Shown: piece after piece, positions 1 through 51,346 of the stretch
Numbering within the stretch: the first letter of the stretch is position 1
How the letters are laid out: the number at the start of each line of letters is the position of its first letter
Assembly (NCBI GenBank): GCA_900320045.1
Contig: ONQT01000019.1
Span: 1-51,346, forward strand
Origin: an uncultured Prevotellaceae bacterium
Lineage (GTDB): Bacteria > Bacteroidota > Bacteroidia > Bacteroidales > Bacteroidaceae
DNA length: 51,346 nucleotides
Direction of reading: 5' to 3'
Position numbers and translations under genes: made by a program
The notes under the pieces: model-generated
The model's database searches: none
What the model saw: only the letters and a program-made list of their open reading frames with translations
What the model was told of the DNA's origin: nothing

Positions 1-38
1 AACCACCCATCTGCTATCTTTATCAGTTGTTCATTCAT
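1..38 (-). CDS. possible 5' end of a gene running off the left edge
   Basis: An ATG at 38-36 on the minus strand opens a frame of 12 codons (MNEQLIKIADGW) that stays open to the window edge. A TACTTTTGC -7 element lies about 125 bases upstream on the same strand, which would fit a gene with a moderately long leader. Too little is visible to identify a family. It could be a chance reading frame. Confidence 0.3.
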   Translation of the reverse strand, partial: MNEQLIKIADGW

Positions 39-161
39 ATCTTGCACTGTCTTGTATGTATTTCGTTCACTTTATATCGTTTTTAGTTTCTTGCCCCCCA
101 CTGCCTTATAACTCGGTGTCGTATTGTGCGTCATAAGCGTGGGTTAATAGTGTAATTGTCT

Positions 162-170
162 GCAAAAGTA
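162..170 (-). promoter_or_regulatory. Bacteroidetes -7 element, minus strand
   Basis: Read on the minus strand this is TACTTTTGC, matching TAnnTTTG. It points left, toward the partial gene at 38-1. No well-spaced -33 TTTG was found. Confidence 0.45.
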
Positions 171-233
171 CACAATCTTTCCCAAACCACCAAAACAATA
201 GCACAAAAATCCGTGAGAGTGGGATCTGTGCGA

Positions 234-273
234 CAAAAAAAGCCTCCCCGCTGCATTGCTGCAGGAGGAGGCT
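234..273 (-). terminator. intrinsic terminator of the fimbrillin-like gene
   Basis: On the minus strand a stem AGCCTCC/GGAGGCT, extended by an inner CTGCA/TGCAG stem, is followed directly by a run of seven T. It lies about 50 bases after the stop codon at 324. Confidence 0.85.
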
Positions 274-323
274 CTGTATTAATCGCACAGGGGGTCTGTC
301 CCCGTGTGTCACTGTTCTATTGG

Positions 324-1742
324 TTAGAAGCCGAGGACTGGCCTGAGATTGAAGATTTGGGTCATACTACCTTCGGCGTACCACCAATTGCTGAGGAAGT
401 ACCAACCGTGCCAGCCATCGCACTCCGTAGCAGACCAATAGGTGCCAGATATGGCCGTGCCGCCGACATTTGTGGTGATGTAGGCATTCACGGTAGCATC
501 GTAGGTATAACCATCTTCGTCGTATTTTGCCGAGCCGAGGTACTTGAATATCGCCTCGTAGTCGCTCTTCTGCGCCACGCACCAGTTCGACACGGTGGTG
601 CTGCCCAGCGTGGTGTAGCTCGTCAGGCTGCCAAGTGCACCGGCGGGCAGCTGCTTCAGCGTGGTGCCGGCGTAGGTCACAGATGCCCAGCTGTCGATGG
701 TGTACCACGACTGTTGCGTAGCGTCCTGCAGGGCCAGAATCAGACCGTGTCCGGTCGCTGTCACCTTGCCCAGGATGCCCACGGCGGTGCAGCCTGCGGG
801 CACAGCGGTCTTTGCATCGTGCAGATGGCCTGCGGCGCACACCACCTTGCCGTAGTCTGCCGTGGTGACAGCACTCAGCAGTGTATATGTCGGCCCAGCA
901 CTCCTCGTGATATTATAGATGTGGCCTGGTACGACCGTCTTCGTTGGCATCGCGATGTCGTTGCCGTCCACCGTCAGGGTGCATTCCTCTAATTTCCAAT
1001 CTTCAGACACGCCTACAGCAAAGGTGGCAACGCCAGTGGCATTGGTCGTTACATTTCCGCTGATAATACCTAGGCCTGTACCAAAACTTACTGTGACTTT
1101 TTTGTTTGCCGTCAGTCCGCTGATGGTGAAGCTGGCGATGGCATTCTGGGGAGCCAGGGCGAAGCCGCTGCTATATGAGACTGCCTGCTCAACGCTGAAC
1201 TGCTCCACGGCAGCAGCCTTCGTGAGGGCAAAAGCCTTTGTACGGTCAACATCAACCCATGCGTCAGAGCCGCTTTCTTCGACAGAAAAGAATCCATAGC
1301 TCCCGTAGCCGGCAGGCAGCAGGGTAGCACGGGCACTTGCCATAAGGTCATCGATAGTGCCGGTGTATTCACTTTCGGTATAAATAGTGCCGCTGAACTT
1401 TCCGGAAACAGCATCATAATCCAGCGTGCCGGCAAAACGGTCAGCATCTATATGGGATCCCTCCACAAACAGCTTGTCGCCCTCGCTGAAGGATAGTTTC
1501 TTGGTGCCGTCGTCGTACGCAGCGCGGTTAGAGCCCTTGTCGCCCTCGCGGGTTGCGCTGACGGTGACGGGCAGTGCGTAGCCCTTCTTGGCAACGGGCT
1601 GAGAGTTCACGGTGTTGTTAGTAAAATCGTCCTCGCTGCTGCAAGCAGTGGTCAGCAGCATGGTTGATAAAGCAATAAGCATCATTATCATCCCTGCTTT
1701 ATAGCCGTCCCTTCTCAAGGGACTCAAAATCTTTGTTTTCAT
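324..1742 (-). CDS. fimbrillin-like secreted lipoprotein
   Basis: A 472-residue predicted lipoprotein. It has a signal peptide with lipobox-like TTAC followed by SSEDD, a serine/threonine-rich body resembling Bacteroidales fimbrillin-type (FimA/Mfa-like) proteins, and a C-terminal 'YWSATE ... RPVLGF' module like the Lcl/DUF1566-type ends of that group. The likely location is the outer membrane or cell surface. I start at the ATG at 1742, not at the longer frame start 1850, because the signal peptide begins there. A perfect 17-bp palindrome (1707-1723) is translated in frame inside the signal peptide's n-region as part of 'SPLRRDGYKAG', which makes that region unusually long. The gene follows the 56-residue ORF at 1777-1947 by 34 bases, probably in one transcript. 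No fimbrial assembly partners are adjacent, so pilus function is only inferred. Confidence 0.72.
   Translation of the reverse strand: MKTKILSPLRRDGYKAGMIMMLIALSTMLLTTACSSEDDFTNNTVNSQPVAKKGYALPVTVSATREGDKGSNRAAYDDGTKKLSFSEGDKLFVEGSHIDADRFAGTLDYDAVSGKFSGTIYTESEYTGTIDDLMASARATLLPAGYGSYGFFSVEESGSDAWVDVDRTKAFALTKAAAVEQFSVEQAVSYSSGFALAPQNAIASFTISGLTANKKVTVSFGTGLGIISGNVTTNATGVATFAVGVSEDWKLEECTLTVDGNDIAMPTKTVVPGHIYNITRSAGPTYTLLSAVTTADYGKVVCAAGHLHDAKTAVPAGCTAVGILGKVTATGHGLILALQDATQQSWYTIDSWASVTYAGTTLKQLPAGALGSLTSYTTLGSTTVSNWCVAQKSDYEAIFKYLGSAKYDEDGYTYDATVNAYITTNVGGTAISGTYWSATECDGWHGWYFLSNWWYAEGSMTQIFNLRPVLGF
1707..1723. repeat. 17-bp perfect palindrome in a signal-peptide region
   Basis: GTCCCTT-CTC-AAGGGAC. 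It lies in frame near the start of the fimbrillin-like lipoprotein gene and adds residues before the hydrophobic core of the signal peptide. I infer an interspersed repeat insertion because the same kind of in-frame palindrome occurs in several other genes of the window. Confidence 0.55.
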
Positions 1743-1776
1743 TGTTCTTCTACGTTTTAAAAGGTTTATGACTAAA

Positions 1777-1947
1777 CTACTCGCCTTGGAAACTGAAATC
1801 GTCTTCCAGCGTAAACTCGGGAGCCAGCGTCTCCTCCGTAAACGTACCATCCATGGTCGCTGTCGTCTCTCCGCTGGTCATGAGCATCCCAGCGATTTTC
1901 AGCTCGACCACCTCAGCGGCCGGCGTCTCATACTGTTTTCTTTTCAT
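1777..1947 (-). CDS. 56-residue acidic small protein, function unknown
   Basis: An ATG at 1947 opens 56 codons ending TAG at 1777. The product begins MKRKQYETPAAEVVELKI, has 'GMLMTSGE' in the middle and ends 'DDFSFQGE'. The basic first residues, the early 'Y-x-x-P' and 'VELK' stretch and the acidic phenylalanine-rich tail resemble many short Prevotella/Bacteroides ORFs that precede surface lipoprotein genes, but I know no established function. There is no signal peptide or membrane segment. A strong TATCTTTGC -7 element lies 47 bases upstream at 1994-2002, which supports expression. The stop is 34 bases from the start of the lipoprotein gene, so the two are probably co-transcribed. It may be a small regulator, a peptide precursor or a leader peptide. 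Confidence 0.55.
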   Translation of the reverse strand: MKRKQYETPAAEVVELKIAGMLMTSGETTATMDGTFTEETLAPEFTLEDDFSFQGE

Positions 1948-1993
1948 TTGTTTTAAATTAGGTTTAATTGTTTATGCGAATTGTTTTGCGGCC

Positions 1994-2002
1994 GCAAAGA
2001 TA
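1994..2002 (-). promoter_or_regulatory. -7 element TATCTTTGC for the small ORF and lipoprotein
   Basis: On the minus strand TATCTTTGC matches the Bacteroidetes -7 consensus and lies 47 bases before the ATG at 1947. A clear -33 TTTG at 19-20 bases is not present, so strength is uncertain. Confidence 0.6.
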
Positions 2003-2262
2003 CGAATAATTCCGCCCAATCTTTACCCCCCCCGTTAAAAAGTGTTAACACCGTCTCCGTGTCCGTCCACAACCCACTAAGCGCTATCAGTGGGACAATG
2101 AGGAACATCGTGTCACAACTTTTATATGACATTCTTGGATGTTTACAAAATAGTATGCGCCGATTAGCTGACGGTGACATATATAAACCATATGCCATCA
2201 TTAATGACCACACGTTTGCCGCGTCAGAGAATGAACTGAGAAAATAAAGAATTCCGTCTTAA

Positions 2263-2364
2263 CAAGTCGCTTACCGATACGAACGGGGCTCTTGTCCTAG
2301 ACGGAGCTTAGAGAGTGTGCACATTAGCAAGTCGCTTGCCGATACAAACGGGGCTCTTGCCCTA
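2263..2364. repeat. two 37-bp imperfect direct repeats
   Basis: Copies at 2263-2299 and 2328-2364 match at 34 of 37 positions, 65 bp apart. Each contains CAAGTCGCTT near its start and AACGGGGCTCTTG near its end. They lie in the leader between the distal promoter (2451-2483) and the small ORF. Confidence 0.85.
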
Positions 2365-2450
2365 TGGCGACACTTTATAATTTAAATGGGACGGTGGCGA
2401 TATGGTCCTGCCCCTACTCGGAAAGTTACCGGATAGTCATTTCTGACGCT

Positions 2451-2483
2451 GCAAAGTTACGAACTATTTTCGAGAAAAGCAAA
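2451..2483 (-). promoter_or_regulatory. full Bacteroidetes promoter, minus strand
   Basis: Read on the minus strand: TTTG (2483-2480), 20 bases, then TAACTTTG (2459-2452). Spacing and both boxes fit the Bacteroidetes consensus. It would drive a transcript with a leader of about 500 bases before the small ORF at 1947, passing through both direct repeats. Confidence 0.65.
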
Positions 2484-2595
2484 TAATTCTATGATTATTT
2501 TCGTTCATCTTCTCTTTTTGCCCTATACACTGCCAAACCAATCGCATAAAAATCTGTGAGATCTGAGAGATCTGTGCGACAAAAAACGACTGGCA

Positions 2596-4689
2596 CTAAT
2601 ACGCCAAGACGGGCCAGAGGTCGCGGATGCGGGACTCGGGGTCCCAGCGGTCGCCGAAGGTCCAGCGGGCGGTGACGGTGTGGTACTCGGGGGCACCGGG
2701 TGCCGTGCGCAGGTTGTCGTCCAGCCAGCCGCTGTGTCCACCGTCGCGCCAGCAGGCCCAATAGTAGGTGCGCAGGCCCCACGGGCAGGGGTCGAGAACC
2801 TTGTCGGTATAGGCGTAGGCGATGTTCTTGTCGAGGATGTTCTGCGACAGGTGGCAGTGGACGAGGAAGAACTGCGAGTCGTGGTGGTAGCGGCCGAGAT
2901 GGGTGGGCACCTTGGCGTCGAACTCGGAGTCGACGATGACGAGTTTCTTGTTGGGGTCGCCGCGACCGTCGTGCCAGAGGATGGCATGTCCGTCGCCGAG
3001 GAACTTGGTGCGGGTAACGTAGCAGGTGCCGCGCGGACACAGGAAGTCGACACCGCCGCAGCGCAGGTCGAGGTCGGCGTGGTAGTACATGCCGTCGTTG
3101 CCCCACAGCGACAGGGCGTCGTTGCCGTCGGAACCGATGTTGCTGTTGATGATGATGGTGCGCGTGGCCTTGCCGTAGACGGCAAACTGGTGGGCGGTGG
3201 TGGCCTCGACGGTGGTGCCGTAGTTGTTGTAGACGGTCAGCCCGCTGATGACGCAGTCGTCGGCACCTTCCTGCAGGACGATGGCACCCGGGCCTACGGG
3301 TTGTCCGTTGTGCTGCTGCTTGGGCATCTTGCTGCGCAGCTCGGCAATGCGGATGATAGTGCTGTCGCGCTGTTCGCCCACCAAAACGATGTTGGGACGG
3401 TCGATGATGACCTTCTCCTGGTACAGGCCTTTCTTGATGAGAATCTTATAGGGCGTCTTGCCGTTTACCGGTGCGTCCTCGATGGCTTGCTGGATGCGCT
3501 GTCCGGGCTGTACGACGGCATCGAAGAGGGCTTCGTTGACGACGGGCTTGCGGAACATGACGATGGTGCCGTTCTCGTTAGCGCCCTTGGTGGTGAGGCT
3601 GATGGCAACCTTGTGCTGCGGGTCGTACCGGTCGGCCCACTGGTCGTAGACGGGATAGAGTGCTGCCAGACGGTCGAAGAACCAGCCGTAGCCGTTGCGC
3701 CGCTCGTGACCAATCTGTTCCAGTCGGCGACGGGGAATGCCGTCGCGGTCGCAGACGAACGGCTCGCAGCGCTCCAGGTCGTAGTAGCGCGCCCATAGCG
3801 GCGCGGTGGCCGTCGAGTCCTCAAAGAGCACCTTGTCGCGGTCGGGACTGCCCCGGTCGCCGGTATAGGTCTGGCGCAGGCCGGTGAGCTTGTATTTGTC
3901 TATCCAGCGCATGGCGGCATGGACGGCTTTCGTCACGCGGTCGTCGGGATTGGGCAGCGACATAAGCAGGCGTACGATGCTGCCACTCTCGGACGAGCAG
4001 TACGACGGCAGTTCGAAGGCACGGGCGGGTGCCGGCAGATAGGTGTCGCGGTCGTGCTGCTGGCACCATACCGTCAGCTCGCCGTTGGTCACAATCTGCG
4101 TCTTCAGGATGCATTCGATGCCCATGTCGAAGGCTTTGAGCATGCGCTTCTTCATCTTCTTGTCGACGATGCCCTGATAGGGCTGGCGGCCCTCGGCAAT
4201 GTCGCGCAGCATGGTCAGCGTGTGCGTCATAGCGTCGTCGTTGTAGGTGATGTGTATCTGGTAGCCCTTGGGGTTCGGCCAGAACTGGGGCCAGCCGCCA
4301 TTGGGATATTGTCCGCTGAGCAGGTAGTCGACGGCCTGGCGCACGGCATCACGGTAGCGCACGTCCTTGGTGGCCTGGTACAGTCGGGCCAGGAAGGTCA
4401 TCTGCATGGTGGTAGCGCCGTTGTCGGTCGTGGAGTCGTCGCGACGCTGCTTGTCGACCGCTATCGCCGCCTTCTCATCGGCCGTCAGCGGACGAGCCAT
4501 ATTGATGTTCTTGGGCCAGCCGCCCGTAACGCGCTGATAGAGCAGCACCTGGTCGCCGATGCGTCGTGCCTCGTCGGTCGTGAAAAACTCGGAACGCGTC
4601 TCGCGCAGTCCCTTGTCGCGTTCCTTGAGTTGTGCACTGGCCGTCAGGGTCATCGCCAGCAGCAGGAGTGTAGTTAGTAGTTTGGACAT
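2596..4689 (-). CDS. pectate lyase (PL10) fused to pectinesterase-like (CE8) domain
   Basis: A 697-residue exported enzyme with a signal peptide of about 20 residues ending SAQ. Residues about 30-345 form a PL10 pectate lyase (GGWPKN, DNGATT, GGWPQFWP, ITYNDDAM), cleaving polygalacturonate by beta-elimination. Residues about 390-697 form a right-handed beta-helix like CE8 pectin methylesterases. The acid residues are present in 'GNDALSLWG' (about 521) and 'GGVDFLCPRG' (about 546), but these motifs differ from the textbook QDTL and VDFIFG, and the usual LGRPW is 'LGRYHH' (about 598). Similar divergent CE8 domains are known in Bacteroidetes. One polypeptide could de-esterify and cut homogalacturonan. 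The start lies 9 bases after the xth stop, so it is probably in the same transcript as the AP endonuclease and GH105 genes upstream. Confidence 0.88.
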   Translation of the reverse strand: MSKLLTTLLLLAMTLTASAQLKERDKGLRETRSEFFTTDEARRIGDQVLLYQRVTGGWPKNINMARPLTADEKAAIAVDKQRRDDSTTDNGATTMQMTFLARLYQATKDVRYRDAVRQAVDYLLSGQYPNGGWPQFWPNPKGYQIHITYNDDAMTHTLTMLRDIAEGRQPYQGIVDKKMKKRMLKAFDMGIECILKTQIVTNGELTVWCQQHDRDTYLPAPARAFELPSYCSSESGSIVRLLMSLPNPDDRVTKAVHAAMRWIDKYKLTGLRQTYTGDRGSPDRDKVLFEDSTATAPLWARYYDLERCEPFVCDRDGIPRRRLEQIGHERRNGYGWFFDRLAALYPVYDQWADRYDPQHKVAISLTTKGANENGTIVMFRKPVVNEALFDAVVQPGQRIQQAIEDAPVNGKTPYKILIKKGLYQEKVIIDRPNIVLVGEQRDSTIIRIAELRSKMPKQQHNGQPVGPGAIVLQEGADDCVISGLTVYNNYGTTVEATTAHQFAVYGKATRTIIINSNIGSDGNDALSLWGNDGMYYHADLDLRCGGVDFLCPRGTCYVTRTKFLGDGHAILWHDGRGDPNKKLVIVDSEFDAKVPTHLGRYHHDSQFFLVHCHLSQNILDKNIAYAYTDKVLDPCPWGLRTYYWACWRDGGHSGWLDDNLRTAPGAPEYHTVTARWTFGDRWDPESRIRDLWPVLAY

Positions 4690-4698
4690 GGGTGTTGG

Positions 4699-5451
4699 TT
4701 ATGTGTTAAGGTCCAGTTCCACCGGGCAGTGGTCGGAGCCGAGGATGTCGGTGTGTATCTTGGCATCGGCAATCTGCGGGCGCAGACGCTCGCTGGCGAC
4801 GAAGTAGTCGATGCGCCAGCCGGCATTCTTCTGGCGCGCCTGGAAGCGGTACGACCACCACGAATACGTGACCTGCTCGGGATATAGCGTGCGGAAAGTG
4901 TCGATGAAGCCACTATTTAATAAGGTGGTGAACTTGGCGCGCTCCTGGTCGGTGAAGCCGGCATTCATGCGGTTGGTCTTGGGGTTCTTCAGGTCTATCT
5001 CCTCGTGCGCCACGTTCAGGTCGCCACACAGGATGACGGGTTTCTTCTGGTCCAGCGCCATCAGATAAGCGCGGAAGTCGTCCTCCCACGTCATGCGGTA
5101 GTCGAGACGCTTCAAGCCGTCCTGCGAATTGGGCGTGTAGCAGGTTACCAGATAGAACTGCTCCATCTCCAGCGTGATGACGCGCCCCTCGTGGTCGTGC
5201 TCATCGATTCCTATCCCATAGGTAACACTGAGGGGCTTGTGCCTGGTGAAGATGGCGGTACCCGAGTAGCCTTTCTTCTCGGCATAGTTCCAGTACGACG
5301 TATAGCCCTCGAACTCGAGATCCAGCTGTCCCTCCTGCATCTTGGTCTCCTGCAGGCAGAAGAAGTCTGCGTCCAGCTCCTTGAAAATCTTGCTGAAGCC
5401 CTTGCCCTCGCACGCCCTCAGCCCATTCACGTTCCAACTAATTAGTTTCAT
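4699..5451 (-). CDS. xth: exodeoxyribonuclease III / AP endonuclease
   Basis: A 250-residue member of the ExoIII (Xth) branch of the endonuclease/exonuclease/phosphatase fold. It opens with the canonical [13 protein letters not shown], carries the metal-binding Glu in 'FFCLQETK' and later the Asp/Asn pair in 'CGDLNVAH'. The end has 'WRIDYFVAS' and a terminal 'SDHCPV' catalytic histidine motif. It would cut DNA at abasic sites and remove 3' blocks during base excision repair in the cytoplasm. Length is normal. It lies between two pectin-degradation genes with gaps of 33 and 9 bases, so a housekeeping repair gene appears embedded in the carbohydrate transcript. Confidence 0.95.
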
Positions 5452-5484
5452 ACCTCTTACATCTTACCTCTTACATCATACTTC

Positions 5485-6981
5485 TTACATCTCCCCTCTC
5501 TCATACTCCGTTGCTGCCAGGATGAAGGCGCCGAACACCTTACCCTCGGTATAGAAGCTGGGCGATGAGGGGTTGCTGACGGTAGGCTCCGTGTCCTTGC
5601 CCAGCAGATAGTATGCTGCCGAGCCGTCGCGGTAGTCCTTGCCACCCAGTCCGGCCGACTTGCTGCAACCGATGAGGTGCACCCCACCCTTGCCGTCGCT
5701 CACCATAAACTGCTCGATGATGCCCTTGTAGGCCTTTTTGGCGATGCAGGCATATTTCTTGTCGAGCAGCCCCAGACGCACCGCCTTGAGATAGGCAGCG
5801 GTGAAGATGGCCGTGCACGACGACTCGAGGTAGTTGCTGACGGGCTGGTCGGTATAGCGATAGGAGGCGTTGTAGGTTGTGGCCTTGAAGCTGCCGTCGT
5901 GCGCCACCAGCTGATACCAGCAGCCGGTCTTTGCATCCTGACGAGCTGCCAGTCCCTGTGCCAGCGGTTGCAGCTGACTGAACAGTATCTGGTAGGCGAT
6001 GGAGTGTGTGTCGCCCTTCTGCTGCATCTGTTCCAGGATGTCCACCAGCGCCAGGAAGTACCATCCGATGGCACGTCCCCAGTATTCGGCGCTGTGGTAC
6101 ACCTCGGCACCCTTGACGGCGCTGATGCCTGCCCAGTCCTTGGCGGCCTGTCCGCCAGGCTCGGCGGTGAAGGCGTGGTAGAGCAGCTGCGTGTCCTCAT
6201 TCCACAGGAACTTCCACGCAATGTTGAACTGATGGGCTATCAGGTCCCAGTCGTTGTTGCTGACGGGCTTGTAGTCCTGGTATTCGTTGATCATCTGTGC
6301 CAGCAGGGCCGGTCCCATGTACTGTCCGTCGCACCACATCTGGTTCACGTAGTTCGCCTTGTGCCACCAGCCTCCGGCAGCCGTAGACAGCGTGGTGTTC
6401 TTGATGGCGTAGGTACTGTTGGCTGTGCGGATGCCCTGCAGGGCTGCTGCCATGCGCTCGTCGGCCGTCAGCAGCGTCGTGGCATTGCTGTACGTCTCGC
6501 TGTCGGCAAAATGTCCGCTGGCCGCCAGCTGCCTCAGCTTGAAGTACAGCTTGACGGCGTTCAGGTCGTCGAAGCTCTTGCCCAGCTTGCCGGCCTCGGC
6601 AATGTCGAAGCGGCATCCGTAGTCCTGCATAGCGTAGAACCACGGTTTGACGTCGACCTCCTTGCTGTCCTTGTAGTAGTCCACAGCCTCGAGGATGGCC
6701 TTCGCCACCAGTCCCGGCACGTAGTCGAGCACCTTCTTCGTGTTCCTGGCCTGCTCCGTCTGGCGTCCCCGGTCGTCAAAGACGCCGAAGCCCGCCTGCT
6801 TGGTATTGGCGTAGAAGTCGTTGATACGCGAGTTGATGACCAACTCCGAATAGCGCACACCCTTTTGGAACTTGCAGGCCACACCGGCCTGCCTGGGCAC
6901 CTGGGGCTTCTTCTTGCCCCCTGCCGTCATAGTCGTTCCAAAAGCCAGCAGCACTGCTGCCAACAGTAATAATCTCTTCAT
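5485..6981 (-). CDS. GH105-type unsaturated rhamnogalacturonyl hydrolase
   Basis: A 498-residue exported (alpha/alpha)6-barrel glycosidase of the GH88/GH105 group (YteR/YesR-like). The signal peptide is MKRLLLLAAVLLAFGTTMTA. Diagnostic stretches are 'WWHKANYVNQMWCDGQYMG', whose Asp near residue 217 matches the catalytic acid of YteR, and 'EYWGRAIGWYFLALVDIL'. Such enzymes remove the unsaturated uronic acid left at the non-reducing end after rhamnogalacturonan or pectin lyases act, so the job complements the PL10-CE8 enzyme two genes downstream. A C-terminal extension of about 70 residues follows the barrel core. The start is clear from the signal peptide. It follows the protease relic by 37 bases. 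GH105 versus GH88 cannot be settled by eye. Confidence 0.85.
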   Translation of the reverse strand: MKRLLLLAAVLLAFGTTMTAGGKKKPQVPRQAGVACKFQKGVRYSELVINSRINDFYANTKQAGFGVFDDRGRQTEQARNTKKVLDYVPGLVAKAILEAVDYYKDSKEVDVKPWFYAMQDYGCRFDIAEAGKLGKSFDDLNAVKLYFKLRQLAASGHFADSETYSNATTLLTADERMAAALQGIRTANSTYAIKNTTLSTAAGGWWHKANYVNQMWCDGQYMGPALLAQMINEYQDYKPVSNNDWDLIAHQFNIAWKFLWNEDTQLLYHAFTAEPGGQAAKDWAGISAVKGAEVYHSAEYWGRAIGWYFLALVDILEQMQQKGDTHSIAYQILFSQLQPLAQGLAARQDAKTGCWYQLVAHDGSFKATTYNASYRYTDQPVSNYLESSCTAIFTAAYLKAVRLGLLDKKYACIAKKAYKGIIEQFMVSDGKGGVHLIGCSKSAGLGGKDYRDGSAAYYLLGKDTEPTVSNPSSPSFYTEGKVFGAFILAATEYERGEM

Positions 6982-7018
6982 TGTATAGTCTTTTTAAGTA
7001 GCTCTGCGTGCAAAGTCA

Positions 7019-9027
7019 CTATCTTACCACATGCTTCTTGCCATTCGTGATGTAGACACCCTTAGATAATTGACCATTTGACCATTTGCGTCCCTGCAGG
7101 TCGTAGTATCTACTCCCCTCGCCCTTTGGAGAGGGGTCGGGGGTGAGGCTTTCTATCCCCGTCACCTCAGCAGGGAAGTCCATATAGAAATAGCCCAGGT
7201 CGTTTTCGGGTTGTGCCTTATCGTAGAGCAGGAACAGGTAGGTGCCCTCATCGTTCGGTGTGAAAATAAACTTCACGGCCGTCGTACTGTTGGCTCTGAG
7301 GAACGCACCCACCGACAGGGTATTGTATTTGACATAAGTGGCCTTGGGATTATCGGCATCGATGAGTTTGTAGGCATCCTCGGCTTTGTCATTACCTATA
7401 AAATAAGGAATGAGCGTGAAGGCTCCGTTGAACTCGACACCCTTGTTCTCGACGGACAGCGTGATTTCGCAGGTTGTCTTGAGTTCACCCGTTCCGCGAG
7501 TGACTTTGGCGTCCTTCATCTGGAAGTTTGTCTGGTTAAGCACAGGGTAGCCCGTCAGCGTCAGCTTTTTGTTGCTGACCTTATATTCTATATACTGGCT
7601 CTTAGTCAACAGCGTCCAGTCGCCATACTTGTTGTCAGCGCCCTTATAGCGGTAGCGGACATAGAGGTTCTTCTGGCAGTCGGCTTCGTTGGTGGACTTG
7701 TAGTAAGTAAAGGTATAAGTGCCGTCGACTCCCGTCTTCAGGCTTACGGGCTCACCGCCTGCCGTGAATTGCTCCCACTGCTCGCCATTCTTCTCAAACA
7801 GGTCTACCTCGAATGTGGCCGTAGGATAGGCCGCACTGAAGTAAATCAGATCGAGGTTGATGTAGTATTTCTCTTTATCTTCCGTAATGGTGTAGGGGAA
7901 CATCGGCATCTTCAGCTCCGGCAGGCTTAAGCCCGTACCTCCATTCTCTTTCTGGATGCCGATGAGCGCCGTCTGGCTCAGGTTGAAGTCGTTGCCGGCG
8001 GAGACATTTTGGCTGTAGCTTTTGGCATCGAGTACCGACAGCGAGAAGTAGTTGTCGCCATCGCCTGCCCAGCCCCAGTTGATGTGGAACAGTCCTTGTC
8101 CGTCATAGCCGTCGCAGACAAAGGTGTGTCCGCCACCGGCACCCGTCATAGCGCCATAGACCACCGGCCGTTTGGCTGCCAGCTCGTTGTAGATGGTGTT
8201 TTCCCATTCGTCGATGGTATAGTCGTAGCGGAAGATACTACGGATGCCCTTGTCGTAGTTGAAGTACTTGGGCATCAGCTCCACAGCCGGGTCGTGGAAT
8301 GACAACGATATCTCAGGGACGCGTCCAGGTACTTGTCACGCATATTGGCCCAGTCGAAGGTGGTGGCAGGCAACTCAGGCAGCGTGAATTTCTCCTTCAG
8401 CCCCTCCTGAACGTTGCTGACCTCGTATTCGTAGCCCGGAATGGCAGTGGTAGCTGCCGTCGGCCACTTGTGGTAGTACATCACCTGTGCGATGGCTGTT
8501 GCCGTACAGCCGGTAACGCATCGCTTGTCCTTGCCAGCGGCAGCCTGACCAGTGTACATGGGACATTCGTCGTTGAAGACGGGGTCCTGGCTCCAGGGAC
8601 ATGTCACCATCGGCTGAATGGCAGGACGTGCGGCGCGCTGACGCGGAGCAGCTGCCGGCAGGTTGCTCTGGGCTATCTTGGCAATGGCCTCGTTGTATCC
8701 CTGCAGCCAGTAGCGCATGTTCTCGGGCATGTGCTGCCAGTCGAGGGTACCCGTGGTGCTGTAGCCCAACACAGAGACGGCACGCTCGTCGCCACTGGTG
8801 ATGACGTAGCCTCCGCCATCGACATTAAACACGTAGAGATGGTTCAAACCGGTTGCCACCTCGTTCAGCTGGGGTGTTGTCGTCATAGCCCTACGGGTGC
8901 TGCCTTGGGCAGGAGCGGACTGTAGGAACTGAATGGCACGGTCCATCGCCTCCTGACGGCTGACGGGCTGTGCGCTGCCTGTCAGTACGACAAGCAACAA
9001 CAGAACGAGCGTAGAAATCTTCTTCAT
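7019..9027 (-). pseudogene. C10 (streptopain-type) cysteine protease, frameshifted with internal deletion
   Basis: The N-terminal half (9027 down to a stop at 8275) has a signal peptide, a propeptide ('GGGYVITSGDERAVSVLGYS') and the catalytic Cys motif 'TGCTATAIAQVMYYH'. The C-terminal half (frame from about 8315 to 7019) has the catalytic His motif 'GGHTFVCDGYD', 'HINWGWAGDGDNYF' and beta-rich modules. The halves are in different frames and join near 8290-8320. Compared with streptopain about 25 residues are missing at the join, namely the conserved 'AVAxLM ... MxYG ... SxA' segment, while 'AVELMPKYFNYDKG' resumes the fold. A deletion of about 70 bp not divisible by three explains both faults. 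The tail 'YDLQGRKWSNGQLSKGVYI' looks like a Bacteroidetes secretion C-terminus and carries repeat-derived sequence (7065-7149). A start further upstream at 9099 is possible but lacks support. Confidence 0.85.
7065..7149. repeat. interspersed repeats inside the protease C-terminus
   Basis: At 7113-7149 a CCCCTC/GAGGGG inverted repeat with a GGGGGTGAGG flank is translated on the minus strand as 'LTPDPSPKGEG', a phrase that recurs in unrelated Bacteroidetes proteins. At 7067-7089 the duplicated word GACCATTT is translated as 'KWSNGQLS'. Both lie in frame in the tail of the C10 protease relic. Confidence 0.7.
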
Positions 9028-9065
9028 AATTATTCTTCGTTTTGGTTTTTGGTTTTGTTCTGTGT

Positions 9066-9074
9066 GCAAAGATA
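9066..9074 (-). promoter_or_regulatory. -7 element TATCTTTGC for the protease-GH105-xth-pectate lyase run
   Basis: On the minus strand TATCTTTGC lies 39 bases before the ATG at 9027. It is the only clear promoter signal for the four-gene minus-strand block below it. A clear -33 box is not seen at the usual distance. Confidence 0.6.
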
Positions 9075-9170
9075 CATTTTTTTTATGAAACACAACCACT
9101 TCGCTAGCAGTTTTTTTGTATTTATGTTAATTATTGGCCACAAAGTAACAGTATTTCCCGTTTTTTTTGC

Positions 9171-9178
9171 TATCTTTG
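9171..9178 (+). promoter_or_regulatory. -7 element TATCTTTG for the NRPS gene
   Basis: TATCTTTGCAG precedes the NRPS start by about 75 bases. The upstream region is T-rich without an obvious TTTG at 19-20 bases. It diverges from the protease promoter at 9066-9074. Confidence 0.6.
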
Positions 9179-9252
9179 CAGCCATGTACACGAGAAGATG
9201 TTGTACAGCCTAAAATAGCTACGCTAAACCGGAAACCTACAATGAATAAAAT

Positions 9253-12200
9253 ATGAACCAAGAAGAGAGAAAAACCTATCCGTTGCTGCAATCGCAATTA
9301 GGAGTGTTCTACGACTGTCTGAAATTTCCACAGGTCATGCAGTATAATATTCCATGCATCACCGAGTTGTCCCATGACATCAACATGGACCGTGTAGAGC
9401 AGGCCATACAGACCATATTTTCCCATCGTCCGGAACTGAGCATGCGCTTCCTGATTGACGACAACGGCGAGCCGCGTCAGTATGTCGACGAGACGAAGCA
9501 GCTCGCCATCGTGCGTCGTGAGATGACAGAGGACGACTTCCGCCAGTATGCCTATCATGGCTTCTGCCGTCCGTTCGACATCATGGGCGAGGAGCCGCTG
9601 TTACGCATAGAACTGATTACCACGACGGAAGGGAAACGCTATATGCTGCTGGACATCCATCACCTCATTTCCGACGGCACAAGCTATCTGGTGCTCTTCC
9701 CGCAGCGCGACCTGCCATTGGCCTACGAGGGCAAGCCCCTGCCGCCACAGGAATATAGCATACTGGATGCTGCTGAGGACGAAGCGGCTTGCCTGGGCAA
9801 TGAAGAGTACGAGCGCGCCAAGGCGGTGATGACGGAGAAATATGCCGGTGTCGACCTGGCAACACTGTCGGCACGGCCTGAGAACCCAGTCGGTGAAATG
9901 GGACAGGAGTCGGCCTATATCAGTCGCACACAGGTGGACAACTGGTGTCAGGAGAACGGCTTCGCACCCTACCAGCTGTTCCAGGCAGCCTTCAGCTATG
10001 TGCTGGCACGCATGCTGCGCGAGGAGAAGGTGGCCTATACCACCATCTACCACGGGCGCCGCGACCCACGGGTGAAGCAGGCTTACGGCATGTTCGTACG
10101 CACCATTCCGTTTATGATGGAAATCAAGCAGGAACAGACCGTTCGCGAATACATCGCCAGCGTCCACCAGGAGATGAAGGAGACGCTGGCACAGCTGGCC
10201 TACCCCTTCTCGCACTTCTGCCGCGACATCGGTGTGCAGCCCGGCATATCGTTCAACTTCACGGCACTGCCCGGCTGGGAGGAGGCCTGCCACTTCGGCG
10301 AGACGCACTGTCCGCTGGTGCAGCAAGACCGCGGCGACGTATTCTACGACATGCTCGCCCATATCTTCCTGGCAGGCGAGAACTACGACATCCGCATGGA
10401 GTCGAGCCTGGCGATGAACAGCCGCAAGCAGATGCGAACAATGGCCGACGCCATCAAGGCCACGATGGAGCACATGATGGCCCAGCCCGACGGGGCCATC
10501 GACAGCATCAGCATCGTGAGCGAAGAAGAAGTTGAGCGTATCATTAAAATAGGCACAGGCAAGGACATTGACGTCGACCTGAGCAAGACCTTTGCCAACC
10601 TCTTCACCGAACAGGCCCAGCGCACGCCCGATGCTCCCGCTGTGGTTGACAGGGACAGCCAGCTGACCTATGGCGAGATGGACCGCTACTCCAATGCGCT
10701 GGCTCACCAGCTCATTGACTTCGGTGTCCGGCCCGACGACTTCGTGTGCGTCATGCTCGACCGCTTCAAGGAGTTTCCGTTGGCTGTACTGGCTATCCAC
10801 AAGGCCGGTGCGGCCTATACCCCACTCGACTTCGAATATCCCAATGAACGACTGAGCTACATGCTCGAGAACTCGGAGTCGAAGGTGCTCATCACTACGC
10901 AAGACGTGCTGCAGGCCAAACAGGCCGAGGGCGACTTCAGCACTGCTGCCGCCCGGACGTTCTTCATCGATGACTTCATGGCTACTGTGGTCGGCGGTTC
11001 TACTGTGGTCGGCGGTTCTGCCGCCGACACCACCCCCATAGACCTCTCCCGTCCCGACGGTCTCGCCTACATGATCTACACCTCCGGCTCCACGGGCAAG
11101 CCCAAGGGCGCCATGCTGCATCAGGCCGGCCTACGCAACTTCATCGCTGTCGTCATCGACATGGAGAAGCTGACGGCCAACGACCGCATCAGCGGCCACC
11201 GCTCTTTCTCGTTCGACGCGCACATCGAGGATATGTACCCCGTGTTGACGTTGGGCGGCTCGTTCCACATCATGCCGACGGAGATTCGTAAAGATCTCGC
11301 AGCCATCCGCCAGTTCCTCATAGACCATCAGTGTACGGGAGGCGGTTATTCGACGGCAATGACCAGTCTGCTGCTCAACACCTTCGACGACCTGCCCATC
11401 CGCTTTACCACGGGTGGCGGCGAGAAGATGGACGGCGTCTACAGCGACCATATAGAGATTATCAATGTCTACGGGCCTACGGAGTGCACCGACGACACCT
11501 CTTACTACAGCATCCCTGCAGGCAGAAGGGTGGAGAATATCCCCATCGGACAGAGTGTGGCCAACAACTGGAACTTCATTGTCGACACTGCCGGCAACCT
11601 CATGCCGCTGGGTGTGTCTGGCGAGCTGTGCTTTGCTGGCATCCAGGTGGGATGCGGCTATTGGCGCCTGCCCGAGCGTACGGCGAAGTCGTTCATCGAC
11701 TGTCCGTTTGTCAAGCAGGACCGCTGGGGCCGTCCCGTCCGCATGTACCACACCGGCGACCTCTGCCGGTGGAATGAGGACGGGCAGATAGAGTATATAG
11801 GACGCATCGACACCCAGGTTAAGTTGCGCGGCTTCCGCATCGAACTGGGTGAAATCGAGAGCAAGGCCCTAAACATCGAGGGCATCCGTCAGGCCGCTGC
11901 CGAGGTGCGCAAGGTGCAGGGCAACGAGCACCTCGTACTCTATTATACGGTGTCCGATGGTTCCGCTATCGGAGAAGAGGACATCCGCTCCGCCCTCGCT
12001 GCATCGTCGCTGGCCGAATACATGGTGCCCGACGCCTATATGCAGATGGACAGCATGCCGATGACGCCCAACGGCAAGATTAACCGCAAGGTGCTCCCTG
12101 CACCCGAGATGAAGCGTGCCACAGAATATGTGGCTCCGGAGGGGGAGAAGGAAGAGCTGTTCTGCAGTATCTTCTCGGATATTCTGAACATCAAGGAGGT

Positions 12201-13659
12201 GGGTGCTACCGACAACTTCTTCGAGATTGGCGGTACCAGCATCAATGCCATCAAGGTCATCGTCGAGGCCAGCAAGCACGGTGCGCAGATTGTCTTCAAC
12301 GACCTCTTCAACCTGAAGACCCCTCGTGCCCTGGCGGCATACGTCAGTGAAGGCGCTACTGCCGCCGGCGGTTCTGCCGCTGCTGTGCCTGGTGCTACTG
12401 TGGTCGGCGGTTCTGCCGCCGACGCCCTCGCCGCTTCCCCCGAAGCCGCCCATTACGTCCCTCTCAACGCACTCCTGAAAAAGAACACCCTCGACGCCTT
12501 CCGCAACAGCGAGCGCCAGCCCATCGGCGACGTCCTGCTGACGGGAGCAACAGGCTATCTCGGCATCCATATCCTCAACGAACTGCTGACCAATTATCAG
12601 GGAAAGATTCTATGTCCTGTCCGTGGCAAGGACGACGAAAAAGTGCTGAGTCGCGTCAAGTCGCTGTACTTCTATTACTTCGGCCATACGCCGACCTTCA
12701 GCCATTTCGACGAGCGCGTTACGGTCTTCGCCGCCGAGGTGACGGAACCCGACGCCCTCGAAAAAGCAGCAGAAGCAAATTCTTCACTCTTCACTCTTCA
12801 CTCTTCACTCACTGTCATCAACTGCGTAGCCAACGTGAAGCACTTCTCAGCGGGCAATGACATTGAGATGGTGAACATCGAGTCCGTGCGCCACCTGGTG
12901 TCCTTCTGTCTCCGTACAGGCTCGCGACTCATCCACATCTCCACCAACAGCATTGCAGGACTCAGCGTTGACAATGTCCCCGGCCCCGAGGTTAAATTGT
13001 CAGAGCAGGACTTCTACATCGGACAGAACGTCGACGCCAACAAATACATCTATTCCAAATTCAAGGCCGAGGAGCTGGTGCTCGACGCCATCGCCCACCA
13101 CGGGCTGAACGCCAAGATTATGCGTGTCGGCAACCTCTCCGCACGCCAGAAAGACGGTGAGTTCCAGATCAACTTCAACACCAACAACTTTCTGGCCAAG
13201 CTGCGTGCCTATGTCGTCATCGGTATGGTGCCCTACGAGCACCTAGACCGCTGCTTCGAGTTTTCGCCCATCGACGAGGTGGCTCATGCCATTATGCAAC
13301 TGGCCCAGACACCTGTGGACTGCATGGTGTTCCATCCTTGCAACACCCACCGCCAGTTTCTCAGCGACATCCTCATGGGCTTTGCAGAGTCGGGCATCAC
13401 GCTGAAACATGTCGAGACCGAGGAGTTCCAGCTGGCCCTGCAGCGCATGATGGACAATCCCGATCTGGTCACCCTGCTCCGTCCGCTGATGGCATACGAT
13501 ATGGGTGGCGGTCACAAAATGACCTGGATAGAATCCACTAACGACTACACCACGCAGGTACTCTATCGCCTTGGCTTCCAGTGGCCTCCCACTGCCGCCG
13601 ACTACGTACACCGGTTTGTAGATACCATTGTCGGCTTCGACTACTTCAACGTGAAGTAG
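9253..13659 (+). CDS. single-module nonribosomal peptide synthetase with reductive release (C-A-T-R)
   Basis: A 1468-residue NRPS. The condensation domain is at about 1-430 with catalytic HHLISDG (136-142). The adenylation domain is at about 455-945 (YTSGSTGKPKG near 610, NVYGPTE, YHTGDL near 833, NGKINRK near 940). The carrier domain has GGTSI (Ser near 997). The thioester reductase domain is at about 1090-1468 with the Rossmann motif TGATGYLG and 'YIYSK' as the short-chain-reductase Tyr/Lys pair. Aligning to GrsA by eye gives specificity residues near D-A-E-G-F-T-V-D-D-K. The Glu and Asp residues hint at a basic or amine-bearing amino acid, with low confidence. Reductive release would give an aldehyde or alcohol. 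The leading C domain implies an acyl or aminoacyl donor from elsewhere. No phosphopantetheinyl transferase or partner synthetase is in the window. Repeat-derived in-frame inserts lie within the A domain (about 577-593), in the T-R linker (about 1036-1057) and in the R domain (about 1178-1187). Confidence 0.93.
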   Translation: MNQEERKTYPLLQSQLGVFYDCLKFPQVMQYNIPCITELSHDINMDRVEQAIQTIFSHRPELSMRFLIDDNGEPRQYVDETKQLAIVRREMTEDDFRQYAYHGFCRPFDIMGEEPLLRIELITTTEGKRYMLLDIHHLISDGTSYLVLFPQRDLPLAYEGKPLPPQEYSILDAAEDEAACLGNEEYERAKAVMTEKYAGVDLATLSARPENPVGEMGQESAYISRTQVDNWCQENGFAPYQLFQAAFSYVLARMLREEKVAYTTIYHGRRDPRVKQAYGMFVRTIPFMMEIKQEQTVREYIASVHQEMKETLAQLAYPFSHFCRDIGVQPGISFNFTALPGWEEACHFGETHCPLVQQDRGDVFYDMLAHIFLAGENYDIRMESSLAMNSRKQMRTMADAIKATMEHMMAQPDGAIDSISIVSEEEVERIIKIGTGKDIDVDLSKTFANLFTEQAQRTPDAPAVVDRDSQLTYGEMDRYSNALAHQLIDFGVRPDDFVCVMLDRFKEFPLAVLAIHKAGAAYTPLDFEYPNERLSYMLENSESKVLITTQDVLQAKQAEGDFSTAAARTFFIDDFMATVVGGSTVVGGSAADTTPIDLSRPDGLAYMIYTSGSTGKPKGAMLHQAGLRNFIAVVIDMEKLTANDRISGHRSFSFDAHIEDMYPVLTLGGSFHIMPTEIRKDLAAIRQFLIDHQCTGGGYSTAMTSLLLNTFDDLPIRFTTGGGEKMDGVYSDHIEIINVYGPTECTDDTSYYSIPAGRRVENIPIGQSVANNWNFIVDTAGNLMPLGVSGELCFAGIQVGCGYWRLPERTAKSFIDCPFVKQDRWGRPVRMYHTGDLCRWNEDGQIEYIGRIDTQVKLRGFRIELGEIESKALNIEGIRQAAAEVRKVQGNEHLVLYYTVSDGSAIGEEDIRSALAASSLAEYMVPDAYMQMDSMPMTPNGKINRKVLPAPEMKRATEYVAPEGEKEELFCSIFSDILNIKEVGATDNFFEIGGTSINAIKVIVEASKHGAQIVFNDLFNLKTPRALAAYVSEGATAAGGSAAAVPGATVVGGSAADALAASPEAAHYVPLNALLKKNTLDAFRNSERQPIGDVLLTGATGYLGIHILNELLTNYQGKILCPVRGKDDEKVLSRVKSLYFYYFGHTPTFSHFDERVTVFAAEVTEPDALEKAAEANSSLFTLHSSLTVINCVANVKHFSAGNDIEMVNIESVRHLVSFCLRTGSRLIHISTNSIAGLSVDNVPGPEVKLSEQDFYIGQNVDANKYIYSKFKAEELVLDAIAHHGLNAKIMRVGNLSARQKDGEFQINFNTNNFLAKLRAYVVIGMVPYEHLDRCFEFSPIDEVAHAIMQLAQTPVDCMVFHPCNTHRQFLSDILMGFAESGITLKHVETEEFQLALQRMMDNPDLVTLLRPLMAYDMGGGHKMTWIESTNDYTTQVLYRLGFQWPPTAADYVHRFVDTIVGFDYFNVK
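10985..11028 (+). repeat. in-frame TTCNN-loop hairpin in the NRPS A domain, with half-unit duplication
   Basis: The full hairpin is at 11008-11028: stem GTCGGCGG, loop TTCTG, stem CCGCCGAC. Its left half with the preceding ACTGTG is duplicated just upstream (10985-11001). The reading frame gives TVVGGS twice, then AAD. It lies between the A2 and A3 core motifs. Confidence 0.85.
12359..12423 (+). repeat. in-frame hairpin element in the NRPS T-R linker
   Basis: A perfect hairpin at 12403-12423 has the same stem and loop as the A-domain copy. It is preceded at 12363-12384 by a decayed version whose stem no longer pairs fully. The translated linker is alanine/glycine-rich (GATAAGGSAAA, ATVVGGSAAD). 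Confidence 0.85.
12783..12810 (+). repeat. four tandem TTCACTC heptamers in the NRPS reductase domain
   Basis: Four perfect copies of a 7-bp unit, translated 'FTLHSSLT' in frame. Because seven is not divisible by three, gain or loss of one unit would shift the frame before the rest of the reductase domain. Confidence 0.85.
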
Positions 13660-13758
13660 TCAACGCCGGCCAATAGTCACACCGCCCCCAAAGCCAAGAC
13701 AAACATCCCCTTCCGTTCTATGGCAGCAGCGATGTCCGGGGCACGTATAATGTTTGAT

Positions 13759-14250
13759 ATGAACAAAGCTATAAAACATAGAATTCTCTTCGTGTGTCAC
13801 GGAAACATCTGTCGCAGTCCGATGGCAGAGTTTGTCATGAAATATCTCATCCAAAAAGAAGGTCTGGAGGAGCACTTCCTGATTGAATCAGCAGCCACGT
13901 CCGCCGAGGAAATCGGCAACGGCGTCTATCCACCGGCACGTCGCAAACTGGCAGAACACGGCATCGGCTGCGAGGGTAAGACGGCACGCCAGATGACACG
14001 TTCGGACTACGACCGCTACGATTATATCATAGGTATGGACACGCGCAACATCCGGAATATGCTCAACATCTACGGCGGCGATCCGGAAAACAAGATCAAG
14101 ATGCTGATGAACTACACCCGTCGCCCGGGAGACGTCGCCGACCCTTGGTACACAGGCGACTTCGAAGCCACCTGGCGTGACGTACTGGAAGGCTGCCAAG
14201 CCCTATTGGACATTCTCACCTCTGCCGACAACACAAGAAGTACAAATTGA
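13759..14250 (+). CDS. low-molecular-weight protein tyrosine phosphatase
   Basis: A 163-residue LMW-PTP. Near the N-terminus 'ILFVCHGNICRSPMAE' contains the CX5R phosphate-binding loop, and 'DPWYTGDF' supplies the general-acid Asp. It would remove phosphate from tyrosines (often on exopolysaccharide tyrosine kinases) or small phosphoesters in the cytoplasm. I start at the ATG at 13759 because homologues begin just before the first beta strand. The frame is open from 13720 with other ATGs, and no ribosome-binding site decides between them. It lies 99 bases after the NRPS on the same strand with no obvious promoter between, so it may be co-transcribed. A role in the NRPS pathway is not shown. 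Confidence 0.92.
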   Translation: MNKAIKHRILFVCHGNICRSPMAEFVMKYLIQKEGLEEHFLIESAATSAEEIGNGVYPPARRKLAEHGIGCEGKTARQMTRSDYDRYDYIIGMDTRNIRNMLNIYGGDPENKIKMLMNYTRRPGDVADPWYTGDFEATWRDVLEGCQALLDILTSADNTRSTN

Positions 14251-14261
14251 AAATGTGCCTA

Positions 14262-16130
14262 TCAAGGCCATGTAGGATAGCCCTTTTCAGCCATCAAGGC
14301 ATCCCAGTTGGCAGGCAATTCAATGGCTACGGTAGAGAAGCCGCCACCAGGCATGGTCTGTACCTTGTTGCGCGAAGCATCGCCCGTGACAAGAAAAGCC
14401 GTCCGTCCTTTTTCCATCGTAGGAATGGTGGTCATAGTCTGAGCATCGGTATCGTACCAATCAGGAACAGCCGTCTCTTCAGCGCCCTCGCTCCTAATAA
14501 TATGCCCCAGATATTGACGGAAGGTATGGCTGCCACCGTCTTTCCGACCGCCTGCGTTAGCGTAATAGTTGGCAAAGGCACGTTCGTAGGCGGAACGACG
14601 CGAATGTTCTATGAGGGCATCCTCCAAACGACCTTTAGTCGTATAACTGTCTTTCAGGATATTGGCTACAGGCTCAGTCATGAGTACTACGCGATTGGTA
14701 AACTGTTTGCCACTGCCTAATGCAAACTGGCAACGCTCAGAGATGTCCCATGCCATCAGTTGCATTACCCGCTCAGGGTCGACAGTCGACGGCGCCATAT
14801 TGTTGCCCCACATCAAGGCTGAAGAGAGTGTCACCGTATTGTCGTTGGCACCATAGCCCAGTTGTTCGCTCCACGTTTGCCACCCTACGCGATGACAGGC
14901 TTCTTCATCCTCTACCAGACACCACGGCTGCAGATAGCCGAAAGTGCCCATACGATTCTGGCCGACATAGTAGCCGGCAAGATTCATCAGTGCCAGTGAC
15001 AGGAAACGGCCCAGCGCCATATTGGCCTGTGCATTGATTTCACCCAGTCCGCTACTTATGCCTAATTGTCGGGCTACGGGGCCGTTCAGCCAAGCGTAGG
15101 GCACCCATGCATGTGTGCTGCCCAGCGTACGACGGAAGTCACCTGCACCCATCGCCTTTGTCATGGCAATGAGTATGGGCATATACTCTGGTTTGCAGCC
15201 CGCCATACAGGCATTGACTGCAATGTGCCAAGTGGTGGTGGCACGAAAGGCCTGCGGCAACACGGCGATAATCTCATCCCAGGCATGGTCTGTATATTTC
15301 AGGAACTCCTGTACTTTTTCATAGGTAGGTGGACAGAATGGTGTGCCATCGCTCCACCCCATAGCTGAAAAGTACGCGTGAATCTCGTCAAGCGTACCAT
15401 GAAACACATCGTCGGTAATACCTTTGACTTGATTGGCTGCTACGTATTCATCCTGACGGATAGCAGTGGTAAGAGCTTTTTCTATTTGGGGCCATGTCAC
15501 TTCGCGCGTATTCTTGATAAGCTGTTCGTCAGTTTGCGAGGCAAATGCTCCCGGATAGACTGCCACGCGCAGTACAGGCACTCCGTTGTTGCGAGCCGTA
15601 TAGCGCGCTTCCTCATCGAAGCCTGGCGCAGCAACGATAACCGACGGTATACCCAGTTTCTCGGCCACGATGCAGGAGCCCGTCTCTTTGGGCGTACAGA
15701 TGCCACAGCCTCCGTTGCCGGCAATGACTGCGTCTACCTTTAGGTTGATGAGCCGTTGGCGGAACTGCTCGGTATTCTGCCGCGTGATGCCGGGGGCAGG
15801 ATAGGGCCCGGCAATGGGTAGTTCGTCGTACATGATGACTTTGGCTGTCGGATAGTGTTCCTTAATAAGCCTGCCTATCTCCGGATGTGTGACGTTGGCC
15901 ATGAAATCCTCACCCACAATGGCAATAGTCTTACCGTTGAGCGTGGACAGTCGTGACCCCATCGTTATCGGCTTAACGGTCGAAAAGCCTACAGGACTCA
16001 CCACATTGTAGCTCACTCCTTGCGTAGTATCCGGAGTACATGATTCGTCACACTGGAAACGGATGCTTTGGGCATTTAGACCTATTGAACACGCCAAAAC
16101 GGTCAGTAATATAAGACTTTGTTGTTTCAT
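14262..16130 (-). CDS. exported UGSC-like protein (Cys in place of selenocysteine) with a fused C-terminal domain
   Basis: A 622-residue protein with signal peptide MKQQSLILLTVLACSIGLNA. I chose the ATG at 16130 for this reason; the frame is open to 16163. Residues about 40-230 resemble the UGSC domain: 'LNGKTIAIVGEDF', then 'VDAVIAGNGGCGICT' with CGIC near residue 140 where UGSC proteins have UGSC, then 'EKLGIPSVIV'. The second half has 'SDGTPFCPPT' and 'AVNACMAGCKPEYMPI', a conserved pair usually found in a separate protein beside UGSC genes. The reaction is unknown; redox or thiol chemistry is inferred from the Cys motifs. Secretion to the periplasm is unusual for this family as I know it. 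It converges on the phosphatase gene with an 11-base gap and diverges from the beta-helix operon. Confidence 0.7.
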   Translation of the reverse strand: MKQQSLILLTVLACSIGLNAQSIRFQCDESCTPDTTQGVSYNVVSPVGFSTVKPITMGSRLSTLNGKTIAIVGEDFMANVTHPEIGRLIKEHYPTAKVIMYDELPIAGPYPAPGITRQNTEQFRQRLINLKVDAVIAGNGGCGICTPKETGSCIVAEKLGIPSVIVAAPGFDEEARYTARNNGVPVLRVAVYPGAFASQTDEQLIKNTREVTWPQIEKALTTAIRQDEYVAANQVKGITDDVFHGTLDEIHAYFSAMGWSDGTPFCPPTYEKVQEFLKYTDHAWDEIIAVLPQAFRATTTWHIAVNACMAGCKPEYMPILIAMTKAMGAGDFRRTLGSTHAWVPYAWLNGPVARQLGISSGLGEINAQANMALGRFLSLALMNLAGYYVGQNRMGTFGYLQPWCLVEDEEACHRVGWQTWSEQLGYGANDNTVTLSSALMWGNNMAPSTVDPERVMQLMAWDISERCQFALGSGKQFTNRVVLMTEPVANILKDSYTTKGRLEDALIEHSRRSAYERAFANYYANAGGRKDGGSHTFRQYLGHIIRSEGAEETAVPDWYDTDAQTMTTIPTMEKGRTAFLVTGDASRNKVQTMPGGGFSTVAIELPANWDALMAEKGYPTWP

Positions 16131-16244
16131 GTTGTTCTTGTTATTAGTTCTGCTATCTGTCATTATGATGTCCCAAAAGGCAAAAAGTTAAACATCCGAG
16201 CGACCGGCCACAGAAAAAGGACGTGTGTTTCGTTGAACAAAACA

Positions 16245-16278
16245 GGGCGTTCACTGAAAAAATTTCGGCAGAACGCCC
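16245..16278. promoter_or_regulatory. inverted repeat at the -33 region, candidate operator
   Basis: GGGCGTTC (16245-16252) and GAACGCCC (16271-16278) form a perfect 8-bp inverted repeat with an 18-base spacer, ending 8 bases before the -7 element at 16287. It lies upstream of the expected transcription start and no plus-strand gene ends before it, so an operator is more likely than a terminator. Confidence 0.5.
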
Positions 16279-16286
16279 ATTTTTCA

Positions 16287-16294
16287 TACCTTTG
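16287..16294 (+). promoter_or_regulatory. -7 element TACCTTTG for the beta-helix / two-component operon
   Basis: TACCTTTGC lies 29 bases before the ATG at 16324. The -33 region is occupied by the inverted repeat at 16245-16278. Confidence 0.65.
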
Positions 16295-16323
16295 CATCAG
16301 TAACATTATTAACACATAACAGT

Positions 16324-16719
16324 ATGAAGAAAACAATCCTGATGATTCTACTCTGCATCTTCAGCAGTCTGACGATGCGAGCCGGCGACTACCAGTACCT
16401 GGTTTTCACCCTGAGCAACGGCACCACACAGGCCGTGACGGCCACAGACCTCAGTATCGCGTTTACCGGCGACAACCTCGTAGCCACCAGCGGCAACGAG
16501 ACGCTGGCTGCCCTACCCCTCTCGACGCTGGCCAGCATGGAGTTCTCGACCGACGGAACGACTGGCATCAGTCAGATTAGCGCTGACCAGCTCATCACCG
16601 ACGGCAACACCGTCATCTACGACATGCAAGGACGCCAGATGCCGCAAGGCGCTGCACTGCCCAAGGGTGTGTACATCGTGAAGAACAACAACAGAACGTT
16701 TAAAGTGAACATCAGATGA
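16324..16719 (+). CDS. small secreted protein with Por-type C-terminal tail
   Basis: A 131-residue protein with signal peptide MKKTILMILLCIFSSLTMRA. The middle is a short beta-rich domain containing 'FTLSNGTTQAV' and 'SMEFSTDGTTGI', and it ends with the 'YDMQGRQM ... LPKGVYIVK' tail found on many Prevotella surface proteins. In its middle it resembles residues 20-60 of the following protein (both have a 'GKTY/TQAV ... TSMTT/ASMEF' pattern), so it may be a shortened partner. Its stop overlaps the next start (ATGA, 16716-16719), so translation is probably coupled. It is the first gene of a four-gene operon. Function unknown. Confidence 0.75.
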   Translation: MKKTILMILLCIFSSLTMRAGDYQYLVFTLSNGTTQAVTATDLSIAFTGDNLVATSGNETLAALPLSTLASMEFSTDGTTGISQISADQLITDGNTVIYDMQGRQMPQGAALPKGVYIVKNNNRTFKVNIR

Positions 16720-18740
16720 AGAAGATATTTTGCACCATAGCCGCCCTGCTGACGATAGCAGCAGCCTCGGCACAGACGCTGAACATCGGCGTAGGCAGCG
16801 TGACAGACCAGTATCCTGCCTCCCAGACCGGTAAGATGACTTTCGCAGGAGGCAGCACGATGACCATCCTGGGCAAGACTTATACGCTGAGCGACATTAC
16901 CAGCATGACGACCGACGAGAGCACCGTCACGGACAATCAGGTAAACGTAGTCTACAACGGCACGGAAGCCTTGGTGTACGTGGCCGGCAACATCGCCCAA
17001 TACATCACGGCGAGCGTCAGCGGTGCGCACGTCACCATCGAGCAGAGTGCCGACATCACCAACGACCTCATCAACGACGGTACGATGCAGGAGATTGTCT
17101 ATAACCTGAGCGGTGCCTCGACGGACGGCTCACTGACGTTGGGCGGCGAAGCCAAGTGTGAAGTAGCCCTGAACGGACTGGAGCTGACGAACCCCAACGG
17201 CGCGCCCATCAACATCACCAACGGCAAGCGCATCGACCTGAGCGTGAAGAAAGATACGGAGAACACGCTGAAGGACGGCAGCGCGAGCAGCGCCAAGGGT
17301 TGTCTATACTGTCAGGGGCACCTGGAACTGAAGGGCAAGGGCGTGCTGAACGTCTATGCCTACGGCAGCAAGGCGCACGGCATCAAGAGCGGCGACTACA
17401 TGGAAATGAAGAACTGTACGGTTAACATCCTCGCCGCTACGAAGGACGGTATCTCGTGCAACGAGTACTTCCTGATGGAGAGCGGAACGCTGAACATCAG
17501 CGGTGTAGGTGACGACGGTATCCAGTGTGACATTGACAACGCCGAGGGCACTCCCATCGCTGCCACCGATGCCGCCGAGGGCGGTCACGAGGACGAGGAC
17601 ACGGGTAACATCTACATCGCCGGCGGCACCATCAACGCAGCCATCACGGCCGATGCCTGCAAGGGCATCAAGAGCGAGGGCGATCTGAACATCAGTGACG
17701 GTACCATTACCATCACCACCAGCGGTGGCGGCGTTTGGGACGCTGACAAGGTGAAGACAAAGTCGGCTTCCTGCTTAGGTGCTGACGGCAACGTGAACAT
17801 CAGCGGCGGCACACTGACGCTGACCAGCACGGGTGCCGGTGGCAAGGGCATCAATGCCGACGGGGCACTGACCATCGGTGGCGGCACGACGACCGTCAAG
17901 ACCAGCGGCAATGCCGTAGTTGCCAGCTCGACAGGCACGCTGTCGGTGGTGACCAACTCGCAGCAGCTGGATAACTATGACTCTGACTACAAATCATCGC
18001 CTAAAGGCATCAAAGTCGACGGTGCCATCATTGTTAACGACGGCGTCATCAGCGTCACCTGCAGCGGTGCCGGCGGCGAGGGCATTGAGTCGAAGACCAG
18101 CATCACCTTCAACGGTGGGCAGACTTACGTCAGTTCGGCCGACGACGGCATCAACGCCTCGTACAATACCGACACCAACGGCAGCGGCGATCTCACCATC
18201 AATGGCGGCTATATCTACTGCATCTCGTCAGGCAACGACGCGATGGACTCCAACGGCAACTTCTACGTCAAGGGCGGACTGGTCTATGCCGTCGGCTGCG
18301 GTGGTGCCGAGAAGTCGCTCGATGCCAACACGGAGCAGAACAAGAAGCTATACATCAGCGGTGGTACGCTGATAGCCGTGGGTGACTTGGAGAATGGTGC
18401 CAGCATCAGTGGCGGCACATGCAAATACACCTCTTCGTGGACAAAGAACGCCTGGTTCGCACTATACAACGGCGGCACCTTGGCAGCGGCCTTCAAGACA
18501 CCGGATACGGGCAGCAACACCGGTGGCGGCGGCGGTCCGTGGGGAGGCGGCAGCAGCTCACTGAAGCTCATCGTCTACACCTCGTCGACACCCACACTCA
18601 CCTCTGGCGTTACGGTCAGCGACGGTACGGAGATCTGCAACGGTGTACTAAACATCGGTGGAACCGTGAGCGGAGGCAGCAGCGTATCGCTCAGCAACTA
18701 CACGTCGTCAGGCGGTGGCCCCAGCGGTGGTCGCTGGTAA
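16716..18740 (+). CDS. Cthe_2159-type carbohydrate-binding beta-helix protein
   Basis: A 674-residue secreted protein (signal peptide ending ASAQ). Short repeats of the form 'GGTLxIxxxGxDGIxxxG' recur about every 20 residues (for example 'GVGDDGIQCD', 'GAGGKGINAD', 'GAGGEGIESK', 'SADDGINASY'), as in the right-handed beta-helix of the Cthe_2159/PF14262 family, whose founding member binds acidic polysaccharide with calcium. The many Asp/Asn-Gly turns fit calcium sites. A glycine-rich stretch near residues 600-615 and a Ser/Gly-rich tail follow. It overlaps the gene before by 4 bases and is followed 45 bases later by a sensor kinase. A role in binding or sensing pectin-like material outside the cell is inferred. 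Confidence 0.82.
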   Translation: MKKIFCTIAALLTIAAASAQTLNIGVGSVTDQYPASQTGKMTFAGGSTMTILGKTYTLSDITSMTTDESTVTDNQVNVVYNGTEALVYVAGNIAQYITASVSGAHVTIEQSADITNDLINDGTMQEIVYNLSGASTDGSLTLGGEAKCEVALNGLELTNPNGAPINITNGKRIDLSVKKDTENTLKDGSASSAKGCLYCQGHLELKGKGVLNVYAYGSKAHGIKSGDYMEMKNCTVNILAATKDGISCNEYFLMESGTLNISGVGDDGIQCDIDNAEGTPIAATDAAEGGHEDEDTGNIYIAGGTINAAITADACKGIKSEGDLNISDGTITITTSGGGVWDADKVKTKSASCLGADGNVNISGGTLTLTSTGAGGKGINADGALTIGGGTTTVKTSGNAVVASSTGTLSVVTNSQQLDNYDSDYKSSPKGIKVDGAIIVNDGVISVTCSGAGGEGIESKTSITFNGGQTYVSSADDGINASYNTDTNGSGDLTINGGYIYCISSGNDAMDSNGNFYVKGGLVYAVGCGGAEKSLDANTEQNKKLYISGGTLIAVGDLENGASISGGTCKYTSSWTKNAWFALYNGGTLAAAFKTPDTGSNTGGGGGPWGGGSSSLKLIVYTSSTPTLTSGVTVSDGTEICNGVLNIGGTVSGGSSVSLSNYTSSGGGPSGGRW

Positions 18741-18785
18741 AACAGAAGTCACAACAGATAAAACATCCCTCACAAAGAAAATAAA

Positions 18786-19958
18786 ATGCGATCATTTTCG
18801 TTTCTTAAATGGATGAAGCATCAGTCGCGACAAGAGAATATCATTTACTTGGTATTGTGGGTCATGCTATTCATGGCCCCAATACTGAGTTTCTATGTTC
18901 GCTCCATCAACGACGACCACTTCACCTTCGAGTGGAGCGAGGTATGGTTTATATGGCCTAAGTTCGGCGTGTTTCTTCTTCTATTCCTGATACACAACTT
19001 CCTGCTGGCTCCCTTACTCGTCCATGCTCACAAACGGATTCTGTACTTCAGTACCACACTATGCATCGTAGCGCTGTTTACCTTTTACCAATGTAACACG
19101 AGGCCTGACGAGTTCAAGCGTCACCACCATCACCGGGCAGAACACAGGATGGAGCCCAGGGGCGACAGGCCCGACTTTGAACATCGTGACGGTGAGGATC
19201 CCTTCGACGCTCCTCGCAAGCCTCAGCACTTCCGACGCCATCAGGGACCGCCTCCTGCCATCATCGGTGAGCACGATATCATTTCCGTTGTCATCCTCAT
19301 TCTGATGTTTGGCGCTAATCTAGGCATCAAGGGCTACTACAAGCACCGTCAAGACCAGCGTAAGCTGGAATCGCTGCAGAAGGAGAACCTGAAGCACCAG
19401 CTGGAGTATCTGAAGTATCAGATCAACCCGCACTTCTTCATGAATACGCTGAACAACATCCATGCCCTGGTAGACATTGACCCCGAGAAGGCCAAGAGCA
19501 CCATCGTGGAACTGTCGAAGATGATGCGTTTCATCCTCTACGAAGGCGACAAGAACGGTGTTCCCCTCCATCGCGAATGCGAATTCATCCGCACCTACAT
19601 CACCTTGATGCGACTGCGCTATACCGACAAGGTCAAGATCCATGTCGACCTGCCTCATGAGTTGCCCGACAAGACCGTACCGCCACTGATGCTCATCAGC
19701 TTCATCGAGAATGCCTTCAAGCACGGCATCAGCTATCAGCACGACTCGTTCATCGACATCAGGCTGGAAGTCAACAAAGGCCAGCAGCTGCACTTCACCT
19801 GCCACAACTCCAAGGCCGACAAGCCCAACGAGGAGAAAGGCGGCATCGGACTCGCCAACGTCAGACAGAGACTGCGACTGCTGTACGACAGCAACTTCAC
19901 ACTCAACATACAGGACAACCCTGACACTTACAACGTCGAACTAACAATACCACTATGA
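18786..19958 (+). CDS. LytS/YehU-type sensor histidine kinase with His-rich segment
   Basis: A 390-residue membrane kinase of the His_kinase (PF06580) type. Hydrophobic segments near 18-38, 58-80, 85-100 and 158-178 form the N-terminal membrane domain. The phospho-acceptor motif is 'QINPHFFMNTLNNIHAL' with His near residue 216, and the ATPase end has 'PPLMLISFIENAFKHG' and 'GGIGLANVRQRL'. Between membrane segments three and four, residues about 112-155 carry eight histidines with many Asp/Glu/Arg (starting RHHHHRAEH). This suggests a metal- or pH-responsive loop, but the side of the membrane is not certain. Its stop overlaps the regulator start (ATGA, 19955-19958), so the two form a two-component pair. 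Confidence 0.93.
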   Translation: MRSFSFLKWMKHQSRQENIIYLVLWVMLFMAPILSFYVRSINDDHFTFEWSEVWFIWPKFGVFLLLFLIHNFLLAPLLVHAHKRILYFSTTLCIVALFTFYQCNTRPDEFKRHHHHRAEHRMEPRGDRPDFEHRDGEDPFDAPRKPQHFRRHQGPPPAIIGEHDIISVVILILMFGANLGIKGYYKHRQDQRKLESLQKENLKHQLEYLKYQINPHFFMNTLNNIHALVDIDPEKAKSTIVELSKMMRFILYEGDKNGVPLHRECEFIRTYITLMRLRYTDKVKIHVDLPHELPDKTVPPLMLISFIENAFKHGISYQHDSFIDIRLEVNKGQQLHFTCHNSKADKPNEEKGGIGLANVRQRLRLLYDSNFTLNIQDNPDTYNVELTIPL

Positions 19959-20689
19959 TACGATGCATGGCCATAGACGATGAGCCCCTGGCTCTTCAAC
20001 AGATAGCAGCCTATATCGGCAAGGTTCCCTACCTGGAACTGGCGGCACAGTGCCAGAGTGCCGTAGAGGCACGGCAGTTTTTAGAGAACGACACCGTGGA
20101 TGCCATTTTCTGCGACATCAACATGCCTGACCTCAACGGCATGGATTTCGTGAAGTCACTGACAGCTCCACCGCTCATTGTCTTCACAACGGCCTATGCC
20201 GAATATGCCGTCGAGGGTTTCAAGGTTGCCGCCGTCGACTACCTGCTGAAGCCCTTCGGACTGCAGGACTTCCAGCGTGCCGCCAACCGTCTCAAAGAGC
20301 GGTTAGAGGGCAACACCCCTTCAACCAGCGCTACTGTTGTCAGCGGTTCGGCCGCTGACAACGACGCCCTCTTCCTGAAGACGGAATACCGCATCGTCAA
20401 GGTCAGCATCAGCGACATCCGCTACGTCGAGGCCATGAGCGAATACCTGAAGGTACACCTGAAAAGCCAGCCCAAGCCTATCGTCACACTGCTGTCGATG
20501 AAGAAGATGGAAGAGCGCCTGCCTGCCAACTTCATGCGCATCCATCGTTCTTACATCATCAACCTCGATGCCATTCAGGAGGTCAACAAGAACCGCGTTA
20601 TTATGGATGCTGAGACCTACCTACCAGTCGGCGACAACTACAAAGAAACATTTCAACATTATCTTGACGCAAAATTTCTTGGCAAATAG
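19955..20689 (+). CDS. LytTR-family response regulator
   Basis: A 244-residue regulator. The receiver domain (about 1-120) has the acidic pair 'IDDEP', the phospho-acceptor Asp in 'FCDINMPDLNG' (near 54), 'FTTAYAEYAV' and the Lys in 'YLLKPF'. The LytTR DNA-binding domain (about 140-244) has 'IRYVEAMSEYLKVHL' and 'RIHRSYIINLDAI'. The linker between them (about 125-136) contains a translated copy of the 21-bp hairpin element found also in the NRPS and TamB genes. It is partnered with the kinase it overlaps. The inverted repeat before the operon (16245-16278) is a candidate target, although LytTR proteins usually bind direct repeats. Confidence 0.95.
   Translation: MIRCMAIDDEPLALQQIAAYIGKVPYLELAAQCQSAVEARQFLENDTVDAIFCDINMPDLNGMDFVKSLTAPPLIVFTTAYAEYAVEGFKVAAVDYLLKPFGLQDFQRAANRLKERLEGNTPSTSATVVSGSAADNDALFLKTEYRIVKVSISDIRYVEAMSEYLKVHLKSQPKPIVTLLSMKKMEERLPANFMRIHRSYIINLDAIQEVNKNRVIMDAETYLPVGDNYKETFQHYLDAKFLGK
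20339..20359 (+). repeat. in-frame TTCNN-loop hairpin in the LytTR regulator linker
   Basis: Stem GTCAGCGG, loop TTCGG, stem CCGCTGAC, read as VSGSAAD in the linker between receiver and LytTR domains. The stem differs from the NRPS copies at paired positions, so pairing is kept. Confidence 0.85.
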
Positions 20690-20709
20690 ATTATTATTTC
20701 GTATCTTTG
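20679..20709 (+). promoter_or_regulatory. promoter of the porin-family gene
   Basis: TTG (20679-20681), 20 bases, then TATCTTTG (20702-20709). It overlaps the end of the response-regulator gene and lies about 30 bases before the ATG at 20739. Confidence 0.75.
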
Positions 20710-20738
20710 CAGCCTGAAAAGAAAAGCAGAATAAAGAT

Positions 20739-21380
20739 ATGATGAAGAAACTATTTACACTGATACTGGCGACCATGCTCGTCTCACCCGTCTTTGCACA
20801 ATTGGACAATGTCGGCACTCGCACCCGCTTCAATCACAACAATACCGAGAGATACTACGGCATACGCCTCGGTCTGAACGTTGCTTCGTTAAGCAGTGAT
20901 ATGGCCGACATGGACATGAACAGTCGAGCAGGACTAGCTTTCGGAGGCGTCTATGGCATCCAGCTGGCCAACTCCATGCCTATTTGGCTGGAGCCGGGAT
21001 TATACTATTCTGAGAAGGGTGGCAAGACGCACGATGTCAACGGAGACCGCGTCACCTGCCGAATCTCCTATTTGGAGATACCCGTAGTGGTGAAGTATGC
21101 CTTCGACGTTGCCGACGATTTCTACGTAACGCCATTCTTAGGCGGTTTCGTGTCATTAGGCATAGCCGGCAAAGTTAAAGAGTATGGTCCCCAACATTCC
21201 TACAGCACGTATAACAACGTGAATCGTCCCGATGCCGGACTGCGCATCGGGTGCGGTGCTGAGTACATGATGGTCTATGCTGAGTTAGGCTTTGACTTCG
21301 GACTGGCCAACATCAGTAAAGACGACTTCAAGAGGGTACGCACACAGACATTCTTTATCAATGTCGGTGTGGACTTCTAA
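20739..21380 (+). CDS. porin-family outer-membrane beta-barrel protein
   Basis: A 213-residue protein with a signal peptide ending VFAQ and repeated amphipathic strands ('YYGIRLGLNVASLS', 'AGLAFGGVYGIQL', 'GLYYSEKGG', 'FLGGFVSLGIAG', 'ELGFDFGLANIS') ending in the aromatic 'FFINVGVDF' typical of outer-membrane barrels (PF13568-like). The likely fold is an eight-stranded barrel; its cargo is unknown. The start could be the first or second Met (20739 or 20742). It has its own promoter and so may be independent of the two-component operon upstream. It converges with the LolA-like gene. Confidence 0.85.
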   Translation: MMKKLFTLILATMLVSPVFAQLDNVGTRTRFNHNNTERYYGIRLGLNVASLSSDMADMDMNSRAGLAFGGVYGIQLANSMPIWLEPGLYYSEKGGKTHDVNGDRVTCRISYLEIPVVVKYAFDVADDFYVTPFLGGFVSLGIAGKVKEYGPQHSYSTYNNVNRPDAGLRIGCGAEYMMVYAELGFDFGLANISKDDFKRVRTQTFFINVGVDF

Positions 21381-21410
21381 GCTCCTCACCTCTTGCTTCT
21401 CACCTCTAAT

Positions 21411-21899
21411 TTACTGAATCTTATAGTCCGTGTAGTCACCCTTGCGTCCGTTCATACGAAGCTCACGGATAGCTGAGGTTTTGGCATCCACAACCAGCAC
21501 GAATGAAGTAAACAGCTGACGCTTCTTTTTCTCCGGTGTGATGGTGATGGTCTTCTGTCCGTTCTTGGTAGTGACGGTCAGGTCGTTGCCCGTAGGAAGC
21601 GTCTGGTTGTTGATGACAGCCTTTAAGACTTCATGGAAAGTGGCAAACTGAGCATTCTTGCGGCTGTCGGTCACATGCTGCTTGCCGCCCATCGTCATCG
21701 TAAACTTCGTACCTTCCATGATCAGCGCCTCCTTGCCGCCATCAGTCAGGATGCTGATGTAGTCGGGTTTGCGGATGGTCATGTTGCCTGTTGTCACAGC
21801 ATCCTGTGTGACAGCAGCACGATGTTGAGTACGGGTTACATTCTGTGCATGAACACTAAGCACTAAAGTGCAGAATAGCATTAAAAACAGTTTCTTCAT
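21411..21899 (-). CDS. LolA-like outer-membrane lipoprotein carrier
   Basis: A 162-residue periplasmic protein with signal peptide MKKLFLMLFCTLVLSVHAQ. The pattern 'GNMTIRKPDYISI ... ALIMEGTKFTM' in the first half and 'QLFTSFVLVVDAKTSAIRELRM ... GDYTDYKI' in the second is that of LolA-type half-barrels. LolA homologues are regular members of aryl-polyene and flexirubin clusters, where they are thought to carry the lipid-like product or its carrier across the periplasm. It is the last gene of the minus-strand cassette. Its ATG is separated from the FAD oxidoreductase stop by a tandem duplication. Confidence 0.75.
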   Translation of the reverse strand: MKKLFLMLFCTLVLSVHAQNVTRTQHRAAVTQDAVTTGNMTIRKPDYISILTDGGKEALIMEGTKFTMTMGGKQHVTDSRKNAQFATFHEVLKAVINNQTLPTGNDLTVTTKNGQKTITITPEKKKRQLFTSFVLVVDAKTSAIRELRMNGRKGDYTDYKIQ

Positions 21900-21957
21900 A
21901 TCTTTGTATTATTAATCGTTTCTAAAGTATCTTTGTATTATTAATTGTCTCTAAAGT
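21900..21957. repeat. 29-bp tandem duplication at the end of the FAD oxidoreductase gene
   Basis: Two units, 21900-21928 and 21929-21957, match at 27 of 29 positions. On the minus strand the inner unit encodes 'TLETINNTKI' of the oxidoreductase. The outer unit would encode the same residues but then reads a stop that overlaps the LolA-like ATG (ATGA). Confidence 0.85.
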
Positions 21958-23358
21958 ATTGAATGCCATCTTCGTCACGCCCTCCAGTCCGTGCAGCATC
22001 AGGCTCTGACCGGTCAGGAACAAGTTGGATACGGGGGTCTTGGATGACAGCATGGTCATCAGCGGCATACGGCAGTCTTTCCGGACGCCAAAGGCTGAAC
22101 CACAGGGTGACAGCGTATAGTCACGCCAGGTCAGCGGCGTGCTGGTGTATCGTTTCTCTATCATGTCGCTTAACCCCGGAAGGACGTTCTCGGCCAGTCG
22201 GATGCACTCCGCCGCCCACTGTTCCTTCTGTTGTTCGTAGGGTTCTCCACGGCGACCAACAACGGTATTTTCCCATGTCTCGCACAAAGACCAAGGAAGC
22301 GGTGTCAGCAGGTCTATCTGCCTCACGTAGCGGGAGTTGCCCTCAGGTACCCTTGCACTGACCATCACGCCTCCGATGCCGTCGCCTTCTTCATGGAACG
22401 TCCAAACATTAGCCTTGCGATACACGTACTTGTTATGATTGAAATAAGGCAGCACATCCGGTTTCAGCACCAGCGAGACGGTAAACATGCCAAAGGTATT
22501 CTCTAGCATTCCGATGCGGCGGAAGAACATACTCTTCTGCAGCCTGGCATCCTTTAGCCAGCCTAAGGTCAGCTTAGGATGCACGTCGCTGACGAACAGG
22601 CTGCCTTCAAAAATCTCTCCGTTGGTACATCTGGCCGCCACAATCTTGTTTTCTGATGCTTGCTCAGAAGCGTTGGCCTGCAGCAATTCACAAACCTCCG
22701 AATCGCAGCGTATCTCCCCACCGGCAGCCTCGATGTCCTTGATGAGTGAGTTGACAATCAGATTGCCGCTACCCTTCAGCCGCCAGCTGCTCTGAATATA
22801 GCCACTCAGGCCGTGGGCAAAGGTGAACAAGGGCAATGACTCACGACGCAGTTCCATCTTCATGGCCGCTGCCGAGACGATATGAACAAGCAAAGGGTCG
22901 TGGAAGAGCGACGTCAGATAGTCGTAGGCATTCACCTGACTGCATTCCTCCATAGGTGGCAGGTCGCGCAGCATGGCTGTAAACTGTTGCAGTGCAGCAC
23001 GTTCCTGTGGGAAATAGTCGCTTAGCACATCGGCAAAATGGTCGAAGCCCTCAGCCAACGGAAAGGTCTGACGGCCAATGGTTATCTGGTCAAAACCGTC
23101 CTTGTCGAGACGTTGCCAGGGAAGATCCAGCAGTCCTAAAGTCTTAAAGGCATCGTGCAGGGATTGTCCCTCGTCCAGTCCACCGACATAGTGCAGTCCG
23201 GTGTCGAACTCCATTCCGCCACGACGATAGCTTTGCAGACATCCTCCTGGCGCATGCTGGCGCTCCAAGACAACGACGTGCCGCCCACTCAGGGCTAACT
23301 GGTGGGCACAGATCAGTCCACCCAGTCCACTACCTATGATTACTACGTCGTATTTCAT
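21922..23358 (-). CDS. FAD-dependent oxidoreductase, phytoene desaturase / retinol saturase-like
   Basis: A 478-residue flavoprotein. The N-terminal dinucleotide motif is 'DVVIIGSGLGGLICA', followed by 'VVVLERQHAPGGCLQSY' and 'FDTGLHYVGG', the last being typical of the carotenoid isomerase/retinol saturase branch. The C-terminus has 'NLFLTGQSLMLHGLEGV', the usual FAD-binding closing motif. It would oxidise, reduce or isomerise a conjugated polyene-type substrate. Homologues occur in flexirubin and aryl-polyene-type clusters. It sits between the exporter (13-base gap) and the LolA-like gene in one transcript. The real substrate cannot be read from sequence. Confidence 0.85.
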   Translation of the reverse strand: MKYDVVIIGSGLGGLICAHQLALSGRHVVVLERQHAPGGCLQSYRRGGMEFDTGLHYVGGLDEGQSLHDAFKTLGLLDLPWQRLDKDGFDQITIGRQTFPLAEGFDHFADVLSDYFPQERAALQQFTAMLRDLPPMEECSQVNAYDYLTSLFHDPLLVHIVSAAAMKMELRRESLPLFTFAHGLSGYIQSSWRLKGSGNLIVNSLIKDIEAAGGEIRCDSEVCELLQANASEQASENKIVAARCTNGEIFEGSLFVSDVHPKLTLGWLKDARLQKSMFFRRIGMLENTFGMFTVSLVLKPDVLPYFNHNKYVYRKANVWTFHEEGDGIGGVMVSARVPEGNSRYVRQIDLLTPLPWSLCETWENTVVGRRGEPYEQQKEQWAAECIRLAENVLPGLSDMIEKRYTSTPLTWRDYTLSPCGSAFGVRKDCRMPLMTMLSSKTPVSNLFLTGQSLMLHGLEGVTKMAFNTLETINNTKIL

Positions 23359-23371
23359 CGCCTCTCACCTC

Positions 23372-25822
23372 TTATTTCTTATTCATCCATCTATAGACAG
23401 CAGGCTGAAGCACATAGGACAGTACAACGGCAGCCAACAGTCCGACAAGCGTAGAGAAGCCCACGCTGCGAATGGCTGGATGCTGTGCGAGCAACATGCT
23501 GCTGACGGTGATGATGAGGATAATGGCTGACAACAACACGGCAGTCTTGTGGTAATGCAGATTGCCTTGCTGGAGACCATTCATCACAAAAATACTATAG
23601 TCAACACCGATACCAAAGATAAAGGTGGAGATGATAATACTGATGAGGTTGAACTGCACACCGAAGATGTTCATGACACCCAATACAATGAGCCAACTTA
23701 GAAGGATGGGGGCAAACCCCAGCAGGGTGTCTTTCATCTTGAAGTGGAACGAAAGCAGCAGCACCACAAAGACAAACGCCATCGACAGCCATTGCAGCGT
23801 ATCAAAGTCACTGCTCATCTGCAGCAACGTGTCGGTTGTATAATAATAGGTGTCGAGCACCAGCAGACTTGGATGGCTGCTGACGGCATCACAGATGCGG
23901 ATATAGTCGCTGTTGCTACTACGGACAGAATCGTTCTGACAGCGCACGGAGGTAAATACCAGATAGTCTCCACCGTATGATTCCTCTGTCAGCGTCGACA
24001 AATAACCTTCAGGAATGATGTTGGCCTCATAGAGTGCTGCAGGCTCATAATCGGCATTAGCTGCCTCAAAGAACGCACTGAAGGCATCGGCATTCAGACC
24101 GGCCTTGGGAGCCGTCTCACCGATCAGTCTTCTGACTGTTGCCTGACGCTCCGGGGTCCAATAGCGATGCCATGCGTCAATGCGCTGCTGTTGGATGTGC
24201 AGCGGAACCAACAGCTGATTGGTATGGGTATAGCTCTTCACCAGTCCGATGCGCTGCAGCGAGTCCAGTTTGCGGTCGAGCAGTGCGAAGTTGTCGAGGG
24301 CTTCTTCCATCGTGCGTCCCTCGCTGGCGAAGTATTTGATCTTGTCGCCGGTATAAGTCTTGTCGCGGAGCAGGTTCTCTGAATGCTCCGTGATGTTGGC
24401 ATCGTAGCCTAAGTTGTGCATGTCAGCATCAAAATGTGTACCTCCAATGAGGAAGGCACCGATGCCGACAAGTGTTATCAACAGAATCACTGCGATAAGT
24501 GGTTTCTTTCGGTCGAAGGGATAGTTGTTGGTATAGTCAATAAAAGCAGGGAACGAAGTCGTATTTCCCTTTCCCCTTAACATCTGCGGCAGATAGGTCA
24601 GCGAGAACAACGTGGTGCCGAGGATGGCAAAGGCTGCAAACAGTCCGAAGTCACGCAGCAGGTCTGTATTGACAAAGATAAGTCCTGCAAAGGAGCCGAT
24701 GGTAGTAACGCATCCTAACAGCACGGGCTTGACCTGGTCTTGCAGCAACTGGTCGGTATCGTTCACATAACGATGATGCGTCAGCACATGGAGCACATAG
24801 CTCATGGCCACTCCCAAGACGACACCGCCAATACCTAACGCCAATAGCGAGAACTCGCCTTTCAACCAATACATCATGGTCAGACCGAAGAGCGTGCCAA
24901 AAGCCACTGGCAACAACAGAAGGGGAATTGTGTCCCAACGGCGGAAGCAGTATAGCAGGAGCAACAGTACCAACAACAATGCACCGGCTATCGTCGTGGT
25001 CAGGTCGTGCTTAATCTGTGTAGAGTTATAGAATCCGCTAGCTGGGGTGCCGTGATAAGTAATACGCACTTCCGGATAACTCTTGGCAAACTGTTCTATC
25101 TGCTGGTTCATCATCTGGAACATGGCTGAGCCCTGTCCCGTATTGGTCGACGAATAGCGCGGTGTGAGGAAAGCCAGGCAGACGGTAGAGTCCGGCACAA
25201 AGAAATGGCCGTCTATGGTCTGGTAATTACCTGCACTCATCATGGGCGCCAACTGCTCGGCCAGTACCGTACGCATGCCCATCGGATCCATCTGGATGAG
25301 TTCAGGGAACATCTCTCCGAACTCTCCCGTCAGGTCGTCGCGGTTCTGCAGCATCTGCCGTTCGAAGTGTTCACGGGTCAGCAGTGTATCGAACCGTGCA
25401 TAGGCCGTTGTATCGATATAGGCAGGCAGGTGTGCTACCATATAGTCAATAGCCTCGGGTAGCAGGTCTTCGTCCAAGTGGTAGAATATATCGCCAATGA
25501 CGGAATCCTGGTCCTGAGCCTGCAACGAATCGACGAAAGCGTCACATACCGCAGCCAACTGTTCAGTAGGCATCGGATGTCCGCTGTCATCTACAGCCTC
25601 GAACGTCACAAACACCTTGTCCTTGATTTTCAAGTCGGCAAAGGCCAACTTGGTCGTGCCGTCCTCGTTCTTCGACGACGGCATGAGCTTGTTGATGTCT
25701 TCCTCTAAGTGTATCTGGCCGGCATAGTAGCCAAAGAAAACGAAAAGCGCTGTCATGGACAGCCAACAAATAGCCCGATGACTGTGGAAGTAGCGGGCAA
25801 GGTGTATAAAAAGACGGGTCAT
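23372..25822 (-). CDS. MMPL/RND-type lipid exporter
   Basis: An 816-residue membrane protein. I start at the ATG at 25822 (MTRLFIHLARYFHSHRAICW) because the 18 residues before it are unlike the family and this ATG overlaps the dehydratase stop. The layout is one transmembrane helix, a large periplasmic domain, five or so helices (from 'GALLLVLLLLLYCF' to 'LFSLTYLPQ'), then the same again, ending 'GFSTLVGLLAAVVLSYVLQP'. 'FGIGVDYSIFVMNGL' is the diagnostic MMPL/RND helix. Such exporters move lipid-like products out of the inner membrane, and one is a standard part of aryl-polyene clusters. A proton-driven mechanism is inferred from the family. Confidence 0.9.
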   Translation of the reverse strand: MTRLFIHLARYFHSHRAICWLSMTALFVFFGYYAGQIHLEEDINKLMPSSKNEDGTTKLAFADLKIKDKVFVTFEAVDDSGHPMPTEQLAAVCDAFVDSLQAQDQDSVIGDIFYHLDEDLLPEAIDYMVAHLPAYIDTTAYARFDTLLTREHFERQMLQNRDDLTGEFGEMFPELIQMDPMGMRTVLAEQLAPMMSAGNYQTIDGHFFVPDSTVCLAFLTPRYSSTNTGQGSAMFQMMNQQIEQFAKSYPEVRITYHGTPASGFYNSTQIKHDLTTTIAGALLLVLLLLLYCFRRWDTIPLLLLPVAFGTLFGLTMMYWLKGEFSLLALGIGGVVLGVAMSYVLHVLTHHRYVNDTDQLLQDQVKPVLLGCVTTIGSFAGLIFVNTDLLRDFGLFAAFAILGTTLFSLTYLPQMLRGKGNTTSFPAFIDYTNNYPFDRKKPLIAVILLITLVGIGAFLIGGTHFDADMHNLGYDANITEHSENLLRDKTYTGDKIKYFASEGRTMEEALDNFALLDRKLDSLQRIGLVKSYTHTNQLLVPLHIQQQRIDAWHRYWTPERQATVRRLIGETAPKAGLNADAFSAFFEAANADYEPAALYEANIIPEGYLSTLTEESYGGDYLVFTSVRCQNDSVRSSNSDYIRICDAVSSHPSLLVLDTYYYTTDTLLQMSSDFDTLQWLSMAFVFVVLLLSFHFKMKDTLLGFAPILLSWLIVLGVMNIFGVQFNLISIIISTFIFGIGVDYSIFVMNGLQQGNLHYHKTAVLLSAIILIITVSSMLLAQHPAIRSVGFSTLVGLLAAVVLSYVLQPAVYRWMNKK

Positions 25823-26241
25823 TGGATGAATATTTTCAGATTTACCTCCGCGATGGCTTCCTCGCCGACGCAGCATGTTCCTGTAGCCATCGAGACATTG
25901 CCGAACGTCATGGTGAACTGGACTGTAGTCTCAAGGCGCTCACCGACACGAGGCCGACGATGGCAGACGTAGTTCTTAACTTCGCCAATGATGCCCACGG
26001 GAGGTTCTGTGAGGTTTTTGGCCAAGGCCTGACAGCCAGCCAAGGCCGAGCAGGACTGGGCGATATGCTCAATGATTCCAGACTCGGCCATGGTGCCGTC
26101 GGGCAGTATGAAATAATTGTCGGCTTCTACGGCCAACGTGGTGGCAGCGCTGTTTTCGTCACGTTGCTCCACCGTATTCACCATGATGAATGGCGCCCGT
26201 TGGGGTATTAACCGCAGAATATCATCACCGCTGTAGATCAT
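25819..26241 (-). CDS. ApeP-like hotdog-fold 3-hydroxyacyl-ACP dehydratase
   Basis: A 140-residue single hotdog domain. 'ILRLIPQRAPFIMVNTV' matches the start of FabZ/FabA-type dehydratases, but the FabZ 'GHFP ... PGV' catalytic histidine motif is absent and replaced by 'FILPDGTMAESGIIEHIAQ'. This is the pattern of ApeP-like dehydratases of aryl-polyene systems, where the helix carries the key residues. It would remove water from 3-hydroxyacyl-ACP intermediates during chain extension. It overlaps the ACP gene (ATGA, 26238-26241) and the exporter (25819-25822) by four bases each, so expression is tightly coupled. The absence of GHFP is a family trait and not evidence of decay. Confidence 0.78.
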   Translation of the reverse strand: MIYSGDDILRLIPQRAPFIMVNTVEQRDENSAATTLAVEADNYFILPDGTMAESGIIEHIAQSCSALAGCQALAKNLTEPPVGIIGEVKNYVCHRRPRVGERLETTVQFTMTFGNVSMATGTCCVGEEAIAEVNLKIFIQ

Positions 26242-26483
26242 GCAGCCTGGTGCTCAAAGATATAGTCGTACAGATTGTTGAAGGTCTGGATCTTCTTCAG
26301 GTCCTCAACGGGGATGGTAACCTTATAGTTGAACTGCACCAGAGCGATAAGGTCTACCAAATTGATGCTGTCAAGATTGAGTGTGTCCTTCAGGTTTGCA
26401 TCAGGTGCGAACTCGCTCTCTTCGATTTCAAACTCCTCAGCCAGCAGGCTGTTTACTTTTGTGATAATTTCTTCGCGTGTCAT
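26238..26483 (-). CDS. acyl carrier protein
   Basis: An 81-residue acidic ACP. The phosphopantetheine site is Ser39 in 'LNLDSINLVDL', which replaces the fatty-acid ACP motif GADSLD, so this is probably a pathway-specific ACP and not the housekeeping AcpP. It carries growing chains between the KAS and dehydratase encoded on either side. It overlaps the dehydratase gene by four bases and follows the KAS stop after 42 bases, within which a 25-bp repeat (26509-26533) lies. Confidence 0.92.
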   Translation of the reverse strand: MTREEIITKVNSLLAEEFEIEESEFAPDANLKDTLNLDSINLVDLIALVQFNYKVTIPVEDLKKIQTFNNLYDYIFEHQAA

Positions 26484-26508
26484 AATGATTAATGTTTTAT
26501 TTTATTTT

Positions 26509-26533
26509 GGTATTTCGATGTTTCGTTATTTCG
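26509..26533. repeat. 25-bp interspersed repeat at the KAS 3' end
   Basis: On the minus strand it reads CGAAATAACGAAACATCG followed by AAATACC. A copy matching at 23 of 25 positions lies at 34191-34215 before fabG. The last codons and stop of the KAS gene fall inside it. Confidence 0.7.
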
Positions 26534-27752
26534 TGATGTTCTTGATAATCAGCGTTGAGTTGGTGCCTCCGAAACCGAAGGAGTTGCTCAGGAACATATC
26601 AAAATGTTGCTGGCGGGTCTCCGGCAGGACGTTGATGCACTTGGTCACCTCGTCAGGATTCTCGAAGTTCAGCGAGCCTCCGATGAAGTCATTCTTCATC
26701 ATCAGCATGGAATAGACAATCTCCGAAGCACCGGCCATCCACATCTCATGTCCTGTCAGACTCTTCGTCGAGGTGACAGGCACACGGTAGTCGCCAAACA
26801 CCTGTGCGATAGCCTCTGCCTCACGGCTGTCACCGATAGGTGTCGATGTAGCGTGGGCATTGACATAACCGATATCCTTGATATTGACGCCTGAACTCTC
26901 AACACAACGCAGCAGTGAGCGGGCAGGTCCCTCCACATTAGGAGTGGAGATATGGTCGCCGTTGCCAGAGAATCCCCAGCCCATAATTTCGGCTAAGATG
27001 GGAGCGCCACGCTTGACAGCGTGCTCGTAACTCTCGATGATAACCGTTGCAGCACCACCGCTGGGAACCAGTCCATCGCGGTCGCGGTCAAAGGGACGGC
27101 TGGCCTTCGTAGGATCGTCTATACGGGTAGAGAAAGTCTGCAGGGCGTCGAATGAAGCGATGCCATACATGTTGTTCTCCTCAGCACCACCACAGACGAT
27201 GCAGTCCTGCAAGCCATTCTTGATGAGCAAATAACCCAGTCCTAACGACTGTGAACCGCTGGCGCAAGCTGCCGATGCCGTAAGATTGATACCTTTCAGG
27301 TGGAACAGTGTGGCGAGATTCATGGTTACCGTCGAATTCATCGACTGGAAGATGGCGCCACTACCACAGGCAGCTGTCGAGCCAGCCTGACGGAACTTGT
27401 CCATAGCTACCATAGTAGCCTCAGCTACTGAGTCGTTACCATAGATAACACCCACCTCGTGGCTATCGATATAGTCTTGCTCCAGTCGAGCCTGCTCCAA
27501 AGCCTGCACGGTAGCCATATAGGCATACTGTGCCTCCTCAGGCATCATCTGGCGCACATTACGGCTCAACACCTTCTTCAAGTCGGGACGCGGCACGTTA
27601 CCACAAATGGGCGAACGGAAACCAGCGTCCTTACGCTCCTGGTTGAAAATGATACCGCTACGGCATTCAAACAGAGACTGGCGCACCTCATCGAGCGTCG
27701 TACCGATGCACGACCAAATGCCCATTCCCGTTATTACTACTCTTCTTTCCAT
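26526..27752 (-). CDS. beta-ketoacyl-ACP synthase (KAS II / FabF-like)
   Basis: A 408-residue thiolase-fold condensing enzyme starting MERRVVITGMGIWS. The catalytic triad is intact: Cys in 'ASAACASGSQSLG', His in 'NAHATSTPIGD' (the usual NAHGTSTP with Ala for Gly) and His in 'KSLTGHEMWMAGASE'. The closing 'NSFGFGGTN' motif is present. It extends acyl chains with malonyl-ACP. Its place beside a dedicated ACP, ApeP-like dehydratase and lipid exporter suggests a secondary polyene-type pathway. No chain-length-factor partner is adjacent. The frame extends nine bases further to a TTG, but ATG at 27752 fits the family. Confidence 0.93.
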   Translation of the reverse strand: MERRVVITGMGIWSCIGTTLDEVRQSLFECRSGIIFNQERKDAGFRSPICGNVPRPDLKKVLSRNVRQMMPEEAQYAYMATVQALEQARLEQDYIDSHEVGVIYGNDSVAEATMVAMDKFRQAGSTAACGSGAIFQSMNSTVTMNLATLFHLKGINLTASAACASGSQSLGLGYLLIKNGLQDCIVCGGAEENNMYGIASFDALQTFSTRIDDPTKASRPFDRDRDGLVPSGGAATVIIESYEHAVKRGAPILAEIMGWGFSGNGDHISTPNVEGPARSLLRCVESSGVNIKDIGYVNAHATSTPIGDSREAEAIAQVFGDYRVPVTSTKSLTGHEMWMAGASEIVYSMLMMKNDFIGGSLNFENPDEVTKCINVLPETRQQHFDMFLSNSFGFGGTNSTLIIKNITK

Positions 27753-27761
27753 AATAATCAA

Positions 27762-28937
27762 TTATCTATTATCTGTTATCGATTTCTTAAAACATCTTCT
27801 GCGCTTTACGAATTCAGGCTTCAATGGCTTCCACTGCGACAACTCGCGCACATTATCCTCCAACTGCGGTCCCGTCTCGGCCCACTTAAATCCTAAATGG
27901 TTATAGATGGGTATCAGGTCGTTGAAGAACAGAGCGTTGACGCCCAGTCCCTGATAGTCGGGACGAATGGCAATGAGCAACATCTCCGCACTATCTTCAT
28001 GCTTACACCAGAGGCACTTGGCCAGATGCCACCAGCCAAATGGCAGCAAACGTCCATGGGCTTTTTGCATGGCACGCGACATACATCCCATCGTGATGGC
28101 TACTCCCACTACTTCTTCCTTGTCGTTCACCACTACAGGAATCAGTCGGTTATCTATCAGTCTCAGATACTTGTCCACGAACTGCTTCTCCTGCTTCTCG
28201 GACAATGCCGAGAATCCGAAGATGGGCGTATAGGCCTCGTTGAGCAAATCGAAGACCTTCTTGCCATAACCCCGTTGCGAGATATCCTTATTAGACAGTT
28301 TAATGACCTTTAGTCCTATCTGCTCACGGACATACTGAGACGTTCTGGCATAGCGTGCCGGAACCTCTTCAGGAACGTTGATGCGTATCTGCAACCAGTC
28401 CACCTCCTTCTCAAATCCCATCGCCTCCATGTGACGGGGATAGTACTCCGGATTGTAAATGGTACTCATGGTGCCCGTCAGGTGGAAGTCCTCAACCAGC
28501 ATACCTTCCTTGTCGAAGTCGGTAATGCCCATCGGACCTTGTATGGTCTCCATTCCGAAAGACTTGCCCCACTGGGCGACAGCATCCATCAGCGCTTTCG
28601 ACACCTCTGCGTCGTCGATGAATTCCAGCATCGAGAAGCGCACGTCGCGTTTCTTCCAGCGCTCGTTAGCCTTGCGGTTGATGATACCCACAATGCGTCC
28701 AACTGCCTTGCCACTACGATAGGCCAGGAATGGCTGAATGTCCGAGAATTCAAAGGCCGGATTCTTGCGAGCATCGAGCAGGTCGCGCACGTCGCTTTCC
28801 ATATCGGGCACATATTGGGGAGTGTTCTTATATATATAATAAGGTAGACGGACGAAGTCGTCCATCTGCCTTTTGTTTACGATTTTGATGATTCGTACCG
28901 GTTGATTACTCTCCAATAAGGTGTCTCTCTCAGACAT
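27762..28937 (-). CDS. GNAT-fold protein (YghO-like), function unknown
   Basis: A 391-residue cytoplasmic protein. The N-terminal part has 'FVRLPYYIYKNTPQYVPDM' and 'AVGRIVGIINRKAN', and the middle has 'IQGPMGITDFDKEGMLVEDF'. The C-terminal part has the acetyl-CoA-binding type motif 'LLIAIRPDYQGLGVNALFFNDL'. This layout matches the large GNAT-like proteins related to E. coli YghO; the substrate is unknown. It lies between glmM (24-base gap) and the KAS (9-base gap from its stop to the KAS ATG), so it is probably transcribed with the cassette. An acyl-transfer role in the neighbouring lipid pathway is only a guess. Confidence 0.75.
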   Translation of the reverse strand: MSERDTLLESNQPVRIIKIVNKRQMDDFVRLPYYIYKNTPQYVPDMESDVRDLLDARKNPAFEFSDIQPFLAYRSGKAVGRIVGIINRKANERWKKRDVRFSMLEFIDDAEVSKALMDAVAQWGKSFGMETIQGPMGITDFDKEGMLVEDFHLTGTMSTIYNPEYYPRHMEAMGFEKEVDWLQIRINVPEEVPARYARTSQYVREQIGLKVIKLSNKDISQRGYGKKVFDLLNEAYTPIFGFSALSEKQEKQFVDKYLRLIDNRLIPVVVNDKEEVVGVAITMGCMSRAMQKAHGRLLPFGWWHLAKCLWCKHEDSAEMLLIAIRPDYQGLGVNALFFNDLIPIYNHLGFKWAETGPQLEDNVRELSQWKPLKPEFVKRRRCFKKSITDNR

Positions 28938-28961
28938 TTAAAATCGTTTATTTTATAATTA

Positions 28962-30362
28962 CTATTGCATGTCGTAGACGACCTGCATGAGTTTCTTGCC
29001 TATCTCGTCGGCTGACTCCATGGTGCTTGCCTCGCTATATACGCGAATAATGGGTTCTGTATTCGACTTTCGCAGGTGTACCCAACGGTCGGGGAAGTCA
29101 ATCTTCACGCCGTCGATATCGTTGACCTGTGCAGTAGGATCCTGCGCGAACATCTCCTTGACCTTACGCAGGATAGCGTCGACATCCGTATCAGGTGTGA
29201 GGTCGATGCGGTTCTTGGCTATCTGGTAGTCAGGGAAGGTCTTGCGCAACTCGCTGACGGTGCACCCCTTCTGGGCCAACGATGTCAGGAAGAGGGCAAT
29301 TCCCACCAGGGCATCGCGACCGTAGTGGCTCTCGGGATAGATGACGCCACCGTTTCCTTCACCTCCAATGACAGCTCCCACCTCTTTCATCTTGGTGGTC
29401 ACGTTGACCTCACCAACGGCAGCAGCAGCATACTTGCCACCGTGACGCTCCGTCACATCGCGCAAGGCACGGGTAGACGACAGATTGCTAACGGTATTGC
29501 CCGTTGTCTGTGACAATACGTAGTCGGCTACGCTGACCAGTGTATATTCCTCACCGAACATACGACCTTTTTCATCGATGAATGCCAGACGGTCTACATC
29601 GGGGTCAACGACGATACCGAGGTCATAGCGTCCGCTCTTCATCTCCTCCATGATGCCTTGCAGATTCTTCTCCAAAGGCTCAGGATTGTGGGCAAAGTCG
29701 CCCGTTACCTCCCCATTGAGGAACTTGTAGGTCACGCCCAGACGGTCAAGCAACTTGGGAAGTACCAGGCCGCCAACGCTATTGATGGAGTCCACACAGA
29801 CGCGGAACTTCTTGCTGGCCACGAGGTCGGCATCCACTAGACGCAGGTCGAGGACACTCTGCACGTGACGGTCGTCGAAGCTATTGTCAAGAGTTACCTT
29901 ACCCAATTGGTCGACCTCTGCATACTGGAAGTTCTCTTTCTCGGCCATATCGAGCACCTGCTGTCCGTCTGCAGCAGTCAGGAACTCGCCCTCGCTGTTC
30001 AGCAGTTTCAGGGCGTTCCACTGACGGGGATTGTGCGAGGCTGTGATGATGATACCACCGTCAGCACTGCTCATGCGTACAGCCAACTCGGTAGTTGGCG
30101 TCGAGGCATAGCCGATGTCGAGCACGTCGATTCCCATGCCTACCAGTGTGCCGCAGACAACGTCGCGCACCATTGGACCTGAGATACGACCGTCGCGACC
30201 GACGACAATCTTGAGTTTTTGGCCGTTAGCCTTTGACTTTTGCCCTGCGATGAACATGGCATAAGCGGTTGTAAACTTAACGATATCCAACGGATTGAGG
30301 GTATCACCAGTAGGTCCACCGATGGTTCCGCGAATGCCGGATATGGATTTGATAAGTGTCAT
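28962..30362 (-). CDS. glmM: phosphoglucosamine mutase
   Basis: A 466-residue member of the phosphohexomutase family. The phospho-serine loop is 'TASHNPRQWNALKLL', the metal loop 'DPDVDRLAF', the sugar loop 'GGEGNGGV' and the phosphate-binding end 'RKSNTEPIIRVYSEA'. The long spacing and SNTEP motif favour GlmM over phosphomannomutase. It converts glucosamine-6-phosphate to glucosamine-1-phosphate for peptidoglycan and LPS precursors. Near residues 40-50, 'GQKSKANGQKLK' interrupts the usual junction before 'IVVGRDGRISG' and looks repeat-derived (30211-30246). Neighbours nrnA and DUF4827 lipoprotein upstream match a common Bacteroidales order. Confidence 0.9.
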   Translation of the reverse strand: MTLIKSISGIRGTIGGPTGDTLNPLDIVKFTTAYAMFIAGQKSKANGQKLKIVVGRDGRISGPMVRDVVCGTLVGMGIDVLDIGYASTPTTELAVRMSSADGGIIITASHNPRQWNALKLLNSEGEFLTAADGQQVLDMAEKENFQYAEVDQLGKVTLDNSFDDRHVQSVLDLRLVDADLVASKKFRVCVDSINSVGGLVLPKLLDRLGVTYKFLNGEVTGDFAHNPEPLEKNLQGIMEEMKSGRYDLGIVVDPDVDRLAFIDEKGRMFGEEYTLVSVADYVLSQTTGNTVSNLSSTRALRDVTERHGGKYAAAAVGEVNVTTKMKEVGAVIGGEGNGGVIYPESHYGRDALVGIALFLTSLAQKGCTVSELRKTFPDYQIAKNRIDLTPDTDVDAILRKVKEMFAQDPTAQVNDIDGVKIDFPDRWVHLRKSNTEPIIRVYSEASTMESADEIGKKLMQVVYDMQ

Positions 30363-30394
30363 ATCTTTATCTTTTTACAATTTCAAATTCAATA

Positions 30395-31060
30395 TTACAG
30401 CTTGCGCTGATAGGTAATCTCATAGAAATAGGGTGTCACACTGGACGAGGCGTCAGCCGTTCCCTGCGAGTGAGGCACAATGAGGCGAACTTTGGCAATC
30501 TCGTCGTTAGCTTCCTCCGGATACCCCACACTGATATAGTTAAGCGGCACGAGCCAGCCAGCAGGTACGGATGCTGAACCATGGAACTGATACATCATGC
30601 CGTTCACAAAGGAGCCGGTGATGTTGTTACCATTGCGGTAGACGTTCATACGGTCAATATAGTTGGCAACATCAACAGTTCCCAAACCTGACAGTGTAAT
30701 GAAAGCGTGAATGTCGTTACGGATAACCACCTGACCCGTCATGATGTTCTGCTCCCTAAAACGGCAGTCCAGCACCTCGTTCTTCTTATCCTCGAGCTTG
30801 GTTCCGCAGCCTTTACGCATAATCTGCATATAGACGCCATTGCGTTCGAAACGCACATACTGGTTACTGGTGGTATTGGTGGTCTCTCCCTGTGCCTTGA
30901 ATGTAGCTTCATCGATGACCTGTATACCCTGTTGGGAAATAAAGGAGTTGATGGCGTCACGCTCCTTCTCCTTCATGTCGGAGTAGGTCTCGTATTTCTC
31001 ACATCCTGTCATCAGCAGCAGGGTGCAAAGCAGGACTATGGGATAAATGATTTTTCTCAT
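30395..31060 (-). CDS. DUF4827 lipoprotein
   Basis: A 221-residue predicted lipoprotein: signal peptide MRKIIYPIVLLCTLLLMTGC with the lipobox Cys at 20. The body has 'ERDAINSFISQQGIQVI' and ends in a beta-rich domain ('GSFVNGMMYQFHGSASVPAGW'). The overall form recalls FKBP-like proteins, but the prolyl-isomerase site is not evident. This is the Bacteroidales family DUF4827 by position and sequence feel; its function is unknown. It has its own -7 element (31092-31099), and glmM follows 32 bases after the stop. Confidence 0.75.
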   Translation of the reverse strand: MRKIIYPIVLLCTLLLMTGCEKYETYSDMKEKERDAINSFISQQGIQVIDEATFKAQGETTNTTSNQYVRFERNGVYMQIMRKGCGTKLEDKKNEVLDCRFREQNIMTGQVVIRNDIHAFITLSGLGTVDVANYIDRMNVYRNGNNITGSFVNGMMYQFHGSASVPAGWLVPLNYISVGYPEEANDEIAKVRLIVPHSQGTADASSSVTPYFYEITYQRKL

Positions 31061-31091
31061 GCTTTAACGTTCATATTGTCAAATTCGGGCA

Positions 31092-31099
31092 CAAAAGTA
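31092..31099 (-). promoter_or_regulatory. internal -7 element TACTTTTG before the DUF4827 gene
   Basis: On the minus strand TACTTTTG lies 32 bases before the ATG at 31060, in the 71-base gap after nrnA. It could make the downstream genes partly independent of the nucleotidyltransferase promoter. Confidence 0.5.
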
Positions 31100-31131
31100 C
31101 AAAATAAATCTGAATTATGAGGCTTATTAGG

Positions 31132-32169
31132 CTACTTTAACATGCTTTCAAAGGCTGCCAGCGCCCGTTTGACCACTTCTACAGCCTCATCGATGGAGCA
31201 ATTCAGGCGTCCACCGGAGGCATTCAGATGTCCGCCACCATTGAAGAATTGTGCAGCAACCTCGTTGCACGGGAACTTATCGACCGACCGCAGGGACACC
31301 CAAACGACGTTGTCCTTGTCGGTATCTTCACGAAGCGAGATGCTAAGCTTCAAGCCCTTGATTTGTAGCGGCATATTGACCAATCCCTCAGCATCACCCT
31401 TGATGAAATGGAAACGCTTCAAGTCTTCACGGGTCAGTGCATAGTAGGCCGCATGACGTTCCTGGTCGACCACCAGTTTGTTGCACAGCACGTGACCGAC
31501 GAGTCGCAGACGGTGCTCGGAGTAGTTGTGATAGACATTGCGATAAATCTTGTCCTTGTCAATGTGCTTGGTTAACAGTTGCGAGATGATGTAGTAGATG
31601 TCACAGTTGCTGCTGTTATACGTGAAGCCGCCAGTGTCTGTCATCATACCCGTATAGATAGGAATGGCAAAGTGCTTCGTTTGCTGCTCGAAGAGTCCCA
31701 GCTGCCACACCACACGGAACACCAGTTCGCTGGTGCTCGACGCTTCAGGATGCGACACACAGAGCACGGTATCGACATCGGGTCCCAGATGGTGATCAAT
31801 GAGTACCTTGGGTGCCTTACAGGCCTCCAAGGCTGCCGCCATTTCGTCTGTACGCGATAGTGTATTGAAGTCCAGGCATATCACCAGGTCGCACACCTTC
31901 AGCATGGCTTCGACAAAATCCTTGCGTTTGTCATAGCGAACTATCTTCTCCGAGTTCGGTAACCACTGCAGGTAGTCGGGATATTGGTCAGGAGCAAGCA
32001 TCACAGCTTCCTTACCCATTTGGCGCAACACCTCGCCCATGCCTAACATAGAGCCTAAGGCATCACCGTCAGGATTCTGGTGACAACACAACACAACCAG
32101 TTGCGCACCATCCAGAAGGGTACGCAACTGGCTGCATTGCGCTTCAGTCATGATATCTTTCAGCATCAA
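31132..32169 (-). CDS. DHH/DHHA1 phosphoesterase, NrnA-type nanoRNase / pAp phosphatase
   Basis: A 345-residue protein. Metal-binding motifs run in order: 'CCHQNPDGDALGS', 'VICLDFN', the DHH in 'VLIDHHLGPD', and 'MMTDTGGFTY'. The DHHA1 end has 'GGGHLNASGG'. This is the NrnA layout: it degrades two- to five-base RNA fragments and can dephosphorylate pAp in the cytoplasm. The start may be the first or second Met (32169 or 32166). It lies between a nucleotidyltransferase gene (28-base gap) and the DUF4827 gene. Confidence 0.9.
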   Translation of the reverse strand: MMLKDIMTEAQCSQLRTLLDGAQLVVLCCHQNPDGDALGSMLGMGEVLRQMGKEAVMLAPDQYPDYLQWLPNSEKIVRYDKRKDFVEAMLKVCDLVICLDFNTLSRTDEMAAALEACKAPKVLIDHHLGPDVDTVLCVSHPEASSTSELVFRVVWQLGLFEQQTKHFAIPIYTGMMTDTGGFTYNSSNCDIYYIISQLLTKHIDKDKIYRNVYHNYSEHRLRLVGHVLCNKLVVDQERHAAYYALTREDLKRFHFIKGDAEGLVNMPLQIKGLKLSISLREDTDKDNVVWVSLRSVDKFPCNEVAAQFFNGGGHLNASGGRLNCSIDEAVEVVKRALAAFESMLK

Positions 32170-32197
32170 TTGTCAATGGTCGATTATCAATTGTCAA

Positions 32198-33139
32198 TTA
32201 AAACAGCTTGTTGGGATAGACACCCTCGTTAACCAGCTGCTGGATGCGATCGACTGTAGACTGGCGGTCTGCGGCATAGGTCACACCAAACCACTTCGAC
32301 GTCGTATCGAGCACCTTCACTGTAGCCGTTCCGTCCTGGATGAGTTTGTTGACCATCAGGGGAATGAAGAACTCGGCCTTGAGGTTCTGCATATTCTTGG
32401 GGTCGCTCAAGAACTCCTTGAAATAAGCCTCAGAATAGTCAAAATAGTCAGGCGTAAAGCCCCAGACATTCATCGACACAGGAGTCTCGTCTTTCACGGC
32501 AACCCACTGACCCTGTTCGTCCTTGTAGCGAACGGGCTCGTCGGCAGCACCGGCCTTCGAACCGTCTTCAGCACAGCGGACAATCTCCGTACGCTCTACG
32601 ACGGTTGTCAAACAACCCTGGGCGTCCGTCGAGCAGATGCCACGAGCCACGGTACCATTCTCCGACAGCGTATTGCCTACACGAAAGCCTACCATTGCAT
32701 ACTGGTTCTTAGCACCCTCGGGCAGGGAACTCAGGAAACGTCCCATCACCATGAAAGCGTCACGATTGTAGAAGTCATCGCAGTTAATGACACAGAAGGG
32801 CTCCTTGATGATGTCCTTACCCATCAGCACGGCGTGGTTCGTACCCCACGGCTTCTGACGACCCTCGGGAACACTGAAGCCCTCAGGCAGTGCATCCAGC
32901 TCCTGGAAGCACAGCTCACACTTCACCTTACCCTCGTATTTTGCGAGAATCTGCGTGCGGAACTGCTCCTCGAAGTCCTTGCGAATGACCCATACAATCT
33001 TGCCGAATCCGGCCTGTATAGCGTCATAAATACTATAGTCCATGATGGTTTCTCCATTGGGTCCCAGCCCATCAAGCTGCTTCAGGCCACCATAACGGCT
33101 ACCCATGCCTGCTGCTAAAAGGAATAATGTTGGTTTCAT
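32198..33139 (-). CDS. NTP_transferase-family nucleotidyltransferase
   Basis: A 313-residue protein that begins 'MKPTLFLLAAGMGSRYGGLKQ', the signature nucleotide-binding loop of sugar-phosphate nucleotidylyltransferases, followed by 'WGTNHAVLMG' and 'PFCVINCDDFYNRDAF' with the metal-binding Asp. It presumably couples a sugar- or alditol-phosphate to a nucleotide in the cytoplasm; the substrate is not evident. It is longer than choline-phosphate cytidylyltransferases and lacks the GlmU hexapeptide end. It is the first gene of the long minus-strand run with a well-formed promoter upstream. Confidence 0.85.
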   Translation of the reverse strand: MKPTLFLLAAGMGSRYGGLKQLDGLGPNGETIMDYSIYDAIQAGFGKIVWVIRKDFEEQFRTQILAKYEGKVKCELCFQELDALPEGFSVPEGRQKPWGTNHAVLMGKDIIKEPFCVINCDDFYNRDAFMVMGRFLSSLPEGAKNQYAMVGFRVGNTLSENGTVARGICSTDAQGCLTTVVERTEIVRCAEDGSKAGAADEPVRYKDEQGQWVAVKDETPVSMNVWGFTPDYFDYSEAYFKEFLSDPKNMQNLKAEFFIPLMVNKLIQDGTATVKVLDTTSKWFGVTYAADRQSTVDRIQQLVNEGVYPNKLF

Positions 33140-33175
33140 TTCGGATTTGTTTTATTACCTTATTATATATTGGCT

Positions 33176-33208
33176 GCAAAGGTACAACTTTTTCACGGAT
33201 TCACCAAA
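33176..33208 (-). promoter_or_regulatory. promoter of the nucleotidyltransferase-nrnA-glmM-cassette run
   Basis: On the minus strand: TTTG (33208-33205), 20 bases, TACCTTTG (33184-33177). The ATG at 33139 is 38 bases downstream. Confidence 0.8.
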
Positions 33209-33216
33209 CATTTGAC

Positions 33217-33252
33217 AAAAAAACAAAGAAACCCGAGAAAATCTCAGGTTTC
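33217..33252 (-). terminator. terminator of the initiator tRNA gene
   Basis: On the minus strand stem GAAACCTGAGA / TCTCGGGTTTC (one G-T pair) with a three-base loop is followed by TTTG and a run of seven T. It begins 9 bases after the tRNA and lies just upstream of the next promoter. Confidence 0.85.
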
Positions 33253-33260
33253 TTCTTTAG

Positions 33261-33333
33261 TTGCGGAGGCAGGACTCGAACATGCGACCTCCAGGTTATG
33301 AGCCTGGCGAGCTACCAACTGCTCCACTCCGCG
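33261..33333 (-). tRNA. initiator tRNA-fMet (CAT)
   Basis: A 73-base tRNA without encoded CCA. Acceptor GCGGAG/CTCCGC has an unpaired C1:A72, the hallmark of bacterial initiator tRNA. The D-arm is GGAGCAGTTGGTAGCTC, the anticodon arm CCAGG-CTCATAA-CCTGG with anticodon CAT, and the T-loop TTCGAGT. Two of the three G-C pairs next to the anticodon loop are kept (30:40, 31:39), while 29:41 is A-T. Length and the strong match to the E. coli initiator in the 5' half make the call firm. It has its own promoter and terminator. Confidence 0.95.
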
Positions 33334-33368
33334 ATGTATAAAAATAGCGCCTTTCTCAAAAAAGCGGT

Positions 33369-33401
33369 GCAAAGGTACGACTATTTTCTGAATTATGCAA
33401 A
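33369..33401 (-). promoter_or_regulatory. promoter of the initiator tRNA gene
   Basis: On the minus strand: TTTG (33401-33398), 20 bases, TACCTTTG (33377-33370), about 37 bases before the tRNA 5' end. Confidence 0.85.
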
Positions 33402-33481
33402 TATTTCGCAAGAAAATCACAAAAATTAGGTATTTTAGTACTTTTCACGGCAAAAAGTTTGGCCGTTTGGGAAGTATTTCC

Positions 33482-33489
33482 TAATTTTG
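33482..33489 (+). promoter_or_regulatory. -7 element TAATTTTG for the TetR-fabG-rluA transcript
   Basis: TAATTTTGC fits the -7 consensus. A TTTGG word about 20 bases upstream (near 33457-33461) could serve as the -33 box. Transcription would begin near 33496, before both candidate ATGs of the regulator. Confidence 0.55.
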
Positions 33490-33564
33490 CACACTGTTAA
33501 CTCAATGTGCAATAATTGTACGACGAGCAAACCACCAGAACCCGTCAAATCTGACTTTACCAAG

Positions 33565-34155
33565 ATGTCAATATCAAAAACACGCCAGAAACTAGTGGAT
33601 GTCGCCCGACAGCTGTTTGCCAAGAACGGACTGGAGAGCACGACGATGAACGACATTGCCCAGGCTTCGGGCAAGGGGCGTCGCACGTTATACACCTATT
33701 TCAAATCGAAAGAGGACATCTATTATGCTGTCATTGAGTCTGAGCTGGAGCGACTGAGCGACCAGCTGGACGAAGTGGCTGCTAAGCGCATTCCACCGCA
33801 GGAGAAGATCATCGAACTCATCTACCTGCACCTGAGTATGATACGTGAAACGGTAGTCAGAAACGGCAACCTGCGTGCTGAATTCTTCCGTAACATCTGG
33901 ATGGTAGAAAAGGTACGCAAGAACTTCGATGACGACGAGATTGCACTGTTCCGCAAGGTATTCCGCGAGGGCAAGGAAGATGGTGAGTTCGACATTGACA
34001 ACGTTGACCTGGTGGCAGACATCACGCACTATTGCATCAAGGGTTTGGAGGTGCCGTACATCTATGGTCGCATTGCCCATGGTATGACGGCCGAGGCCAC
34101 GAAGCCTCAGGTGGCGAAGATTGTCTACAGCGCCCTCGGCAAGCGGAAACTATGA
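33565..34155 (+). CDS. TetR/AcrR-family transcriptional regulator
   Basis: A 196-residue regulator with an N-terminal helix-turn-helix: 'KLVDVARQLFAKNGLESTTMNDIAQASGKGRRTLYTYFKSKED', the classic TetR pattern. The C-terminal ligand domain is all-helical. I start at the ATG at 33565 (MSISKTRQK) because family members begin close to the first helix. An in-frame ATG at 33505 would add 20 residues and is also downstream of the promoter. It stands before fabG with a gap of 88 bases and may control it or itself. The ligand is unknown. Confidence 0.9.
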   Translation: MSISKTRQKLVDVARQLFAKNGLESTTMNDIAQASGKGRRTLYTYFKSKEDIYYAVIESELERLSDQLDEVAAKRIPPQEKIIELIYLHLSMIRETVVRNGNLRAEFFRNIWMVEKVRKNFDDDEIALFRKVFREGKEDGEFDIDNVDLVADITHYCIKGLEVPYIYGRIAHGMTAEATKPQVAKIVYSALGKRKL

Positions 34156-34190
34156 GAATTAACAATTGAGAATTAACAATTTAGGAAAAT

Positions 34191-34215
34191 CGAAATACCG
34201 AAACATCGAAATAAC
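34191..34215. repeat. 25-bp interspersed repeat before fabG
   Basis: Reads CGAAATACCGAAACATCG followed by AAATAAC. It matches the copy at 26509-26533 (opposite strand) at 23 of 25 positions. It is preceded by the repeated word AATTAACAATT (34156-34182). Confidence 0.7.
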
Positions 34216-34243
34216 AGAATAACAACAAAAAAGTAAAAGCATT

Positions 34244-34981
34244 ATGGGATTATTACAAGGAAAGACAGCGCTGATTACAGGTGCTGCACGTGGTATCGGA
34301 AAGTCTATCGCCCTGAAGTTTGCTGCTGAGGGTGCCAACATTGCCTTCACCGACCTGCAGGTGAACGAAGAGACAGAGAAAGAGATTGCCGCCCTGGGCG
34401 TCAAGGCCAAGAGCTATGCTTCGAACGCTGCAGATTTCGCACAGACGGAGGAGGTGGTCAACGCCGTCAAGGCTGAGTTCGGCTCCATCGACATCCTGGT
34501 GAACAACGCCGGTATCACGAAGGACGGTCTGATGCTGCGCATGACCGAGCAGCAGTGGGACGCCGTGATTGCAGTGAACCTGAAGTCGGCATTCAACTTC
34601 ATCCATGCCTGCACACCGATCATGATGCGCCAGCGTGGTGGTAGCATCATCAACATGGCCAGCGTCGTGGGTGTTCACGGCAATGCCGGACAGGCTAACT
34701 ACGCTGCCTCCAAGGCTGGCCTGATTGCTTTGGCCAAGAGTATTGCACAGGAGATGGGTCCTAAGGGCATCCGTGCCAACGCCATTGCTCCGGGCTTCAT
34801 CGAGACGGCTATGACAGCTGCCCTGCCCGACGAGGTGCGCGAGGAGTGGAAGAAGAAGATTCCCCTGCGTCGCGGCGGTCAGGTGGAGGACATTGCCAAC
34901 GTGGCTACATTCCTTGCCAGCGACCTCTCCAGCTATGTCAGCGGACAGGTCATTCAGGTCGATGGTGGCATGAATATGTAA
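34244..34981 (+). CDS. fabG: 3-oxoacyl-ACP reductase
   Basis: A 245-residue short-chain dehydrogenase. It has the cofactor motif 'TGAARGIGKSIA', 'NNAGITKDGLML', catalytic Ser in 'NMASVVGVHG', Tyr/Lys in 'YAASKAG', and 'PGFIETAM'. Length and motifs are typical of FabG, which reduces 3-oxoacyl-ACP with NADPH in fatty acid synthesis. It could serve general fatty acid synthesis or the polyene-type cassette at 21.4-27.8 kb, which lacks its own reductase. It follows the TetR regulator and a small repeat-rich gap. Confidence 0.95.
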   Translation: MGLLQGKTALITGAARGIGKSIALKFAAEGANIAFTDLQVNEETEKEIAALGVKAKSYASNAADFAQTEEVVNAVKAEFGSIDILVNNAGITKDGLMLRMTEQQWDAVIAVNLKSAFNFIHACTPIMMRQRGGSIINMASVVGVHGNAGQANYAASKAGLIALAKSIAQEMGPKGIRANAIAPGFIETAMTAALPDEVREEWKKKIPLRRGGQVEDIANVATFLASDLSSYVSGQVIQVDGGMNM

Positions 34982-34989
34982 AGTCCATC

Positions 34990-35010
34990 CCCCTCTCCTC
35001 AGGCGAGGGG
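34990..35010 (+). repeat. hairpin between fabG and rluA
   Basis: CCCCTC/GAGGGG stem with a nine-base loop, followed by CTTTTG. It could be a weak terminator, but it also resembles the CCCTC..GAGGGG repeat in the protease relic (7115-7136). Confidence 0.45.
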
Positions 35011-35020
35011 CTTTTGAATC

Positions 35021-35704
35021 ATGAAAGTCGTTTACGAAGACAATCATATTATCATCGTACACAAAGAGAGCGGGGAGATCGTACAGGGCGACAAGACTGG
35101 CGACCGCCCCCTTTCTGAACTGGTGAAGGATTACATCAAGGAGAAGTACCAGAAGCCTGGTGCCGTTTTCCTTGGTGTAGTACATCGCCTCGACCGTCCC
35201 GTCAGCGGACTGGTAGTCTTTGCACGTACCTCGAAAGCGCTCACCCGACTGAACAAGATGTTTGCCGATGGCGAAGTACACAAAACCTATTGGGCGATTG
35301 TGGCAATGAAAAGTGAGGAAAAGGAAGAAAACAAATGGAAGGAGGTGACCCACTGGCTGGTGCGCAACGAGCAGCAGAACAAGTCGTACGCCTACGACCA
35401 CGAGGTGCCCCGCTCAAAGAAGGCCATTCTGCGCTATCGTGTGATAGGCCACTCAGACCGTTACCAACTGTTGGAGGTGAACCTCCTGACGGGTCGCCAC
35501 CACCAGATACGCTGTCAGTTGGCAGCCATCGGTTCACCCATCAAGGGCGACCTGAAATACGGTGCCCGTCGCAGCAATCCTGACGGCAGTATCTCGCTGC
35601 TGTCTCACAAGGTGGAGTTTATTCACCCCGTATCCAAAGAGAAAATTGAGGTCACTTCACCCCTACCCGACGACATTCTTTGGCACAACATGAAAAATAA
35701 TTGA
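35021..35704 (+). CDS. RluA-family pseudouridine synthase
   Basis: A 227-residue enzyme. The catalytic Asp lies in 'VVHRLDRPVSGLVVFART', the RluA-family signature. Other family stretches are 'VYEDNHIIIVHKESGEIVQ' near the start and 'LLTGRHHQIRCQLAAIG' near residue 165. It isomerises uridine in rRNA or tRNA; the exact target is not readable. No S4 domain is present. The start is 39 bases after fabG, with a hairpin in the gap. Confidence 0.93.
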   Translation: MKVVYEDNHIIIVHKESGEIVQGDKTGDRPLSELVKDYIKEKYQKPGAVFLGVVHRLDRPVSGLVVFARTSKALTRLNKMFADGEVHKTYWAIVAMKSEEKEENKWKEVTHWLVRNEQQNKSYAYDHEVPRSKKAILRYRVIGHSDRYQLLEVNLLTGRHHQIRCQLAAIGSPIKGDLKYGARRSNPDGSISLLSHKVEFIHPVSKEKIEVTSPLPDDILWHNMKNN

Positions 35705-35714
35705 TATTTCATGG

Positions 35715-35745
35715 TTGTTTATTGACAATTATTGATTATCTTTGC
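35715..35745 (+). promoter_or_regulatory. promoter of tamB-tamL
   Basis: TTG (35715-35717), 19 bases, then TATCTTTG (35737-35744), about 27 bases before the tamB ATG. Confidence 0.8.
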
Positions 35746-35771
35746 AGCGTCAACGCATGTAAAGACAATCT

Positions 35772-38700
35772 ATGAAGAAAGCACTGTGGTGGATTTTGGG
35801 CATCCTGCTGAGCCCCGTTCTGCTGTTTATCATACTGGCAATACTGCTTTACCTGCCCCCCGTACAAAACTGGGCCGTGCAGAAGGTAACAGCCTATGCC
35901 TCTGAAGAGACAGGCATGGACATCACCGTGGGCTACGTCCGACTGGCTTTCCCCCTGGACTTGGCCGTCAACGATGTCCGCGTGCTATCCCCCGCCCCAT
36001 CGCTTGCTACTGCCAACGACACACCCATTGATACCATTGCCGACATGCAGCGTATGGTGGTCGACGTGCAGCTGCTGCCGCTCTTTGCCAGCAAGGTGGT
36101 CATTAACGAACTGGAAATCACCAACACCAGCCTCAATACCAACGGATTCATTGCCGCTGCCCGTGTGAAGGGCCGCTTCGACCGGCTGTTTGTGTCCAGC
36201 AGAGGCATTGACCTGAGGAAGGAGAAGGTAGAGGTGAACGGCACCACACTCGAAGGTGCCTCATTGGACATCCAACTGAATGACTCCGTTCCTGAAGACA
36301 CTACGACGTCTGAAAACCACTGGAAGATACACGTTGACGGTGTAACCATTGAGCGTTCAGACCTTACGTTGCACATGCCTGGCGATACGATGCGCATCGG
36401 TGCCCACATGGGCGAACTGACGGCCCGCGAGGCGCTGATAGACCTCGAGTCGCAGACCTATACGGTAGCCAGCGTCGACTGGACCAACGGTGCCCTGCGC
36501 TATGATAACGGCCCCGCAACAACTCCCGCCTCCAGCGGTTTACCCGCTGAAACAGTGGTCGATGGTTCAGCCATCGACTTCAACCACCTGGACTTCACGG
36601 ACATCAACATTGGCATAGACAGCATCTACTACCACGACCCCACGCTGCGCCTATACCTGCGGCAAGTAGCGCTCAAGGAGAAGAGTGGTCTGCAGATTAC
36701 CGACCTGTCCGGTCCCGTCAGGATGGAGAATGGCAACATCAGATTGCCTAAGTTCCGCCTAAAGACACCCGACAGCGAGATAGACGTTGAGTTGGACATG
36801 CCACTTTCACTGACAGACTCCATAGACCCAGGCAAGATGCGCCTACGGATGAATGCCCAGATAGGCAAGCGAACGCTGATGCCCTTCCTGGCCGATATGC
36901 CCAAGGACTTCCAACAACGCTGGCCCGACCAACCACTGAGCGTCAATGGACAATTGAAGGGAAATCTGCAGCACATGGACTTCAATGATCTCGACGTTCA
37001 GCTCCCTGGCGCCTTCAAGGCTACAGCAACGGGCTTCGTTGCTAACTTGAACGACCCGTCGAAGCTGGTGGCTGACGTGCAGTTCAAGGCACAGACACAG
37101 AACTTAGCCTTCGTGATGGCCCTGCTGCCACGTGACATGCAACGAGACTACCGACTGCCTCCCATGTCAGCACAGGGTCGCGTGACAGCACGAGGCGACT
37201 ACTATGCCGCCAACATGACGCTGCACGAAGGTCGCGGGACCGTCAGTGCCAAGGGCTCGTTCAATGCTGCGGCCATGCGCTACAATGCTGACGTGATAGT
37301 ACGCGACCTGAACGTTCACCACTTCATGCCACGCGACTCCATCTATACGGTCTCTGCCGACATCCAGGCCAACGGACAGGGCACGGACTTCCTATCGCCC
37401 AGAACACGCCTGCAGGCTGATGCCAAGATCTACCACTTAGGATATGGCAAATGGAACTTCGACAACATGACGGCTAAGGCAGACGTTCACAACGGCCACG
37501 CAGTGATAGACGCCACCAGCAAGAACCCGCTCATCAGCGGTCGACTGCTGGCTGACGCCCAGTTGAGTACTAAGAAGCTGAATGCCTCGGTGATTGCCGA
37601 CCTGAAACAAGTAGACCTTTATAAAATGCAGCTCTCGGACAACCCGCTGGCCATTGGTCTCTGTGGTCATGTGGACGTCACGTCCGACATGAAACTAACG
37701 CACTATGTCAGCGGACTTATCAGCGACATTAGCATCCGCGACAGCGTCAAGACCAGACGTTCGGAGTTCGTGGGAATACATATCAAGACGGACAACGACA
37801 CCACGCTGGCACGTATACAGAGTGGCGACTTCATCGTCAAAGTGGATGCCAGCGGTGACTACGAACATGTGCTCAAGCAGTTAACCATTTTAGGCGACTC
37901 AGCTACGGCACAATTGGAGCAAAAAGTCATCAATCAGTCCGCCTTGCGTCAACTGCTCCCCACCATGAAACTGCACGTGGAGAGCAAGAACGACAATCCC
38001 ATCGCTATGATGCTGAAGAGCGGTCAGGGACTGGACTTCAAGGAACTGCTCTTCGACATGAACACATCGCAGGAGACGGGCATCAACGGCAATGGCTACA
38101 TCCACTCGCTGACGGTCAGCGACGTTAAATTGGACACCATCAACTTCCGTCTGTCACAACGCAAGGAACGTCTGTCGTTTGGTGGACAGATACGCAACAA
38201 CAAGAAGAACCCGCAATTCGTCTTCAACGCCCTCTTCGACGGCATTCTGCAGGAACGTGGTGCCACCTTCGGGGTTCGCGTCTTCGATGCCAACAACAAG
38301 TTGGGAGCACGCATTGGCGCTCAGGCTGAGATGGCAGACGGAGGCATCAACCTCCACCTGATTCCCGAACGGCCTACGCTGGGCTACAAGGAATTCAGCC
38401 TCAATAGGAGCAACTTTGTCTTCCTCAGCAAGACAGGAAAGATCAAGGCTGATCTCGACCTGCGTGCCGACGACGGGATGGGTGTGAAGATATACACACA
38501 GGATGCAGACTCTACGAATAGGCAAGACCTGACCTTGAGTATGCATCAGGTGAACTTAGAAGAGCTCACCTCCGCCCTGCCATATGTGCCCCGTATGACA
38601 GGAATCCTGAATGGCGACTGCCACATCGTGCAGAACACTGACGGCCAACTATCGATGGTGGGCGATATCGGTGTGCGCGACATGACTTACGAGCGCAGTC

Positions 38701-40520
38701 CCATCGGTAATGTCAGCACTGAACTGGTTTATATGCAGCGTGACGGCAACGCCCATGGTGTAGAGGCCCGACTGATGAAGGACGACACGGAGATTGGTCT
38801 CTTGCGAGGTACTTATTATAATGAAGGTGAAGGTTCACTGGATGCCAAGCTGCAATTGGACAAGTTGCCGCTGAGCATCGTCAATGGCTTCGTACCCGAC
38901 CAGATTATCGGTCTGAAGGGATTCGCTGACGGTGAACTCAGCGTGGAGGGACCTTTATCAAAACCTGTCGTCAACGGTGAGTTGATGCTTACCTCATCAG
39001 CCATCGAGAGTGTGCCCTACGGCATCACTTTGCGCGTTGACGACGATCCCGTACGCATCGTTAACTCCAACCTGTTATTCGAAAACTTCACGGCCTACTC
39101 CATGAACGAGAGTCCGTTGACCATTCAGGGAAACGTGAACTTCAGCGATTTGGACAAGGTGATGGTCGAACTCCGCATGCGAGCCAAGGACTTCCAGATT
39201 ATCGGTGCCAAAGAAAACGTGAAGAGCGTGGCCTACGGCAAGGCCTTTGTTGACCTCTTTGCCAGTTTGAAAGGCCCTGTCGACAACCTTAACATGCGTG
39301 GAAGACTGAACGTACTGAGTTCTACGGATATCGGATACATCCTGCGTGACTCACCCCTGACGACAGACAACCACCTGGACAATCTGGTGAAGTTCACCGA
39401 TTTCTCCGACACCACGCAAACCGTCGTACAGCGTCCCACGCTAAACGGTTTCCACATGGATATGACGGTAGACATCTCCAAGGGAGCACACGTGATGGCC
39501 TACCTCAACACAGACCACTCTAACTACATCGACCTATTAGGCGGTGGCACATTGCGCATGCAGTACTCCCCTAGCGACAACCTGCAGCTGACGGGACGCT
39601 ACACGCTGTCAAATGGCGAAATGAAATATGCTTTGCCTTTCATCCCGCTGAAGACCTTCACCATTCAGGACGGAAGCTATGTGGAGTTTACTGGCGCCCC
39701 CATGAACCCCACACTGAACATCACGGCCACAGAGCGTGTCAAGGCCAATGTTACTAACGCCAACGGTGTAGGACGAAGTGTCGACTTCGACTGCGGAGTC
39801 AAGATTACCAAGACGCTCAACGATATGGGTTTGCAGTTTACGCTGGACGCTCCCGAGGACATGCAGCTGCATAGCGAGCTGCAGTCGCTAGGCGCTGAAC
39901 AGCGCGGCAAACTGGCAGTTACCATGCTGACCACGGGCATGTATCTCGCTGACGGCAATACCAAGCCGTTCTCCATGAACTCAGCCCTTAGCTCGTTCCT
40001 GAACTCCGAAATCTCCAACCTGACGGGTAATGCCCTGCGTACGCTGGACCTCTCGTTTGGCATGGACAACACAACGGACGCCACAGGCAATACACATACC
40101 AACTACTCCTTCAAGTTTGCCAAGCGCTTCCTCGACAACCGCCTGAAGGTCGTCGTAGGTGGCCAGGTTACCTCAGGAGCTGAAATGCCTGGTGGACGCA
40201 ACAAGTCATTCTTCGACAACGTGTCCATGGAATACCGATTGGACAAAGCCGCCAGCAAGTACCTGAACCTCTTCTTCGAGAACAACAGCTACGACTGGTT
40301 AGACGGCTACACGCAGAAATATGGCGGTGGCTTCATCTGGCGTCGCAACCTGCAGAAGTTTACGGATATCTTCCGCTTCAAAGACCCGAAGCCCACCATG
40401 ATGCGCAGGCCCACTGGTACCACCGCCCCCGCCGTCAGCGGTTCACCCGCTGACAAAAACACAGTGTCCAGCGATTCCGTCGCTGGAACGCCAAAACCGA
40501 ATGCCCATGAAAAGAAATAA
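35772..40520 (+). CDS. tamB: TamB-type translocation/assembly protein (AsmA-like, DUF490)
   Basis: A 1582-residue protein anchored by one N-terminal helix (ALWWILGILLSPVLLFIILAI). A very long beta-rich region follows, with an AsmA-like start ('VTAYASEETGMDITVGYVRL'), and the C-terminal DUF490 domain from about 1230 ('LTGRYTLSNGEMKYALPFIP', 'FTIQDGSYVEFTGAPMNPTL'). Such proteins bridge inner and outer membrane in the periplasm and help move lipids or assemble outer-membrane proteins with a BamA-type partner. The tamL start overlaps its end, confirming the pair. Four translated hairpin repeats lie in flexible stretches, two near residues 255-268 and two in the C-terminal tail (about 1555-1572). 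Confidence 0.88.
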   Translation: MKKALWWILGILLSPVLLFIILAILLYLPPVQNWAVQKVTAYASEETGMDITVGYVRLAFPLDLAVNDVRVLSPAPSLATANDTPIDTIADMQRMVVDVQLLPLFASKVVINELEITNTSLNTNGFIAAARVKGRFDRLFVSSRGIDLRKEKVEVNGTTLEGASLDIQLNDSVPEDTTTSENHWKIHVDGVTIERSDLTLHMPGDTMRIGAHMGELTAREALIDLESQTYTVASVDWTNGALRYDNGPATTPASSGLPAETVVDGSAIDFNHLDFTDINIGIDSIYYHDPTLRLYLRQVALKEKSGLQITDLSGPVRMENGNIRLPKFRLKTPDSEIDVELDMPLSLTDSIDPGKMRLRMNAQIGKRTLMPFLADMPKDFQQRWPDQPLSVNGQLKGNLQHMDFNDLDVQLPGAFKATATGFVANLNDPSKLVADVQFKAQTQNLAFVMALLPRDMQRDYRLPPMSAQGRVTARGDYYAANMTLHEGRGTVSAKGSFNAAAMRYNADVIVRDLNVHHFMPRDSIYTVSADIQANGQGTDFLSPRTRLQADAKIYHLGYGKWNFDNMTAKADVHNGHAVIDATSKNPLISGRLLADAQLSTKKLNASVIADLKQVDLYKMQLSDNPLAIGLCGHVDVTSDMKLTHYVSGLISDISIRDSVKTRRSEFVGIHIKTDNDTTLARIQSGDFIVKVDASGDYEHVLKQLTILGDSATAQLEQKVINQSALRQLLPTMKLHVESKNDNPIAMMLKSGQGLDFKELLFDMNTSQETGINGNGYIHSLTVSDVKLDTINFRLSQRKERLSFGGQIRNNKKNPQFVFNALFDGILQERGATFGVRVFDANNKLGARIGAQAEMADGGINLHLIPERPTLGYKEFSLNRSNFVFLSKTGKIKADLDLRADDGMGVKIYTQDADSTNRQDLTLSMHQVNLEELTSALPYVPRMTGILNGDCHIVQNTDGQLSMVGDIGVRDMTYERSPIGNVSTELVYMQRDGNAHGVEARLMKDDTEIGLLRGTYYNEGEGSLDAKLQLDKLPLSIVNGFVPDQIIGLKGFADGELSVEGPLSKPVVNGELMLTSSAIESVPYGITLRVDDDPVRIVNSNLLFENFTAYSMNESPLTIQGNVNFSDLDKVMVELRMRAKDFQIIGAKENVKSVAYGKAFVDLFASLKGPVDNLNMRGRLNVLSSTDIGYILRDSPLTTDNHLDNLVKFTDFSDTTQTVVQRPTLNGFHMDMTVDISKGAHVMAYLNTDHSNYIDLLGGGTLRMQYSPSDNLQLTGRYTLSNGEMKYALPFIPLKTFTIQDGSYVEFTGAPMNPTLNITATERVKANVTNANGVGRSVDFDCGVKITKTLNDMGLQFTLDAPEDMQLHSELQSLGAEQRGKLAVTMLTTGMYLADGNTKPFSMNSALSSFLNSEISNLTGNALRTLDLSFGMDNTTDATGNTHTNYSFKFAKRFLDNRLKVVVGGQVTSGAEMPGGRNKSFFDNVSMEYRLDKAASKYLNLFFENNSYDWLDGYTQKYGGGFIWRRNLQKFTDIFRFKDPKPTMMRRPTGTTAPAVSGSPADKNTVSSDSVAGTPKPNAHEKK
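36533..36578 (+). repeat. two in-frame TTCNN-type hairpins in tamB
   Basis: First: CAGCGG / loop TTTAC / CCGCTG (36533-36549), read SSGLPAE. Second: GTCGATGG / loop TTCAG / CCATCGAC (36558-36578), read VDGSAID. They are adjacent in a low-complexity stretch around residues 255-268. Confidence 0.8.
40434..40487 (+). repeat. two in-frame TTCNN hairpins in the tamB tail
   Basis: First: GTCAGCGG / TTCAC / CCGCTGAC (40434-40454), read VSGSPAD. Second: TCCAGCGA / TTCCG / TCGCTGGA (40467-40487), read SSDSVAG. Both stems are perfect 8-bp pairs with different sequences. Confidence 0.85.
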
Positions 40521-42885
40521 CCCATCCTCCCGTCTCCTGCTTCTTGCCCTTTGCCTCTACCTGGCAAGCTGTTCCATGACCAAGCACATTCCCGAGGGCG
40601 AACAGCTGTTTACAGGACTGGAGGACATTGAATACGTGACTATTCCAGAGAACGACTCCGTCAAGCAGAACAACGAGCGAGGGGAGCAGAACTTCATCAG
40701 CACACAGGAGGAAATGGAGGCTGCCCTGGCAGCAAAGCCCAACGGTTCACTCTTTGGCAGCAGCTACCACCGCCTACCCTTTTCCTGGGGCGTCACTGTC
40801 TATAACAAGTATTCGCAAAAGGACACGAAGTTTGCCCGCTGGATGACCAAGACCTTTGGCAAACAGCCTGTTCTCATGTCGTGGGTGAACCCTGGACTGC
40901 GAGCTACTGTAGGCAACAACGTGTTACGCAACCATGGTTACTTCCACGGACGCGTCGAATACCAGGCCATCACCCAAAAGAACCCCAAAGAGGCCAAGAT
41001 ACGCTATACCGTCATTCCTGGTCGCCTGTACTATATCGACAGCATAGCCTATCTGGGGTATCCTGCTGAAGCTGACAGTATGATTCACGCCACTCTTGAC
41101 GATGCCCTCATACATCGTGGTGATCCCTTCGTAGTGGCAGACATTGATGCCGAGCGTCAGCGTATCAGCACCCTGCTGCGTAACAACGGCTACTACTATT
41201 ACCAACCGGACTACGCCTCTTATCTTGCCGACACCTTCCGAGTCGACGGCAAGGCTCAGCTGCAGCTGCGACTGGCCAACGAGGTTCCGCCAGAAGCCAC
41301 GCACAAGTGGTATATCGGACGCATCAACATCAACATGCGCAAGACGTTCATGGAACAGCCTACCGACTCGTTCCACGGGCGTTTCCTCACCATCCGCTAC
41401 TCGGGCAAGAAGCCTCCCGTACGCCCCCGTGTGCTGCTGGCCGACATGAAACTTCGCCCTCGCAAGGCGTACAGCTATGAAGACTATCTGGAAACGAGCA
41501 GCAAGATTAACGCCACGGGACTGTTCTCTTCGACACAGTTTCAGTTTACGCCACGCGACAAGGACACGCTCGACCTGACGCTGAACTGCACCTTCAACAA
41601 GCCCTGGGACTTCTACATCGAGACGGATGTCAATGCCCGCACCATCGGGCGCGTGGGTCCTGAGCTCAAGATGGGTGTCACACGTCGCAATGCCTTCCGT
41701 GGTGCAGAGAAGATTGACGTCAACATCCATGGTTCCTATGAGTGGGCCACCAGCAACGGCTCCAGCATGAACAACTATGAGTATGGTGCCGATGCCTCCG
41801 TTGAGTTCCCGCGTATCATTGCACCTTTCATCTCGAACAAGATGTTCCGTCGCGACAAGAAGACCGGTCGCATCCGTCGTCGCCGAATGTTCTTCTCCAC
41901 ACCGTCGACGATAGCCAAGGCCGCCACGAACATCATTTATCGTCCTGGATACTACAAGATGCACGTTGTCTCAGGCGAATGGACCTACCGCTGGCAGACG
42001 TCGGAATGCAGTCGCCATGAGTTCTCGCCCCTGACCGTCAAATATCAGTTCATGAACAGCCACACGGCAGACTTCGACTCCGTCATGAACATCAACCCCT
42101 ATCTACGGGCTACCATGCAGGACTATTTCATTCCCGAGATGCGCTACACCTATACCTACACCAGCCCTTCGACGAAGATGAATCCCATTCGTTGGGAGAC
42201 CACCATTGCTGAATCGGGTAATGTCGTGGCGCTCTACGATGTGGCAACGGGAAAGAGTTGGAACGAGAAGAACAAGACGATGTTCAAGAACCCCTACTCG
42301 CAGTTCCTGAAGCTGGAGACTGACTTCTCCAAGACATGGACGCTGGACCGTTTCTCCAAGGTGGTAGGACATATCAATGCAGGCATTATCTACTCTTACG
42401 GCAACAGCGACTGGATACCTAATAGCGAGATGTTCTACGCAGGTGGTGCCAACAGCATACGTGCCTTCCCTGTACGTGGTCTGGGTCCTGGCAATTTCCC
42501 GGGTATTGCCAACAAGGCATACTCTTATCTGTTGCAGAATGGCGACATCAAACTGGTGATGAACCTCGAATACCGTCGACAGCTTTTCGGAAGTCTTCAT
42601 GGTGCCATCTTCCTGGATGCAGGTAATGTCTGGACACTAAACAACCCTAACGAGGGCTCAACGATGTCTCCCTACGACACCACCTTCCGACTAAAGAATC
42701 TGGGCAAGCAAATCGCCTTGAATACCGGCATCGGTATACGCTACGACCTCGACTTCCTCATTCTGCGTCTCGACTGGGGTCTCGGCCTTCACGTTCCCTA
42801 CGACAACGACCGTTCGGGCTACTTCAATGCACGCACCTTCAAGGGCGACCAGACATTGCATTTCGCCATCGGTTACCCGTTCTAA
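40507..42885 (+). CDS. tamL: TamL: BamA/TamA-family outer-membrane lipoprotein
   Basis: A 792-residue lipoprotein with a hydrophobic signal and the lipobox LASC, followed by 'SMTKHIPEGEQLFTG', characteristic of Bacteroidetes TamL. POTRA-like periplasmic domains follow (for example 'GYFHGRVEYQAI', 'NNGYYYYQPDYAS'), then a 16-strand barrel with the BamA family signature 'GGANSIRAFPVRGLGPG' and the aromatic C-terminal 'HFAIGYPF'. It works with TamB in outer-membrane biogenesis. It overlaps the tamB end by 14 bases. An ATG six bases earlier (40501) is possible; I prefer 40507 because MKRNN gives a normal signal peptide. Confidence 0.9.
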   Translation: MKRNNPSSRLLLLALCLYLASCSMTKHIPEGEQLFTGLEDIEYVTIPENDSVKQNNERGEQNFISTQEEMEAALAAKPNGSLFGSSYHRLPFSWGVTVYNKYSQKDTKFARWMTKTFGKQPVLMSWVNPGLRATVGNNVLRNHGYFHGRVEYQAITQKNPKEAKIRYTVIPGRLYYIDSIAYLGYPAEADSMIHATLDDALIHRGDPFVVADIDAERQRISTLLRNNGYYYYQPDYASYLADTFRVDGKAQLQLRLANEVPPEATHKWYIGRININMRKTFMEQPTDSFHGRFLTIRYSGKKPPVRPRVLLADMKLRPRKAYSYEDYLETSSKINATGLFSSTQFQFTPRDKDTLDLTLNCTFNKPWDFYIETDVNARTIGRVGPELKMGVTRRNAFRGAEKIDVNIHGSYEWATSNGSSMNNYEYGADASVEFPRIIAPFISNKMFRRDKKTGRIRRRRMFFSTPSTIAKAATNIIYRPGYYKMHVVSGEWTYRWQTSECSRHEFSPLTVKYQFMNSHTADFDSVMNINPYLRATMQDYFIPEMRYTYTYTSPSTKMNPIRWETTIAESGNVVALYDVATGKSWNEKNKTMFKNPYSQFLKLETDFSKTWTLDRFSKVVGHINAGIIYSYGNSDWIPNSEMFYAGGANSIRAFPVRGLGPGNFPGIANKAYSYLLQNGDIKLVMNLEYRRQLFGSLHGAIFLDAGNVWTLNNPNEGSTMSPYDTTFRLKNLGKQIALNTGIGIRYDLDFLILRLDWGLGLHVPYDNDRSGYFNARTFKGDQTLHFAIGYPF

Positions 42886-42924
42886 GAGGGGGCTTTCCCC
42901 AAAAACAAAAAGGATGTTGTTGGT

Positions 42925-45573
42925 CTAATCCAGGTCAACGACCGTAATGCCTGCACCACCAAACTGTACGTGTTCGTCCTTGGCTTTCTTGACATTAGGC
43001 ACGGTGTTCAGGTATTGACGGATGAGCTGACGCAAGATGCCTGTTCCCGTTCCATGCAGGATGCGAACACGACTCATGCCCATCAAGATGGCGTCGTCAA
43101 TGAAGTGCATCACGGTATCGACAGCCTCGTCGCCACGCATGCCGCGAACGTCCAGATCCTGGTGGAAGTTCTGCTTGCGGTCCTCCATCGTTGCTCGTGT
43201 CATGTGCGATGTCTGAATGGCCAGATGGGCATGCTTATCGACAGTTCCACCACCCTGAGAGGCGCTGGGGGAGGTTCGCTCCAGCTGTTCCAGCTTCACC
43301 TTGCTTCTCAGTCCACCGAAGATGACCGTCACCTGTTTCCCCTGAATAGCCTCTATCTCGCCCACACTCGTCGTTCCCTTGATACGGACACTGTCGCCTG
43401 GCTGTAGAGGACGATGCTCATCGTTCATACTGGCTCTTGCACGTTCTGCCAACTTCTCGCTCGTAGCCTTTTGCTGTGCATCTTTTTCCGTCTTACGCTG
43501 CTGCTTGCGAGCCTTGCGCTCTTCCATCTGCCGCAGCTTGCGGGCAAAATCCTCCTCACTCATCAGACCACGCGTGTCGTCGTTGACCACCTGCTCGCGG
43601 AACTGGTTCAGCTCCTCACGCACCAGTCTCGTATATTCTTTCTCAGCCTGTGCTTCCTTGATTTCGCGGATAGCGTTCTCAATGCGGCGATTGGCTTCGC
43701 TCAGCAACTCCTCAGCCTGTTGTTGGGCACGCTTCAAAATGGCCTTGCGCTCACGTTCTATCTCCTCAAGACTCGCATCCAACCGCTCACCGGTAGCCTC
43801 CAACCGCTTCTCGTGCTGGTGGATGGTCTGGCGCTTACCTTCCCAGTAGCGCTTGTCGCGCACAATGTCTTGCAGGTACTTGTCGCTCTGGATATAGTCA
43901 GAGCCCACAATCTCTGAGGCATCGTTGATGACCTCTTCGGGAATGCCCGTCTTGCGGGCAATCTCAATGGCAAAGCTGGAGCCTGGCTGACCGATGCTGA
44001 GCTGGAACAATGCCTGCATCTGGTGGCGGTCGTACAGCATGGCACCATTAACCACTCCCGGATGATCCTCCGCAAAATGCTTCAGATTCTGATAGTGTGT
44101 GGTAATCACGCCAAAGGCACGCTTCTTCCAGAACTGCTTCAGCACGGCCTCGGCAATAGCACCGCCAATGGTAGGCTCAGTACCGCCTCCAAACTCATCG
44201 ATGAGCAGCAACGTACGCTCGTTGGCCTGCTTCATCATGTTCTTCATGTTCAGCAGATGACTGGAGTACGTCGACAAGTCGTCAGCAATAGACTGCTCAT
44301 CACCGATGTCTATCATGATGTTCTGGAACACACCGCATGTCGAGCGGTCGCCAATGGGAACAGACAGTCCACATTGCAGCATATACTGCAACAGGCCCAC
44401 AGTCTTCAGGCACACCGACTTACCTCCGGCATTGGGACCGGAGATAATGAGCAAGAACCCCTCCCGTCCTCCCCCAGGGGGAGTGCCTGTGGCGGTTTGT
44501 TGATTGCTTCTCGCCAGGTCCTCCTCCCTTTGGGGGAGGTCGGGAGAGGTGAGCCTAATATCCAGCGGCACCACCTTCTTGCCCTGCTTCGCCAGCGAGC
44601 GTTGCAGCAGCGGGTGAATGGCACGAATCCAGTCCATGACAGGCGTCTCCTGCACCTCTGGTTCGAAGGCTTGCATCTGCTCAGCCATGTTGGCCTTGGC
44701 CTGTATGAGGTCTATCTGTGCCAGGAAGCGATAGCTGTCCAGCACCTCCTGCACATGGGGACGCAACTCGTCGCTGAACACGGTTAGGATGCGGATGATC
44801 TCCCGTCGCTCAGCAGCCTCCAGTTCACGCACCTTGTTGTTGGCCTCCACCACCTCGGCAGGTTCGATGAACACCGTCTTACCCGTTGCCGACTCGTCGT
44901 GCACAATACCCTTGATACGACGTTTCAGTCCTGGCGCAACAGGTATCATCAGTCGTCCGTCGCGCATCGTTGGCGCCACATCCTGTGCCACCAACCCGTC
45001 GCGTTGAGCAGCATGCAATATAGTATATAAGGTACGCGAAATGCCTCCCGACGTCTGCTCGATGTCGTGACGAATACCCGCCAGCACCATCGATGCAGAA
45101 TCCTTGATTTTTCCGAACTTGTCCAAGATAGAGTCTATACGACGTATCATGGCAGGAAACGTCTGCACATCCTCTGCCAACCGGTGCAGGGCAGGATATT
45201 CATAACGGGGTTCGAATCCCTCTCTCTCCGCATCCTCTGAACGATTCAGGAAGTTAACGACGACGCCTATGGTCTCCAAAGAACGACGCAGGTCCCACAG
45301 TTCCTCCTCTTCCAAATGCGTATTCTCCAGACGAATGCGGGCCACAGACTCGCGGACATCGAAGAAGAAGTTCAGCTCCGGCTTCTCCGTAGCCTGTTGC
45401 AAGCGGCGGAACTCGCGCACCTGCTCCAGCCATTCGTTCACCGTAGCAGCCTGCTCACTAAAGCCCAACTCGTCCACCCTCTCTTTGCCCAGGGTCGACA
45501 GACAATGCTCCTTCAGCAGCCGCCGTATCTCGTCGAAACCAATCTTCGATTCAAAGTTCTTTGGATAAATCAT
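42925..45573 (-). CDS. mutS2: endonuclease MutS2 with in-frame repeat insertions
   Basis: An 882-residue MutS2. It has an N-terminal clamp/core region, Walker A in 'ISGPNAGGKSVCLK' (about 374-381), Walker B 'TLLLIDEFGGGTEP', a long coiled coil (about 600-720) and a C-terminal Smr nuclease domain with 'LDVRGMRGDEA' and 'LHGTGTGILR'. MutS2 acts on recombination intermediates and collided ribosomes, depending on species. Two insertions look foreign. Residues about 343-372 come from an 86-bp inverted-repeat element (44461-44546) just before the Walker A strand. Residues about 114-122 (EREGFEPR) come from 26 bp identical to the tRNA-Ser 3' end (45207-45232). The gene remains open throughout. The -7 element ends only four bases before the ATG. 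Confidence 0.93.
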   Translation of the reverse strand: MIYPKNFESKIGFDEIRRLLKEHCLSTLGKERVDELGFSEQAATVNEWLEQVREFRRLQQATEKPELNFFFDVRESVARIRLENTHLEEEELWDLRRSLETIGVVVNFLNRSEDAEREGFEPRYEYPALHRLAEDVQTFPAMIRRIDSILDKFGKIKDSASMVLAGIRHDIEQTSGGISRTLYTILHAAQRDGLVAQDVAPTMRDGRLMIPVAPGLKRRIKGIVHDESATGKTVFIEPAEVVEANNKVRELEAAERREIIRILTVFSDELRPHVQEVLDSYRFLAQIDLIQAKANMAEQMQAFEPEVQETPVMDWIRAIHPLLQRSLAKQGKKVVPLDIRLTSPDLPQREEDLARSNQQTATGTPPGGGREGFLLIISGPNAGGKSVCLKTVGLLQYMLQCGLSVPIGDRSTCGVFQNIMIDIGDEQSIADDLSTYSSHLLNMKNMMKQANERTLLLIDEFGGGTEPTIGGAIAEAVLKQFWKKRAFGVITTHYQNLKHFAEDHPGVVNGAMLYDRHQMQALFQLSIGQPGSSFAIEIARKTGIPEEVINDASEIVGSDYIQSDKYLQDIVRDKRYWEGKRQTIHQHEKRLEATGERLDASLEEIERERKAILKRAQQQAEELLSEANRRIENAIREIKEAQAEKEYTRLVREELNQFREQVVNDDTRGLMSEEDFARKLRQMEERKARKQQRKTEKDAQQKATSEKLAERARASMNDEHRPLQPGDSVRIKGTTSVGEIEAIQGKQVTVIFGGLRSKVKLEQLERTSPSASQGGGTVDKHAHLAIQTSHMTRATMEDRKQNFHQDLDVRGMRGDEAVDTVMHFIDDAILMGMSRVRILHGTGTGILRQLIRQYLNTVPNVKKAKDEHVQFGGAGITVVDLD
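44461..44546. repeat. 86-bp inverted-repeat (MITE-like) element inside mutS2
   Basis: Terminal repeats CTCCCGTCCTCCCCC (44461-44475) and GGGGGAGGTCGGGAG (44532-44546) pair at 14 of 15 positions. On the minus strand it is read through without a stop ('SPDLPQREEDLARSNQQTAT', then proline/glycine-rich). The same phrase is familiar from unrelated Bacteroidetes proteins, so it is probably a dispersed element. Confidence 0.8.
45207..45232. repeat. 26-bp copy of the tRNA-Ser 3' end inside mutS2
   Basis: Identical over 26 bases to 45773-45798, which covers the T-arm and acceptor end of tRNA-Ser and the next two bases. On the mutS2 strand it is read EREGFEPR. The orientation is the same as the tRNA gene (plus strand). 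Confidence 0.9.
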
Positions 45574-45576
45574 GCT

Positions 45577-45585
45577 GCAAAGGTA
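45577..45585 (-). promoter_or_regulatory. -7 element TACCTTTGC of mutS2
   Basis: On the minus strand TACCTTTG ends at 45578 and the ATG starts at 45573, so the transcript would have almost no leader. Confidence 0.6.
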
Positions 45586-45624
45586 CGCATTTTACCGCTT
45601 ACCTGCAAAAAAGTCCACTAAAAA

Positions 45625-45656
45625 TTTGGTTAATTCAGAAAAACTATGTAATTTTG
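45625..45656 (+). promoter_or_regulatory. promoter of tRNA-Ser
   Basis: TTTG (45625-45628), 20 bases, TAATTTTG (45649-45656), 27 bases before the tRNA 5' end. It diverges from the mutS2 promoter. Confidence 0.85.
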
Positions 45657-45683
45657 CAGCCGCTTTCAAGACATCGAAGCACT

Positions 45684-45768
45684 GGAGAGATGGTAGAGTG
45701 GTCGATTACAGTAGTCTTGAAAACTACCGTACCGAGAGGTACCGGGGGTTCGAATCCCTCTCTCTCCG
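45684..45768 (+). tRNA. tRNA-Ser (TGA)
   Basis: An 85-base class II tRNA without encoded CCA. Acceptor GGAGAGA/TCTCTCC with G73, D-arm with GGTAGAGTGGTCGA, anticodon arm GTAGT-CTTGAAA-ACTAC giving anticodon TGA, a long variable arm (TACC GAGA GGTA) and T-arm CGGGGGTTCGAATCCCTC. The discriminator G and long variable arm fit serine. The last 28 bases are duplicated immediately downstream (45769-45796), so a second T-arm plus acceptor half follows the gene before the terminator. Confidence 0.95.
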
Positions 45769-45796
45769 ACCGGGGGTTCGAATCCCTCTCTCTCCG
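45741..45796 (+). repeat. 28-bp perfect tandem duplication of the tRNA-Ser 3' end
   Basis: Units 45741-45768 and 45769-45796 are identical and cover the end of the variable arm, the T-arm and the 3' acceptor strand. A third partial copy lies at 45207-45232 in mutS2. Confidence 0.95.
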
Positions 45797-45801
45797 CAAA
45801 G

Positions 45802-45835
45802 AGTTCAATGAGTAATCTCGTTGGACTTTTTTTTT
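45802..45835 (+). terminator. terminator of tRNA-Ser
   Basis: Stem AGTTCAATGAG / CTCGTTGGACT (11 bp with two G-T pairs), loop TAAT, followed by a T run to 45835. Confidence 0.9.
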
Positions 45836-45854
45836 ATGTCCCAATCAAGCTACG

Positions 45855-46178
45855 TCAGAAGATTCGTTCCATCATCATCCACTTCTCGCTGCTCGGGGCA
45901 TCAGGACTACAGCCCTGGAACTGCGCCACATAGGCCTCCCACTCTGCCTGGCGGGGCAATGTGGCGAGACGCGCCATATCCCGCTGCCAGTCGAAATCGT
46001 CCACCGTGTCGCAAATCATAAAGAGGTTGCGCCCGCGACGGTATATCTGCATATCCAGAATGCCTACCTGCCGCTGACCTTCAATCACTTCAGGCCACAC
46101 ATGAGCATGGGCCTCCACATATTTCGCTATCATCTGCTCGTCGTCAACGAGCTGCAAAGTCTGACAATACCTTTTCAT
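45855..46178 (-). CDS. rhaM: L-rhamnose mutarotase
   Basis: A 107-residue protein of the RhaM/DUF718 family. Diagnostic stretches are 'MKRYCQTLQLVDD', 'YVEAHAHVWPEVIEG' (catalytic His region), 'DMQIYRRGRNLFMIC' and a terminal 'WMMMERIF'. It interconverts alpha and beta L-rhamnose in the cytoplasm. No other rhamnose genes are adjacent, but it would help use the rhamnose released from rhamnogalacturonan by the 2.6-7 kb enzymes. It shares its 3' side with the tRNA-Ser terminator region. Confidence 0.9.
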   Translation of the reverse strand: MKRYCQTLQLVDDEQMIAKYVEAHAHVWPEVIEGQRQVGILDMQIYRRGRNLFMICDTVDDFDWQRDMARLATLPRQAEWEAYVAQFQGCSPDAPSSEKWMMMERIF

Positions 46179-46211
46179 TTCTTTCTCTATTTTTTGTTTT
46201 CAACATGAAAC

Positions 46212-46856
46212 TCATGTTATTTTTACTCGATTAAACATGTCCCGATAGCATGCCACCTTCTTGTCAAAGGATAGCGGGTATGCTCGCGAACTGCTGGGCA
46301 GTCTATACAATAGCAAACCGCCTCCATTCGTCAGATTCGTGCTATTCGTGTTCGCTATCTCAATATACGCATTCACTTTCGGCACATCCGTTATCCCCAT
46401 CGTCCTGCAAATCGTTTCTGTAGCCTTCTCGCCCGTCGTGACGATAGCGCGAAGATGGGGCAACTGGGCCACAAGCGCACGAATGTCCGTAGGTTCCACA
46501 ACCTCCAGGAATTTGTCGGAAGCGTTGTCCTGCAACCGCCGGATAGCAGTAGAGGTATCATAGAACGCCAGACCTTTCTCTTGGCAGAACGCCACAATGT
46601 CGTCAATCTTAAAGCGCTTGTGCTCCGTATCGACGAAATGGTTCTTGTCACCAAAGAATATCTGCCCCTCAATGCGCCAGTGGTCGTTGATGAAGTTCGG
46701 GTAGTAAAAGTCCATGCACCACCGCTTCCGCTGTGGCGGGAAACTGCCCAAGAACAACACCCTCGCATGCTCAGGCAGGAAAGGTCGTAGCGGATGATAC
46801 TCGATCCCCTCCCTGCTCCGATGGATATGTTCCGTATTCAGCCAACTGTCCTTCAT
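46212..46856 (-). CDS. uracil-DNA glycosylase-superfamily protein
   Basis: A 214-residue DNA glycosylase-like protein. 'ARVLFLGSFPPQRKRWCMDFYYPN' followed by 'DHWRIEGQIFFG' is the signature of a Mug/UDG-superfamily branch common in Bacteroidetes, and 'IVTTGEKATETI' marks the second active-site strand. It would remove mispaired or damaged bases; specificity is unknown. I start at the ATG at 46856 because a -7 element at 46880-46888 lies inside the longer frame that opens at 46940. Near residue 170 'ANTNSTNLTNGG' interrupts the fold and is encoded by a tandem ATTCG repeat (46326-46354), probably an insertion. Confidence 0.8.
   Translation of the reverse strand: MKDSWLNTEHIHRSREGIEYHPLRPFLPEHARVLFLGSFPPQRKRWCMDFYYPNFINDHWRIEGQIFFGDKNHFVDTEHKRFKIDDIVAFCQEKGLAFYDTSTAIRRLQDNASDKFLEVVEPTDIRALVAQLPHLRAIVTTGEKATETICRTMGITDVPKVNAYIEIANTNSTNLTNGGGLLLYRLPSSSRAYPLSFDKKVACYRDMFNRVKIT
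46326..46354. repeat. ATTCGT repeat inside the glycosylase gene
   Basis: Three ATTCG words at 9-bp spacing (46326, 46335, 46344) with a trailing TTCG. Translated on the minus strand as NTNSTNLTN. Confidence 0.7.
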
Positions 46857-46879
46857 TCCTATTTTGTATATACTCTGCT

Positions 46880-46888
46880 GCAAAAATA
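46880..46888 (-). promoter_or_regulatory. -7 element TATTTTTGC of the glycosylase gene
   Basis: On the minus strand TATTTTTGC lies 24 bases before the ATG at 46856 and decides that start. Confidence 0.6.
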
Positions 46889-46925
46889 ATAAGAATTTTG
46901 CAATCTTTATCAGAAAAACCGACTT

Positions 46926-47002
46926 TTTTTCATTTCCCATTTTTAATTTTTAATTATTCATTTCCCATTTTTAATTTTTCATTTTTCATTTTTAATTTTT
47001 AA
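46926..47002. repeat. AT-rich low-complexity tract
   Basis: Alternating CATTTCCCATTTTTAATTTTTAATT-type words over about 75 bases between two minus-strand genes. No gene is visible in it. Similar AATTAACAATT-type tracts occur at 32166-32200 and 34156-34182. Confidence 0.7.
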
Positions 47003-47029
47003 TTCCCTTCCCTTCCCTCCACTTACATT

Positions 47030-47929
47030 TTAGAACGTCAGATGGGTCTCACCATCCCAGTCGGTATTCACCGTCACACTACCAATGGTGGTCGATGACG
47101 AACCGCTGCCGTTAAAGAACGCGCCCGAGAGCCACGTGATGTGGTTCTGCTGCATCGGCACATCAAACTGTCGGTTGTACAACTCATTGCCGCTGGCATC
47201 GAGGGCTGTCACCGTCAGCGTGATGTTGTCCGATAAGTCGTGCAGGAACGTGTACAGGTCGAATTGCTTCTGGCCAGCCGTCACAGTAAACTTCACGTCC
47301 TGCTTGCTGGCCACACATCCCAAGCCCGTGGTGGCATCGAAAGCCCCACTGCCGCCCGTATAGTAGAACCGCATCGTCTTGACTTCTGCGGGGATGTCGT
47401 CGGTAATCACAAACCGGCACAAGGCCACAATACGGTCCAGCGACACCTCGTATTCCACCTGTTCTTCACCGATGGTCACCTCGCCATAGCACAAGAAGGT
47501 GTCGGAAAAACCAGTTGCGTTCGTAAACTGTATCTTCGTGGGATCAGTCATCGTGGGGTTGCCATTGGCACTATGACCTACCACCACCAGCTGGTAGGTG
47601 CCCTCCTCCAGTTGGAAGGCACACTGTCCAAAGCCTGCCTTGTCCGATGTCTGGTTAATCTGCTTGAGACGCATGCCGCCTTCATCGTAGATGGCGAAGT
47701 TCAGCCGCTTGCACACATCAGAAACAGGCTCCGCCCCACGTGTCAGACTCCCAAACGGAGTCTGTTCTATCTGACAAACGCTGACATGCAGGTTGCCGTT
47801 CTTGTCACCTGAAGTGCTAGTGTCTTCCGTCATGAGAGCCTTCTCGCACGCCACCAGCACGCACAGTACCACCATCGTGCACACCATGCCTGTCGGAATC
47901 AATAGTTTCTTCATAGCTATGCCTGCCAT
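47030..47929 (-). CDS. FimB/Mfa2-family fimbrial anchor-like lipoprotein (second of pair)
   Basis: A 299-residue predicted lipoprotein: hydrophobic signal and lipobox VLVAC. The body has the Mfa2-type pattern 'LNFAIYDEGGMRLKQINQ', 'FQLEEGTYQLVVVGHSANGNP', 'VEYEVSLDRIVALCRFVI' and a C-terminal 'LTVTALDASGNELYNRQFDVPMQQNHITWLSGAFF'. Family members anchor or cap fimbriae on the outer membrane. The ATG at 47929 overlaps the stop of the gene before (TAATG), which favours this start and translational coupling; an internal Met at 47914 would give a more usual signal peptide. Confidence 0.82.
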   Translation of the reverse strand: MAGIAMKKLLIPTGMVCTMVVLCVLVACEKALMTEDTSTSGDKNGNLHVSVCQIEQTPFGSLTRGAEPVSDVCKRLNFAIYDEGGMRLKQINQTSDKAGFGQCAFQLEEGTYQLVVVGHSANGNPTMTDPTKIQFTNATGFSDTFLCYGEVTIGEEQVEYEVSLDRIVALCRFVITDDIPAEVKTMRFYYTGGSGAFDATTGLGCVASKQDVKFTVTAGQKQFDLYTFLHDLSDNITLTVTALDASGNELYNRQFDVPMQQNHITWLSGAFFNGSGSSSTTIGSVTVNTDWDGETHLTF

Positions 47930-48825
47930 TAGAAGTTCACGTTATGGTCTGTCAGCCATTCCGTCTCCAGCTGGAAAGCACTCGAAGCCACCGCTGTCGA
48001 GTTAAACAACGGACCAGTCAGGATCGTCTTCTTATTCCGCTGCAAAGGCACGTTGGCCACAAACTTGGTAAACATCACGTCCTCGTTCTCGTCCAGCACC
48101 TCAAGGGTGATGTCCATGGTCTGCGCGTCCGTTGCCAAGAACACGTAGCTACCGATGTCCACCTTGTTTCCCACCGCAGCAGAAGGGGTGTTCGTAACCG
48201 CAAAACCGGTATTGCTCGTAGCCAATCCCGTCGTGGGGTTAAAGCTCCTGCTTCCAGCAGAATACGTCGTCCTGACCTTGCTGACACCAGCCACACGGTT
48301 ATCTGTTGACACGACCTGCACCTTTGCGATGATACGGTTCAGGGTCGCATTCAGGTTCACCGCATTCGTATTCGCGATATTCACCGCCTGCGTAGCACAG
48401 AACGTCTCACGCGCCCGCTCACTGGTGTATCCTGCCGCCGTCGGACTCGTCAATGTAAACACATCACCGTCGTACCACCCGCGACCGACAACCACCATCG
48501 TATAGCTACCGACGGGCAGGTTGCACGAGAACACACCGAATGTCGTGTAGCCCCCCTGCCCTCTCACCTGAGTCGTCTTATACACCTCCGTCTCTCCCGA
48601 GTAGAAAGCCAGGTCTATCGCTCCCACAGGCGTATAATCGTCCACATCCTGTGCCGCACGTCGTGGGGTCTCGAACGCCTCCTGACTGACCGAGAATCCC
48701 GACACCCGCACCATCACCGGTGCTGTAGCCTTTTCCGTCTGAGCATTATTCACCATGTTCTCACTCTCCTTGCTGCAAGCAGCAACCAGCAGGACTAATC
48801 CTGCCATGAAAAAAAACTTTTTCAT
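47929..48825 (-). CDS. FimB/Mfa2-family fimbrial anchor-like lipoprotein (first of pair)
   Basis: A 298-residue lipoprotein: MKKFFFMAGLVLLVAAC with the lipobox Cys at 17. Its layout parallels the downstream gene: 'IDLAFYSGETEVYKT', 'CNLPVGSYTMVVVGRGW', 'VNLNATLNRIIAKVQVV' and 'NVPLQRNKKTILTGPLFN', the last matching the end region of its neighbour. The two are probably duplicated paralogues acting in one fimbrial or surface structure. No major fimbrillin gene is adjacent. A terminator-like hairpin lies 25-60 bases upstream of its start, leaving little room for a promoter. Confidence 0.8.
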   Translation of the reverse strand: MKKFFFMAGLVLLVAACSKESENMVNNAQTEKATAPVMVRVSGFSVSQEAFETPRRAAQDVDDYTPVGAIDLAFYSGETEVYKTTQVRGQGGYTTFGVFSCNLPVGSYTMVVVGRGWYDGDVFTLTSPTAAGYTSERARETFCATQAVNIANTNAVNLNATLNRIIAKVQVVSTDNRVAGVSKVRTTYSAGSRSFNPTTGLATSNTGFAVTNTPSAAVGNKVDIGSYVFLATDAQTMDITLEVLDENEDVMFTKFVANVPLQRNKKTILTGPLFNSTAVASSAFQLETEWLTDHNVNF

Positions 48826-48850
48826 AATTTTTGAAAATTAAATTATTAAT

Positions 48851-48887
48851 AAAAAAAATAAACGGTGACCCACCCGGCCACCGTTTA
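48851..48887 (-). terminator. terminator or attenuator before the fimbrial pair
   Basis: On the minus strand stem TAAACGGTG / CACCGTTTA with an 11-base loop is followed by a run of eight T. It may end transcription of the alkyltransferase gene or act in the leader of the fimbrial pair. A 14-bp palindrome, GCAAAATATTTTGC, lies upstream at 48906-48919. Confidence 0.8.
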
Positions 48888-48983
48888 TAATTAACAACTT
48901 AACCCGCAAAATATTTTGCTTCCTGGCACAATTTTATTTGTTTTTTTGCGCTACGCCCACCATTTTAACAACCTTCCTCCCTC

Positions 48984-49319
48984 CTATATCTCCGGTTCCC
49001 AAAGAAACCTACTCATATCCACATGTCCATTGGCTTTAAACTGCACGCCTTCCGCTTCCAACAGCACCCTTTGCTTACTCCACCCTGGTGCCGTGCGCCC
49101 CTCTTTATTCACCACCCGATGGCAGGGCAACTCAGCGGCCCCAGGCGAATACCTCAGCGTCCTTCCCACCATCCTTGCATGGCTCGGCCATCCCGCCAAT
49201 GCGGCAATATCCCCATACGTCGTCACCTTGCCACGGGGAATCTGTGCCACGATGTTCAGCACATCCTCACCAAACCGCCTCGCCTCTTCCGCTGTCATCC
49301 TGTCGGGATAGTCCTTCAT
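48984..49319 (-). CDS. O6-alkylguanine-DNA alkyltransferase-family protein (MGMT/Ogt catalytic domain)
   Basis: A 111-residue protein made only of the DNA-binding/catalytic domain: 'VLNIVAQIPRGKVTTYGDIAALAG', 'VGRTLRYSP' with the arginine finger, and 'LPCHRVVNKEG' with the acceptor Cys. The short length resembles alkyltransferase-like (ATL) proteins, but those have Trp where this has Cys, so true alkyl transfer is possible. It lacks the N-terminal domain of full-length Ogt/Ada. It lies 73 bases after the stop of the decarboxylase gene on the same strand. Confidence 0.9.
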   Translation of the reverse strand: MKDYPDRMTAEEARRFGEDVLNIVAQIPRGKVTTYGDIAALAGWPSHARMVGRTLRYSPGAAELPCHRVVNKEGRTAPGWSKQRVLLEAEGVQFKANGHVDMSRFLWEPEI

Positions 49320-49392
49320 TCAAGCCTAGAGCGTGCTTCAGGTCCTTGCTGACGTTTTCGTAAAACCGACCCCCGTTCTTATCTTTCACCTT

Positions 49393-50205
49393 TCAACTCT
49401 TCTTAGTGTCGAGGTCGGAGGCTTTGCCCTTGTATTCGGGGGAACGCTTCTCCAAGAAGGAGCGGATGCCCTCGAGATAGTCAGCACCCTTATAGACGCG
49501 GGTGCGGTAGGCGTTGATGCGCTCGAAATTCTCTGAAGACAAGACCGTGGCGGCCTTGCTCAATATGCGGAACTGCCGTTTGATGGCGCTGATGGACATG
49601 ATGCTGTTGCGACGAAGAGGATTCAGGAAATGCTCTTCCAAAACAGTATCCAACTCTTCTGGTGTTGTGACACGGTTGATGAGTCCGACATTCAGGGCAT
49701 CGTCAGCAGTAATTGGCTGAGCCAGGAAGAACATCTCACGGGCCTTGTTAATGCCCAGCTGGTTGATGAAATGCATGATACCCGAGGCATTGTAGGGGAT
49801 GCCTATCTTGGCCGGGGTGATGGCGAAGGTGGCATCATTGCTGCTGACAATCATGTCGCACGAAAGGCACAGGTCGCAGGCACCTCCCCACACACCGCCA
49901 CTGACACACGCAATAACAGGGATTGGCGTCTCCTGGACACAACGCAGGAGCTGCTCCATGGGGACATCGTACGCCAGGGGGTCTTCACCGTTCTGCGGCA
50001 ACTCACGGATGTCGTGGCCTGCACTCCAGACGCCTTTACGGCATTGGGCCTTGATAACGATACCAACGCACTCCTCATCGTAGCCGTGGCAGATGGCTTC
50101 TTGTAGTTCTTCGCACATGGCCTCGCTGAGGCAGTTGAAGTGGTCTGGGTTTTGCATCTCGACGTAGCAGATGCGGTCGCGGATTGTTGTATTGACTAGG
50201 GGCAT
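49393..50205 (-). CDS. scpB: methylmalonyl-CoA decarboxylase (enoyl-CoA hydratase family)
   Basis: A 270-residue crotonase-fold enzyme very like E. coli ScpB/YgfG. It shares 'WSAGHDIRELP' with 'DPLAYDVPM', the oxyanion segment 'VSGGVWGGACDL', 'PAKIGIPYNASGI', and the end 'FERINAYRTRVYKGADYLEG' followed by 'SFLEKRSPEYKGKA'. It would turn (2R)-methylmalonyl-CoA into propionyl-CoA, a step in succinate-to-propionate fermentation typical of Prevotella. The partner mutase genes are not in the window. The promoter TATCTTTGC lies 26 bases upstream. Confidence 0.88.
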   Translation of the reverse strand: MPLVNTTIRDRICYVEMQNPDHFNCLSEAMCEELQEAICHGYDEECVGIVIKAQCRKGVWSAGHDIRELPQNGEDPLAYDVPMEQLLRCVQETPIPVIACVSGGVWGGACDLCLSCDMIVSSNDATFAITPAKIGIPYNASGIMHFINQLGINKAREMFFLAQPITADDALNVGLINRVTTPEELDTVLEEHFLNPLRRNSIMSISAIKRQFRILSKAATVLSSENFERINAYRTRVYKGADYLEGIRSFLEKRSPEYKGKASDLDTKKS

Positions 50206-50230
50206 ATGTAGTTCTTATTTCCAATTTTTG

Positions 50231-50239
50231 GCAAAGATA
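50231..50239 (-). promoter_or_regulatory. -7 element TATCTTTGC of scpB
   Basis: On the minus strand TATCTTTGC lies 26 bases before the ATG at 50205. Confidence 0.65.
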
Positions 50240-50355
50240 CGCAAAATTCCAAAATCTCACAAATTTTTCTGCGAAATTATTCCAAATCCTCACAATTTAT
50301 TCCTCATTAATTTACCAAACCCTCATTTTTCTTCCCTCACCCAACAAACCACAAA

Positions 50356-50384
50356 GGCCTGCCTACCATTTCCGTAAGCAGACC
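50356..50384 (-). terminator. terminator-like hairpin after the small membrane ORF
   Basis: On the minus strand stem GGTCTGCTTAC / GTAGGCAGGCC (11 bp with G-T pairs), loop GGAAATG, followed by TTTGTGGTTTG. It overlaps the end of the 41-residue ORF. The T tract is weak. Confidence 0.5.
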
Positions 50385-50488
50385 TTCACCGTAATGATCA
50401 GGGCGATAAGCCCGATGATAACCCAGAACCGACGCCGAGCCGAGTGTCCGGGATTACGGATGTATGCCCTTAAAGGGCAATATATCAT
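50363..50488 (-). CDS. possible 41-residue single-pass membrane protein
   Basis: ATG at 50488 to TAG at 50363. The sequence has a positively charged stretch (GHSARRRF) followed by one hydrophobic helix (WVIIGLIALIITVKV) and a short basic tail, the topology of small inner-membrane proteins. The first codons lie inside a hairpin-rich repeat cluster, so either the true start differs or the frame is a remnant of a longer gene. A hairpin follows its end. It is not recognised as any family. Confidence 0.35.
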   Translation of the reverse strand: MIYCPLRAYIRNPGHSARRRFWVIIGLIALIITVKVCLRKW

Positions 50489-50671
50489 AGGATAGGGCCT
50501 TGGCCCTATCTAAACGGATGCCCATAAACAAAAAAAACGCCCCTGTAAGGGGCGAATAAATGGTGGTGACGTTGTTTTTTATGCGCCCCCGTCAGGGGCA
50601 TATAATGGGTGGATGCCCATCCAACCACAGGGGCAAGCCCCTGTGCTATGTTATTTGACCCTGTTGGGGTC
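50466..50671. repeat. cluster of seven short palindromes (REP-like)
   Basis: Hairpins at 50466-50478 (GCCCTTAAAGGGC), 50491-50510, 50538-50554 (CGCCCCT/AGGGGCG), 50585-50599 (GCCCC/GGGGC), 50611-50622 (GGATG/CATCC), 50628-50643 (CAGGGGC/GCCCCTG) and 50657-50671 (GACCC/GGGTC). The stems are related variants of GCCCCT/AGGGGC. No transposase gene is present. The 62-codon minus frame across it (50506-50694) looks like spurious translation of the repeats. Confidence 0.85.
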
Positions 50672-50714
50672 TTAATCCCACGCATACCGCTCATCCAAAT
50701 TGACGTTATACAAC

Positions 50715-50861
50715 TTACAACATCCCCGTCATATACAACGGCAGATACACCAGCCCGTCCCGCAGCTCCACATCCTTCGTGTGCAGCACATACGGTGTGC
50801 TCAGATACTGACCGAACTTCTTGATGTCGCTCTTGTACAGGCGCAGAATCTTACGCCTCAT
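50715..50861 (-). CDS. 48-residue small basic protein, unknown
   Basis: ATG at 50861 to TAA at 50715. The product begins MRRKILRLYKSDIKKFGQYL and ends 'GLVYLPLYMTGML'. It is basic at the front with no signal peptide or clear membrane helix. Balanced codon use and a -7 element 128 bases upstream (50989-50997) favour a real gene or a recent gene fragment. I do not recognise a family. Confidence 0.4.
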   Translation of the reverse strand: MRRKILRLYKSDIKKFGQYLSTPYVLHTKDVELRDGLVYLPLYMTGML

Positions 50862-50988
50862 AATCACGTTTCCTAAGAGTTCTACAAACTATTTTATACA
50901 CATTTCCGCGATACCAAAATACAACATAAGTGTTTATATATCAGCAAGAAACGCTTATTTTAACAAAATCTTTCATGTATCTCACGCT

Positions 50989-50997
50989 GCAAAAGTA
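50989..50997 (-). promoter_or_regulatory. -7 element TACTTTTGC, minus strand
   Basis: On the minus strand TACTTTTGC points toward the 48-residue ORF with a leader of about 120 bases. The three 32-bp-spaced repeats at 51012-51092 lie directly upstream. Confidence 0.55.
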
Positions 50998-51011
50998 CGA
51001 AAAAAATATTC

Positions 51012-51092
51012 AAAACGCACTATTTTACCAAAAATAAATTTTTAAAACGCATTATTTTACTATAATCCCCCACTCAAAACGCACTATTCTCC
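51012..51092. repeat. three 17-bp repeats at exactly 32-bp spacing
   Basis: AAAACGCACTATTTTAC at 51012, AAAACGCATTATTTTAC at 51044 and AAAACGCACTATTCTCC at 51076. The intervening 15 bases are unrelated. They sit just upstream of the -7 element at 50989-50997, where an operator array would lie. Confidence 0.8.
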
Positions 51093-51128
51093 ACAAAAAC
51101 AAACCCCATTTTTATTCCCTCACCCCGC

Positions 51129-51152
51129 AAAAAAAGGCCGATGTCCACCGGC
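51129..51152 (-). terminator. intrinsic terminator, minus strand
   Basis: On the minus strand GCCG/CGGC with an eight-base loop followed by CTTTTTTTG. It lies 22 bases after the stop of the small membrane ORF at 51175. The stem is short. Confidence 0.55.
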
Positions 51153-51174
51153 ACCAGCCCTCATTTAACATTTA

Positions 51175-51336
51175 TCATTTTAACAACCGCCCGAAGCGCA
51201 GAATTACAATCAGAACAATTCCCGCCACCAGTATCCCAAATATCCATTTCAAAAGATGGCTGATGGCTGAGGTATGATGGCTGATGTTTGCAGCATCCCT
51301 GACCACCACCAAGTCGCGACGGAAGTGGACCGTAGG
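51175..51336 (-). CDS. possible small membrane protein or 3' end of a broken gene
   Basis: An open frame of 53 codons ending TGA at 51175. It has no ATG, so the start is unclear (GTG codons near 51306-51312, or a frameshifted upstream part). The end has a hydrophobic helix (WIFGILVAGIVLIVIL) and a basic tail (RFGRLLK). A terminator follows. The middle 'SHHTSAISH' is encoded by a GATGGCTGATG-type repeat (51256-51290). No family is recognised. Confidence 0.3.
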   Translation of the reverse strand, partial: PTVHFRRDLVVVRDAANISHHTSAISHLLKWIFGILVAGIVLIVILRFGRLLK

Positions 51337-51346
51337 TCAACACACG

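Follow-up and report, generated by a model that had tools for sequence, protein, structure and literature searches.

A probable RAYT-associated family of REP-like hairpins within Prevotella reading frames

Introduction

The window analysed here, the whole of a 51,346-nucleotide stretch of an uncultured Prevotellaceae genome, carries short hairpins in three unrelated genes, with stems that differ from copy to copy while the two arms of each copy still match. What are these elements, and how did they come to lie within reading frames? A literature search of open-licence papers found nothing on such elements in Prevotella, and Prevotella is not mentioned in the main text of either PMC3733652 or PMC6006769.

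Results

Hairpins of the window and their host genes

The six perfect 8-bp hairpins of the original prediction were all read letter for letter in the window sequence, at the expected positions. Five of them have GTCGGCGG, GTCAGCGG or GTCGATGG as stem, and the sixth (40467-40487) has TCCAGCGA. All features described below lie on the forward strand. In the NRPS-like gene (9253-13659), which encodes a condensation/AMP-binding/PP-binding/reductase protein, a REP-like element at 11002..11028 (ACTGTG followed by GTCGGCGG-ttctg-CCGCCGAC; 43.0 bits; aa 585) is translated T-V-V-G-G-S-A-A-D. Directly 5' of it, at 10984..11001, lies an 18-bp tandem half copy composed of the tag ACTGTG, the arm GTCGGCGG and the loop start TTCT, which was also matched at 10990-11010 with 3 mismatches. 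A further element that, like the half copy, had been overlooked was found at 11947..11973 (hairpin 11953-11973), between the AMP-binding and PP-binding matches; it combines the tag ACGGTG with TCCGATGG-ttccg-CTATCGGA (7/8 pairs, 26.7 bits) and reads T-V-S-D-G-S-A-I-G. The decayed copy predicted near 12363 is present at 12364..12384 (GCCGGCGG-ttctg-CCGCTGCT, 5/8 pairs, 15.2 bits, E 0.83), and another REP-like element follows at 12397..12423 (ACTGTG followed by GTCGGCGG-ttctg-CCGCCGAC; 41.8 bits), at aa 1050 between the PP-binding and reductase matches.

The response regulator gene (19955-20689; Response_reg at aa 6-109, LytTR at aa 146-237) carries an element in its linker, at 20333..20359 and aa 128 (ACTGTT followed by GTCAGCGG-ttcgg-CCGCTGAC; 40.8 bits), with pairing that continues to 11 bp. 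The TamB gene (35772-40520) contains the predicted 6-bp version at 36533..36549 (CAGCGG-tttac-CCGCTG), a partial copy identified from sequence, and a REP-like element at 36552..36578 (aa 262; ACAGTG followed by GTCGATGG-ttcag-CCATCGAC; 36.6 bits). Near its end, a hairpin at 40434..40454 (aa 1554; GTCAGCGG-ttcac-CCGCTGAC; 32.2 bits) lacks the ACTGTG tag, being preceded by CCCGCC, and has C as the last base of its loop; the last element lies at 40461..40487 (aa 1565; ACAGTG followed by TCCAGCGA-ttccg-TCGCTGGA; 35.4 bits). The description of these sites as linkers or tails holds for the response regulator, for aa 1050 of the NRPS-like protein and for TamB aa 1554 and 1565, but not for the copy at 11008 (aa 585), which lies inside the AMP-binding match (451-804).

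A genome-wide family far above chance

Scanning of 747 kb of G000, the genome of the window, placed 72 matches with 50 different stem arms. The family first seen in three genes is thus dispersed among unrelated genes, as proposed, on a genome-wide scale. The unit has three parts: a tag with ACTGTG as consensus, a stem of 8 bp whose closing pairs are mostly GG/CC, and a loop of the form TTYNG. In its last four bases, the tag reads TGTG in 37/72 elements, TGTT and CGCT in 7 each and TGTC in 1, others being fewer; the first stem pair is G-C or C-G in 40/53 elements and the second in 24/53, and no CCA follows the hairpin 3'. Most elements (62/72) lie inside called ORFs, where they typically encode T-V-x-x-G-S-A-x-x, and they number 0.28 per kb outside ORFs vs 0.09 inside.

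The 747 kb contain 77 perfect 8-bp stems that enclose a 5-nt loop, compared with 15 for a single first-order Markov sequence; for loops of 3, 4, 6, 7 and 8 nt, 23-35 stems were observed against 8-17. Could linkers rich in Gly, Ser and Ala form such hairpins by accident? V-S-G-S-A-A-D is a common encoded peptide, frequently found in linkers. However, the hairpins translated in other frames yield unrelated peptides, and in 30 synonymous-codon shuffles of 526 ORFs, phase-0 TTY-loop hairpins had a mean of 0.30 and a maximum of 2, against 36 observed. Chance arising from peptide or codon composition is therefore rejected, its probability being negligible. Other 5-nt loops showed no excess in the same shuffles (12 vs 12.5).

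Pairing was also scored over the outer six pairs at sites chosen by tag and loop pattern, with no selection on pairing. At the 19 sites matching ACTGTGN6GGTTYNGCC, all six were Watson-Crick in 14, five in 4 and four in 1; when the tag was not required (GGTTYNGCC, n = 92), six pairs were found at 31 sites and five at 11. Controls without the tag gave at least four pairs at 0/29 sites with TTA/TTG loops, exactly four at 5/132 GGVTYNGCC sites and none above, and, for GGTVYNGCC, four at 14/285 sites, five at one and six at none. These results confirm that the window hairpins are far above chance, and the pairing test and codon shuffles together support a family of in-frame palindromes with arms that co-vary.

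The hairpins follow the coding strand

Intragenic matches are strongly biased to the sense strand, with a sense:antisense ratio of 55:7 in G000 and 99:9 in other genomes. Sense phase 0 accounts for 48/62 intragenic matches in G000, so that the single shared frame proposed for the window is a strong preference and not a rule. Antisense frame 2 holds 3 matches vs 48 in sense frame 0, yet is interrupted by stops equally rarely (1/53 each). Of the intergenic copies that lie between co-directional genes or next to their only neighbour, 7/8 are sense as judged by ORF neighbours, and four of these sense copies sit 10-15 bp 5' of the next called ORF. Local GC skew is negative around 66/72 elements, which leaves a replication-strand effect inseparable.

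Such a bias is what would be seen if the elements were functional mRNA hairpins with a UGUG tag and a UUYNG loop, to which a regulator or nuclease binds and which arose and persist by selection across many transcripts, any link to a RAYT-like protein being secondary. The sense excess inside and between genes and the scarcity of matches in an equally stop-free antisense frame speak for it. Selection on RNA, however, predicts more G.U than A.C among imperfect stem cells, and these are about equally frequent both in G000 (G.U 6, A.C 8, other 2) and at other fetched loci (23, 27 and 33), favouring pairing at the DNA level over the RNA level. The sense-following intergenic copies and the lack of a G.U preference point away from selection on peptide or RNA.

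Some copies are insertions and others formed in place

Seventeen sites were compared with relatives in the genus. Seven lie in stretches absent from most relatives, six are ungapped hairpins arisen by substitution, and four fall in poorly alignable stretches (response regulator linker, Rho N-terminus). The hairpin-bearing stretch is missing in 11/11 relatives for TatD, 9/10 for ArgS and 10/10 for PheT, and the inserted stretches measure 6-22 residues. Comparison of these sequences indicates that some copies are insertions and that others formed in place with length unchanged; insertion in frame is not the only origin. Overall, 145/159 orthologous windows have no hairpin; relatives within the genus mostly lack either these residues or their pairing. 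In G098, one of the relatives, the response regulator linker contains a GTCAGCGG hairpin of its own.

At aminotransferase aa 314, the arms show paired changes at one site (CTTTGCGA/TCGCAAAG vs CTGTGCGA/TCGCACAG), and PheT likewise has an in-place hairpin with paired changes at one site. Both would suit selected mRNA hairpins, whereas absence from most orthologous windows, the insertions themselves and the arrangements beside RAYT-like genes described below do not, and we consider the mRNA explanation unlikely.

Several in-place sites are, as judged by eye, near-palindromic in hairpin-free relatives (one case being the codons for C-D-F-V-A in the aminotransferase), raising the question of whether any transposase is needed. 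Template-switch mutation, also called quasipalindrome correction, could perfect near-palindromes, and the perfect Watson-Crick arms, in 50 sequences among 72 elements, agree with this. It leaves unexplained the conserved tag and loop, the lack of excess for other 5-nt loops, the insertions and the association with a RAYT-like gene. As the sole origin of the hairpins it is very unlikely; it may act on existing elements.

Nearly all hairpin-rich genomes encode a RAYT-like protein

The family was surveyed in 200 genomes under strict filters with matches accepted at E up to 0.1, scoring being limited to about 35 candidates in each genome. At least one match was found in 97; 27 genomes are hairpin-rich (at least 18 matches), 29 have 5-17, 41 have 1-4 and 103 have none, a sporadic distribution in the genus. 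Four viral contigs carry 7 detected copies, 5 antisense and 2 sense, the antisense ones falling at three different positions within a single gene of L327/L328; this orientation again disfavours selected mRNA hairpins. A search of viral contigs with the RAYT-like protein detected one weak relative. Four pattern matches outside Bacteroidales were attributed to chance because their pairing is incomplete, as it is in the Bacteroidales/Bacteroidetes pattern matches L279 and L282.

The original prediction proposed a co-occurring REP-associated tyrosine transposase, and a RAYT-like HUH/Y1 protein does co-occur with the hairpins. With the L366 protein as query (E up to 1e-10), relatives were found in 108/200 genomes: 26/27 hairpin-rich, 25/29 with 5-17 matches, 23/41 with 1-4 and 34/103 hairpin-free (rich vs none, Fisher p = 8e-10; Spearman 0.59; both statistics ignore phylogeny). 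Hairpins occur without the protein in G080, a rich genome that is 62% complete, and in 4/29 genomes of the 5-17 class. Pfam Y1_Tnp alone is a weak marker (23/27 rich vs 55/103 hairpin-free, p 0.0036), and a search of 42 Y1_Tnp loci with the hairpin model gave a match at E up to 1 in 6 loci, of which one was strong (L109, the locus that supplied the better protein query).

These proteins are mostly about 310-430 aa long, with a long C-terminal tail. MPDH.H and Y...NP.R are invariant in 29 aligned sequences, providing the HUH motif and the single Y; L306, outside this alignment, has PEHLH and YIHNNPRS. Y1_Tnp is matched by 26/29 proteins at E up to 5, and it exceeds its cut-off of 23 bits in 1/4 proteins tested (25.6 for L366; 17.1 for the G000 copy). 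REP tyrosine transposase NF047646 matched 4/4 proteins at E 3e-8 to 2e-10, with 36.1, 33.6, 40.0 and 40.6 bits, all under its cut-off of 80. A DprA-like C-terminal tail is not claimed, given PDB matches at E of about 0.9, an hhalign probability of 1.5 and no such Pfam match in the 29 proteins.

Hairpins beside and inside RAYT-like genes

Of the 30 best-scoring RAYT-like loci, 10 carry a hairpin on the 3' side of the stop codon, at a distance of 0-81 bp; 8 of these hairpins have E < 0.001, and E is 0.03-0.04 for L370 and L371. Five of these ten loci show head-to-head pairs, the second hairpin scoring 13.5-23.8 bits. The ten loci (in genomes G009, G001, G199, G090, G151, G120, G079, G111, G147 and G154; 0-14 matches per genome) represent one closely related protein subgroup, and none belongs to a hairpin-rich genome. 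In the low-copy genomes G009 and G147, with 2 genome-wide matches each, a strong hairpin lies 3' of the gene (34.5 and 31.5 bits). Hairpins at flanked genes mostly have CGTT/TGTT/CGTC/TGTC tags and TTTTG loops, not TGTG and TTCNG: among 18 flanking elements, CGTC/TGTC occurs in 5 and CGTT/TGTT in 8, with 2 out of register.

In the rich genomes covered by the 30 loci, hairpins lie only within the RAYT-like gene in G220 and G007, adjoin a truncated gene in G061 and G201, and were not found at these loci in G000, G064, G129 and G075 (the C60 gene of G000 being outside the search). L306 carries an element in frame within its RAYT-like gene, and L383, L386 and L388 carry 4-nt-loop variants in the same manner. 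Overlapping inverted doublets, which selected mRNA hairpins would not explain, were found in L306, L266, L252, L281 and L310.

Discussion

Taken together, these results suggest that the hairpins are probably REP-like elements that belong with a family of RAYT-like HUH/Y1 proteins in Prevotella. That a transposase mobilises them, and what causes their strand bias, we infer. The protein would recognise the hairpin as single-stranded DNA through the tag and the closing GG-TTYNG-CC, and not through the stem sequence; by analogy with E. coli TnpA-REP and its GTAG REPs, it may cut the hairpin and rejoin it at new sites. Copies would persist at sites that tolerate the encoded peptide (mostly T-V-x-x-G-S-A-x-x), and the arms would stay perfectly paired because mobile copies need to fold, perhaps helped by hairpin-templated repair in which one arm serves to rewrite its partner. 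If the target were the non-template strand exposed by transcription, which is a guess, the bias toward the coding strand could follow; to our knowledge, no HUH enzyme tracks the sense of the mRNA. Several observations count against this RAYT-like explanation, among them the profile scores under cut-off, the hairpin-free genomes with the protein and the few hairpin-bearing ones without it, the tag that is not GT[AG]G, and the different tags and loops at flanked genes. Element pairs within 3 kb of each other have different stems in 48/53 cases; insertion alone does not predict the ungapped, in-place hairpins; and the position of all ten hairpin-flanked RAYT-like genes outside hairpin-rich genomes makes us hold it less firmly.

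A bolder proposal, which we regard as possible though doubtful, is that the elements are written into the non-template strand during transcription, by an enzyme that reads the tag and loop-closing motif while the stem is supplied or rewritten locally by hairpin-templated copying, giving every copy a stem of its own; in each rich genome, host proteins numbering about a hundred or more would then be decorated in frame. Both HUH action on a transcription-exposed strand and the birth of new stems by hairpin-templated copying become testable through the free stems and the strand bias. A large REP-like family lies mostly within reading frames, with translation of these copies predicted, and differences between Prevotella species in protein linkers may be footprints of mobile DNA and not adaptation.

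REPs take their name from their extragenic position, whereas the Prevotella copies are mostly intragenic and in frame. They resemble classic REPs in being short, dispersed, high-copy hairpins but have no GTAG/GTGG tag, using ACTGTG, or YGTN near the RAYT-like gene; their stem is almost unconstrained within one genome, and their orientation follows the mRNA. Inverted REP pairs flanking the gene, known from RAYTs, occur here in one protein subgroup only. The HUH-Y1 core is common to IS200/IS605, and the Y motif is of the class 2 NP type, not the class 1 Q type, of Table 1 in the study of REPs and their RAYT/TnpA-REP transposases (REPtrons) by Quentin et al. 2018 (PMC6006769). Compared by description with the RAYT subclasses of that table, the Prevotella proteins match none of them in DH[LIF]H, Y...NP (as in YLDDNP and related forms) and length taken together. 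Subclass 2.6, as portrayed in the same paper, is mostly from Bacteroidetes, with a median of 179 aa and NH[LIV]H, and has atypical flanking hairpins without GT[AG]G, copies of which occur elsewhere in the genome.

Di Nocera et al. 2013 (PMC3733652) describe CGTC-type REPs that are alike in their 8-9 bp stem, 4-5 nt loop, head-to-head dimers, differing stems within one family and some intragenic copies; their CGTC tag is often altered to TGTC. The Prevotella elements lack the A-T preference in the first two stem pairs that marks those REPs, and their CCA tail. No dedicated transposase was found for CGTC-type REPs in that survey, whereas a family similar in stem and loop, and to some extent in tag, here has an adjoining candidate enzyme, the RAYT-like gene. 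The same source presents Rickettsia palindromic elements, invoked as a precedent by the original prediction, as palindromes in frame in unrelated proteins; they belong to another phylum, and RPE-1 is a longer insertion. The precedent stands as an analogy, RPE-4 and RPE-6 being classed there as CGTC REPs, but the closest kind of known system is REP/RAYT.

A genome-wide family of mostly in-frame hairpins

All hairpins of the original prediction, which reported them in an NRPS, a response regulator (RR) and TamB, are present in the window as read from its sequence, and the family extends beyond it, throughout the genome of this uncultured Prevotellaceae bacterium (G000; 2.31 Mb, 75 contigs, 79% complete). 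The strict pattern GTCNGCGGTTCNNCCGCNGAC gave 13 exact matches in G000 and none with the reversed control. We then analysed 747 kb (the window and 40 stretches), which contained 77 perfect 8-bp stems with a 5-nt loop versus 15 in one Markov sequence; since the stretches were drawn from contigs with pattern matches, densities in them are not those of a random sample of G000. Oriented by the loop, 58 elements with a stem of at least 8 bp carry a TTY loop, with the consensus tag ACTGTG, stem NNCRRCGG and loop TTYNG, a minority having CGCT or CGCC ahead of the stem and C as last loop base. Alongside this 5-nt-loop family, three copies (C22:56024, C41:46982 and C49:154) form a sub-family with an 8-bp stem and a 4-nt TTCT loop. 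Tandem pairs of CCTTGCGG hairpins, spaced by ~40 bp, lie in mRNA sense immediately upstream of likely start codons at C49:16155-16230 and C49:21880-21952.

Since the 53 elements behind the covariance model were picked for having a perfect stem, the 100% pairing among them proves nothing. A fair test fixed only the tag, the closing GG/CC and the loop, leaving six outer pairs free. With the tag, all six outer positions were paired at 14 of 19 sites, five at four sites and four at one; without it, 31 of 92 sites had six outer pairs and 11 had five. In the controls, likewise without the tag, TTA/TTG loops gave four or more outer pairs in 0/29, an altered first loop base gave four pairs in 5/132 and never more, and an altered second loop base gave four pairs in 14/285, five in one and six in none. 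Synonymous-codon shuffling of 526 ORFs left 0.30 phase-0 TTY hairpins against 36 observed; in the remaining two phases, 3 and 5 were observed versus 0.23 and 0.13, and hairpins with non-TTY loops showed no excess (12 observed, 12.5 shuffled).

Selection on the sense RNA hairpin predicts more G.U than A.C among imperfect pairs. We counted 6 G.U, 8 A.C and 2 other in 45 G000 elements, and 23, 27 and 33, respectively, in 195 elements of other fetched loci. G.U thus does not exceed A.C, which favours pairing at the DNA level, though the sample is modest and recent copies would give the same picture.

Most hairpins follow the coding strand

The model gave 96 matches at E<=1 in the 747 kb, 75 of them of at least 22.9 bits. 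We placed 72 of these 75, excluding L069 8699 and L070 13978 (cut by the end of the stretch) and L044 16210 (deletion). With ORFs called on length alone, 48 elements lie in sense phase 0, 5 in sense phase 2, 2 in sense phase 1, 7 are antisense and 10 intergenic. Strand was also judged with a hexamer coding model, for which long G000 ORFs served as the training set; it assigned 43 elements to sense and 6 to antisense (21 unclear, 2 edge); among 143 distinct matches in 76 loci of other genomes, 99 were sense (92 in phase 0), 9 antisense, 27 unclear and 8 edge. Where both flanks of unclear elements could be called, sense to antisense was 8:0 in G000 and 7:1 elsewhere (plus one mixed); with one callable flank it was 9:4 and 15:1, and two elements had neither. 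Intergenic G000 copies with a co-directional or single ORF neighbour were sense in 7/8, a small sample that includes a tandem pair, and 2/10 intergenic copies lie between convergent genes. Several antisense matches each form one half of an inverted doublet (L306, L266, L252, L310).

Antisense frame 2 has as few stops as sense frame 0 (1/53 each) and is equally rich in small residues, so peptide tolerance is no obvious cause of the ratio of 48 to 3. The viral copies depart from the strand rule: over four contigs, 5 of the 7 copies detected are antisense and in frame (three on L327 and two on L328, occupying three distinct sites in a gene that both share), and two are sense (L326, L329). L327 and L328 are large phage-like contigs; their antisense in-frame peptide is LGGKTAEHS, and the host gene looks primase-like by eye. 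Of all the findings, the coding-strand bias is explained least; exposure of single strands during transcription could produce it, and so could later selection.

Some sites are insertions, others arose without a gap

We compared 17 sites in ten G000 genes with relatives of the same genus (29 for RecO, 6-12 for the others). Seven fall in stretches absent from most relatives: two TatD elements in a stretch of ~22 residues (absent in 11/11), Lpd 356 (8/11, G105 and G098 carrying their own, different hairpins there), CobJ 104 (4/6, with a different hairpin of its own in G105), CobJ 267 (4/6), ArgS 219 (9/10, common to G000 and G105) and PheT 223 (6 residues, 10/10). Six are ungapped, namely RecO, aminotransferase 141 and 314, ArgH 376 and 427, and Lpd 275. 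At aminotransferase 314, the arms are CTTTGCGA/TCGCAAAG in G000 versus CTGTGCGA/TCGCACAG in G105 and G107; at ArgH 376, G000 and G098 have a hairpin and G162 has none despite the same local peptide. The other four align poorly: three belong to the Rho N-terminus (one scoring below 22.9 bits), and the fourth to the RR linker, which is of similar length in most relatives and carries its own hairpin in G098.

With RecO left out (16 sites), a TTY hairpin of at least 6 bp was found in 14/159 orthologous windows of relatives versus 3/1130 non-site windows of the same genes, indicating that sites are re-used, though most are not conserved.

Nine hairpins, some 36 bp apart, lie in or around the aminotransferase gene of G105 (L337, G105:C88, 3123-4586) versus none to two in most relatives, which reads as repeated local gain; the ORF caller makes them antisense, and the aminotransferase match (G105:C88:11254-12471, minus strand) makes them sense. 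Four PheT orthologues (L400, L403, L405, L408) share a 6-bp hairpin at one common site, beside the longer G000 element, with arms that differ yet pair (CGACGA, CAACGA twice, CGATAA).

Distribution of the hairpins and of a RAYT-like protein

Pattern matches turned up in 27 of 200 genomes of the genus, with few for the reversed control. The covariance model, run with strict filters and scoring at most about 35 candidates per genome, gave at least one match in 97/200 and at least 18 in 27 (hairpin-rich genomes). Among the 80 stretches listed from the named collection, Prevotella or Prevotellaceae MAGs account for nearly all matches, and many of them bear ruminant-stomach names; full pairing is also seen in two Bacteroidaceae records, two Bacteroidales records and one from Sodaliphilus, and not in the four matches outside Bacteroidales. 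Complete hairpins occur in 4/4 viral contigs with a pattern match.

Pfam Y1_Tnp by itself proved a weak marker of hairpin genomes. In L109, from a genome with 2 model matches in 4.1 Mb (G009), a hairpin immediately follows the stop codon of a 316-aa Y1_Tnp protein (open frame 340 codons) with the motifs MPDHLH and YLDDNPRR; a tandem repeat of ~25 bp (CATGGCTAGYGCGGAGATGTGGGGG) follows this hairpin (L109 2250-2370). Relatives of the protein occur in 108/200 genomes, including G000 (C37 and C60), and in 26/27 hairpin-rich genomes, 25/29 with 5-17 matches, 23/41 with 1-4 and 34/103 with none, as raw counts without phylogenetic correction in which many genomes are incomplete MAGs. Y1_Tnp was slightly above cut-off for one of four RAYT-like proteins scanned, and NF047646 gave E values of 3e-8 to 2e-10, yet below cut-off, in 4/4. 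These sequence data support a putative remote RAYT.

Among the 30 best-scoring RAYT-like loci, 17 have a model match at E<=1 and 10 a hairpin 3' of the stop codon, at 0-13 bp in L366-L372 (touching the stop in L367 and L368), 38 bp in L373, 66 bp in L374 and 81 bp in L375. Eight of the ten score E<0.001, L370 and L371 being weak (17.2 and 16.8 bits), and in L368-L372 a second hairpin (13.5-23.8 bits) opposes the first, tag to tag. The ten loci make up a single subgroup, with identities to the query of about 71-100%, and no hairpin-rich genome is among their hosts. Most of their tags read CGTT/TGTT/CGTC/TGTC, with TTTTG in the loop, slightly unlike the TGTG and TTCNG of the dispersed family. 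No R1 hairpin was found next to the C37 RAYT-like gene of G000. RAYT-like genes can contain hairpins themselves: those in L306 4206-5360 and L378 1255-2337 are in frame and lie between, or close to, the HUH and Y motifs, and those in the G000 copy have 8- and 9-bp stems closed by 4-nt loops. The C-terminal part in L366-L396 is a conserved tail of roughly 130 aa; a likeness to DprA was discarded, the PDB matches being faint (E about 0.9) and neither hhalign nor Pfam confirming it.

Comparison with known REP/RAYT systems

A REP/RAYT system, with a tag of the YGTN type and relaxed recognition of the stem, is the reading that the data support best. The RAYT-like protein would mobilise the hairpins, as suggested by their arrangement, their co-occurrence and the E. 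coli TnpA-REP activity described in PMC6006769, and templated arm correction would account for arms that are perfect yet diverse and for the in-place cases. The kind is known: descriptions exist of REPs, of RAYTs and of REPs inside genes, some of them in frame (PMC3733652, PMC6006769), and subclass 2.6 of PMC6006769, likened here by its description, may take in relatives of the Prevotella system. Compared with the systems as presented in these two sources, what sets the Prevotella family apart is its mostly intragenic life, near-free stem, tag and strand bias, together with a RAYT-like protein that differs from the RAYTs described there in length and motifs.
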